Assembly: GCF_019059575.1 (NCBI RefSeq) | Contig: NW_024882206.1 | Coordinates: forward strand, 1 to 64,000 | Source of the DNA: Amphibalanus amphitrite | Lineage: Eukaryota > Arthropoda > Thecostraca > Balanomorpha > Balanidae | Direction: 5' to 3' | Length of the DNA stretch: 64,000 nt | Shown here: positions 1-64,000 of the stretch, piece by piece | Layout: each line of letters starts with the position of its first letter | Position numbering within the stretch: the first letter of the stretch is position 1 | Position numbers and translations under genes: made by a program | The notes under the pieces: model-generated | Database searches by the model: none | The model's input: only the letters and a program-made list of their open reading frames with translations | Told to the model about the DNA's origin: nothing

Positions 1-350
1 GCATTTCACATGCTGACCAAATCGGTAACTGTGCTATCACCCAACAACGCATTGATGCGTTGTCGAGAAGGAGGTATGCAATGGTAGCACGCTGCACTCT
101 GCTGCCACTGTGCAGTGTGCACTGTGCATAATGCAACAGGGACGTGGCAGGTGGTGGCGCACCATTTGGTCATGGTTAGTGGGGCTATTGGTGACTGGTG
201 TGTGGTGGCTGCTGCGTTTGATGACTGCTGTTTTTCTGAAGGACAGGAGCCTACTGCTTTTGGTGAGTATAGCTATTTTTGTTGCAAAGTATGTGGAGGT
301 TGGCTTCACATCCCTTCCCATAGTTGTCTTTTCGGAGACCAGAAGCAGTT

Positions 351-1063
351 TAAAATCGCAAAAAGTCAAAATTTGGTAAAGATTCTTCAAACACCAGCTT
401 AAAGTTTTTATTGGGAGCTTTCAGAAGCGTTACTACAGCTTCCTTCGTCCGCCTTGGATATAATTCTTAAAAAAAAAAACAGATAACAGTTCCTCTGTCT
501 GTCTTTTTAATCTGTATTTATCTGTCTTTTGAATAATGCTATCAAAGGCTGACGAAGGAAGCTGCAACGCTTCCGAAAGCTCCCAATAAAAAACTTTAAG
601 CTGGTGTTTGAAGAACAATCTTTTACCAGATTTTGACTTTTTGCTATTTTAGACAGCTTCCTTGGTAAGCCTTGGATATAATTCTTAAAAAGACAGATAA
701 ACAGTTCCTCTGTCTGTCTTTTTAATCTGTGTTTATCTGTCTTTTTAATAATTCTATCCAAGACTGACGAAGCAAGCTGTAACGCTTCCGAACGCTCCCA
801 ATAAAAACTTTAGCTGGTGTTTGAAGAACAATCTTGTACCAGATTTGGACTGTTTGCTATTTTAGACAGCTTTCTTGGTAAGCCTTGGATATAATTCTTG
901 AAAAGGCAGATAAACACTTCCTCTGTCTCTCTGTTTAATCTGTGTTTATCTGTTTTTTTTTTTTAAAATTCTTTTGGATGCTGACGAAGGAAGCTGTAAC
1001 GCTTCCGAAAGCTCGCAATAAAAACTTTAAGCTGGTGTTTGAACAATCTTATACCAAATGAAT
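351..1063. repeat. Tandem repeat (about 216 bp) with hammerhead-like core, plus one inverted copy
   Basis: Three direct copies begin with CTGACGA at 549, 764 and 981 (spacing 215 and 217 bp). An inverted copy lies at about 351-452. Each unit reads CTGACGA, then GGAAGC / loop / GCTTCC, then GAAA, followed by an AATAAA-bearing stretch and a TCTGT-rich stretch. CTGANGA, a helix and GAAA is the layout of a hammerhead ribozyme core, and such cores are known in Penelope-like elements and in tandem repeats. The base expected at the cleavage position looks like G, which is unfavourable, so activity is doubtful. The inverted plus direct copies also suit a Penelope-like remnant, but no reverse transcriptase is present. 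Confidence 0.6.
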
Positions 1064-1180
1064 CCATCCCAGCTCAACAGCAACGTATATGATCAAAAAG
1101 TCAAGAACATGACATAATTATTTCTTTCCTCAACTTTTGTCTGCAGATTCACACCAACACTGCTGAAACCACTACTAGTG

Positions 1181-3713
1181 ATGAACCCTGCACCAATTCC
1201 TCTGAAGCTGGTGATGATGGTGACGATGCTGGTGCTGATCACAACTCCCATCCACGCCCTAGAAGAGTCTGATGACGTCACCGCCCGCGAGCAAAGGATT
1301 GTGTCTATATTTCTGCCACCTTTTCCGAAAGGGTTCGGCGAAATTAACCCGCGCCCTGCTGGGGGTCCTGGATTTCCACGCCCTGCTGGGGGGGGGTGTT
1401 TGAACACCCCCCCTTGTAACTCGGCTCCTGGGCCACGTAGCGATACGCAGAAGGCGGCGTTCGAAAGAGCGTAAAAAATAATGACGAAATCACTTCGGTC
1501 AATTTTTTGGTCAGGTCAAAGGTCAGGTCACCAGAGGTCATTGAAGGCAAAATTTCGCCGATTTCCAGGTCGAATGTCTAAAATTTCCAAGAAGCCAACG
1601 CATAACTCGGGAACCAATAGAGCTACAGCGCCGCGGAAAAGCGCATTCGATAGCCCTATTAACGCCCTTTCTGAGTAATTCTCTCAGATTTGGCCTAACG
1701 TCAACGGTTTTGCCTGCAGGGGGCAAAAACTGCAAAAATAGCCGATTTTTTCGAAAACAGTTTTTCTGCAATAACTTTTGACCCAAGCCTTGTACGAGCT
1801 TACTTTTACGGGCATCGTGTTCCTCTCGTCAAGACGCATCGAATGAACTATAACTTGACCTTGAAAGGTCAACTTGAAAATTTGACCTCAGGTCAAGGTC
1901 ATGACCTGACCGGAAAGGGTCATGTTGCATATCAGTCGATCCGTATCGTCGAGCTGAACACATCTAAGGCGTTTTCATCGCTCTAGCATGCCTCTATCAA
2001 AAGTTATTTGCGAAAAACTGATAGATACCATTCGTGACCTAAGATGACCTCAGGGCATAAACAAGGGTCACGGACACCATTTTCAAGTTCAGTGTGTCTA
2101 AACCACTTGTAATTCGGTGTTTGGGAGTGTTTATAATGTCTTTCATCCAAAAGAGGCGCATTTCAATTTTCTCCCATTGACTTATAATGGGGAGGTCGCA
2201 AAATTGACCTGACCTTAGGTCATCGATATCAAAATTCTGAGATAAACATTTTGTACATGCTATTGCTCTTAGCAATCGCTGAAAGTTTCAAAGCGATCGG
2301 TCACTCGGTGTAGCTATGACAGACATTGAAAGTTTTTATGAGGTGAGGTCACTTCAAGTGACCTGGTGACCTGACCTTGAATGACCTTGGTCTGAAATTT
2401 TCACAACATGTGTAGAATTGATGTGTGATAAGGTGTACCAAAAACGGCGGCGCTCCGCGCCGCCGTTTTTGAGATATTCGCGAAAAACCACAAGGGGGGG
2501 TGTTCAAACACCCCCCCCCCAGCAGGGCGCGGGTTAACGGCACGTGCGCTCAGCTTGGTGAGTTTATGAAAAATGATCATATGAGCAATAAATCAGCCAA
2601 ATACTCGTATATCTATGCAATTATCTTTCATTTTAGATTTTGCTGAGGACACATATAGATGCAAATAATGAACGTGGGCAAATGCAGTTGGCACGTGTTT
2701 TGTTTGATTTTCTAATTAATCTAGTCAGTGCTCTTGCTGTTCTTTTGAAGAAAGTTTACCTCAGTGGATTCAGGATTGTATGATGGATACTGTACCCATG
2801 CTGTTTTGCCTGACGTCACGATACGTGCGTAAAAAAACGTGCTTCTCTCTAGCTTCGAACTCGCTGCCACCGAGTTAAAAGACGGCAGCTTTATCCATAG
2901 GGTCTCATGGAGATCATTAGTACCGAGTCATTGATCACAACGGCCACGATCATAAATCAGCATGCCATTAATGCCATCAATGCCATCAATTGATGCCATT
3001 AATGCCAAAATTAATCGCTTGAGCATTGTGACGTTACTTTACAGCCAAATGACATTTTCTTCCGTATTTGTTCATCGGAAGTATTAGTCACTGGCTAATG
3101 TGTTCCGCATTTTAGTTGGATCATTTAGCTTTATTTCAGGACTATCAGATCAATATTCCTTTACTACTCAGGTTGGTTCACTAGGGAAATAAAGGCGCCG
3201 TGGTGACGTCATCAGAGGAAATCCTTCACGTTCAAATGAAGGGGTCATTTGAATTGCTGATTTTGGCTCGATATAGTCCTATTTTTTACTTTCAGCCCCA
3301 TTTGTCGTAATGAGGCAAACTCATTGTTACATTGGTACAACTTTTGATGACACATAATCCTTGTTTTTTTTTCTCCAGCTCGCTCGAAAGATGATGACAT
3401 TTGCATGCATGCCTATGGGTGAAGGGAGATTCTACCGCCGTGGTGACGTGACAGTAAAGGGATTCTGGAGCTCGTGAACGGGGGCTGTATCAGATAGTTC
3501 TTACCCTGCACAACACTAAAAACACACTGTTCTCAGTATAAACGGTACAAACCTATGTATATACCTTAGTTCTCAATGTGTGCAACAAAAGAGAACACAT
3601 AAACGTTGTTAAGCAATGGATATTTCTTTACCAGTTCCTCCGATTTTTTTTCAGCTGAAACTGCTGAACTACCTGTTGACCTTCAACTCCATCTTCAGCT
3701 TCCGGACCCTTGA
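1181..3713 (+). CDS. Putative small secreted peptide gene, first exon interrupted by element E1
   Basis: The exon starts after a good acceptor (CTTTTGTCTGCAG, ending 1146). An ATG at 1181 opens a signal-peptide-like run: MNPAPIPLKL, then a hydrophobic stretch (VMMVTMLVLITT), then PIHA and an acidic start LEESDD. The frame runs to 1347, where E1 is inserted at TTAA. On the far side (2538-2557) the same frame continues to a clean donor (G|GTGAGT at 2558). A strong acceptor with eight T's ends at 3654. The next exon fits the phase and gives AETAELPVDLQLHLQLPDP before a TGA at 3711-3713. AATAAA follows at 3769. The joined product would be about 81 aa. I do not recognise the family. Other exons may exist, and the gene could be dead or E1 polymorphic. 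Confidence 0.4.
1348..2533 (+). mobile_element. E1: piggyBac-like non-autonomous element, private word CCCTGCTGGGG
   Basis: Flanked by TTAA at 1344-1347 and 2534-2537. The 5' end has the word CCCTGCTGGGG twice, about 28 bp apart. The 3' end has it once, inverted. Inside each end a G-run and a C-run enclose TGTTTGAACA (5') and its exact reverse complement TGTTCAAACA (3'). The interior is rich in AGGTCA/TGACCT, has a central inverted repeat around GACGCATCGAATGA, and a GGCGGCGC hairpin near 2450. It encodes no transposase. The interior is closest to E6. It sits in a putative coding exon. Confidence 0.88.
2558..3654. other. Putative intron, no other feature seen
   Basis: AT-rich, non-coding. 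GCCGTGGTGACGT recurs near 3192 and 3440. A short TGCCATTAA/TGCCATCAA repeat lies at 2960-3007. It ends in a long polypyrimidine tract before the acceptor at 3654. Confidence 0.35.
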
Positions 3714-3768
3714 CCTCCAGAGCGGAGACTCGCCATCATCACGTGCCGTTCAGTTATGTTTTTCCGCC

Positions 3769-3774
3769 AATAAA
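3769..3774 (+). promoter_or_regulatory. Poly(A) signal AATAAA
   Basis: AATAAA lies 56 bases after the stop codon of the putative secreted-peptide gene. The position suits a terminal exon. Confidence 0.4.
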
Positions 3775-3799
3775 TGCACCTTGCTGTTTATTTGTCACC

Positions 3800-4680
3800 T
3801 CTTTTAAACAGCCAACGTGTTCATGCATTTCTGTAGCATTGTAACTGATTTTTAACTTTGATATTACGACACCCATCTCTTATTTCGGACTAATGACGTA
3901 CAATCTGACTTCCCACCAATGGTTTAATCAGTGACTTGAAATTATCACTTTGAATTTGCCTTCCACCTTAGCGTGTTCCAGCGTTAATTTCCCACAAAAG
4001 TAATCAGAGATCGCCTATTTACTACTTGTGCTGAATTCACGTCACAGGTTCTTAAGCAAGCTTATCGTTTACCATGACTCTCGAAATGCAGCCTCTGTAC
4101 CGATCCCGCCGAATCCTAGCAAGGAACTGAAAGCGGACCAACTCGCTTCTTTCTTGTCCACTGGAAAGCACCTTCACACTGCGCAAATGTCCAGCTAGCA
4201 GTTCCGTTGAGAAATATGAGACATTATGTAGTCAAGCTATGATTACTATAGTATGAAACGCATCCGTGTTAATTGTAGTATAGCGTATTTAGGTGATATT
4301 CTTAGCTGCAGCACACAATCTCATTTCGAAAAGCTGCAAACGGCGTTGAGTCGAATTTGGACATCAAGCCTCCAAATCGTTCCCGCAATAAAAAGTACAA
4401 TACCAAAACATCCATAAAAAGACCTGAGCCCTAAGGATCCAACACTTTATCGGAATGTCAAAATCTTTCCAACGCCCTTTTATTGTTACACAGGAGCTCC
4501 AGACCATGTTATGTAACCTATTACTAGCTGACCCCTAAACCTCTCCTTACAACCTCAGCCCCAGAAGGTACTCTTTCTCGCTAAAGCGCTGAGCGTTCCC
4601 CTAACCGTCTCAGCTAAAGACGTGGAGTTTCACTGACAACAACCTAACATGAACATCCTGACATTCAAACACAAACATTT
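3800..4680. other. Intergenic, nothing recognised
   Basis: No sustained codon-like frame, repeat or RNA gene seen. Confidence 0.5.
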
Positions 4681-4691
4681 CCCTGAACACA

Positions 4692-5190
4692 CAGGCACGT
4701 ACCCAGGATTTCACCCAAGAGGGGGCCACCTGCTTCCGAAGGGACCCTTAGGTCACCCGGGGGCCCCAGGCCGCCCAGGCGACCAGGGGCCCCCAGGCAG
4801 CCAGTGGCCCTCAGGGGTCCCAGGCAACCAGGGGCCCCCATGCGACCAGGCCCCCGGCTACCAGGGCCCCCTAGGCGACTAGGAACCCCAGGCAATCAGG
4901 GGCCCCCATGCGAAGAGGCCCCGGCTACCAGGGGCCCCCTAGGCGACCAGGGGCCCAGGAAACCGGGGGCCCTCGGATGACTGCAGGGGTCCATCGAGTC
5001 ATCAGGGCCCCTCGGGTAACCAGGGGCACATAAATGAAACTTTGATATCATTTTTTCTTCCTAGTAAAAGACGTTTTATCCAGTGTTTGAAAAAAATATA
5101 CCGGGGCCTGAGGGGCCCCCTGAGCGCCGAAGGCGCTCAGCAGGGGGCCATGGCCCCCGTGGCCCCCCCCCCCCCTTGGGTACGTCACTG
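4692..5190. mobile_element. hAT-like non-autonomous element with 8-bp target duplication
   Basis: Exact 8-bp direct repeats TGAACACA flank it (4684-4691 and 5191-5198). The ends are CAGGCACGTACCC and GGGTACGTCACTG, an imperfect inverted repeat starting CAG, as is usual for hAT. The interior is a GC-rich run of repeats of the type AGGCGACCAGGGGCCCCC (about 4730-5030). Open frames over it look collagen-like (GxP) only because of the repeat. Confidence 0.85.
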
Positions 5191-5198
5191 TGAACACA

Positions 5199-6511
5199 TC
5201 ACTTCACACGTGAAGCCTTCACGTAACGCTCTCTGTCGATAACACACATCATTCAGTGCAAGGCTGTTGTATAAGTTTGTGTATTTTTCCGACGGAGGAG
5301 CCCTACAAAACATGGCTGCAGCAGTCATCTCCTAGATGATTCCTCATCGTCAGATTGAAGAGCAGTTGTTTGACGTCACATGGCTGGGTTTGTCAGGTGA
5401 TTTTTTCTATCGCCGTAGGCTGACAAGTATACAGTAAGCAGACAAGTGTAAGTAGAATAACAAATAAAAGCGTAGTGAACTAATACGCTGCACTAAATAA
5501 ACAGCCTCTTCGTTACATTGATGATGGCCTGGGTTTGATGGAATCGTTTGCGGGGCTGACTCGCTAGAGTGACTGAGATGCAATGTTTTAGGCCGCGAGG
5601 GCGCGATGTTGTGCTTAACACATACGGAAACGATTTCGGGTTGAGTATACAATGAGCTGACATCGCGTGCGTTTGCTTTCTACATGAATAATAAATACAT
5701 GACTGGGTGAAATGATGTAAAGGTGATTTGAATTTCAGAGGCAGCAGATTTACTGATTGTGTTATACGCGTCAATCCATAATTACACCGAGAGCCTGGCA
5801 AGGCATTTGCGTTACTTATTGATAGATTTGCCGCAAATATGTATTGACACTCCTAATGAGTCTACCAAAATACCTGACAGCTATTATGCATACTTTGTAA
5901 GATGTGTGGTGTAGTCCAACACCAAAAACAGAATTCCTAAGTTGCCAGCCACACCTGTTTGTTGTTACTAACAGTCGCACTATATCCCTCCCTCCCCTCC
6001 CCTTGCCCACTGTCACAGCAATGGGTGACCTTGACCCCATTAGCCCCCTCCCCCCCCAGACACACACATACTCACCGGCCCAGGAAGACATCCGACTTCC
6101 AAGAACTCGCGGCAGTTTCCGCGTGATTACGACGAAATTAAAGCACCAGGTCTCTTTGAGCAATCCCCCGGCGCGTCAAGACGCCTCGGGCACAAGAGGT
6201 CAAAGGGACGGTGTCGTGCCCTGAGGCGATAGTGACGAGATATCAGGAGCTCGGTTCCGAGAGTTCTGGGAAGACTGGAGGTGATGCCAGCTGTCCAAAG
6301 CAGTCCTCTGAGTTGGTGAGGAAAGAAACGGGGTTCACCGTGGAAAAGTGGTGGGACTGTCCTCAGGAAATTGATACCCAGACAGGAAAAAATGGTTGTC
6401 GGTTCGAATACACATATAATGCAATTTGTAAGATTTTGCGAAGCATGCTAAGAACAATTTTTAATTCTATGTTAAAAAACGACAATTGGGTGGGCTCAGC
6501 TGGATCAGAAT
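5199..6511. other. Intergenic, nothing firm
   Basis: Frames of 80-115 codons occur on both strands but overlap one another and show no domain. One + strand frame (6211-6549) runs into E2. Confidence 0.4.
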
Positions 6512-6515
6512 TTAA

Positions 6516-7412
6516 CCCTCGCATGTGTGCGGCGTTTTCCAGCTTCTAATGTGTAGGGGGGGGGGGTCGGTTGGACCCCCCCCCCCCTTGCCGTTTGGCC
6601 CCTGATCGAGCTAGAGCTTCGCGGAAAAAACGAGCGTGTTGCCCGTGACGAGAGGAAGCCGATGATACCCAACTTTAAGGTCCTAGGTCATTGGTTGACC
6701 TTCCAGGTCAGGTCAATGACCCAAAGCCGGGAAAATCGGGACCTATTAGAAAGTCGTAAAGTGTGGCTGCTAAGGGGTTTTTCGGGGTGCTGATCACGAA
6801 TATCGTGTTAGTTTTGATCACAGATGATGTCTTTAAGCATTTAGACCAGGTCGGGTCAGGTCAGGTCAGGTGAATCAGTAGGCGTCGTGACGGGTATTCG
6901 TAGTACGTGTCAACCGCCTCTGACAGCTTCGTAACATGTTACGAAGGCACCAAAACTACTTCGTAAATGTTCAAATGGTTGCTAAATTCGAATTCAGCTC
7001 CAAAAACTAGCCTAGAAACATGTAAAACTCGAAAAAGTGAACCGAGGTCACCCGAGGTCACCAAAGGTCAATGACCTGACCTGACCTTCAGGTGACCTTG
7101 ACACCCACCCTAATGCATGGGAGCAACATCAAATCACATGTTTGAACGTTTGAAACCACGAAAAGCTTGCAAACGCGCGGCTAATGCGAGCCGACGTACG
7201 CCGAATCGCGATTCCGGCCAAACATGGTCTCGGAAAAGAGGTCACAGGTCAAAGGTCATTTGGGTCAGGGTCATGAAATTTTCAGGGTAGGTGTCAAATT
7301 GATCAATGCGAGGGTACTGAAAGTTTCGTCGCGATCGGCCGCTTTTTACGCGAGTTATTCGCGAAAAACCATGGGGGGGTCCATCCGACCCCCCCCCCTA
7401 CACATGCGAGGG
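6516..7412 (+). mobile_element. E2: piggyBac-like non-autonomous element, private word ATGTGTA
   Basis: TTAA at 6512-6515 and 7413-7416. The word ATGTGT occurs in the outer 5' end, again before the 5' G-run, and inverted (TACACAT) at the 3' end. The hairpin centre is TCGGTTGGA at 5' and TCCATCCGA at 3', near reverse complements. The interior, with clustered AGGTCA/TGACCT, is almost the same as that of E7 although the end words differ. No coding capacity. Confidence 0.87.
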
Positions 7413-7416
7413 TTAA

Positions 7417-8957
7417 GTTCCCTGTCATTTATTCGGTGGCTGTGGGGTTCCAAACTTTTTAATTTCCACTCATAAGGTATGGATTTTCTGCAAGTATGTA
7501 TAACTGGATTAGTCAATCTTATTAGAGGCTCTCAGCTCATCATCTTGATAAACCTGACTTAAGTCCCTGGCCATTCACACTGATCACGTCATAAGTGCGT
7601 TTCTGTTTACAATTCAGAGCAATGCTCCAGAGTGCCAAATAAATCTCATTAGTCACTCCGGTCCCTTTCAGTGTTCTAACTCCATCTCTATCTCTCACCT
7701 CAATCCCTATAAAAGACCCGCGTCTCACGTACGTCGAAACGCCACAAAAGGACGTTCGGCCGTCTTTCATTACGCCGTAGCGGCGTCCTTTTAACTTATC
7801 GCCCCCGACCAGCAGTCAATCAACTGAGCTTTAACGCCTGGAGAAACTTTATCGCCTCAGGACGTTCCGCCGGCCGCGTCGACCACCGACTTCCTCAAAG
7901 ACAGATCGACTTCCTACGCCGCCACGACTACCGTAAGGACGATTCGGCGTTCAAACGAGCGACAAAATGAACCATCGCGACATCCGCAATCACGCGCAGG
8001 TCCATAAGGGTGATTTGTCATTGCGTGTGCGTTAGATAATAGTCCGTCTGGACGATGCAGAGGTTGGCGCAGCGGAGGAGCCTGGCGCGCTCTGGCACGT
8101 GGGGTTATTAATAGAATCCCCGCCGGCATTTCGCTGGCTGGGGTTCCTCCCCGGTTGGGGGGGGGGGGGGGCAGCAGGGGGGGTAGTAGCTCGGCGGTAG
8201 GTTTTGATCTATGACCTTGGATATGCTCCAGTAATGCTGTCTGATGCATGCATAGTCGCCCGCGACGCTGCCGACGGCCGTCGAGAAAGACGGCAGCCAA
8301 TGACGGCGACGACCGTCGTCGCGAGACTGTTGAATGATGATAGTCGGTGTCGATGTTCGTTCGCTGTGTTTTGTCTTGTTGTTCTTGACGGGACGTGAGT
8401 CTATAATTTGTTTTCAATGCAACACTTGTGACGCGGTAACTGAAGTCATGTGACACCGTTATGTGTTCACTGTGTACTTGTGACCTCATGGAGCCGTGTT
8501 ACCTGACACCATCACGGAAATATGGGATCATGATGTCATTTGTGCCACCGCTACAACCCATGTGACAGGTCGTAAGACTATTAAACACTACCATAAAGTC
8601 ATCAAGTGGCGTTTGCAATACGTATGGTCTTAAACACAACTATAAAGTGCAGCAGGTCTTTTACATGTCGTTAGATGACGTCCTCCACAGAGATGACCTT
8701 TGACGCCTCAACGACCCACGTGACACTATAAAGACACGCTTATATCCTCATATCGCCTAGTGTAGCACCACTTGCACTCATGAAACACCGCTCCGTCACA
8801 CATTAATGATAAAACCATCACACATGTAACGCCGCCACGCCCCCCCCCCCACACACACACCCTAATAGACCCTCAACTAACATCATAACCAACCAGTAAC
8901 CACTTACCTTGACTCATGTTGGAAAAAACGTCACTTCATATAACCAGCATCACCATC
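7417..8957. other. Intergenic, GC-variable, no gene recognised
   Basis: A 191-codon frame on the - strand (8489-7914) has a proline run translated from the G-run at 8158-8172 and no recognisable domain. A GC-rich stretch with CpGs lies at 7860-8110. CACACA and C-run simple repeats lie near 8838-8862. Confidence 0.4.
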
Positions 8958-9196
8958 ATCACAGCTGCAGAGTCGGAGTCGGTCGGAGTCGACAGTTTTG
9001 CCCGGAGTCGGGAGTCTGAGTCGATTTTCGGAAGCCGGGGTTTGGAATGGAGTCGGAGTCGAAGTCTCGAAAATGCATCGACTTCGCAGACCTGTGACGC
9101 AGGGCTGCGTTGTCGGGGTCGGTCGGAGTCGACAACTCCCCTCGAAGACGGAGTCAGAGTCGGAGTAATAAAAAATCCATTGACTCCGCAGCCCTC
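8958..9196. repeat. GGAGTC-rich minisatellite with short inverted ends
   Basis: Many copies of GGAGTCG/GAGTCGG occur on the + strand. The inner part (about 9100-9194) begins AGGGCTGCG and ends CGCAGCCCT, so it may be a tiny hairpin element inside or derived from the array. Confidence 0.55.
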
Positions 9197-9539
9197 ACCA
9201 CCACCATTACATTAACAGACACCACCAGAAGCCATCACTTACCACCAAACTAATCACCACTGTGCTCAGCTATACCCACACGCCCGCTTCCTGTCACCGC
9301 GGCCAGACGTCTCGTGTGTTGACTGAGCTTTGTGACGTCAGAGGTCAGGGGTCACGGTGGCTGCCGGAGGTCGGGACAGGATGGGGGCTGAGTGGCCAAT
9401 ATAGACTGGCAAGTGATAGCGTAAGACCATGGATTCGGAATCGGTGAGAGTTTTTGAACTGCTAATAATTCTGAACCTTCTAAGGTACGTTTTATTTACC
9501 CATTAATCGAATACGTCAAACTCCTTTTCTTATTCTTTT
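9197..9539. other. Intergenic, nothing recognised
   Basis: CACCAC-type low complexity at the left. No gene seen. Confidence 0.45.
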
Positions 9540-9685
9540 TATAATAATAATAATCCATTTATTTCGCACCGATAATTCACGGTACATATTCAACACATAA
9601 CAATACACACCAACACAACACACGAACATGCAGACATAGCACAGCTACGTTTTACCCATTAAGTCAGGCATCTAGGTCATTACAT

Positions 9686-12600
9686 CTAGGTGGTCCCGCC
9701 TTGGTCCCGCCTCATCATGCGTTCATTGACTATACGCTCAATGTTCGACATAAATATGTTTTGTAAGTCAAATGGAGTTATGACACTGAAATCCAAGCCT
9801 AGTAGGTCGTAGCGTCTCCGTATTGCGAGGCTAGCTTTCGCAGATAATCCATTACGGCCTATTACACTATTTCTAATACACTGGACAATACCATTACTGC
9901 TTTGATTGATGCGACGGTGAAACATGAGCTGTCTTTTAGCCAGAAGCATAGGACAAGTAAGTAATTTGACTCGATGACACAGTTCATGATTTCTGGTTCC
10001 AAGGGGCAAATTCATAAGCTTTTTAATACACCGATGATACGCTACATGCATTTCACGAAGAGATCTCTGATTGGTATCAACATTCCATAGTTCACATCCA
10101 TACATATGTGTACAGTATGACTTAAATAATTTTATAAGTAAACTCTTATTAGCATGCCTGAGCTTTGCATAAAGCATGTTGGTCATATAGTACATTGAAC
10201 GCTTTACCCTTCGAATATCGGGCACATCACATAAGTCATTAGAAATGATATGGCCAAGGTATTTAAATTGACTGACCCATTTCAGATTCTCACCACACAG
10301 TGCGATTTTTGGCTCCTTAGAGTTCATTAAATGACTAGCTTTATAAGGCTTCCTAGGGTTAAAAACCATGCACACAGTTTTTTGCACATTAAACCTTATA
10401 TCTCTGGACACAGCAAAACATTCACACTGATCCACCAGAGCCTGAAGCCCTTGTCTGGTGGGGGATAGAAGCACTATATCATCCGCAGAGGCGATGACAC
10501 TGACGGCACAATCGCCAACAAAACATCCAGTTCGAAGAGAACGCAACTTAATCAACAGATCATCAATATATATGTTGCGGGCCAAGTGCGAAGGCTAGTC
10601 CATTCGCGAATGGCCTAGTCCAAGTGCGATAATGCACTTGGACTAGGCCGTTTGCGAATGGACTAGTCCATGTGCGTTATTGCAGTTGGCCTAGGCCGTT
10701 TGCGAATGGACGGGCGTTTATGCTCCCAGTCCAAGTGCGAAGTCAGGCCAAGTGCGAAATATCCAGCAAAGTGACGTCAACTTGGCAAGTCAACTTGGCA
10801 TGTGCAAAGTCCCGTGTGAAATGATGCGTGCACCGCACTCACCACACACAAGCCGCACCGTCCCGGTACACCACACCAGAGCAGAATGAATCGAGCGCCA
10901 CAAACTCGACCAAGGTCAGGTCGGGTCATCAGCGGGGAGCCCGGAGCACGGTACTAATGGTCTCCGCACACCACGCGACTCCCCGCTGTTCGAAGGTCAC
11001 GGGGATATTTGACCTCCCCAGACCCAGATCGGTGGCCGAAGCCTGGCCAGCGGCAACACGTTGCTATAATTTCCGCGATGTGCAGGGTTCAGCGGAAAGT
11101 CGCATCCCGAATGGACCAGGTGGGTGGAGACCTTAACCCAGACTTGCGCCAGCTCGCAGATCTGCTCCGGAGAACAAACTAAACATATAGACGCAGTGGC
11201 GTCGCCACGGATTTTCGACTAGGGGATCTGGTCGGACGGTCAGTCAAAGTAATCCCCACCAAATACTGAAAACTCCTCGGATTTAGACAATTTTATTTTG
11301 AAAATGCACCAAAATCGTTATTAAAATATTTCATTTTATTCTTGATCGATTTTCGTGGCCAAAAGTGTGTGTGTGGGGGAGGGGGGGGGCGTCGGACCGG
11401 CATATTTTCAAGAATGTGTGTGTGTGTGTGTGGGGGGGGGGTCCGGACCCCTCCGACCCCCCCCCCCCCGTCGGCGACGCCCCTGCATCGACCAGCGGTC
11501 CCCCATTCATTCGGAATCGTACCCCAATCCGAGGATCCATGCTTCCGGCGGCTAAGTGCAACGCCACAAACCCGTCCGTTCGCAAACGGCCTAGGCCATT
11601 CGCGAATGGCCGGCCATTCGCGAATGGCCGGCCATTCGCAAACGGACTAGTCCGTTTGCAAACGGACCGCCATTCGCAAACGGCCTAGTCCATTCGCGAA
11701 TGGACTAGTCCGTTCGCAAACGGACTAGCCTTCGCACTTGGCCCGTAACATATACATTGAATAGCAATGGGGAGAGGATTCCGCCCTGTCTTACACCATT
11801 CTGGATGGAAAATGACACTGATTCCCTACTGGCCCATTTGACACTCATTCTCTGATGCCCGTACCAGTGAATAAGAAGTTTCAAATATATTGGGGGAACT
11901 TTTCGTTGATCAAGTATCTTAAAAAGCGTGGCATGACACATTCTGTCAAACGCCTTACTCGCATCTAAAAAGGACACATACACCGAACTGCCTCGCTCTG
12001 TGTAATAGTTCACTGTCTCTTTAAATGCATAAACAGCATGAGATGTCGAATGGCCATCCTTGAATCCAAATTGGGATTCACATGTCTTTAAGAAGGGAGC
12101 TAGCTTTTCAACCAGAATAAGTTCTAACACCTTTGATATGGTTGTCGATAGGGCTATAGCCCTATAATTTGATTTGTCGTCCAACGCACCATTCTTATTC
12201 TTGACAATGGGGACTAACAAAGAATAAATTAGGCTGTCAGGAAGCACACAATGATTTAGCATGCAATTGAACAAATGTGCCAAAAGACATGGCAAAGATT
12301 CTGCATGTAGATGTAGCAGGTGGTCAGCAGACACCCCATCATGTCCAGCTGTTTTCCCACTTTTCAGCTGACGAAGAGCAGAAAGCACGTCTTTATCAGT
12401 TATTGGTGGTGTCATATTAGCCCTACCAGATGGTAGGCCAGCGATGACAGCAAAGTCACTACTACAGCTACGATCATTAAAAACTGACATGAAATATTCC
12501 TTCCACATAGCTAGAATCTTTTCATCGCCAGCTATATTACCAAAGCTCAGAGGAAGGGAAACACCACCGCCCAAGTGTCTCTTAAGCAATAACCAGAAGC

Positions 12601-15600
12601 GATCTAGGCTCTGGGCCGAAAGAGAATAAGCCAGCTTATTGGCTAAGAGCCGATCTTCCTCCCTTTTACATTTCCTCATGGCATATTTAAAACTCAGCCT
12701 AGTCAGTCTCATGTGGGAAGCAGCTGCACCTTCCTTAGTAGAGCCACAACGCCTCCAATCAAGAAAAGCTTTGCGAGCTAATTCATGCTTAAGCTTAACA
12801 CTTTGATTCCAGCCCGAAATGGCCTTTGAGTTCCATTGCCGAACTAACGTTTGTGGAATACATTGGTCTGCACCGGATGTGATTACCTGAATCATAGTAT
12901 TGTAAATATTGGAAATACTATCAATATGCTGAGCACTATTGCAGTTTACTGTACAGTCTCCTTGGAGATCGTCCGTGATAGTTTCAAAGTGGGGCTGTAT
13001 CCGTGTAAACACGTACTGATTATATGCTGTTATTGCTGCCTCGGTCGCATTCCCCCATTGCAACTTGGCACGCCTAGGCTTAGGAGGGACAGGTTTAACT
13101 ATCGCAGACGGTACAACCTTAACCCGGCAGTTGCTGGGGTATTTCGCCACCCACCGTTTGCTGGGGGGGGGGGGGGGGGGCGTTAAACGCCCCCAGCCGA
13201 TAACTCGAGAACCAATAGGCACAGCGAAACGCACGAGGCGGCAAACGAAAGAGCGCGACGAGACGCTTCAGATGAGTACTTTAAAGTTGAATTTTGAGGT
13301 CACAGGTCGGGTCAAGCTCAGGTCAAACACCTGAAATCGGGCTTTCAGTAGCATGGACTTCAGGACTTCGCAATGGGCGCCTCTCGCCATAAACTCTGTC
13401 AAAACGGTGCACAATCCATCTTATAAGGCCTACAAGAGTGTCAGCTCCATGTAGGGGCCAGTCAAGCATAGGTCAGGGTCAAGGTCAGGTCAACCGGGTA
13501 GGCACATATCCCCGAAAATCAAAACTGATATTCGCAGCCTGTGACACATGTTTTATAGGTAATTTGGGGCGTAGAACACGATGGTGACATTTATTTTATC
13601 ATATGTGTACGTGCTTGGCTCAAAAAGTTCAATTTAAGAAATTCATGTATCATGGTCGTGAAGTAGTCACGAAAAATTGCCAAGATTCAGTTCAAGATTA
13701 TGGAAAATGCGGAACGATAATCAATAATCGAAGATAGCCATTGGATTGATCATGGTATTGGCAGTCTAATGGCGTTTACAGCATGTCTGTATGTCTATTC
13801 TGTGATTTTATATGATTTTTTGAACATATGCCGTTTTTGGTCGAAAACTCAGAAATCATGACGTCACTAAAACCTCGATATCTCAAAAATTTTCCGACCG
13901 ATTTTTTTAACTTTGTCACAATTAACTTCAATCAATTCCCTACAGGTACCCAAAATTTGGCGCGCTTTATGCTATGGCCCGGCGAAAAAAGTGGGGGCGT
14001 TTAACGCCCCCCCCCCCCCCCAGCAACTCGCGGGTTAAATGTAACGCACAATGGCATATGATCGATTGCACTAATCTGATAACTGACTGAAATATCCTCA
14101 ATACAATTATGCAAATTCTGGTTCGTTAGACAATGATCTAACCAAGATGTAGAGTAGTTAGCAGCACACACATATGTGTATGTACTACTTAAAGGTCCCA
14201 ACAATTGCATATCTGACATTATAAGATTATTATCCTCACAAAACTCGAGAAGTTCCGACATAAAACGTGAACCATATCCATTGGCGTTACAATCGCCTAG
14301 CCCTCGCCCTGGCAGGGCATTTTTCATAACACGGCCTGGCAGGGGGGGGGGGGTCGATGCGACCCCCCCCTCGCGATTGGCTCCTATGGCACCTAGAAAC
14401 ACCAAATTTGGTAGGTAGGTGGGTCCCCTGGAGTTCTCGCCCCTATGCAAATTTGGTTGCTCTAGGTCAATATTTAGGGGGGTTTTGGGGGGGTATAAAT
14501 GTAAAAATTTCGCTAAAAACATGTCAAAAGTGTTTCGCTTATAACTTTTGATCTATTTAAGATAGAGCAAAAGAAAAGCACCAGTAAACTCAGCACGTCA
14601 AGGCGCGTCGAATGCTATACTTTTAAGCTTGCTTAAGTGTACTTAAAGTTTTTCTTAATTTTTAAGTGAACTTTAATTTATTAATTAAGTTCAACTTAAC
14701 CAAATTGCATCATATCGCATATCGTTCGATTCGGCTGATCACAAGGAACACAATGACACCATTTTTTAAGCTCTAGCTTCATTATGTGCCAAGTTATTGG
14801 CAAAAACGTCATTTGACCTCGGTTGACCTCATTTGACCTGACCCATGGATAAGTACACCAAACAAAGAAGCACCAAGTGACCTGCTGTTAAGTATTGTGG
14901 TTTCAAAGCACAAAAGTGATAGAACGAAGCGGATATCTCCAGTATTTTCCGAATTTAGTATTTTCCCATAGGCTTAACATTATGACGTAATGACCTCTAA
15001 CTGACCTCAGGTCAGTGACCTCAAAAACCCGAACTATATGTTATACAACTCGGTGAACTTAGCACACCCTGAAAGTTTGAAGGAAATCAGTCAAAAACTG
15101 TGAGTTGGACAGGTGCAAACAGAAAATTGAAATTTGACCATGACCTTGTACCGGTTTTTCTGACCTGGTGACCTGACCCAAGGTCACCCGGACCTGAAAT
15201 TTTCAGTTCATATGTAAAAAGGTTGCTCCATAGGCTGTGCCAAATTTGGCGGCGCTGCGCGCCGCCGTTTTTACGCTATCTTCGAAAAACCTTAGGGGGG
15301 GGGGTCACATCGACCCCCCCCTGCCAGGGCGAGGGCTAGTATTCCATATAAACAAGTTTGGGCGCGAATTATTTCAAGTGCGCATGTGAGCTCGCCGAGA
15401 CACATGCAAAACTTCTCATAGCTATCCAGGTCCCTATAGTTTGTAGGAAGGTAAACATTGATTAGAGACACGTTGAGAACCTTAACTGCAAGCGATGGTT
15501 GAAGAACCTTTCTCCACAAAATAGCTACCCCACCAAATGGTCTGCCATACAATAGACCATTACCAGAGTCGAAGGAGGTAGTTCCTAGACCGCTGAAATG

Positions 15601-15747
15601 TTCATGAACGTTATTCAACGTATGCAATTCGAACTTTGCAAGCCATGTTTCCTGAAGAAACACAATGTCGTAGCTGTCACAAATAGTTCGAAGCTCAGAG
15701 GAAGACGATTTTAGGGACTGGCAGTTGAATGAGCATACTCTTAGCAT
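9686..15747 (-). CDS. LINE ORF2 (endonuclease-reverse transcriptase), split by three insertions
   Basis: Segments run 15747-15336, 14296-14035, 13118-11751 and 10568-9686; the 4-bp target duplications are counted once. Removing the inserts gives one open frame of 975 codons including the stop, by my count, starting ATG at 15747. The endonuclease shows SFNCQSL, FLQETWL, GGVAILW, INVYLPT, GDCNAN (spanning the E4 site), SWLDHCLT and IDHMPL. The reverse transcriptase shows VSFLDASKAFDRM, NGVRQGGILSPLLFN, FNVYIDDLL (spanning the TATA insertion) and the catalytic SADDIVLL. It would act by nicking DNA and priming reverse transcription at the target. Apart from the insertions I see no stop in frame, so the LINE was whole or nearly so when first hit. 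Confidence 0.88.
10573..11750. mobile_element. Palindrome-word element (TATA target), inserted in LINE reverse transcriptase
   Basis: Terminal inverted repeats start TGTTRCGGGCCAAGTGCG. Flanks are TATA (10569-10572 and 11751-11754). Counting TATA once restores the LINE reading FNVYIDDLL, whereas counting only TA would not. The subterminal regions (10573-10760 and 11576-11750) are arrays of short palindromes: CCATTCGCGAATGG, CCGTTTGCAAACGG, GGACTAGTCC, GGCCTAGGCC and TTCGCACTTGG. The middle is unique sequence with no recognised protein and holds a smaller candidate element. Confidence 0.85.
11194..11485. mobile_element. Small hAT-like candidate nested in the palindrome-word element
   Basis: It starts CAGTGGCGTCGCC and ends GGCGACGCCCCTG, an inverted repeat beginning CAG. 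The interior has GTGTGTGTG and long G- and C-runs. No convincing 8-bp target duplication: TATAGACG against CATCGACC is weak. Confidence 0.45.
13123..14034 (+). mobile_element. E3: piggyBac-like non-autonomous element in LINE ORF2, private word TTGCTGGGG
   Basis: TTAA at 13119-13122 and 14035-14038. The word (AGTTGCTGGGG / GTTTGCTGGGG) is present twice at 5' and once inverted at 3'. The hairpin centre is CGTTAAACG at 5' and its exact reverse complement CGTTTAACG at 3'. Removal with one TTAA restores LINE frame VTFKVVP between endonuclease and reverse transcriptase. The interior shares a GACACATGTTTTAT block with E8 and E10. Confidence 0.9.
14301..15335 (+). mobile_element. E4: same family, inserted at CTAG in the LINE endonuclease, private word CCTGGCAGGG
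   Basis: Flanks are CTAG (14297-14300 and 15336-15339), not TTAA. The frame proves the site: removal with one CTAG gives GILGDCNAN. The word CCTGGCAGGG occurs twice at 5' and inverted once at 3'. The hairpin centre is TCGATGCGA at 5' and TCACATCGA at 3', one base from a perfect reverse complement. The interior has TGACCT clusters, a central GCGTCGAATG..TCGTTCGATT inverted repeat and a GGCGGCGCTGCGCGCCGCC hairpin at about 15249. Confidence 0.9.
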
Positions 15748-15758
15748 AGAGGATGCAT

Positions 15759-16618
15759 CTATCTAGTGACATGAGCTGTTATGCGATCTACACTAGCACT
15801 CCTAGCCATCGGTTTGCCCTGATGAAGCTGTCGATCCTCAGTTTGATCTGCAGCTTTAGCTTCCTTGGGATGGTAAAACCTTTTGATTGATACATGAGAA
15901 GGCCATTTATCTGGGATCATGACACGATCCTTAGAATCAAGGGGTATGGTTACTTTGTACCCCTTGTACCCGTACTTCTCAGCACAGTGAGCGATCTCAG
16001 TGATCTCAGTGACGACCGATTTGTCCGCGCCCGGGCCCAGCAGCCAGTTCACATGTGATCGGACTGCCTCACATGCGTGGTGCTCGTGTGGAGGCGACCA
16101 ACGAAGAGATGTGCTACTCGAGGTGGTGGTGCGACGCCTCTCAGCAGCGTCGAGGAGCTTACCCCAGTAATCACAGCCTTACTGCGACTGGAAGGCCTCT
16201 TCCGTCGGATGACCTCGGTAAAGCCGTCATTGTCGGTGTTGGCAGCCCGAAGTTCAGGCTGTGCGGTCGTCTGCGACATCGGCCGTGAAGATCCCGAAGC
16301 TGTTTCTTGCTGAATGTGCAGCTGACGGGAGCGATCCTCGCGCTCTTCTCCATCTTGGTGCGGTGTCATGTCTGATGACGATGGCTGCTGAGTCCCCGGT
16401 CTTGGAGAGGGCCGCTCCAGGGTCGGCGATGGCACTGGTGGCCGTGCCAAGGTAGCGGATGATGACGGCGCCGCCGGAGCGGATGACGTGCCGGCAGCTT
16501 GGGCGTACGTCAGAGGCGGAGTGGACATGGCCGGCTGCGTTTGCAATTCCAGCATCGCCTGCTTTAGGCCTTTCATCTCGTTTTGCATCTGGGCAAATTG
16601 TCCAAGAAGAACGGACAT
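15759..16618 (-). CDS. LINE ORF1 (nucleic-acid-binding protein), one frameshift
   Basis: An ATG at 16618 opens MSVLLGQFAQMQNEMKGLKQ, a coiled-coil-like N-terminus. A Pro/Ser/Thr-rich linker follows, then DGFTEVIRRKR, then VAHLFVGRLHTSTT, which resembles the start of the RNA-binding fold seen in CR1-type ORF1 proteins. The frame then breaks near 16070-16090 and resumes as AVRSHVNWLLGPGADK..YKVTIP..WPSHVSIKRFYHP, ending at a stop at about 15759. ORF2 starts about 11 bases downstream. The break is the only defect I see in either LINE ORF besides the insertions. Confidence 0.75.
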
Positions 16619-16699
16619 GTCTACATGCTCAGGTGAGGCCGGTGGGATTTCTAGCAATTTATTGCATCCTGGCCTATCTATTCATGTTGGTATTTTTGT

Positions 16700-17100
16700 G
16701 GTGACATTGCAAATTCATGTGCTACTAAATACCTATCATGTAGATTTGGAGCATCTCAAATCAAATCTATGTCTAAGGATATAGATTTGGTATAAGTTCA
16801 AACCACTCTCTGCCAATTCAATTTCCCAGTTCTATCCTACAAGCCATCGTGGACAGCACACAAGCGTAAACAACATTCGATGTCGGTTTGACACTATCAT
16901 AATTCGCTCACTGTCACCAGCGTTTACAGCGATAGCCAAACACTCTTATCGCCTGCGTTTCAAACTCAAATCGAGCCTAATGACCCGTTCATATTGTTGA
17001 TAAAGGCGAGGCTAACGTTCTGTTCACGCTGTGACACTAATAAGTCGACTGAATCTGACAGAAACGAAACGCCTGCCAAATTCCAGAGATACCGTCGGCA
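16700..17100. other. Upstream of LINE, nothing recognised
   Basis: No frame or repeat of note. Confidence 0.4.
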
Positions 17101-17116
17101 GCCGCCGCGCACCCGG

Positions 17117-17144
17117 TGACGTCAGATATACACCAGTGACGTCA
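17117..17144. promoter_or_regulatory. Pair of consensus CRE sites beside a GC-rich tract
   Basis: TGACGTCA occurs at 17117-17124 and 17137-17144, exactly 20 bp (two helical turns) apart. A GCCGCCGGCGGAGCGGCGGGG tract, then G-runs, follows at 17155-17189. CREB/ATF binding is the family expectation. No first exon could be identified. Confidence 0.4.
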
Positions 17145-17189
17145 TCTGTGTTTCGCCGCCGGCGGAGCGGCGGGGAGGGGGAGGGGGGA

Positions 17190-20100
17190 CTCACTGGTCG
17201 GTGTTAAATGGGGTGGAAAGTTGTGAACGATGTCAGCTTCAGTGTGTTTCATTTACGGAACTTATCCTGTGATCTGAGGGCTAGGTCTTATACTCGTATG
17301 ATTTACGAAGGACTCAATTCGGTTACACATTTTTCTACTAGGTATAGCTTAGATAGGTACACGAATCAGGGAAGGGAAGACGGCATGACATGCTCAATTC
17401 AAAAATATTTGGGTACAATTAACGGGCTTCTCGGGGTTGTGCGTTATGCGAAGATATTTGAACTAACTACTTCTTAATCATGAACAGATCAACTTAAATA
17501 TTAATTCTATTACAAGCTTTATACAAACACATCCGGTATGTCATTGTCGGCTCGACTGTCCCTTTTTTCGTGGTGACACACAAATGTCTCAGGTATGTGA
17601 TTGAATGCAAGACTGACTTGAATTAGCTGTCGGGGTGGCTGATGTGACCTGAAAATCAGACTGACAACATTTAACATGATTTGCCTATGCCAGCTTCCAC
17701 GGAGTACTGAGAATAAATTATTCCTTATCTAAAACTTTCATGCACGGCTCTCCGGATATGATGTTGCTCGTTGGCTGTGATTTCAACGGACATCCTGAAA
17801 CTGACATGAACTGATGTGAACTGATGTGAACTGGCGTGAATGGATGAATTATGAGCTTAAAGAGCATCAACGTCATGCCCAACACACGAACTACGCAGAT
17901 AACCCCTTCTGATAAACCCCACTTCCCCGTGTAAGACTCCTGTCTCCCGCAAATGAGTCGGCAGTACAATCAACAGTGTGAAGATGGCATACGTGCTAAA
18001 ATGTTGTTCCTTATTACATTGGAAATTTACGTCATTTCTACGCGTCTTTTCGAACGAGAGAAAGGCTGTGTATTTTTCAGCAAGGCAAGCATTCTTGAAA
18101 GGACACCATCAAAAGACGTTCAGAAATGACAACAGTTCTACAACACGTGTCAACACCAGAAACAGCTGAAAGCTCGTGCTCTTGACGTGAATAGAGCCTC
18201 TCTGTCCACCGTTGAGGACTGAGGAGTTAACAACGTGCGATGAGAATTGTCTGCAATAGTGTCCACATTCGGGCTCATTTCAGACTCGAAATTTCCGCAC
18301 TGGAGATGTCAACCTGTCTGCAGTTAACGTGGCGTGGCTGGATGGATGAAGCTGACAACGCATCGCCGATAGGGATATTAAAAATGTCATTCGGATGTCT
18401 ATTTTTTTTTTCTAGCGCTTCTTTATTGGTGTTTGGTATTTCAGCGTCGCATTTTGGAACACGTATATTATCGGTTTCAGTGGTTTATTTGGTAACACTT
18501 ATGCAATATAATCAGCGTTTATTCATTGGATCAGTTCGATCTGATTTTGATATTTCCCCGTCTTTGTGGTCGGTTAGAATTGGTTGCGGCGTTTTTGATG
18601 CCCCAAAATCCAAAAATTATCCTTGACTATCAGGAAATTCTGACATTCCATTTCCGGAGCAGAAATGGAGCAATGTCCTGATCTACTATACCGATGGACA
18701 GCTGAGAGGCGTAACGACATTTTGCTATTCCAAATCACAAAACACCTGCAGTAAAAAAAGAAGCATTTTCAATAGTAGTGATGCTAAGGCGTTGTCGATT
18801 CAATATATTGATAGATCTTAGTGACCAAAACTCACAAATTGAATAGTTCGCAGATCGTAATTGTATGTCAGAGTGTACTCAAAAAGTCAAAAGCGTTTTG
18901 ATTGTTGAAGGTGGAGTGAAAATTACTCTGTCATTCAAAATAAAAACGCCACTGAAACTGCTTTCAATGCAGATACTTAGCTAAACTCACGTGCTAATTC
19001 CAGTTCAGTTTTCTTTCTTATGAGTGAGCAAAATTGAGTCCGGAAAGTTTCAATGCTATTGCTGCATCCTGATCAATGTGGCATTCTCCCTCCGTTTCCC
19101 GTCCCTTTTTGTTCCTCTATTTTCTTTTGTTCCGAAAGAAAAACGAAGCCAATGTGTCTCGTTCATTTGCGTCCGTGATGACAAATGTGTCGACAGCTGC
19201 AATTGTTTTGAAAGTGTACGGTAATAAATGGGTTTCAGTTTGCATAATACTGTCAAAAAGCCTTAAATTTGGAGCATATGCGCGACACCATGTCGTTCAT
19301 TGGTTTCAAATGATGCGTGCAATAGCCAATATGTGTGATCACTATATAGGGCCTAGTGTATAGGATCTGTGTTTATGAATAAATGTCGGTAAGATATTAG
19401 GCTTCTTCAATCCTGCAACTTTTAGTAAGAATCCTGTAAAGGGCGCGTGCTTTGGCAGAAGCTCTACTTTCACACAGCAAGATATCATCTAAAGGTGGTA
19501 ACGTTTGGTGAAAGTCTTCGTCCTTCGATCATCGTACTTCGTCTTTGATCGTCATTGATTTTCATTGTTGTCCTTCTTTTGATCACACCTTCAAAGTGAT
19601 GTGACAACATTTCAAAGTTGCTGCATTGCCAATTCTCTTATCGTTCGACATATGCCTTAATACATTCTTCCGACAAGTATTCCTTGCCGACACATTGTAC
19701 GGGAGTTGATGAAACTTTAAGCGTTTTGTAAATATCTTGAGAACCGTGAAAATATGGCTGGAAATTGACCAAATTTGACGTTGTTCATTCCTCACGATTT
19801 AAGCCTGCTTTTATTCCAGAATGATGGAAATCGACACATATCAGCGTGTTGTACGAGGCCTAGTGAGATGGTCTCGCTGGCCTAGTGAGACCAGCGATCG
19901 ACCGGAAGCCGAAAAATGCAAATAATTATCTGACTACTGGAGGCGGATGCCTAGTGTGAGGGGATGGTGGGTGGGATGGGATGTGAGGAACTTGTGACTG
20001 TACTGCATGTACCTCTGTTGGTGCGAAGTATATGGCAATATTATTATATTATTAATATTATATCAATCGATAGGACCTAAGGTGTTCAAGCTTTCAAGAA

Positions 20101-21400
20101 CTGCTATCTTTCGTGACCTGGCAGAGTTCAAATCGCACCCATGAATAACACCCCAGCTTTCCTCATAAAACGCCTCAGCCTTGCTCTCCAAGCCAGAAAG
20201 TCTAGCTCTGGCTTACCACCGAGATTGTATTCAGTCTCTGCCACAACGAGGAGCCACGGCGAACGGGGAGCGAGATCTCACACAGACTTTTCCCAAAATC
20301 AACAGCGAGACAGCGAGACGACCGACACCAACGGGGCGCGAGACATTGGGCGAGACGAGGTACAGGACATCAGGCTAGACTGGGCAGAACATGTCCCTCT
20401 CGAGATGCGAATCACGCGTCAAAGAAGCGGCAAGACGAGGCACATAAAACACTGAGTCTAAAAAGCTGACATACAAACGATCATGCTACAAAAAATTGGC
20501 CGACGATTTTACGCAGCTGAGTTAGTCGCGCGGTCAAGAAAGCATTTCGTGAGCCTAAGTGTGGTTGTTTTAATAGTTAACGGCGCAAAACATCATTGAA
20601 AATGAACTATCATAGCGACTAAGTCACTAAGCCAGGTAATGACTGTACACGAACTGTGAATGACTTAATGATTGTACACTAAGAACAATTCAAAAACACT
20701 GATTTTCCCCAAATATAAGCAGACACCCGACACAAAGCAGCCGACGGCGACGTGGATAAAATTTTGCAAACACACATGCTTAGCGAACAATTTGAGAATG
20801 CTAAGAGCACATACAGACACCCGACACAACAATTCTCGAACAGCTGATGAGCAAACATCACAATGACATAGTTGACATCAAATGACATTGACGATTGACA
20901 TTTTGACACTATGAAATTCGTCTCCATTCCCCATTTTTACCTCCTAGAGTACGTACATTTCGACAAGATACTGACAAGACTAGGGCACCGCTTTCTAGTG
21001 AGAATCTTGTCACAACTCACATTTCATTACAAACATTTTACACAAGCATATGAGTTGGACAGGACAAAGCGCTTTGGACTCCCGCATAGACGCAGGTAAG
21101 ACTTTTGTGACGTACCAATAAGTTTTCATCATTCATCTCAGTCACAGCACTAAAGCACAAACATAAAACAAAAACCTTCCGCATTAATTTCCGACCCGTT
21201 GCAACTTTGATAAGATGGTATGAATTGCAAGGAGCTTTACGAATGAATGCCATTTCGCCTTTATGAACAAAAAGTGAGGTTTTGACTACACGTGAAGTGT
21301 TCTATAGTTTTATCACCTGAATGATATTATCAGCCATGCTCGCTTACTGCAATACGTGCTTCAGTGAAAACACCAAAAAACATGAGAAGGCATAGTTATA
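17190..21400. other. Long intergenic stretch, nothing firm
   Basis: Several frames of 60-128 codons occur, none with a domain or exon signals. A short quasi-palindrome of GGCCTAGTGAGA words lies at 19857-19900. An AT-rich (TATTA) stretch lies near 20037-20060. Confidence 0.4.
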
Positions 21401-21429
21401 AAACTAAAAGTTAGGATAAATGTTTGGAC

Positions 21430-21495
21430 CTTTTCCACATCGGGGTAAACGTTTCGAAGCTCTTGTCTTCATCAGAAATCTTATCAGAAATCGGG
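21430..21495 (-). repeat. Fragment with CTGATGAAG..GCTTCGAAACG motif
   Basis: On the - strand CTGATGAAGACAAGAGCTTC is followed at once by GAAACG. Its CTGA-YGAAG, hairpin, TTC-GAAA layout resembles the 351-1063 units, which suggests a related Penelope-like or ribozyme-bearing remnant. Confidence 0.35.
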
Positions 21496-21603
21496 AAGAT
21501 CAGGCCGCGTTACGATCTCAGCCTCGTTAACCGCTCTTCTGACAAAACTTTCACAATACACTACATTCATTCACACAGCCAATAAACAGCCCAATCATTC
21601 AGA

Positions 21604-21747
21604 CCTGCTGAGAAAAGCGGCACAGCTTGGGTGATATTTATCTACCGAAATCTCCCCATGGCCACGGCGTGTGACCTTTCGCTAGATAAAAAGCACGACT
21701 TTCCAGTGACGATGGAATGAACCCAAAGTGTCGCTTTTCTCAGCAGG
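21604..21747. repeat. 144-bp snap-back repeat
   Basis: CCTGCTGAGAAAAGCG at the left matches CGCTTTTCTCAGCAGG at the right, and the inverted match extends imperfectly to GGCACAGCTTGGGT / ACCCAAAGTGTC. An inner CTAGATAAA / TTTATCTAC pair also exists. It may be a miniature transposon or a hairpin RNA source. Confidence 0.6.
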
Positions 21748-21749
21748 AC

Positions 21750-22380
21750 TTTAGTCTTCGCAGCTTTCGAGTCAACAACAAACGGAACCGCCGCATTTTA
21801 CGCGCGAGCAGAAGTAATAAATTAGTCGTGAGTAGCAAATAGATATGTGATTGTGTTCTTGATGCAATGAGCGAGAGAAGTTGAGGGAATTCTTTTAGAT
21901 TTTGTCACTTCAGCTTTTTTTGTTAATTTGCCATGTCATGTACGCACACTGTCGTTCAAAGCCTGTCGCCTTATGTTTGGGATTTTTTTCGTTTGAATAG
22001 CAGAAAATTACCTGTTATATCCTATAAAGATGACTGTAAGTCTAAATCAACTTTGCCTTGTTTTTGAAAGGTGCGCTGCCACTTTCGATGACATAGGAGG
22101 GATTAAACACAACATCACGCATCTAACAAGCCAATTAGACAAACATACCCAGCCACACAAACACACTCAATAATACACTATCGCATTCACAAGAGCCTCA
22201 TTACAATAGCGACATCTTACAGCGAGTTTTACAAACGCGCTACCCCTCGTCCCATTTTGAAATACTGCTCCAATTAGTCGAGAAAAACACGTGCATTTGT
22301 GTCACGCAACCCGCCGGAATGGCAGGTGGGCTCCATTTCTCACTGTCTAAGAGAGACACCGAACACCACACGACACGAGT
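21750..22380. other. Intergenic, nothing recognised
   Basis: No repeat or coding signal seen. Confidence 0.4.
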
Positions 22381-22382
22381 GA

Positions 22383-22736
22383 TCACGTGACTTTGGGCCG
22401 TGGCTCCTCCATCGTTCGCTGCCAGCCGTGTTGACAGGACGGCATGTCACGTGACACCAAGATCTAACCGAAGTGGTAGCGAGGCCCCGACGAGAGTCCC
22501 ACGCACGAAATTGATTTACATTTGGAATAGCCATCATTCTACGACGCCAATGATGTCGTAGATTCGAATTACGTCATCACACGTCACCAAGGTCTGTGAT
22601 ATTCACCGCCTCGTAAATCTTTTACAGCGAGCCCCGCATCTTCATCCAGCTTGCCAAACTGTTTCGCTTGTCTATAAAAAGACGACCGAAACAACAACCT
22701 TGCACTATGCCTGTCAGAAATCAATGCAGTACGCAG
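22383..22736 (+). promoter_or_regulatory. Candidate promoter: E-box palindromes, TATA box and possible short first exon
   Basis: TCACGTGA lies at 22383 and TGTCACGTGACA at 22445 (USF/TFEB-type palindromes). TATAAAA lies at 22673-22679. At 22707 an ATG opens ten codons (MPVRNQCSTQ) ending exactly in CAG|GTAGTG, a plausible donor at 22737. No downstream exon was identified, so this is speculative. Confidence 0.3.
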
Positions 22737-23199
22737 GTAGTGATTATCTCATATAATCTCACTGAATTTCTGCTCCAATGATCTTTAGTCAACCTTTGGC
22801 CTCTACAATTACATTACAGAATACCCTTCCCACATTTTCGACACACGTAAACATTTAACATTAACCGACGGCCTACGTTTCACACACTGCGGTAAGCTCA
22901 ATCTCATGATCCCTCCGAGATTCTGCCCCACTCTGTCCAAATGTCTGACGACCCGTATCTAAATGCCACTTTCAGATCTGTTGATCCTCGCTGTCGTTTT
23001 CTTCTGCACGTATCCGCCACTGAGACCCGAGTTGAGGTTCCTACATCGTAGCACTGGTGTGTGCTAATGTTTAACGTGACCTTTTACTGCTGTGCTGTCT
23101 TGGCGTCCACTGACTATACAAGCCACAATGGCCGAAGCGAAGTTCTGCGCAGCTAAGGTTCGGTTACGCGACACTACCAAGCACTGTTGTTCACCACAG

Positions 23200-23745
23200 G
23201 GTTCTTGGGTACGCACTGAACCATCTCCTGATGCTTTTCACGATCAAGTCCTAATCTCGGGTACGGAAGACGTCCCTGATGTCCGTCACGGTTAACTCCC
23301 AATGTCCGGCAGTTAACTCCTAGTTTCAATCACGGCTAGGTCATGATGTCAGGCAGGATAGCGTCCACGTGCTTTGTGTAGTCCACACGGCTAGGCACCG
23401 CTGCTCAGAGTATTCAAGTCCTGATGGCAAGCACATAACCGTCTACACGTGGAGCGCCGGCTGGACCCTAATGTTCAGGGTTTCAAGTCCTAGTAGTGGC
23501 AACCATTTTGAAGTCCTAACGTGCAGCGCAGTTGGGCCCACCGTTCAGGTCATTCAGTTTCTAAGTTCAGCACAGTTAACTTTTGATATTTAGCACGGCG
23601 AATTCTTGCTGTTCATCACGGTTAATCCTTGCTGTCAAGTTCGGTTTACTTTTGCTTCTCAGCATGGTAACATACTCAACACCGCCAACTCATGATCTTT
23701 AAATCCTGGTAGTAACCACAGTTTTACCTCGCTCACTCTGTTGTA
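23200..23745. repeat. Degenerate minisatellite of GTTAACTCCTRATGTTCA-CACGG type
   Basis: Diverged units of about 25-30 bp recur: GGTTAACTCCCAATGTCCGG, AGTTAACTCCTAGTTTCAA, AGTTAACTTTTGATATTTAG, GGTTAATCCTTGCTGTCAAG. Confidence 0.5.
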
Positions 23746-23789
23746 CCACGTGGCCGTTGAGATGTTTTAGCCGGCGTAATGTGCTATTA

Positions 23790-24400
23790 CCGGCACGGAA
23801 AGTATCTGGAAAAAGAAGGCATAGTTTAGAGAGAAGATACTGAAGGTAAGATACGACAGATACTACAGAGTTTCTGCTGCTAGCTCGGGCTGTAATGGAA
23901 ACAGAAGTGAATAGGCAATGGTCACAGTTCAGATATAAGATACTACATACTTAGCATCTTATCTAAGATAAGATAAGATACTACATATACTACAGATGCT
24001 CTACCAGCCCGGAACTTTGCCTGAAATAGGAGTCTACCATTATATGCAGATACTACAGATACATTGGAGTGCTGCTGCCGCTATCCCGGAGCCTATTTTG
24101 GAAAGCATCTGAAAGAAGAGTACAAGCTACATAGCTTAGGACAGAAACTGAAGAAATAATCTACAGACACTCGACAGTGCTACTTCTAGCCTGGAAAGTA
24201 TCTGAAACAAAAGTACACAATTCATAGCTTAGAGAGGACGATGAAAAAAGATACTACAGATACTGGAGATTCATGTTGCTAGTCAAGAGAGCATCTGGGA
24301 CAACCATTCACAACCTGTGGTGACGGTGTACACAAGATGGGCTAAACAAATCTGACAGAAACACTAGATTAGTCAGATACATCAGATACAACTTATACAA
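23790..24400. repeat. Degenerate tandem repeat containing AGATACTACAGATACT
   Basis: Long units (roughly 100-130 bp) share GGAAAGTATCTG, CATAGCTTAGAGAG, AGATACTACAGATACT and GCTGCTAGC. They are heavily diverged, which indicates age. Confidence 0.5.
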
Positions 24401-24419
24401 CAGATTCGCTAGGGGATTG

Positions 24420-24960
24420 ATTAGTAAGATAGGTACCCAAGATTCACACGGGGTGAGCACAATAAGTCGACAGATACATTAGATGCTCGTGAGAATCGTG
24501 GACACAAACAATGCATGGTTTGTGCAGAAGATGTTCATGGTAAGGCCTAACTGAGAGGTAATGAGTAAATCTAAAAATATCTATAATATATGCGACAGAA
24601 TAGGAGGCAAGAACAATTTCGGAAAGGATTCGATTTAGGGTAAGTTTTTTGCATAAGTGCAAAGGTATTTCTCAGCCTAACGATGTTTTTATCTAAAAAT
24701 CAAATATACCATTTGACGCACACATTGAGCTCCGGTAAAAATAAACTGATCATTATATATCCACGGCATAGATAAAATACCATCAATTCCTCGGCTTCCT
24801 AACTACAAATAACGTAGGTATCCTAAACTAAGTAATGCATTTCTACATTTCAGCTTTCATGGAAAAGGATATAATTCTATCTTCGTATCACTTATCTTTC
24901 TCAACAGATAAGCAATAACCAAATGCTGTTCCCAATATTCACTTCTAGCTCCTACTCGAG
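24420..24960. other. Intergenic, AT-rich, nothing recognised
   Basis: No feature seen. Confidence 0.4.
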
Positions 24961-25228
24961 GCCAAATGTTTGATCAGTAGCGGCTCCTCTCCTCCCTCTC
25001 ACTCTCCCTTCCCCCTCCCTCTCCCCAACGCATCACTGCAAGTGATAGGCAGTCAATCAACCCTGTCTCACCCTCCCTCTCTTACCCTCCCCTCCCCTAT
25101 CTCCTCGTCTGACGGCGGAGAGAGCACTTCATCTTTGTTTACCAGACCTCCGCCGGCAGCAAGTCGGTCTTCATTGACGTGAGGGGAGAGTGAAGGAGAG
25201 GGTGGGAGAGAGAAAGATTGGGTGTGAG

Positions 25229-25365
<137 letters not shown>

Positions 25366-25440
25366 AAGAGAAATCAAGGAGATGGAGAGCAGAAAAAAAA
25401 ATATAAGACGGCAACTCCATATTCCAATCACTCCCCATGG

Positions 25441-25463
25441 TGACGTCACAAGTGCTGACGTCA
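25441..25463. promoter_or_regulatory. Second pair of consensus CRE sites
   Basis: TGACGTCA at 25441-25448 and 25456-25463. No gene start is evident beside them. Confidence 0.3.
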
Positions 25464-25469
25464 GAGAGG

Positions 25470-26425
25470 GGAGTAAGAAGCGATGTAGGCCAATACACGG
25501 TAATGGCGGTGATTGATTCAGGCATGGGAATAGAAATCGGCATCATGGGGACATCCATGGAATCGGCAGAAAAACAACCGACAACGCTGATTGATTATTG
25601 AGCTTAAATGAAGTAAAATTTGCGCGTGATTTTTGCTTAATGCAAAAAAGACATCAATTTTGCAAGTTTTGCAAAAAAAATGTAGCTTAACTTTTTTACC
25701 TGCAAATGGCAAAGTTCCATCTCTATTCAGCACTCACCACCGCCCGTCAACATATCACGTGACATAACACACCAACCCACCCTCCAGTCACATGATATCA
25801 ACCTGTATCACGTCACCACACAATTTACATCTCAACGCGCACCGTCGGGGCTACTTCAGGGTAGTGTTTTTGCTCCCGTTGTTTTCGGAACGGCGCGTCT
25901 CTGGTTAGGGCAGGCCGTTAATTTCACAGATTTAGACGCGGCAGCTGGTAGATATAAGACAGCCGCTGGACTGGGTCCAGGAATTAAAATCAACGCCGGA
26001 GGCTCTGTTTTCTGTTGGATAATGGCTTCAGTGAGATTGAGTTCTGCAACAGAGAGTGAATTGAAATGAAATCAAATGGCTTAATCGTTTGCTGTTGTTG
26101 GCTTAGCTGAGTTTGTGCGGTCTTAGCCAGGCACAAATGATGATTGTTTAAATATTTTATTGTGATGCAGCATAAGGCTTCCGTGTTTGTAGCGCGAATA
26201 AAATTCGAAGGGCTTAGAATGACTTATAATAGATGCATGTGTTTTAGTAATAGGTTTGGAATTTGTAAGAGCGATGAAACGGGCAACAGAATCAATAAGC
26301 AAAAACACACAAACAAAAAACCACATAAAGTCATGCAACAGTAGTCCCAATAGGTAACAGTAGGTTTATCGAGATCTCTGTGCAATGCACATGCAAAATA
26401 AGCCCGCATTAAAATGTTAGTCACA
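25470..26425. other. Intergenic, nothing firm
   Basis: E-box-like CACGTGA near 25758 and a TATAAG near 25953. No exon identified. Confidence 0.35.
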
Positions 26426-26430
26426 ATTAA

Positions 26431-27437
26431 CACGCGCACCGACGGGGGGGGGGCGGATATCCGCCCCCCCTGATGTTTTTCGCGGATAGCGTGAAAACCG
26501 CGGCGCGTAGCGCCGCGAAATTTGGTACGACTATTCTCTCATCAATTTTACACATGGTGTGCAATTTTGAACCTCCTAACTCTCAAGGTCAGGTCACCAG
26601 GTCACTTTGAATGACCCAACCTCAAGTCACTTTTTTGCAACTTTGTCACCGTGCCAGAGCTACATTAGATGTCGGAGGCCTTTGAAAGTCGCAGGATGTT
26701 ATTAGGTCATTAGTAGCTACAATTTGTATATCCCGGAATTTTGATGTCGGTGACCTAAGGTCAGGTCAATTTCGCGACCTCCCCATTATAAGTCAATGGG
26801 GGAAAAATCAACTCCCTGTTTTTACCACTAAAACGGGTCGGAATGGCCCCATATACCATACATGACTTCATATACGATCAACCTTCACTACCTTGAGGTC
26901 TGTTTTGCTGTTGGGCAGCTGTAAGGTCATGTGACGTCATCAAAGGTCACCAAAGGTTTTTTGCCAATAACTCCGTACAGGAACAAGATACAGCCGCGCG
27001 GATGGTCTCATTGTGTTCAGCTCGTTAAGACGCATCGAATGATATACATGATGACCTCGAGGTCACGTGACCTGAGGTCAACCTTTGACCTTGACCTTTC
27101 GAGGTCAACATATATATCATTCGATGCGGATTGACGAGAGGATCACGATGATGCCCTTAGTTTGTTCCTATCTTGACTAATTCGAAAGTTATTCGAGAAA
27201 AACTCCATATCTAGCGCCGCCATTTTGACTTTTTCGACCCCTGTGACGTCATCTTTGACCTGACCTGAAAATGACCCTTATAAAAATTGTAGACCTTGTC
27301 CGTGCGTATCCGATGCCGTTTACCGCTTGTCGCTATCTTGCTTCGTTCTCGAGATCTCAGGGGGGGGGGGGGGGGCGGTCATCCGCCCCCCCCCCCCGTC
27401 GGTGCGAAGTTGGCGCAGACCCCCGTCGGTGCGCGGG
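26431..27437 (-). mobile_element. E5: same family in reverse orientation, private word CACCGACGGGG
   Basis: TTAA at 26427-26430 and 27438-27441. The doubled end lies on the right: the word, read on the + strand as CCCCGTCGGTG, occurs twice there and once inverted at the left. The hairpin centre is CGGATATCCG at the left and CGGTCATCCG at the right. The interior has a GCGGCGCGTAGCGCCGC hairpin (about 26500), dense AGGTCA/TGACCT, and the central CGCATCGAATGATAT..ATATCATTCGATGCG inverted repeat (about 27031-27128). Confidence 0.88.
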
Positions 27438-27441
27438 TTAA

Positions 27442-28149
27442 AACTATTTCTGAGAAAAGCTTGCACTCTCAGCGATGTTTACGGCTATATTATCATAACA
27501 TTCCCTATTTGATTGCGCTGCAAGCTCGTTCATAAGGTTCAACTGTGTCTTTGAAATTCAATAACTGCCAATTACGGCATAGAGCTATTGAATAAAGCAT
27601 GCGCATCGTCACAGTAGATAATAACTGACATTTACAATTGAAGATGTGTGTTGAAAGTGCTTTTTAGACGTCATGCTCAGTCTCAGCGAATAGGTATATG
27701 ATGAGTAGCATGCTTTTCGTCCGTTAGTAATAAAAGCGTATTTGAATCCACAGACACCAACTTTGATGGCTATTTTTTGTTATGTATCTATTGCTATGTC
27801 TAAGCCCCATATGTTCCGTGCTGTCGCCCTAACTATAGGTAAGGCTTTACCTCCAAGCAAGAGGCATCCCCTTAGGTCTTTCGCCACTGACTCGACTTTA
27901 GTCGCTTGCCGCCCGAGTCTTCCCCTCAAGCAAGAGATATCCCCCTGGCCCCAAGCCCGCGCTAGGTTCTACCTAAAACGATACCCGGGCTTCCTATCTC
28001 TAAAAGGTGTCCCCCTAGGTCCGATACTAGGTCCTACCTGAAATGATGCTCGCGCGTGTCTCTCTCGTGTTCAGATGTACGTTTTCGATGTGGCATTGGG
28101 ACGCGACAGACTCGACGTTAGAGTCCCTCTCGTGGCCGTCATCCGTCCA
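27442..28149. other. Intergenic, weak internal repeats
   Basis: CTCAAGCAAGAGATATCCCC-like and CTAGGTCCTACC-like words recur at 27845-28040. The origin is unknown. Confidence 0.35.
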
Positions 28150-28246
28150 TAGGGCTGCAGTTGGAACCCTGCGGACACGGACACGGATGACGGCAGTGAC
28201 TCAGAGGTCCGCGGTTCGAATCCTGGCGGCGGCAACTTTTTTTTAG
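28150..28246 (+). repeat. tRNA-like / SINE-like fragment with Pol III B box
   Basis: GGTTCGAATCC at 28213-28223 matches a tRNA B box, and a T-run terminator follows at 28236. Upstream a strong hairpin (GCCGTCATCCGT / ACGGATGACGGC) takes the place of a normal D and anticodon domain, and the T stem is poor. This is not a tRNA gene, but a SINE or other Pol III remnant is possible. Confidence 0.3.
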
Positions 28247-28249
28247 CGG

Positions 28250-29120
28250 GGAAGGTTAGATAAATTTTAGATACGAATGAAAACTAGATATTGCATGTGA
28301 TCATGGGAGCACAATTTCTTGTATGAATAAAGCAATATTTTCACTAGTTTTCTACCTCAAACAAAGACGCAGGCTGACTATCCGGTCATATGTGTTTCAG
28401 AGTCAGACCGAACAAAAGCTCTTGAGCCTATCGTAGCCTTGTGTAGCTTAGTGCGGTAACCTGGGGCTTAATTTGTATGATTCATGATTTTGAAACGGCA
28501 CTGTATTCCTTTCAACCACTCTGATTTCGCCTCCCCCCCGCCTACAAACACAACCTGTTTTGCTTCACCACACCACCTCATGTCACCATCTCCCTCGCGT
28601 AAAAATGCATCTGTTCTACCCTGAAGTGTATTTCTCGCTCGAACCTCCGCAGCCTGCCCTATGACACAAGCGGCCCTCTAAGCATACGGCCTTGCTCTAA
28701 GCCTTATCATGACTGGGAATCCCAGCACTATACAGAGCATTGGGATTCCACCACCACACGCTCAATTACACAACGTTGATTTCCGGGCAGACAACCAAAA
28801 CCAGCACGTGCCTAGAATCGGCGGCTCCACTGGCTTGCAGGCGAGTCGATACCATTAAGCCATGCCATTAATTCGGCGATGGTCACGTTGCCCGACAGCA
28901 GAGCGAAGTTTTCCGTATGGTTGAGGGCGCCGACCGGGCGAAAACCTTGCCGAAGGCTGAGGTCAAAGTTAACGACGCTGATGCTTGCGTGCGCTCCTGA
29001 GATAGTATCCCATATAAATGATCAAAGTAAATGCACATTACAAAGCCAGATGCGCAGATGGTCAATGCCCTAGGGCTGAGGTCAAGGTCATTGGTATTGA
29101 TGCTTGCGTTCCGGAGATGC
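28250..29120. other. Intergenic, nothing recognised
   Basis: No gene. GATGCTTGCGTKCK and GGCTGAGGTCAARGTYA recur near 28956-29110, a short diverged duplication of about 120 bp. Confidence 0.4.
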
Positions 29121-29129
29121 ACCATTTAA

Positions 29130-30812
29130 AGGGACTATCCCACCTTTAACATGGGGTTTGAGTTGAGATAGCGAAGTTTGCGGCGAGGTTCAGAAACCAC
29201 CATCTATCTAGGTTGCAACCCCCGCGGCCTCTTGGTGTTGAAGAAATTTGTTCCCTTCATTTGAAAATGGGCCTTGTACAAGGCCCATCTTCAACATGGA
29301 GCGACCGTTAGTGTGACGTCACCTTGTTTAGTCATTCTGATTTAAATGGGTTCGTTCGTTGAAAAATCGCTTAAAACTTGGTCTGAACTTTGTTGTGGTG
29401 CCTACAGAGTAAAAAGAATCAGCTTTATGACAGTAATGTGGCCTGGGGAAGGAGGTAATTTTGGCCTGTGACGTCACATATTTGAAAGTTTGTGTTTGGA
29501 ATATGGGAAGCCTAAGATGTTTAACCCGCGCCCCAGTGGCGGTCTCAGCCAACTTCGCCCTAGTGGGGGGGGGGGGGGGGGCATATGTTACCACCCACCT
29601 CTAACTCAAAAACTAAGAGGGATAGAAAGACGCGGTAAAAAGCAGTCGATAGCTCTCAATGCGTACGTTTGAAAGTATTTCAGTCATTTTTCATCTTAGA
29701 GCAATATTGGGGTCACCAGAGGTCATCAAAGGTCAAAATTTGCCAATGGTCATTATATTTTTCAGAAAACATGCCGTTATCTCAGGAACTATGGTAGCTA
29801 GAAAAACGCATGAAACAGCAATCGATAGCTTTTGAACTCTTCTTTTGATAAGGACATTATCAAAATTGACCTCAGGTCAACGGTTTAGCCTCCAGAGGGC
29901 AAAAACTCCAAAAATAGCTGTTTTTACGAAAAGTGTTTTTCGACAATAACTTTCGACTACAAAAAGCCACAACATTTCTACTGCCAGAATCGTGTTCCTC
30001 TCGCCGAGACGCGTCGAATGAACTATGATTTGACCTTGAAAGGTCAACTTCAGAATTTGACCTCAGGTCAAGGTCATGACCTTACCGGAAAAGGTCATGT
30101 TGCATATCAGTCGATGCGTCTCGGCAAGACAAACACAATGAGACCATCCCCAGCGTTCTATCTCTTTCCAATCTCGAGTTATTGGCAAAAAACTGTTTGT
30201 AGCCTCAAATGACCTCGGATGACCTTTCTAGAGGCTATCAGCAAAAATGACACCTTGGTCATCACGGGTGGTCCAAATCGTTGTGATTCTGAAATATTTG
30301 GACTGTTCCTATGCGTACACACGGATCTAGAGGCATTTTCATTTTTCTCCATTGACTTGTAATGGAAAGGTCACGCCACTGACCTGACCTTAGGTCACGG
30401 ATATAAAAAATCTGAGATATAAAAATTGTAGGCGCCCATAACATCATGCAATCCACCAAGTTTAAAACCTTTTCGACAAACACTGCAGGCTGGACATGAT
30501 TGCAAACTTTTTTTTAGGCTTGGTCAGTTAACTTGACCTGGTGACCTGACCTGACATGACCTGGGGTCAAAAATTTTACACATTGTCCAAAATTGATGTA
30601 CCAAAAGCTATCCCAAGCGGCGCAGCGCTACGCGCCGCGGTTTTTTATTTACACGCAAAAAACGCGACAGGGTGGTAACATATGCCCCCCCCCCACTGGG
30701 GCGAAGGTTAATGAAAAATAAATGCCAGAACCGTGTTCCAGGTCATCCAATCTATAAAGTCGGGCACAATTTAACTGGTTTTAACAACATTTTAGAAGGT
30801 GGGATAGTCCCT
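29130..30812. mobile_element. TTAA-flanked AGGGACTATCCCACC element, host of E6
   Basis: TTAA at 29126-29129 and 30813-30816. The ends are AGGGACTATCCCACCTT and AAGGTGGGATAGTCCCT. E6 lies inside, so this element was there first; without E6 it is about 0.5 kb. A perfect 22-bp palindrome around GGGCCTTGTACAAGGCCC lies at 29267-29288. Confidence 0.8.
29525..30707 (+). mobile_element. E6: same family, private word CCCCAGTGGGG, nested in a TTAA element
   Basis: TTAA at 29521-29524 and 30708-30711. The word CCCAGTGG / CCCTAGTGGGG occurs at 5' and CCCCACTGGGG, inverted, at 3'. The hairpin region GGGCATATGTTACCACCC at 5' returns exactly as GGGTGGTAACATATGCCC at 3'. The interior matches E1 over the central GACGCGTCGAATGAACTATG block and its AGGTCA array. 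Confidence 0.88.
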
Positions 30813-30819
30813 TTAACCC

Positions 30820-31750
30820 TGATGCGTGAACGAAGCAAATGCGTAATAAAGCGAGGCTAAGCAGATGATAAATGCAAAATATGTCTGTAAAGCGTAATCA
30901 CATTCTCATGTATTTGAAGGGTAACTGTATTGTACCAACAGCTGAATCTGCAAAAATTCACATATTGAAATAAGCAGTAGTGCAGAGGCTTATTCAAGAT
31001 CGATGCAAGCAGCTTAGGAAAACTGTTGTCGCATAAAACAAGGCGCTGAGAATGAAGATGACTTATTTGCTGAGGATGAATGCAATTATCTTTTATACCA
31101 GCATATTATTTTCTATCTTTTCAATTCCCGGCATATACTTAGTTATTTCAAAGTCACTTCAGGGATTTGCTAAAAAAATAATAATCCATAGACAAGACAA
31201 CTCGTTTCCAGGTTTTCTCGTATCGATTTTATATAGAGTTGAGGAAATCTTCTACAGCAGTAAACTACAATGCCCATCGTCATCAATTTCTTCCAGCTTT
31301 GGTCCCACGAAACAGGGAGATTACACCGGCTTAACTCGAATTAAACACCATGGCAACAGATAATGCTCCTAGTGGAACCCTTCCAGGAAACGACGACACT
31401 TATAAGAAAAACATGAACGGCTGAAATCCATCCACTCAAGCTGTAATCTTCGAATAAGCGAGAGTAATAGATGCTTCACAGCTGCAACACTTAGCTGGGC
31501 AGGCCACTGTGCATTCTTAGAAGATAATTTAAATCATCGGATCGTTAGATTGCATAGCATTAGATTATCGCTACTAAGTGTTTCCGCTCATAGTTGCTGA
31601 GAGCTTCCGTTCATAGCTGCTGAGAGCTTCCGACGCCTCTCGTGGTGAAATATGAGGTGGTCATGATCTGAGTCGTTGCGTACGCATGAGTGAGTAGTTC
31701 CGGGGTCGTTAAAGCCATTGGATTAGGATTATCGGTGCCCTGCACACTTC
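30820..31750. other. Intergenic, nothing recognised
   Basis: A 103-codon frame at 31052-31363 has one hydrophobic segment but no exon signals or known domain. A short GCTGAGAGCTTCCG duplication lies at 31597-31633. Confidence 0.35.
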
Positions 31751-31756
31751 CGGGAG

Positions 31757-32748
31757 CAGTGTTGCCGCGGCCAGATTTTACAGCGTACCAGGATCGCATC
31801 CAAATCGTACCAGATTGGCTGTTTCTGGCTGCGTACCGTACCAGATCGTAGTAGGTCAACTTGTTATTAATTCAGTACTTTAAAAATAACCAAAATTTCG
31901 TTATATTCATGCCAGCAAGTAATTTATGGCTCATTTGACCCAGTAGTTCGACCCATTCGTCTCCCCGCGTCGCCCCTTGAAAGGCAGAAAGGCGCTCTTC
32001 TGAAGGCTCCCGAATTGTATACCTACCTAAAATTGGCCTTAAAATAGAGAAATCGAAATCCTGCCTTCGAGAGGGGGCATTCCAGTTGAGACTGGCAATT
32101 GCACCCAGGATCCTAGCTTGCACCCATAATCCGAAAATTACCACAGTAATATGCTAGTGAAAATGGAAAATTATTTGTTGGGTGTCATTTAGTTTTCCAA
32201 CGAAATCACACAATTTTGGGACACTGATTCAAACTAGCCTCTTTCCTTAGCCCTTCGACCGTCGACGGAACTCACATTTCACTGTTCACAATACAACTAC
32301 AATTCCCAACTATTGGTTATTGGTATCTCAGCTTACGAGCCACCGCAAATCGTTGCATTTGGGCCCGATCAATTCCCAACTCATGACACAACCTCTTATA
32401 TTGCCTTGGACACAACAAATGCCTCAGCCTGCACCTGCAGCCGGCGGCCCGCCCTTGGCAGCCGGCGTGGCGCGCGAATTTTCCACCTGTTTACTTCTGC
32501 TAGCACACAACAGGAATAGGTATTAATAATTCCGAATCCGATGCATGACAAATTATGATGAGAAAGTTAGAAACACCATCCCTCCTGACTAAAAGAATTG
32601 TTTTTTTACTTATATTGAAAGAAATATTGAAATGCCAAAAAAATGCATTTCGACGAAAAAGTACCAGATTTCGTTTAGGCGTACTTCCGTACCAGAAATG
32701 TCGAAAAAGTACCAGATCTGGTACTATAGTACCAGGACGGCAACACTG
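31757..32748. mobile_element. hAT-like non-autonomous element with GTACCAG words
   Basis: Exact 8-bp target duplication TCCGGGAG (31749-31756 and 32749-32756). The ends are CAGTGTTGCCG and CGGCAACACTG. Subterminal parts at both ends carry repeated GTACCAG(AT) words, about four per end. The interior has no transposase. Confidence 0.88.
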
Positions 32749-33140
32749 TCCGGGAGTACGATGTCATGAATGGCCTACCTAACTGAGATTACGTCATTGT
32801 CATGAATCATATATTTTGGATTTAGATAATTTTAGCTAAGAGAAAATAAATTAGTGTAACTGTTGTCTAGCAGAACAAGTTATTGAGTATCTGGCACTTA
32901 TTCCTGAGGGGAAAAGGCCACTTTCCGATTTGCAGCTTACGCTGCCATAAGGATAAACTTGTGCCGTCCCTTGTGATGCACAAAATTCACAGACAGATGC
33001 CCGAGTCCGATGCGCCATTGCAGAGAGTCACGATTCAAGCAACGCACTCAAAGGTGGCTGAGCCTGCCATTGTACAAACGCCAGCATTACAATATCATTT
33101 GAATTATCTACTTGTCATTTACAGCAAGTGTGGCATTTAA

Positions 33141-34012
33141 CCGTCGCCCGTATTGGTGTTTTTCCAGCCGCGAACGTATATGGGGGGGGGGGGGTCCGTT
33201 GGACCCCCCTTGTCGTTTCGCCCTTGATCGAGCTAGAGCTTCGCGGAAAAAACGAGCTTGTTGCCCGTGACGAGAGGAAGCCGATGATACCCAATTCTAA
33301 GGTCCTAGGTCATTGGTTGACCTTGCAGATCAGGTCAATGACCCCAAAGGCGGGAAAATCGGGACCTGTTAGAACGTCGTAAAGTGTGGCTGCTATGGGG
33401 TTTTTCGGGGTGCTGATCACGAATATCATGTTAGTTTTGATCACAGATGATGTCTTCATGTATTTAGGCCAGGTCGGGTCAGGTCAGGTCAGGTCAACCA
33501 GTAAGGATATTCGTAGTAGGTGGCAACCGCCTCTGACAGCTTCGTAACATGTTACGAAGGCATCAAAACTACTTGGTAAATGTTCATATGGTTGCCAAAT
33601 TCGAATTCAGCTCCAAAAACTGGCCTAGAAACATGTAAAACTCGAAAAAGTGAACCGAGGTCATCAAAGGTCAATGACCTGACCTGACCTTCAGGTGACC
33701 TTGACACCCATCCTAATGCATGGGGGCAACATCATATCACATGTTTGAATGCTTGAAACCACGAAAAGACTGCAAACGCGCGGCTAATGCGAGCCGACAT
33801 ACGCCGAATCGCGATTCCAGCCAAACATGGTCTCGAAAAGTAGGCCACAGGTCAAAGGTCATTTGGGTCAGGGTCATTAAATTTTCAGGGTAGGTGTGAA
33901 ATTGATGAACGCGAGGGTACTGAAAGTTTCGTCGCGATCCGCCGCTTTTTACGCGAGTTATTTGCGAAAAACCATGGGGGGGGTCCGTTCGACCCCCCTA
34001 TACGGGCGAGGT
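33141..34012 (+). mobile_element. E7: same family, private word CCGTATA
   Basis: TTAA at 33137-33140 and 34013-34016. The word CGTAT occurs in the outer 5' end, before the 5' G-run (CGTATATGGGG), and inverted at 3' (CCCCTATACGGG). The hairpin centre is TCCGTTGGA at 5' and TCCGTTCGA at 3'. The interior closely matches E2, including the GAGCTAGAGCTTCGCGG block, TGTTACGAAGGCA and the AGGTCA runs. Confidence 0.88.
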
Positions 34013-34199
34013 TTAAAGCGCGCAAGTCCGGAAGTGGGACATTTCCTTCTCCCAAACAACTGACACATCATGTGAAATTGGTCCAGTAGCCACCTGCGTT
34101 CAGAACATCATATACCTGACGGCCAATTACGCACGTTATGCGTCGCATATGTCTCAGAAATGTCGTGATGGAGGCGGGTTTTAGCTATGTCGGCTCTGT

Positions 34200-34330
34200 C
34201 TGCTTGCGTACTCGAGCGGTTACCGACTATCAGCTACGTGGTATCAACGTGGTATGAGTGAAAACTATCCAGGAAGATAGGGTAATGTTGGTTGGAAGAT
34301 CAGGGCTCGATTCCCAGTTACACCAATTCG
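34200..34330 (+). repeat. tRNA-derived SINE-like sequence
   Basis: TACTCGAGCGGTTAC resembles a Ser/Leu-type A box, and GGGCTCGATTCCC about 100 bases on resembles a B box. The spacing and stems do not make a tRNA gene. Confidence 0.35.
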
Positions 34331-34334
34331 AATT

Positions 34335-35400
34335 TCCTTTACTACAACAGCGCGAGTTTGTCCTACTTTGAGCGTTGGGCGTTATTACGAGGCAAAAATT
34401 AATTATGAATGTCTCTAAATAGTCCCATTTTGACATCTACTCTCTGTGATCGATAAACTTGCAACGTAGGCAGAAGTAATCAGAAGACAATGGATCCAAT
34501 CCAGCCAAAATCCACGCATACTTCCTCAGTCTTATTTAAAAATATCCTCCAATTATCATAACGAGATGCTTATTTCCCACCGCCTACCGTTTGCTGTGAA
34601 AACTAGAAACTAGCTGAAACTGCTTTATATTTTGGAACATTCATAACACATTTCACGCCGTACGCCAGGCGAGTGTTCAATGTTCATGCTATTTTAGTTT
34701 GAACGAAGCTGCGTACTACAAACCCGGGTTTCCTTTTATTAAAGGGTAGTTTATCAAATGGCAGTATAAAATGTCAGAAGAGGCTGATATTTCCGTAATA
34801 ATTCATGGTTTAATAGGAGCGAAATGTGGCGTAATGTGCGCATGATATGGAGACCGAGTATTAAATCGATAGGCGGAAATTAACATCAAACATATTCCTT
34901 TAGATAGATAGGTTTTGTGGTTCGTATATTTCATCTTTCTGTGTAAACGCATAAATAGAGATAAATATTGCTTTTCGACTTTCATACGAACAAAAAAGTC
35001 GCTGAGTGACATGCTCAAGACAAAAGAAAAAAGCAAAGAATGCACGCCAAACGTTGACACAATCAATATCTACATGAATATGGTACAGACTAAGCTCCCC
35101 ACAATATATGTCGCTTCAGCGGAATGCAAGGCTGAAAACATGATTTAACATATGTAATATAATGCATGAAAATTGCGCACTTCAACTGTAAATGTATCCA
35201 GATAAACGGAATATAACAAAAGTAAAAACATATCTTTGTTGCAGTTCCAGACAGCATAATCGCTGCCTGCTTTGAAATATGCTTGGAGAACACTGACGTA
35301 TCTTTGATATGGGCAGACCGTCACAAAAATGCATTATTAAACGGTAAAATGTATTTGGAAATACCATCCTTGTGGTATGTATTTGTACCCGACAGTCGAG
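34335..35400. other. Intergenic, AT-rich, nothing recognised
   Basis: No supported feature. Confidence 0.4.
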
Positions 35401-35409
35401 ACAGCGAGT

Positions 35410-35660
<251 letters not shown>

Positions 35661-35859
35661 TTAGCAGAGATATGTAAAGAAATCAAAACTGATATATTCA
35701 CATGCAAAAATAAAAGTATAAACAGTAGACGATTTTTAACTACATGATGCAGTGAAAAATCGTCAAACAAACAAGACCATGGAGACAGACCAAACAGACA
35801 CTCTGTGAAGTATATAATTGCAGATAAAATTGCACGGCATTGCACACCACAACAATCTA

Positions 35860-36075
35860 CACCACACTGAACCCGACCAAATTAAACCATTACGATCAAC
35901 CAGGGACCAATTGGCCAGACCACATTTAATCCGACTACCAGACAATGAACCAGACCGTACTGAAGCTGGCCATACTGAAGCAGACCATACTAAACCAGAC
36001 CATACCAGACCATAGTCATACTGAACCAGACATTGTATAACCAGACCCAAACATAGTGAATCCGACTGGGTTTAA
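35860..36075. repeat. Degenerate minisatellite of ACCAGACCATACTGA units
   Basis: Fifteen-base units, variously truncated, recur about ten times: CTGAAGCAGACCATAC, TAAACCAGACCATACC, CTGAACCAGACATTG. Confidence 0.65.
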
Positions 36076-36813
36076 AATTAAAACCAGACCAGCCAACAAC
36101 GTAGAATCTCAGCACGAGCCACACCGGTAGACCACTTCAGTACTCTGAACACTTCTTGACCAAATTTAGTCTCTGGACCCGGGATCATAATACACAATCA
36201 ATACGTTATGGCGACTCGAAGTGGCATCTGAATACTTCAGCTGACATATGCCACCCGTTTGGCCGCTCGGAGCTTTTACCAGCGTCGCGTTTGCATATAG
36301 AACAGATCTTGGAGACACGTGTCTACTCTGGACACTGGACGACAATGCAGTCGAAGGATTGTAGAAATCCATAAGTGCTCTATGTTTCTGCCATCATTAC
36401 AGAATGGCCCTCACGTGTAAGGCCTGTTTCCTCACCGGCATCGAATTACCATGAGCATTCTATTACCCTATTCTTCTAATCGTTATGCCCATATCATTTA
36501 ACACAATCTTACCATTTTCACCGTGCTTTTTTTCTAGTTTTTTTTTTTCTACAATGGTTCCACCGAACTATAGAACACGGCAGCGTCATTGAGTGCCTAG
36601 CCGAGTTGTGGGGTGTCTTAGCAAAGAAAAAAAAAACGTGCAGCATCCATCAGCATCAAGCAGGCCACATATTTACAAAATCCACCACATCCCCAACATC
36701 AATGACAATTTTGCAGAAGCATTCCCATTCACCACACTAACGCTTTTCAGCAAATTCCAGTGGCTCAATACATAAACAATTCCATGATTCCACCAGCTTC
36801 AGCTTCTACTTAC

Positions 36814-36970
36814 CGTTGAGGACAACCGTGGGCTTCCGGCATCTGAAGAGTCTGCTGAAACCCTTGCGAAAGGCGTTGTTAAACCCTCCGTAAAGCACGG
36901 GGTTCCACAGGGAGTTACTGTACGCCAGGAAGTATGCGAAGAACTCCACGTGAGAGAACCATTCGGGGAG
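36814..36970 (-). CDS. GPCR exon: TM7 and helix 8
   Basis: The acceptor (CCCGACAG|CTCCCC) is at 36971-36972 and the donor (AACG|GTAAGT) at 36811-36813. The 157-nt exon enters in phase 0 and leaves in phase 1. It encodes LPEWFSHVEF, FAYFLAYSNSLWNPVLYGGF and NNAFRKGFSRLFRCRK. NPVLY is the NPxxY element of TM7; the basic FRKGFSRLF is helix 8, and the cysteine after it is a likely lipid anchor. It joins in frame to the TM6 exon. The tail must lie further left and was not found with confidence. Just upstream of the acceptor is a tandem repeat that copies the acceptor and exon start. Confidence 0.85.
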
Positions 36971-37200
36971 CTGTCGGGAAAAAGATAAAAAACCCTGTCA
37001 TACGAGAGGAGGCGAAGAATTTCACGTGACAAAGCCACTCGGGAGCTTTTGGGAAATAGTGTAAAACACAATATCATACGAGAGGAGACATGAAATTTCA
37101 CGTGAGAAATCCACCCGGGAGCTGCCGGGAAAGCTCGAGATAACAACACTGTCATTACGAGAGGAGGCGAAAAATTCCACGTGACGAAAACGGGCAGGAG
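36938..37200 (-). repeat. Tandem repeat of 3' splice site plus exon start (76-79 bp units)
   Basis: About 3.3 units; the matching CACGTGA words lie at about 36948, 37024, 37100 and 37179 (spacing 76, 76, 79). The first unit includes the true TM7-exon acceptor and its first 30 bases. The third, read on the - strand, still has GGCAG before LPGWISHVKF, close to the real LPEWFSHVEF. Confidence 0.8.
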
Positions 37201-37209
37201 CAAACGGGA

Positions 37210-38270
37210 TTTAATCGATTTTTCAACACATTCTAAAACGATAAATGTACAAACCTTTGCCCTGGTTGTTGCAAGGCTCTATGACGTAATTATTGTCAAT
37301 GCTTCGGGAGGTTACGCGAAATTTTGAATTCCCTATAGCATGAAAGATCATCCACTGATCAGTAGATCTAACTTCCCATGACTACAGTGTCATGAAAACA
37401 AAACTATCTGTCTCCTCTCACGCTAAATCAACCTCCATAGCGTGCCTTTTTCTTCCTAGCATCCTCGCCCAAGCGCAGAAAACCATATCCCTACCGCTCA
37501 TCAACACTTGATCAACCATATAACCACCCATCACTGGCCCCATATTACGCCTCAGGACACAACCCCCACCCCACCCCACGGCCCACACCCACCCCTTTGG
37601 TATCACTCTACTCCGACAATACCCCTTCCCCATGGGGGAGGGCTAGCGGCCAAAGCTCGTGATTGACGAACTCGAACAGCCTCGGCGGCAGACGCTATTG
37701 GCTTGGATTAGATTGAATCGATACAACGATAAATCATGATATTCTTTTAGAGGAGTTATGTTCGTTTCATTTATTTTAAACTACTTTGAGTTATAGGGCG
37801 TGGTGGTGCTATTCTATAAATGTGCTGGCTGTAAGGGGTGGGTCATTTTAGCAGCTGTGGACACTCTTCGCGGGAGAAAGAAAATAATGGCCAAGGAAGT
37901 CCAGTGAGGTAGCATGAAATGGTCCCAGCAACAGGAAGGGGCTGTTGAGTGTTGAGTGCTCGGCATTAATGATAGCAACGTTAGGTTGCTAAAAAGGTGG
38001 CGTCTACTCGCTTCGTATAGTTGCTAAGTCCGTGGATAAAAAAGAATAGCGTGAATGCTACGAATTGAACTAAAAAACGCTTAGTTAGTTGTATTTTACA
38101 TTCTTGAACAAAACATTTTGTGTCATTAAATGTTATCTTTGAAATCCCAAGATGGTTAATCATAATAAACGGCGCTTTTCATTACAAATGCAATTGCTGA
38201 CAAGCATGTACCACCAACAAAGCAAGATGATCATTCGCTGCCGTCACTTTCTCGGGGAAGCATGACGCTC
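37210..38270. other. GPCR intron, nothing else recognised
   Basis: Non-coding. A C-rich stretch with CCCACCCC words lies at 37560-37600. Confidence 0.5.
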
Positions 38271-38278
38271 TCACTTAC

Positions 38279-38377
38279 TCTGTCGTATTTGTTGAGCACG
38301 CCGAAGAGAATAATGACCTGGAGTGGTGCCCAGCAGACGACGAACACCATCACCACCATCACCACCATCTTCACCAC
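38279..38377 (-). CDS. GPCR exon: TM6 with CWAP motif
   Basis: The acceptor (CTCTCCACAG|GTGGTG) is at 38378-38380 and the donor (AGA|GTAAGTGAG) at 38276-38278. The exon is exactly 99 nt, phase 0 at both ends. It encodes VVKMVVMVVMVF, VVCWAPLQVIILFGV and LNKYDR. The CWxP toggle motif of TM6 is clear. It follows the loop-3 exon (..NAKKK) and precedes the TM7 exon (LPEWF..), giving a standard TM6-loop-TM7 order. The protein is a class A (rhodopsin-like) receptor, probably for a neuropeptide; the ligand cannot be told from this part. Confidence 0.88.
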
Positions 38378-38640
38378 CTGTGGAGAGGAGGAAAATCACC
38401 ATCAGCACCAGGCTATGACTACCACCTGGAGAGAGGAACAAATCACCATCAAAACAGTCGATGAAAATGATTACCAGCATAACCAAGCTTCAGAGAAACA
38501 CTATTGATGTCGCATACATCAGAAAAATACCATCACCATCTTCACCACCTGGAAGGAAGAAAAAGTCACCATTAAAAAAGGTTACGAACGCAATCATCAA
38601 AATAGCTCCTAAAACTTCAGAGAAGCACTGGTGTCATTGG
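38345..38640 (-). repeat. Repeated 3' splice site and exon start beside the TM6 exon
   Basis: On the - strand CAG|GTGGTGAAGATGGT occurs at the true acceptor (38378) and again at about 38549 as CCAG|GTGGTGAAGATGGTGATG. A weaker CCAG|GTGGTAGTCATAG lies at 38426. The outer two units also share TCAGAGAARCACT and ACATCAGA stretches, which shows a tandem duplication of about 120 bp. Confidence 0.65.
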
Positions 38641-38649
38641 CTGAAAACA

Positions 38650-41600
38650 TCAGACAAATATTATGAGCACTATCTCCACCACATGCAAATAGGAATAAAA
38701 CGAGGAATAAAAGGAATAAAACACTAGGAATAAAACACAATCAACACAGCTGCTTATCATTGTTAACAAGTATTTACCACTTGCAAACAATACACACACA
38801 GTAAAGCCCTTGTGCGAGTTGTGCGTAAAATAAAATAAAACGTATCGTAGAGCCATGGCGTTCCTATTTCTATCCAGTGGACCATTTTCCTAGTAAAACA
38901 CTTCTCTTTTCCAGAAAGTCTAGCTATTTGAAAACCAGCGAGACGCTCAAAGCCATCGATTCAATAAATGGCAGCCGATTGTTTGTGCTCAGATTCTCAT
39001 AAAGCGCTATCGAACGTTTCAAGAGAGGCGGTTCCATGAGGGCGTAGCATGAGGGCGTATCATGCGGGCATATCGGGGGAATATCATGAGGGTGGTATCG
39101 AGTGTGTTACAAGTGGGGAGTCAGCTTTCAGCAACTCAGGGGAAGCGTCATTAAATGTCTCATGGTGTGACTTTAAATGTCTCACAGTGCGTAGTTAAGT
39201 GTCCTACACGACCGCAAATAAAGTCTCTTATGGTCTTGGGGCTGCGATATTGTCATCTCGCAATGCATGCTTTTCTTCTCGACCAGCAGACAAGAAAGAC
39301 AAAAAAGCCAATAGCAAGAGGAACGGGCCTGATAATTTTGCAAACATACGTTTTAGAGCATTTATTTTCATTGAACATCGCGAAAGACAAAAACCTTTAT
39401 TGATTTTTCCTTTCACATCAAAATGGTACAGAAAAAAAACGTTTAATGGATGCATATAGAAAATAAATGGAAAAAAAAATTAATCAACAAGATCCTTGTC
39501 CTGAGCTGACATATCAATAGATATCTCCATCCGAGCCGGAGGTGATCCGGCAAAGAAGCACTCGCTTCCATGAAGCACGTTCTCTCAGAGATCTAACGCA
39601 AATAGCCTGTAGCAACATGGCGTTCCCATTACCGGATCTCTCGCTATATCCGTGGAACAAACACAGTGTCTGAGACGTGCGCTGAGAGAAACCATGTGGA
39701 TGTTCAGCGTTACTTTTTGCGTGATGGTGCAAACAAGAACAGCGCTGAGTGTGTTCTCTAATAAGTGCAGTGACGGTGCATTGATAAAAAACATGGGAAG
39801 ACAATCTCTATAAAAACTTAGACGTGCTCACTGGCTACGGTTACAGGGGATAAGAAAAATGCAGATAAAACGTTCCTAATAAGAAATAACTTCCTGCAAA
39901 AGGTGCGAACTTGCGCAAACAATCCAAACAAGCCAACACGCAACCCAAACAAGCCAACATGCATGTGCACTGCAAACTCCTTTAGCCTCTCCAATGATCT
40001 ACCCCCCTGTCCATTTTTAATAAACCACCTTATATAATCCACGCGGCACTGCATGTTATGCCGAGTTCCTGAAATCGCAATAACCATTAATCACTTATCT
40101 TGCCATTCCGCACGGGGTTTAATGTATTCTGAACCATAAACGATGTTTAATATCGGCAGTTTTCTGCGAAAGTACTCCCATTGGAGCGGCATTTGGAGAC
40201 CAGCATTCCGATGACTTGATAAATGGAATTGAGACTTTGAGTGAACATTAAAACGGTAAATATTGTGCTTATTTGTTCTTAAAAGTCGCAACATGTCCAA
40301 GGTTCATTTTGATGAAAAACTTCAGTAAATTGACATAATTGACATTAATAAATAGTTATTTATATATAAACACCAGAGCGACAGTTACCTTTTCATGCAT
40401 TTAAAGGCTGTATATCGTCGCTCATTTATTTGCTATTTTAGCGATTACATCAATCGATCCTACAATTTTATAGCCAAGCTAAGGGCTTGAGCCTACTCAC
40501 TGACTCAGCCTACTAACCACACCACCATAGCTAGCGATTCATAAGCAAGTTATTCTGTGCTCTGAGAGGTAGCCAGAGAAAACGAAACAACAAATGGCAG
40601 ACATCAAGGTCGACGACTGATCTGAATAACATAAACGCTATAGATCAATAACAGCCGAATCTTTAAATTACGTTTTATTAGCTCAGGTGGCTTCGGCAGT
40701 TCAAGAGTCACGTGAACCATGCGACTCAAGAAGGCTCAAATTAAAAAGAAGCTCAGCATAAAGGGTCAAGTGGCATATCGATTATAAAACTGGAGAGCAG
40801 AGATGGACCAAAAAGCTACCTTTGTTACACTTAGATAAAACTAAACATATTATTTCTCATTCAATATTTTTTTCTTAAAGGAAAAGAAAGAAGTGCCCAT
40901 TGAGATACCTTTCTACCCACAACACTCTAGGGAAAATGCCACCTGTCCATTTCGGTAAATAATAGGCTGCTCTCGGCTATGACAGGAATATAAATAGGCG
41001 GTCGCGCGAAACGTCCTGGAATGGCCACTGCACACGCACCTTAGTCAAACAAAGGTGATATAGCAAACGACATAATTAGGTGACAGAAAAAGAAATAAAA
41101 AGGAATACTAATTTACGCAAATTTATGTTAACCATGGCAATCCAGCTGGATAAGTAACACATGCTCGGAAGCGAAAATACATTCAAGAATGGAAATATAA
41201 CCAATGCAAATTTGAAACGCGCAATGCATTGCGAAAATTTTCTCCACGGAGAACCACCAGGGTAACTGGAACATGAATCTTACGGAATATGCATGTCACG
41301 TTTTGTAAGTATGCTGTTAAAATAATCATGAAGCTAAATCAAATTATCAACACTTTCTCAACAGGCACCTCTAGCTACTCATTAGTAGGCAAACTTTGGT
41401 TAATTTACATATCATAACTGGGTGACACGTAATTTCCATTTGTTGTGGTATACGGGTGAAGAGCACACACATACTGTCTGCTCTTCCGCGCTATTTCTAC
41501 AACCGAAACCTGACCGCGTTTTGATACCAGTATTCCATAAGTCCATTTTGGAATTAAATTGAATTGTGATCAATGTAGGGTTGTTCAAAACGTCGTGTGC

Positions 41601-41760
41601 TCTGTACACAGCAGACAACCGAATCTGGACAAACAGCTGACTCTATGTAGGCAACTGAACGCACAGATCAATGGGATAAACACCAGGTGGCGTCACGAGA
41701 AATTACGCGCATGCCGGCTGACGTCATGGTGTGAACACTGGCGGGAGTTGAAAAAAGCAT
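38650..41760. other. GPCR intron, mostly unique sequence
   Basis: A short diverged repeat of ATCATGAGGGCGTAGC type lies at 39030-39105 (about four units). No coding signal is supported elsewhere. Confidence 0.4.
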
Positions 41761-41768
41761 TATGAAAT

Positions 41769-43287
41769 CAGTAGGCGGAACTTTGGTCAAGCGTACCCAT
41801 TTTCGGGAACGCATTTTCGTTCCCATGTTTGGGAACGATAAACCCAAATATGGGAACGCCATGTAGGCATTATTTAAAACAAGAAAAAGAACCGTTAAAT
41901 GACGTCCAAAAAATATAAAACGATCGTGAACCGCCTGATATTTGTCTCAATATTGTTGGGAAATAGTTTGATATTGTAAGGCCCATCGTAGTTTCAAATC
42001 GTTCCCCTATTTCTAAAGCAGTCCATCATCCGGGCCGCGAGCCCAAATTTGGGAACGCTCTCGTACACTGGCGCTGCAAGCGTTCCTTATTATGGGAACG
42101 GCGTACCCAAAATTGGGAACGATTTCACCGACGCCTTTCAGGGGCTCTTTTCATTAACAAGCATCACGTCCAACGCCGCAAATTATTGTTAACGCAACAA
42201 TCATCAGATGACCTTTCCGGCAAGACCGTCGCATGTTTCGCCCGGTCTTCTGCGCTTTTATTCCCGTCGATCTCGCAGCGGGCACGCCCCCCTCTGCAGG
42301 ATTATGTAATTCACAACGCTCAGCGATGTTCAACAAGGTCTTCCATACCTATATCCACCGTCCGCGCCGAGGGTGGAGACAAGTCAAGCACCTGTCTGTT
42401 TATCACCGATAGTTGACGAGCACAAGGAAGTATCCAAAAATGGGAACGCTGAATATGTTACACCCTCAAAACACCTAGTCCCAATGAAAATCTAGTTTTT
42501 TCCTTTCTTAATGAGTGTAAGTGGCAAAAGCCCTGGTAGGATGGGCACGATGAATGATCGAAATCAGCATAAAAATTATAAATAAGCCACACAGAGCGAC
42601 CTATATAAGAGAAATTCCCCCAAAACGATCATGCTTAGAAACACGGAAGACAAAAACCACTCTCATGACGCTCCTTATAAAACAACGCTAAACAGCTAGC
42701 ATCCAAATAAAATATGTCTTTCCGGGCTGATAAACTACAGCTGAATAATTTTAAACCACTGAAACTGAGTTTACAACAGTAGTTCGGTAAAATCACTGAC
42801 GTTCCACGCGGTCGTGCGCCCCGACACCAAAAGTCAACAATATTACCTCGGGACTGTCCGCGTGTTCGCTTGCATATGTCAGCATCTGGTGTCGCTAGTA
42901 TGAAACTTCATAACCAGGCGAAAATTATTATACTTGACCTCAAACTAAAACACGCTTCATTTTCCTTAAAATTGCAGGCTAAATGTAGTATAACCCATGT
43001 TTTCACCATTCAGTCATTTCAAAAAATCATTAAAAATATCATTCGACGGTCAATTTCCTTGTTGAACGGTCAGATTAAAGATAATTTTATAGAGACTTCG
43101 TATATACTTAAATTAGCGTGCACTTTTTTGAGACGTGATGCACTAATGAGTTTTAGTGGGCGAACGGCCGAAAAACTACTTTCCGTTCTCATAAATGGGA
43201 ACGCCCGTTCCCATATTTAGGAACTCCGTTCCCAAAAATGGGAACGTTCCTATATTTGGGTACTCATGACCATAGTTCCACCTACTG
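41769..43287. mobile_element. Non-autonomous element built of TTCCCA..TGGGAA palindromes
   Basis: The ends CAGTAGGCGGAACTTTGGTC and GACCATAGTTCCACCTACTG are inverted repeats. AAAT flanks both sides, a possible but weak target duplication. At both ends and at about 41957, 42045, 42085 and 42440 the words CGTTCCCA and TGGGAACG recur, often paired as CGTTCCCA-WWWW-TGGGAACG. The middle is unique and codes for nothing I recognise. The superfamily is unassigned. Confidence 0.75.
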
Positions 43288-43289
43288 AA

Positions 43290-44800
43290 ATAGTATTTGG
43301 CATATTTTTTTTTCATTTAAGTGTTCCCGAATCTAACGAAAAAATCCAAAATAATATATTTCTTCAAGAGGCTTCCACAGAAAATGTGCGGTATTCACAC
43401 CATGACGTCACCAAAATCGAACACGTCACACGTATGCTAGTGACTACAGCCTGGCGTAGATAAACGAACACAGTTGACTCAGCACAGCTAGCACAGCTAA
43501 AGGAATGAACACAACAGACAACTGAACCTCATCCCACTCGGAGGCATTCGAATTCTTCTTGAATAATTCAACAACGCCCGTAAACTGTTTCAGTAAAACT
43601 GCCTTTCGAAGGCATTTCGTTGAGCCAACACAGGAAATTCTAGGATTAGCGTAGCTGAAGACATCAAAGAATTTCAAAGGAACGAAAAAGCGGAAGGGGA
43701 ATTCAAAGTATGAGACAAACGCACAATAGCTGCGAGACAAGCAAGCTCGATTTAATCGATCAGACAAGCTCGGCCTTACTACATAATCTAACCGATCAAA
43801 TACGGTTTATTTTGCTTTTCTTTCCAAACGATAGTCACCCCAATGTCCGGTATAGTTCATAAATGTTCACAATCACCCATTGGCTATCTAAACGACCAAC
43901 TCTTCATGAGACACCAATAACAGTGTTCTGCAGACGCTGTAAAAGTCCGCGACAACATGTGAGGTCCATTAACAGAAGAAAAACGACGCTCGTTATTTGC
44001 AGTGACCATCATTGGCTAACGGCAACGTGACCAATGTTGGCCGCCAGGATCGCTTTACGGAGTGGAAGCGAATGATCTTGTTCTTATTTTATCATTATTA
44101 TTTATTTAATTCTTATTTTTTAGTCATGTGCATTTGATCTCAAGTATGCTTTTGGTGTCCAATGTGTGGTGCTTATGGGTTTATGACGCCCGACACAGGG
44201 TCATAATAGTCACTCAAGAAATCACCGCCCTTTTATACCCATGCATGCCTGTATGACTCTTTCGTAGAATGACTCTCACAGGCCCATGTCACTCCACTTT
44301 TGATGACATCATAAGGGGGCCTCAGGACAATTAATGGCGCGGTGCGCCACAATCGCTCCCAAGGTACTGGCCAACAGCTGCCATTTTTGAAAATATTATT
44401 TTGAAATAAAGTTTCAAGTAATGAAAATATTGTAATGAAGTTGTAACTTAAATCTATACCACATCTAAAAACTTACTGAAAAATGATTTATCCATAGTAA
44501 AAATATAACCTCGATGCGTTTTTACGTTGCTTTCCTGCAACTGCAGATGATTTTTAAATCGACTATATCTTCAAAACCGGCCATTTCTTAGCATATTGCT
44601 GCTCTTTTTTGTCGCTGGAAAATTGGTTGGGCTTTCCATTGACATCAACGGCTGAGCGGTATGTGCAGAGTGCCATCAATATTCTTCAAATGAAGTTAGT
44701 CATTTTTACGTTGCAAAGGAATGGAGTACCCCTTCCGAGCATCAGGGATGACGTCACTCAGGATCTGTCTCTGATTGGTCGGCGGGGGAGTGACTGTACC
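43290..44800. other. GPCR intron, nothing recognised
   Basis: Frames up to about 107 codons lack exon signals or domains. Confidence 0.4.
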
Positions 44801-44805
44801 TTCTA

Positions 44806-45790
44806 CTAGGTCGTTCAATAAGTAAGGTAAAATCGCATTTATTTCAGTCCACCTTTGGTGTAACGACATGAAACTTGCAACATATGTTAATTGAAATATT
44901 GTCTTCAAAATGGCTATAAGCATTTGGTAGCAGGTCCCATCGGTCAACCACCCCAGCCTTCAGAACTCGCACCTACTTCCAATTACCGTTCAGGCGCACG
45001 TGCTTATCTCAGCACTCCACCAAACACTGAAAACCCGCTCGGAAAACTCCTTATTGATGTTTTTTACCATGTCTTTTTATTTTCTTGATTGCCTCATCCG
45101 TAAAAAGTTATTCCCGGAAACAGAACGTCTTCCGGCGATCCGAACAGATTGAAGCTGGACGGCGCCAGATCAGGGCTATACTCCAGCATTCCTGTACTGA
45201 AAGAGCAAAGCCACCCCCGCACTGATGCCTAGTCGGGCATCCTTCTGTTGTTGAGTGAACTCTTTTGGTATCCATCTCAGGCAGACCTTGAAAATATTTA
45301 ACGTATCTGATGATGCCTGTAGCTGATTCGACAGAACACTTCACTCCGTAAATGAAGTCAGTCAAGCGAATGCTTTGGGTCTCCATCATCACCTCGCTGA
45401 TTTCACGGATGGTGCCAGATCCAGAGGGTCCTGCAAGCATAGGTCTGCCTGCCGTAGAATCTTGTCTCTTACACTGCCGTATCACTACCCACTTCCCACC
45501 ACTAAGCATTGTTAATGGTCATGTGGCGTCATCAGGGTACGATTTGCTGCCGACGCCGGTTTCGAGATGAACTCGAGGCTCACCTGACAAAAAGGCACTT
45601 CCCAAACGGAGCGGTGCTGCATCAATGTTTTCATACCGACCGTGTTCGAACAATTTTTCAAACTCCTAAAAACAGTTGGATACGTTGTGTAGCAAATTGT
45701 TCATAGATTCAGATGACATATTTTATTTTGTTTAACTTGTTAAGGTTAATGAGCTATAGCACATTTTACCTTACTTATTGAACGACCTAG
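44806..45790 (-). mobile_element. Decayed mariner element
   Basis: The terminal inverted repeats CTAGGTCGTTCAATAAGTAA are flanked by TA (44804-44805 and 45791-45792). On the - strand, pieces of mariner transposase can be read in different frames: CLRWIPKEFTQQQKDARLG (helix-turn-helix to linker region) and YSPDLAPSSFNLFGS, which holds the last catalytic aspartate of the DD34D triad. At 985 bp it is shorter than a usual 1.3-kb mariner and is frameshifted, so it is inactive. Confidence 0.88.
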
Positions 45791-45951
45791 TATAGATGGC
45801 CTTGGACTCTCATTTATCTGCTTGTCGTTTCTTTAGTTATATCGTCATTATCTTCTGTTCCGTCTCCTGTGCTGCTGCCAGGATCACTGGAGGTGAGGTT
45901 CAAACATTGCTGCCCATACGGTCGCCTTGCTGCTGCCGCTACTGTCGTTAA

Positions 45952-47122
45952 CCCGCGCGGGGCTGGGGTCTCCAGCCGAACGCGCGGGGCTGGGGGGGGG
46001 GTAAATTTTACCCCCCCTGTTATCTCCCGAACTAATGGCCCGATTTGGAAAATTCAAAGGCCAATCGAAAGCTCTCATCACGAACTACTAAAAACATGTA
46101 CTTAATTTAAAGTTTGAGGTCAAGGTCAAGGTCAGGTCAAGGGTACAAATTGCAAGTTTCTACAGTATCGGCCTTGCACCGTAGTTGCCGAAGAATGGAG
46201 TCATGGACTGAGACTGATTGCCCAAAACGTGTTCTTAGGCTACCAAGACAATATTCGTTGCATACAATATCATTCAGAGGTCAAGGTCAAGGTCAGGTCA
46301 GGTCAGGTCAGGTCACCAAAAAACAAAATATAGAAAAGGGCATGTGCGACACATGTTTTATGGGTCATTTTACTCATAGAATTCAATAGGCACACTCAAT
46401 AAGTGATATGGACCACCTCTGGATGAATTTCAGGTCGAGGTCAGGTCAAGGTCAGGTCAAGTGAGGTCAAATTTTGAAGTTGGTTGTTAAGGCCTAAAAA
46501 GGTATCTATCTGATGCAGTTTTTCACGGCGAATCGAATGGTGCTATTTTTGTTTCCGTACGAGGTCTAGAACTTCCAAAAAAGTCATTTTTCAAAAATTT
46601 TGTGTGTCGTGACGTCATAAAATTTTGAATAACTCCCACATTTTTGAACCGATTCTTATAAAATTTGGTATGTAGGTGCACATAGACCACTTCTCTGACA
46701 TATATTCCGGTTTTTTCGATAGACTCAAAATTTTGGATTTTATAATGATTTTCCCAAAAAAGTCAGTTTTTTGAAAAAATTTAGGCCAAAATCTTAAATT
46801 TTCAAAAAACCGAGATAGCCATTTGATAGACAAAGTAAAATTACGTATAACCTTTTTTGTTACGTCTTGATTCCTTTAAAAATGAAGATGTTAGCGGCGT
46901 TTGAACTTTTGCCGTTTTTGAGGCGAAAATGGCGAACATGACGTCACTAAAACGTCAATTTCTCAAAAATTTTCCGACGGATTTCGCTCAAATTTTCAGG
47001 GAACGTGTCAAATTGATGTAAGAAAAGGTACTGAAAGTTTGGCGGCGCTGCGCGCCGCCGTTTTTGAGATATCGCAAAAATTCGCGAGGGGGGTAAAATT
47101 TACCCCCCCAGCCCCGCGCGGG
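45952..47122 (+). mobile_element. E8: same family, private word GGGGCTGGGG
   Basis: TTAA at 45948-45951 and 47123-47126. The word CGCGCGGGGCTGGGG occurs twice at 5' and once inverted at 3'. The hairpin centre is TAAATTTTA at 5' and its exact reverse complement TAAAATTTA at 3'. The interior has a long AGGTCAAGGTCAGGTCA array (46118-46470), the GACACATGTTTTATGGGTCA block and a GGCGGCGCTGCGCGCCGCC hairpin near 47041. It is inserted within a CTGTCGCC-rich minisatellite. Confidence 0.9.
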
Positions 47123-47129
47123 TTAAACG

Positions 47130-47600
47130 CAAATCTATGAACCACATTTATCTCACTAATACTGTTGTTTGAGATGAAAGTGCAACCTTCTGTCATTGCT
47201 GTCGTTTTGATACCGACAATGCCGTTCTACCAACAATGCCGATAGAGGTAAAATTATGAACCGCCATACAGTCGCAGCCTATTGTCACCTCCCCTGTCGC
47301 CACCAGTCAGAAGAAGTGAAACTATTGACGTGATACTGTCGCCTTGTGCTATCATTGATCCCCACAATAATTAATGCCTATTTTTCCTCATTTTTCTGCC
47401 TCCTCTGTCGTCAATACTGTCGCCTATACAGTTATACACGGAAATATCTCGCAATCCCTCCCACATGGCTAATGTTGTCAGTATAGCCGTAAATATTCTC
47501 GCCATACTATCCCGTCACCTCCACTGCTATCAATACTGTCGCTAGAGGTGTAAAAAGTGTCGCCAAACTGTCACCGCCTCTGCCAGCCGCCACTGTTGCT
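47130..47600. repeat. Degenerate minisatellite of ATACTGTCGCC units
   Basis: Words such as ACAGTCGCAGCC, ATACTGTCGCC, TACTGTCGCTAG and AAACTGTCACCGCC recur irregularly. Similar words (GGTCGCC, TACTGTCG) precede E8 at 45915-45947, so E8 split the array. Confidence 0.5.
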
Positions 47601-47729
47601 GTCAATGTCGCCGCCGCTGGACAAACGTGCGCCATGTATCAGGGCACCTCCAGTGAGCGGATTCCAGTCGCTAGGCACTCGACCAACAATTCCAGCCTCA
47701 AGGTCATCCAGAACCAGCTCCTCCGGAAC
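47571..47729 (-). CDS. Exon-like open frame of unknown affiliation
   Basis: On the - strand an acceptor-like TTTATGTAG precedes GTTCCGGAGGAGCTG. The frame VPEELVLDDLEAGIVGRVPS.. runs 52 codons to a TGA at 47571. The composition looks protein-like. It lies inside the GPCR intron in phase 0, so an alternative terminal exon is conceivable, but the polypyrimidine tract is poor and no homology is recognised. Confidence 0.2.
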   Translation of the reverse strand, partial: VPEELVLDDLEAGIVGRVPSDWNPLTGGALIHGARLSSGGDIDSNSGGWQRR

Positions 47730-47734
47730 CTACA

Positions 47735-50425
47735 TAAATGGGACACTCATTCATTCTTGGTCATCGTCGATGAGAAATGAGCCACGGAGACCAGACAGAC
47801 TGCGATGCTGGGTTAGTGACATGGCTGTGAGATCGTTCGGGTAATAATAAAAGTTCACAGAGCTGAAACGGTTTCGGTGTAACAGGAAGCATCTCGAGGA
47901 CAGAGGATATGGAGCGGACATTTATGATGTTCAGACGAAATAAAAAAAACTTCCTGCTCTCGTGTAAGCAGGTCTGGGTCGGCAATTGTAAATGAAATAA
48001 AGTAAAACAGTCGTGAGATATAAAGACTTGTTAATTGCTTGAAGACCTGTTGATAATCATCGTAAGTGAGGTCAAAATAAACTTATAAATGAAGAGGAGA
48101 ATGAGAAGAATGACTCTTCTGGTGTGTACAGCAGCAGCCCGAAAAGCCTCCCGCTCCCCCACCTGCATTGTGGCTATAGGGTGCAGTGCAGCTCAATTTT
48201 GATATCAAATATTTTTAATATTTCATTGTATTGCTGTTCCTATCAATACAAGTTTCAGCTCTATGTTTTATCAGCGTCAGAAATAAATGGGATAGGTGTG
48301 CTATAGGAAAGCCATGATCAGCTAGTGCGAATAGCACTTACACCCGAATACACTTGATTCGTGTGTCATTCCTCCACGAAACACCTGTGCATCATTAGGT
48401 GAATGACCTCCGATTGCTCCCTTTTCAGAGCCGCCGCAAAACTGCCACGTAACGGCAGACAAATAAAGAAATACAGTGGAACAAGTGTCACAAGTGTGCC
48501 ACTTTTGTCGCCCAACACGCCCACAAGTGCGCCACTTTTGTCGAACAACACACGGCAGGAGCTGACTGGTATGGGGATTGTGTTAGCATGAACTCAGACA
48601 GCGACTATTTGTATAGTGAATACAGGCATAAAATAGGCGCACATAGAAAATATTATTTGGTTTTCATGACCACAAAAAATATTTCATAGAGTCTCAGGAG
48701 AGATATGTGGTTCTCATTGGTATCTAAACCACGACAACCCATTGTGAATGGGGCGTTAATGTAGCAAATGAATTCCGACAATTTCTTATTCCTGCGCTAG
48801 CTTACGCTCGACAACATGTCTTATCCAAGCCTAACCAAAAGGAGAGCCAAATAAGATCTAGGAAAAGAGGTAGCCGAATAATCAAATGGCTCATCTCGTG
48901 CATGAATGGGTAAAAATAGATCCATTCACGCAGAGCGGATAAGCATTGATAAGTGTACAGAGCGGCAACAGCTGTTCACCGAACTATCCTCAATAGGATA
49001 GCATGAAAATTAGTCTCTATGAATGTCATTACATTATCGAGGAACTTCGGTAAATGTATGTATACCACGAAGAACAAAATGGGACATAACACTTCCTAGC
49101 ATTGCATGAGAGGTGAATATGTAATATTTCCGGTCTAATATTCGTTAGTTGCCATTCATATCAAATATACCGACATGTAGCGTTGATTAACCTCTTTGTC
49201 ATGCTTTTTATACTCGATTGCGATGTGTTTGTGACGAGTCAACGTGATTTTGTAAACAGAAATAACTGTGAATAAATGCTGCATGATTTTTTCTTTACCA
49301 TTTCTTTTCTGCCTGTATGATTTCAGCTCAGCTGGAGAAACGGGCTACGGGCTACTGAAAGCTCTACTCTACGATTTATTGCCAACGCACATTAGATTTT
49401 TATCAACTTTTTTATTCCGTGGGCCGTCCTGGTCAAAGTTCCACCAAGTTCCCACTACGATCAAAACAGGTGCAGTGAAAGAAATCTCCGACACCAACAC
49501 TTCTTTCACGCTCCCCACCAGCTAAAAGATGAAATAAAACTTCGTGACGAAATGAGCTCCGGGACGAAGTTTCTAAACTCATAAAGACGCTTTATAAACA
49601 CATCCTCCCCTTTCGCATGATACCGTGAAATCCTCAAACACCACCAGCATAAAAACGAAGTCACTTCCAAGAAAAAACGACGGCGACACGAGCCGAAGCT
49701 TGTTCAGGTCCCCCGCTGGAGGAAAACAGCGTTACGTCGAGCGGTTTATTGAATCAGCTGTACCGTCGGGACGAAAAAATTCGGTTATCTGTGAACCCAC
49801 TGCCGGCATCGACGGTTTTGGCGGTTCGACAGCTACGACAGCGGCGGCGGCGGCGACGGCAGAAACGGCTTCTTGCCAACGATAAAAGCGCAGTGTTCCC
49901 TACAGATCCAGATATGGATGTCTTACGGTGTGATGCTGTCCGCGGCTAGCAGCGATGAAATATATGGGCTGAAAAATAGCCGGCAATAGATTGTAGCCGT
50001 CAACCATAGAGCGATGGCAGCTAAAATCAATTCACAACTGACGGGTTAATGTATCAGCCAACCTTCCGGATGTTGATTGATGTCTCACAAAAGAACCTGA
50101 CTGGTTTGTCGTATAAAAAAACTTAGCCAATGTCATTCAATCAGGCGAGACCGATACCTTTTGTCATCATTTGGACATCCGATCAAAATTCCACGCTTCA
50201 CACCGTTCCAAACATCACCAGAACAACAGCGGCAGGAACCCTCTCCCGTTCAGCCCGCCAAGTGACTTTTATCAACTGGCACCTACATTGGCTGGTATTG
50301 ACATTGACTAACACGCTCGATTGTATTCACAGGGCCAGCGGACGGCGGAGTCCAAACTGGGAAATACGGAACGTTTTAACTGCGAACGATGTGCCGCATA
50401 CCAAAGCGGAAAGGACGCGCCGAGC
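47735..50425. other. GPCR intron / upstream of lectin gene
   Basis: CAAGTGYGCCACTTTTGTCG occurs twice (48490-48542). Elsewhere nothing is supported. Confidence 0.4.
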
Positions 50426-50427
50426 GG

Positions 50428-50512
50428 ACTGGGGGGGGGGGGGTGGAGCCCACTGGGGAGGGGGTTAGGGGGGTGGATGGAGGAGGGAGGATGGGTAGCA
50501 CGGCTGGGCGGG
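50428..50512 (+). promoter_or_regulatory. G-rich tract with quadruplex potential upstream of lectin gene
   Basis: Six or more G-runs of three or longer lie within 85 bases, about 290-370 bases before the lectin ATG. It may be a promoter element or low-complexity DNA. Confidence 0.35.
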
Positions 50513-50800
50513 CAGAGCGGACTGCAGAGCGGGGCGGCAAAACGAGTGGCGGAATAGAGCAAACATTGGACAGAATACATCCCTCTGAATCATATCCTCG
50601 CTCAGCAGCATGCCCGTCGGAATTTCCATCCAACATGACACCAACCGATCCCCTATTCATCGCAAACAATGGCATGCCCCATCTGTGTTCTGTAAAACTG
50701 CACGCTTGTGACGTATTCTCACAGGTGCAGCCCAAAACTGACGCCACATACAGCTCACCGCCCGGGGCATTTCGTCGTGGAGTTCGAGAGAGGGAGAAAC

Positions 50801-59239
<8,439 letters not shown>

Positions 59240-59323
59240 ACAGTGCTGGATAAATCTGGAAATAACCAGCTGAAACTTGACTTTGCCGGATGCAGCCAGA
59301 TTCAGGCAGGCAGTTTCACCTGG

Positions 59324-59329
59324 AATAAA
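59324..59329 (+). promoter_or_regulatory. Poly(A) signal of the lectin gene
   Basis: AATAAA lies 84 bases after the TGA. A second AATAAA at about 59691 is an alternative. Confidence 0.7.
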
Positions 59330-59922
59330 TACGCACATAGACGTTTTGTTTTTCATTTGCCAAAGGTTTTTGAAAAAATGGCCGATTTCAATGTATTGTT
59401 TTGTGTTGTTACATTTTTGAGCATTTGGGCAACATTGTTGTTTTCAGAAGGGTTTGATGTACCCAAAATCAATTTACGTCGATTTAATCTAATTAAGTAT
59501 AAGACTCTTTCATGACAAGTCAGTGACATCAATATGTGGAATTTGTGTATGGAGTACATCTATGAAGTTGTCTGTTCAAAATACATGTTTTTGCGGTTTG
59601 GTTTTGAACACACAAAACACTTAGTGCTTATAGACGAACACGTAGGTATAATATACGGAAGCACGGTAAGTTCGTACGAGCGGTAACGAAAAATAAATAT
59701 TGCACATATATACGACACCTTGTAAACGCCTTTCTCTCTTCCTTGACGTTTTAGCTCAACATTTCTATAATCTCTTTTCACTTGACACTTCCATCAAATT
59801 TCAGAGAGCCTGCCCTTTAACGCATCACTTGAAGTGTCTGATACTTTAACGAAGAATGATTTAAAAACCAGACATCTATCGCTTCTAGTTATGGCTGGAA
59901 AAATGCATCTGGAAGGCCTTAA

Positions 59923-61107
59923 CCCGCGCCCCACTGGGGTCTGTGTATAACACGCCCTACTGGGGGGGGGGGGGGCTATTCATAGCCCCCCCCCTCCTAA
60001 CTCCGAAACTACTGGGCCGATCGTCAAAATTCAAACGGCGTCTGATAGCCCCGGAAAAACTATCGAGCGAAACCTAATTTCATTGACCTCGAGGTCACCG
60101 ATGACGTCACAGGTCAGGTCAAAGTAAAAACTATTAGCACTTTGGCTTGTTCACATTTTGGGCTCTGGCCGCCGTCTTACAAGTCAGATCAGGCTCATTT
60201 TTGGTTTCCACACTCGTGAACAGATGCTCTAGATACCTTGAGGGTACCAAACTTGTACTTTGATTTTCAGGTCAGGGTCAGGTCATCACAGGTCACGAAA
60301 ATATTATATCATGCGTCGGTCACGTGACACATGTTTTATGGTCCATTTAGGCCATAGATTTCGAATTTGATGTCGTCTGTGTCATTCAAGGTCATTTTGA
60401 GTCGAAATTAGCTTAGGTCAGGTCACTTTCAGGTCAAAAAAGGTCAAATTTTGAAGTTGAAATTTTTCAACAAAAAAGGTGTCTATTGGATGCAGTTTGA
60501 GCTCAGGAACACGATGGTGCCATTTATATTGGTGTACGATGCCAAATACGTACTGAAAAATTGATTTGAAAAATTAATAATTGTGAACTTTTTGCAATAA
60601 TGCGTATAACTTGGCCATTTTTGAAGATATTTAGCTAAAACTTGCTAGACTTAGTCATAATCATGCGTTCTGTCACATATATTCCGGTTTTTTCGAAAAG
60701 TCAATAACTTTTTGAAAAAAATATAAAAATATAAATTTTGAATATTATTATATAAAATTTTCGAAATTTTCAAAACTTTGAAAATCCGTGATAGCAGTTT
60801 GATAGCGCGGTCAATTCTGAGTCCTTTCATGCAAAGAAATTGGATCTAGCTTAAAAACTGAGCTCTTGGGAGCGATTGCCGTGGTTCAATGTTTTGCGTC
60901 GAAATCGGACGAACATGACGTCACTCTGACGTCATTTTCGGCCGACCTATGGTAGCTACGAAGTTCAAATTTTGACACAAGGTGTCAAATTGATGCAGCC
61001 GAAGGTACTGAAAGTTTTGCGTCGATTCGTCAAGCGGTTTGGAAGTTATTGCAGAAAAACGGGAGGGGGGGGGCTATAAATAGCCCCCCCCCCCAGTGGG
61101 GCGCGGG
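59923..61107 (+). mobile_element. E10: same family, private word CCCCACTGGGG
   Basis: TTAA at 59919-59922 and 61108-61111. The word CCCCACTGGGG and then CCCTACTGGGG occur at 5', and the inverse at 3'. The hairpin centre is CTATTCATAG at 5' and CTATAAATAG at 3', one base from the exact reverse complement. The interior is of the E3/E8 type with GACACATGTTTTATGG and AGGTCA clusters. It lies just downstream of the lectin gene. Confidence 0.9.
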
Positions 61108-61618
61108 TTAAGCGACATTTTGCTGTAATGCTTTTCATATTGATATTACAAAGGGGAAGATGTACGTTTGCTTTACCGGACAGACCAGCTTCACAAATAG
61201 CATGACACGTTACACTTCACGTCAAAGTTATTGCTTCCCAAACACTATTTCATCTCCTAAGTAATAGTCGAGCGTTTCGACAAAAATTCTCACGAAAACT
61301 CATCACTTTTACAAGTCAGAATCAGATCGGATGGGAAAAGTCCCCATCCAAAGGCCGTAAATTTCCATACACTCCTTTAACAGCGTAAATCATGACCACC
61401 ATATTGCCACGAATCACGCCACAGGGTGAGCTACCTGAATACCTCCACAACCAAACGCATAAATCCGGCTCCATATTGCGTGAGTCACAACACATCCCTC
61501 GCGTCGCCACGAAATCCCCATAGTAGAAAATCCACGTGCCGGTAGTGGTAATATTTCAGCTAAGATCACCGACGCCGGTCAACGTTTATCCCGCTTATCC
61601 TGCGGACAGTGTCGTTAA

Positions 61619-62628
61619 AGGGAGATTATGACCTTTTTCCACAAAATCTGAGTTAGGACCATTTTCTGACAAAACACAACAAGTTATAATGTAAATTAAA
61701 ACCATTTTGCTCAATTCGGTACCTTGCCGCAAATATCTCAACTTGAAGTCACGTTAGCGGGGAGCGCTGAAAATGACCGTTGAATAAGTACTTACATCAC
61801 TTTTTGGTACTTGCATGTAATTTTGTAAAATGAGCGTATTCATTACATTTGATCTTCATCACATCTAGTTAGTTAATGGTCGTCTATAGTGCCTTCAAAA
61901 GATATTCATGGTTTGGGGGTGGTTTATGTCTAAATTTACGCAACTATTTTTCCTGTTCATCATCTGTCGCCATATGCTGCTATTTTAGTAGCAACGACTC
62001 AATTTTGAATCGGTCCCGCCGACTGCACAATAAAAGAAGATAGATACAACACTTTTGCGGCATCACTGAAAAACTTATGCAGTACTGTTATCAAAATTCT
62101 CATAACACCGTTCGACAAACCTGAAGTCTTTTTGAAATAAATATGCTTGTATTTTTCGCTTCAGGCTCTGAGGCCAAAATAATGGATTTCGTAGTCGCAA
62201 TCGCAAGATTTGGCTGCGTTTCTGGCGCTTGCCGTTCATTTGTGGCGCAAAATAATACTTGGGAACAAAGAAGAGTAGGCACTATGTACCCCCGAATTAG
62301 AATCTAATTAATTCTAAACCGAATTAACTCTAATTCAAATTAGAATCCTTATAACCAAGCAACGACAAGGCGATAACATAAACAAAAACCCAAGCGTCGC
62401 TGTTTGAAACAAAAGCGCCATATACTGCGACTTTTTTATAGAGAAGGACAACGCATTTCGGTGGGTGTTACAAGTACTGCAAGTACTGCTTCTTTTTTGC
62501 AAAAATAAAACCTTTTTCACATACGAAAATGTGCTAGGAAATTTTCATATTTTATAGAAACTACAGTAGAAATAGTATAGATGTCGAGTAATTTTTATTT
62601 AAGAAAAAAGAAAGCTCATTATCTCCCT
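61619..62628. mobile_element. TTAA-flanked AGGGAGATTATGA element
   Basis: TTAA at 61615-61618 and 62629-62632. The ends are AGGGAGATTATGA and TCATTATCTCCCT. The interior is AT-rich, with AATTAGAATC/GAATTAACTCTAATTC words at 62296-62346. No transposase. Confidence 0.75.
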
Positions 62629-62632
62629 TTAA

Positions 62633-63960
62633 GCTAGACAAGCGGATCGTCCAAAAGATAAATCGAGTTAATTGGATTACAATAACGTCCACTGGAATCC
62701 CCAGTGCCCCGAGAGAATTTCAATGGAAGTACGACACGCGATAGCGCAGTTAGAACGTCATAAAGTCAGAGCGGTGGTGTTGGAAGCATAGTTATTGGGG
62801 GACTATTAATGGCGCAAATTGGGTGTTATGCCCACTGCTGGGTTAGGATCAGCTGAATGGGGGTTCTCTGACGATCAACGCTAGTGAAATGTAGGAACGA
62901 TTGTCATTAAATGGTGGTGGAAATGTGGAGCAGATTGTGCGTAAGCGCAAAGTGAAATACATTTTGGTGGCGGTGGGAAATGTTTTGAAAGAATTAGTGG
63001 GGGATCCGTGAACATGGAACAAGTAAATATGCATTACGAACGGATTTTTTTTGTGCTTGGCATATCCATTTGTGATGCGTGTTTACATACTTTGCTAAGC
63101 TAACGTGGATACCTGATTTATAAAGGAAAGGGTCACCACAGCGCAAGAGACGGGAATGTAAACATTTCCTGGACTGTACCTACTTCAAACATATTCTACA
63201 TTCTTCATTTCTGCTTCCCACTATTCTCTGACTCAAAACCAGACGCCATTTACCTTTACATCCCCAACCATAAACCGCAGCAATATCTCACCCCCCAGAC
63301 CGACTATCTCTACCCTACAGCCAGTCGTGTTCACCGGCCGCCACCAACGGCAACAAACGGCCGCCGTGAGCAGAAATAACGGCCTCTGATTGGCTCTCCG
63401 ACCGCACTATCAACAGCGAGCGACGGCGTCGAACACGGCACCGTGGACCAACTCGGCCCGTCGGGTCAATAGAGGGTCAATATCTGCTCCCAAAGCGTCC
63501 CATCCGGCGCAGATTGAGGCTAAATGGGGGCAGATTACATCAGCATTCATGGCAAATTACGTCATGGAGGCAGAATAAGCTTAAATTTCGGAGCTCTGTC
63601 AGCAAACAGAGGTCGCCGAGGGGCATTTCATGGGCGTGACCTGGCGAGTAAAACAGACAGTCTCTTCGTGTGCTCGTGGAAATGCATAGCAGTGGCAAAC
63701 ATTCTTCCATATTGATGAATATCTTTACCTCATGTTGTTTATCTTACGGCACATGCCAATCTTCTCTGTCCAAAGACGTTTAAGAAATTAACATCACCTC
63801 TCCTTATTATACCATGCACTGCCATTACACCTTTCAAGTAAGATTCCCTTGTTTATTTCAAAACTTTACCAACCCACCTCCCTAACAATGAGATACCGGC
63901 GTTACAATTTATGTTCACACATCTGTAGGTACATACATTTGACTTTTTTGTTAGTGGCTG
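62633..63960. other. GPCR intron, nothing recognised
   Basis: No supported feature. A GC-rich stretch with CpGs lies at 63330-63500. Confidence 0.4.
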
Positions 63961-63970
63961 CAGTGCTTAC

Positions 63971-64000
63971 CTTCTTCTTGGCGTTATGCTGTGAGTGGAC
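63971..64000 (-). CDS. GPCR exon (end of intracellular loop 3), runs off the window
   Basis: The last 30 bases read VHSQHNAKKK on the - strand and end at a donor AAG|GTAAGC (63965-63970), phase 0. The basic KKK leads straight into VVKM of the TM6 exon 25.6 kb away, as in many class A receptors. TM1-TM5 must lie beyond position 64000. Confidence 0.75.

Follow-up and report, generated by a model that had tools for sequence, protein, structure and literature searches.

The ten transposon copies in a window of 64,000 nucleotides of the Amphibalanus amphitrite genome (the whole stretch of DNA analysed) are probably small elements of ten families that share the end plan of piggyBac, with a terminal word and a palindrome serving as the recognition code of each family's own transposase. 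The end code, constant to within a base among the copies sampled from a family, is a property of the multi-copy family and not of a single copy; the window holds one member from each of ten families. Three pairs of related families show greater divergence in the code than elsewhere in the element.

Elements and end anatomy in the window

All ten elements are present where a sequence-only reading of this DNA had placed them, and its outermost boundaries (1348 and 61107) are exact. Boundaries are given without the flanking 4-bp duplications; with both duplication copies counted in, E1-E10 measure 880-1194 bp. The target duplication is TTAA at nine of the ten and CTAG at E4. Every element combines a doubled with a single end, and a matched word occupies three sites in it; in most of the elements a G-run and a C-run enclose a palindromic core.

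E1 (1348..2533, plus strand) is a TTAA element with its doubled end on the left and no transposase-sized frame. Its word CCCTGCTGGGG occurs three times, as the outer word at 1354..1364 (plus strand, element bp 7-17), the inner word at 1381..1391 (plus strand, element bp 34-44, 27 bp inward of the outer word) and the single-end word at 2517..2527 (minus strand), and its core TGTTTGAACA is present at both ends. E2 (6516..7412, plus strand) has the word ATGTGTA (outer ATGTGTG) and cores TCGGTTGGA/TCGGATGGA, and E7 (33141..34012, plus strand) belongs to a sister family with the word CCGTATA (outer CCGTATT) and cores unlike those of E2. E3 (13123..14034, plus strand; word TTGCTGGGG, core CGTTAAACG, TTAA duplicated) and E4 (14301..15335, plus strand; word CCTGGCAGGG, cores TCGATGCGA/TCGATGTGA) are clean insertions into a retroelement-like reading frame, the empty-site frames having been examined for both; that of E4 gives its duplication as CTAG in the window, and one copy in an independent 200-kb stretch (C3) has TTAA. 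The doubled end lies on the right in E5 (26431..27437, minus strand; word CACCGACGGGG, cores CGGATGACCG/CGGATATCCG) and E9 (58176..59069, minus strand; word CGCACATG, inner CGCAAATG). E6 (29525..30707, plus strand; word CCCCAGTGGGG, inner CCCTAGTGGGG) has the core CATATGTTACCACC, E8 (45952..47122, plus strand) carries CGGGGCTGGGG three times with the core TAAATTTTA, and E10 (59923..61107, plus strand) has the word CCCCACTGGGG (inner CCCTACTGGGG) and cores CTATTCATAG/CTATTTATAG. Neither an Rfam family at gathering score nor a tRNA was found in the window.

The common plan consists of a CCC tip (bp 1-6), a word that begins at bp 7 in each of the two ends, a further, inner word at bp 33-34 in just one of them, which lies 26-27 bp inward of the outer word in all ten window elements, and in most elements a palindrome after this inner word. 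The tip starts with CCC at 15 of the 20 window ends and with one-base variants of it at five (E5, E6, E7 twice, E9). The fourth base of the tip is T in families with CCCTCG, as it is in the autonomous element described below, and G in families with CCCGCG. The resulting CCCG is unlike the usual CC[C/T]T and counts against the recognition-code explanation on the piggyBac end plan.

Over the first 8 nt of the word in the ten window elements, outer and single-end words of the same copy differ at 2/80 positions, inner and single-end words at 11/80 and outer and inner words at 13/80, whereas words from different copies differ at 4.5-4.9 of 8 positions; for each of the three word comparisons the within-copy matching was reached by none of 100,000 permutations. 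The matching of the word within a copy is thereby borne out. The stricter claim that the three words are identical holds for most, the exceptions being the outer words of E2 and E7 and the inner words of E9, E6 and E10, and the enclosed hairpin core that had been described at the ends is seen in most elements but not in E6, where the core is no palindrome. The inner words of E6 and E10 have T in place of C: position 4 is T in the inner word of E6, E10 and a further family, F14, and C in their other two words. The two cores of E7 show 1/9 mismatches as reverse complements of each other, versus 4/9 otherwise.

The palindrome halves covary, with Watson-Crick pairs in 25, 20 and 18 of 28 listed core strings at positions 1, 2 and 3 (variants within a family entered as separate strings). 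Such covariation, together with G-run/C-run blocks that could give stable putative hairpins, would suit ends kept paired for nucleic-acid folding or pairing, as a transcript stem or for end self-recognition, with no protein reading them. We regard this as highly improbable, as it predicts neither the second direct word 26-27 bp inward in 10/10 elements, where piggyBac has its second transposase site, nor the lack of matching between the ends of the autonomous element.

End codes are shared within families in the genomic copies sampled

The sequence-only reading had taken the terminal code to be private to each copy. We dropped this view as the same codes recur in genomic E2 copies, in C3 elements and in single ends of contig C1. 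E2 has at least 39 other full-length places in the genome, and the 20 copies fetched are 97.5-99.1% identical, all 20 with the outer and single-end word of E2. Together with the window copy they show 1 variant in 504 word cells versus 69 in 15,875 interior cells, in a sample made up of the best interior matches (20 of 39 listed places) in which old copies are under-represented. The copy-level claim thus fails in the comparison which that reading had itself proposed, the 21 sampled E2 copies sharing a terminal consensus.

That homopolymer-rich ends simply drift fast and match by accident is scarcely credible; G- and C-run lengths do differ among the E2 copies, but the permutation result and the single variant word cell speak against it, and hypermutable ends were dropped as a candidate on the latter count, in copies drawn from the best interior matches. 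The G-run variation within E2 is in itself odd for a palindrome read at a fixed distance and counts against the recognition-code explanation; post-insertion slippage or assembly error could explain it.

C3 contains 14 elements with 9 codes, and six of the 14 carry the code of E1, E4, E8 or E10, bar one-base changes. The scan gave 17 D/S pairings, from which three joining ends of different elements were removed (133616-135338, 172448-173773 and 172755-174647), and 31 tips, three of them without a partner; the family labels F11-F15 were assigned here. On the window the pattern scan returned one spurious pairing (13119-15339) and did not catch E6. An E4-type element sits within an E10-type element in C3, and this interrupted E10 copy (172448-174647) was excluded from the interior comparisons, for which 13 of the 14 were used. 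Two further E1-core copies in C3 have one base changed in the outer word, and one of them also in the single-end word. These outer-word changes are invisible in our table of 16 families and count against the recognition-code explanation.

On the forward strand of the genome the pattern is matched by 17,808 single ends, compared with 0 in the control. The 84 single ends listed, one entry per end from the first-listed places on contig C1 with the minus strand covered over its earlier part, fall into 28 tip-plus-word classes (23 distinct words, with one-base variants and lone ends included), the larger classes having one main core each. Exact codes of E1, E8 and E5 are found on 12, 11 and 7 of these 84 ends respectively, and the single-end code of E7 was found twice more on C1 among the matches listed. 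The single-end pattern had no exact match in viral contigs and viral carriage was dropped.

A transposase-bearing relative

A transposase-bearing element of 3,975 bp with ends of the same kind as those of E1-E10 is located at C44:1060842-1064816. Its transposase matches PF13843 (DDE_Tnp_1_7; E 8.5e-70) and PDB 6x67/6x68 (E 1.2e-73), entries titled 'Transposase' which we take to be piggyBac structures, with a weaker match to piggyBat (E 7.3e-31). The tip of the single end is CCCTAG and the doubled end lies 3' of the transposase frame, the same side as in piggyBac, whose doubled end is 3' of its transposase gene. A Cys-rich segment closes the transposase region, but in a different frame in that copy.

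Five copies of this type have identical end codes over the end portions fetched, and they alone have own ends of this kind among 24 sampled transposase loci (116 matches). The codes of E1-E10 were not found on a transposase-bearing element in the flanks of these 24 of 116 loci, a result that counts against the recognition-code explanation; as no partner was found we infer the piggyBac membership of E1-E10 from the anatomy of their ends and the subterminal sequence that they share. Two candidate partners were rejected: at C387, considered for F15, the ends are those of a complete MITE of ~880 bp beside the gene, and the 1.7-kb insert of F11_a, considered as autonomous, has frames of at most 102 residues.

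The C44 element is 81% identical to the MITE family F11 over 373 bp on the single-end side and 86-88% over ~270 bp on the doubled-end side, and by this likeness F11 is evidently a shortened relative of it. The code of F11 is nevertheless unlike that of the C44 element, its closest autonomous relative, so that even for F11 the pairing of code and transposase is putative, which counts against the recognition-code explanation.

The single-end word of the C44 element is off the outer word at 3/8 and the inner word at 2/8 positions. Its words are less matched than those of most MITEs, which counts against the recognition-code explanation.

End codes and interiors in related families

The interiors had been described as shared. 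This is true of E2/E7 (93.9% identity), while E1/E5/E6 reach 63-65% and E8/E10 57%, and the remaining window pairs have shorter shared stretches. The end codes differ at 29-45% of sites in three related pairs in which interior identity is 82-94%: E2/E7 (12/42 end-code differences vs 45/734 in the interior), E8/F14 (18/42 vs 90/1,021) and the C44 element/F11 (19/42 vs 100/569 subterminal sites). Fisher p values for the three (1.6e-5, 1.5e-8 and 7e-5) assume independent sites, which matched sites are not. E2/E7 and E8/F14 thus share more than 90% of the interior and do not share the code. The earlier statement that the ends diverge fastest yet stay matched therefore applies between families, in these three pairs and with matching in most of 16 families, and not between copies.

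One way to such a pattern would be for one end, or the hairpin in it, to serve as the template for the other during transposition or repair, by end conversion or by hairpin-templated or gap repair; a mutation in one word would then reach all three, with selection in a minor role. Between related families there are 1-5 changes at each of five end sites, both palindrome halves have changed symmetrically at both ends (E8 TAAATTTTA vs F14 CAGATTCTG and CAGAATCTG), and the better fit of the E7 cores as reverse complements resembles an inverted hairpin; words no more variable than the interior across 21 E2 copies would fit if change is tied to active lineages, as it seems to be. Copying should, however, have erased the T at position 4 of the inner word in E6, E10 and F14, and the 6-nt tip adjoining the word stays unrewritten. 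Moreover the outer word is off at 3/8 sites in three of 16 families (one copy per family), and joint rewriting is therefore not obligatory. Both copies of F11, the three copies of F12 and the autonomous C44 element have an outer word that does not match, which speaks against obligatory rewriting. We consider it decidedly unlikely as the main cause. The mechanism proposed by the sequence-only reading to force the rewriting of both ends is unneeded, and selection for matched ends, which it also offered, is better supported.

Alternatively a successful non-coding chassis may have its two ends replaced by those of another family when nested or neighbouring elements undergo unequal recombination or gene conversion. 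The core TGTTTGAACA is paired with three words (12, 3 and 1 of the 84 listed ends), the single-end side of F11 is 77-83% like E4, E1, E8 and E5, its outer word starts with CCCGTA as does that of E7, and nested elements exist, as in the E4-type within the E10-type element. Against this stand E2/E7 and E8/F14, for which the window and C3 families compared include no donor sharing word and flank, and the need for an exchange of both ends. We hold this route to be unlikely, if with some chance of being correct.

The explanation that we favour is a recognition code read by one protein per family. The transposase core domain would read the word and a dimer of the C-terminal Cys-rich domain the palindrome, and because one protein would tie all of these together, word and palindrome sites would have to change in step. 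As new families arise transposase and ends would co-diverge site by site, perhaps to avoid being titrated out by defective copies, of which there are many thousands, and the non-coding chassis would be carried along or recombined during the code change. Co-divergence with a retained chassis would thus make the ends faster-evolving than the rest and leave them matched. It is very unlikely that instead a few piggyBac-type transposases move all families and check the mutual agreement of the sites rather than a fixed sequence, as a self/non-self tag; were that so, codes could change freely when they change together and one lineage could give rise to at least 20 mutually insulated families.

Co-change of transposase and end specificity is hard to see where a genome keeps one or two codes. 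This single 807-Mb genome has more than 17,000 such ends with about two dozen codes among the ends listed, and its sister pairs with >90% interior identity, partly agreeing families and transposase-bearing relative are material for a stepwise study that would allow the order of site changes to be read together with the accompanying transposase residues. They may also supply genome engineering with orthogonal pairs of ends of the piggyBac type.

Comparison with known systems

Ends that diverge faster than the interior between families yet stay matched are in their general form reported for the coral (Acropora) CMITEs, TTAA-flanked piggyBac-type MITEs whose interior is, in the available text, more conserved across families than the terminal repeats (PMC2872659), as in our three related pairs. 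The likeness is one of pattern only, compared by description: CMITEs are ~100 bp with 13-14 bp repeats and a 75-bp conserved interior, a size far from the 880-1194 bp seen here, and the accessible part of their description does not include a doubled word or a G/C-run palindrome (PMC2872659). The same source gives CC[C/T]T as the hallmark of piggyBac-type terminal repeats. The ends of piggyBat (Myotis) are likewise asymmetric and combine a tip with a G motif that is repeated and a P motif that is palindromic, but in the portions available the palindromes are confined to the left end, the G motif is a different one and the two ends do not match (PMC11707139, PMC13405395).

The closest likeness is to piggyBac of Trichoplusia ni, and the view that no described family resembles these elements is wrong as far as anatomy is concerned. 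According to the sections available of PMC7351741, the ends of piggyBac start with a CCC tip and have a motif from bp 7; just one of the two ends contains a duplicate of this motif, at bp 34 (left-end bp 7-35 being repeated in right-end bp 34-63; LE35/RE63), and there is a palindrome bound by a CRD dimer. The window elements agree in the motif from bp 7, with one exception in the TTAA duplication, and for the most part in the tip and in having a palindrome; their word spacing of 26-27 bp corresponds to its offset of 27 (PMC7351741). They differ from the piggyBac described there in having as palindrome a short core, specific to each family, that is flanked by a G-run and a C-run of variable length, and in tips that are mostly CCCGCG or CCCTCG rather than CCCTAG. 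They differ further in that E1-E10 are without a transposase and at least 20 codes stand together in one genome.

Insertion sites and boundaries of the window elements

All ten small non-coding transposons (MITEs, E1-E10) were confirmed at the places proposed by the sequence-only reading, with 1348 and 61107 being the exact limits when the 4-bp duplications are excluded, and no open frame of at least 110 residues lies wholly within any of them. Nine of the ten are flanked by TTAA and E4 by CTAG. Both E3 and E4 are inserted in a retroelement-like reading frame and joining their flanks with one TTAA or CTAG leaves the frame unbroken across both sites, making the boundaries and duplication length certain for these two elements. 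As an E4-family copy elsewhere in the genome has a TTAA duplication, the family seems to use TTAA as its regular target and CTAG only rarely. Read by eye, the frames broken by E3 and E4 (window 9686-15762, minus strand) are those of a putative non-LTR retroelement with reverse transcriptase and endonuclease. At window 52847-55536 arrays of a 153-bp tandem unit in two opposite blocks form a 2.7-kb inverted repeat (arms of up to 653 nt, 96%). Counting both AGGTCA, the nuclear-receptor half-site, and its complement, E1-E10 contain 127 occurrences against approximately 4.9 expected from first-order simulations, often as direct repeats.

Matching of terminal words within elements

Each element carries an outer and an inner word at its doubled end and one inverted word at its single end. 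Over the 8 nt that directly follow the 6-nt tip in the ten window elements, outer and single-end words differed at 2/80 positions within elements versus 4.5 of 8 between elements, and inner and single-end words at 11/80 versus 4.9 of 8. Neither within-element match was attained in any of 100,000 permutations, bearing out the self-matching of the words as more than chance. In all ten the inner word lies 26-27 bp inward of the outer word and begins at element bp 33 or 34. In E7 (window 33137-34016) the cores, the mostly palindromic stretches between the G-run and C-run, agree better between the two ends when one is taken in reverse (1 of 9 positions mismatched, against 4); the single-end core is identical in two copies on contig C1, seen as single ends only, and a hairpin inversion fixed in the E7 family is possible. 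E1, E4, E5 and E8 also have a G+C-rich hairpin (e.g. CGGCGGCGC..GCGCCGCCG) 50-130 bp from the single end, with paired changes in E5.

The end code is a property of families

The end code, word plus core, belongs to the multi-copy family rather than to the individual copy as had been proposed, with family codes repeated among genomic copies of E2, in an independent 200-kb stretch (C3:500001-700000) and among single ends on C1. Searching the 807.5 Mb genome, which contains the window, with the E2 interior gave at least 39 other full-length places at 99% (the best-scored among 1,845 candidates). Outer and single-end words of E2 were present in 20/20 fetched copies, with one-base changes limited to one inner word and two cores; together with the window copy, variation affected 1/504 word cells versus 69/15,875 interior cells. 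Three pairs among the 20 have flanks in common, two in the same orientation and one (L025 on C1881, L027 on C1196) in opposite orientation at the same TTAA, where one flank is near-identical over 110 bp and the other over about 20 bp; an allelic inversion or a re-insertion could account for this pair, as could two insertions, one in each of two repeat copies.

The C3 stretch holds 14 elements with both ends and 9 codes, including those of E1 (x2), E10 (x2), E8 and E4 (x1 each) and five absent from the window, F11 (x2), F12 (x3), F13, F14 and F15. Both E1 copies there have the outer word CCCGGCTG and one also has CCATGCTG at its single end, so the match within a family is not exact in every copy. 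Genome-wide, a single-end pattern gave 17,808 forward-strand matches compared with 0 for the reversed control. The matches listed, all on C1, comprise 84 distinct single ends that fall into 28 classes by tip plus word; several classes are one-base variants, and the largest (12, 11, 7 and 6 members) each have one and the same core. Among these listed ends the core is variable within some classes (CCGGCCGA, CCCGCACAT) and core TGTTTGAACA is combined with three different words.

A transposase-bearing partner

PF13843 gave 116 genome matches above cut-off, many in long open frames, and flanks were sampled at 24. Ends of the E1-E10 kind with one common code were found at 5/24 (C44, C527, C42, C171 and C1173; both ends fetched for C44 and C527, one for each of the others), with words CACGACCA/AACGACCA and core TTGTTACGA at the doubled end and word AACGCCTA and core TTGTATCAA at the single end. 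A further nine piggyBac-type transposase loci (C1201, C103, C53, C43, C1, C366, C642, C852 and C150) have a different end type at one or both sides, with tips CCCATTAG, CCCAGATC, CCCAGGAAC or CCCCCCAG and, in some by eye, a long palindrome adjoining one end; at 10/24 no element end was seen within the stretch fetched.

The C44 element (C44:1060842-1064816, 3,975 bp) carries an open frame that spans 667 residues from stop to stop and matches PF13843 (E 8.5e-70), PDB 6x67/6x68 (entry name 'Transposase', E 1.2e-73), presumably piggyBac structures, and piggyBat (E 7.3e-31). Its doubled end lies 3' of the transposase gene. In this copy the 667-residue frame is followed by a Cys-pair-rich, CRD-like segment that is read in a different frame. 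F11 is 81% identical to it over 373 bp on one side, with 86-88% identity along roughly 270 bp of the other side, and looks like a shortened form of the C44 element; a transposase-bearing partner was found for one branch of families. The C44 element contains only 10 AGGTCA motifs. Near position 499 of a fetched C527 stretch (L069), two C44-type single ends lie head to head with one TTAA in common.

Changes of code between related families

Related families have the chassis, the interior outside the end code, in common but not the code. Differences affected 12/42 end-code sites vs 45/734 interior sites for E2/E7, 18/42 vs 90/1,021 for E8/F14, and 19/42 vs 100/569 subterminal sites for the C44 element/F11 (Fisher p 1.6e-5, 1.5e-8 and 7e-5, all of which overstate significance, since matched sites depend on one another). 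The core change between E8 and F14 is symmetric, from TAAATTTTA to CAGATTCTG at one end and CAGAATCTG at the other. Among the 21 E2 copies variation was no greater in the words than in the interior, so code change seems to belong to active lineages.

Sixteen families, the C44 element and 15 of MITEs, were compared by one copy each. An exact match to the single-end word was seen for the outer word in 11/16 and for the inner word in 6/16, and 0/20,000 sets of shuffled families matched as well. The joint rewriting proposed previously, a device copying one end onto the other, would erase the differences at 3/8 sites between outer and single-end words in F11, F12 and the C44 element, and likewise the T at word position 4 that E6, E10 and F14 carry in the inner word alone. 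Stepwise change of end sites is favoured by the data. We infer that the transposase core domain would read the word and a Cys-rich dimer the palindrome; since one protein would serve five sites per element the sites would have to agree, and a shift in specificity would move them all. Speculatively, such shifts could be driven by the need to escape either host repression or titration by defective copies numbering many thousands. With many coexisting codes, more diverged yet matched ends and partly unmatched families, these elements lend themselves well to studying how transposase and ends co-evolve.

Comparison with known systems

The pattern is real and well matched, but its scale was misjudged at first: the codes are those of families, and the end plan is a known one. 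In the piggyBac left end (PMC7351741) the tip is followed by a motif that starts at bp 7 and by a palindrome at bp 17-33, to which a dimer of the Cys-rich domain binds; the right end has a second copy of the motif at bp 34. The single end of E1-E10 is laid out like this left end and the doubled end like the piggyBac right end, with identical offset; in anatomy they follow piggyBac, against the earlier view that no described family is like them. PMC11707139 and PMC13405395 describe piggyBat ends of tip, repeated G motifs and palindromes, and E1-E10 ends are similarly composed. The doubling of one end, the self-matching of the word and the private hairpin can thus be regarded as the way transposase-binding sites of the piggyBac superfamily look. 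Families of several codes that combine doubled words with G/C-run palindromes were looked for in the open-licence PMC literature; among the papers listed, judged by title and abstract opening, nothing came close except a report on coral CMITEs. In that paper (PMC2872659), these are TTAA-flanked piggyBac-type MITE families whose terminal repeats differ more from family to family than the interiors do, and the general phenomenon is therefore already in print.
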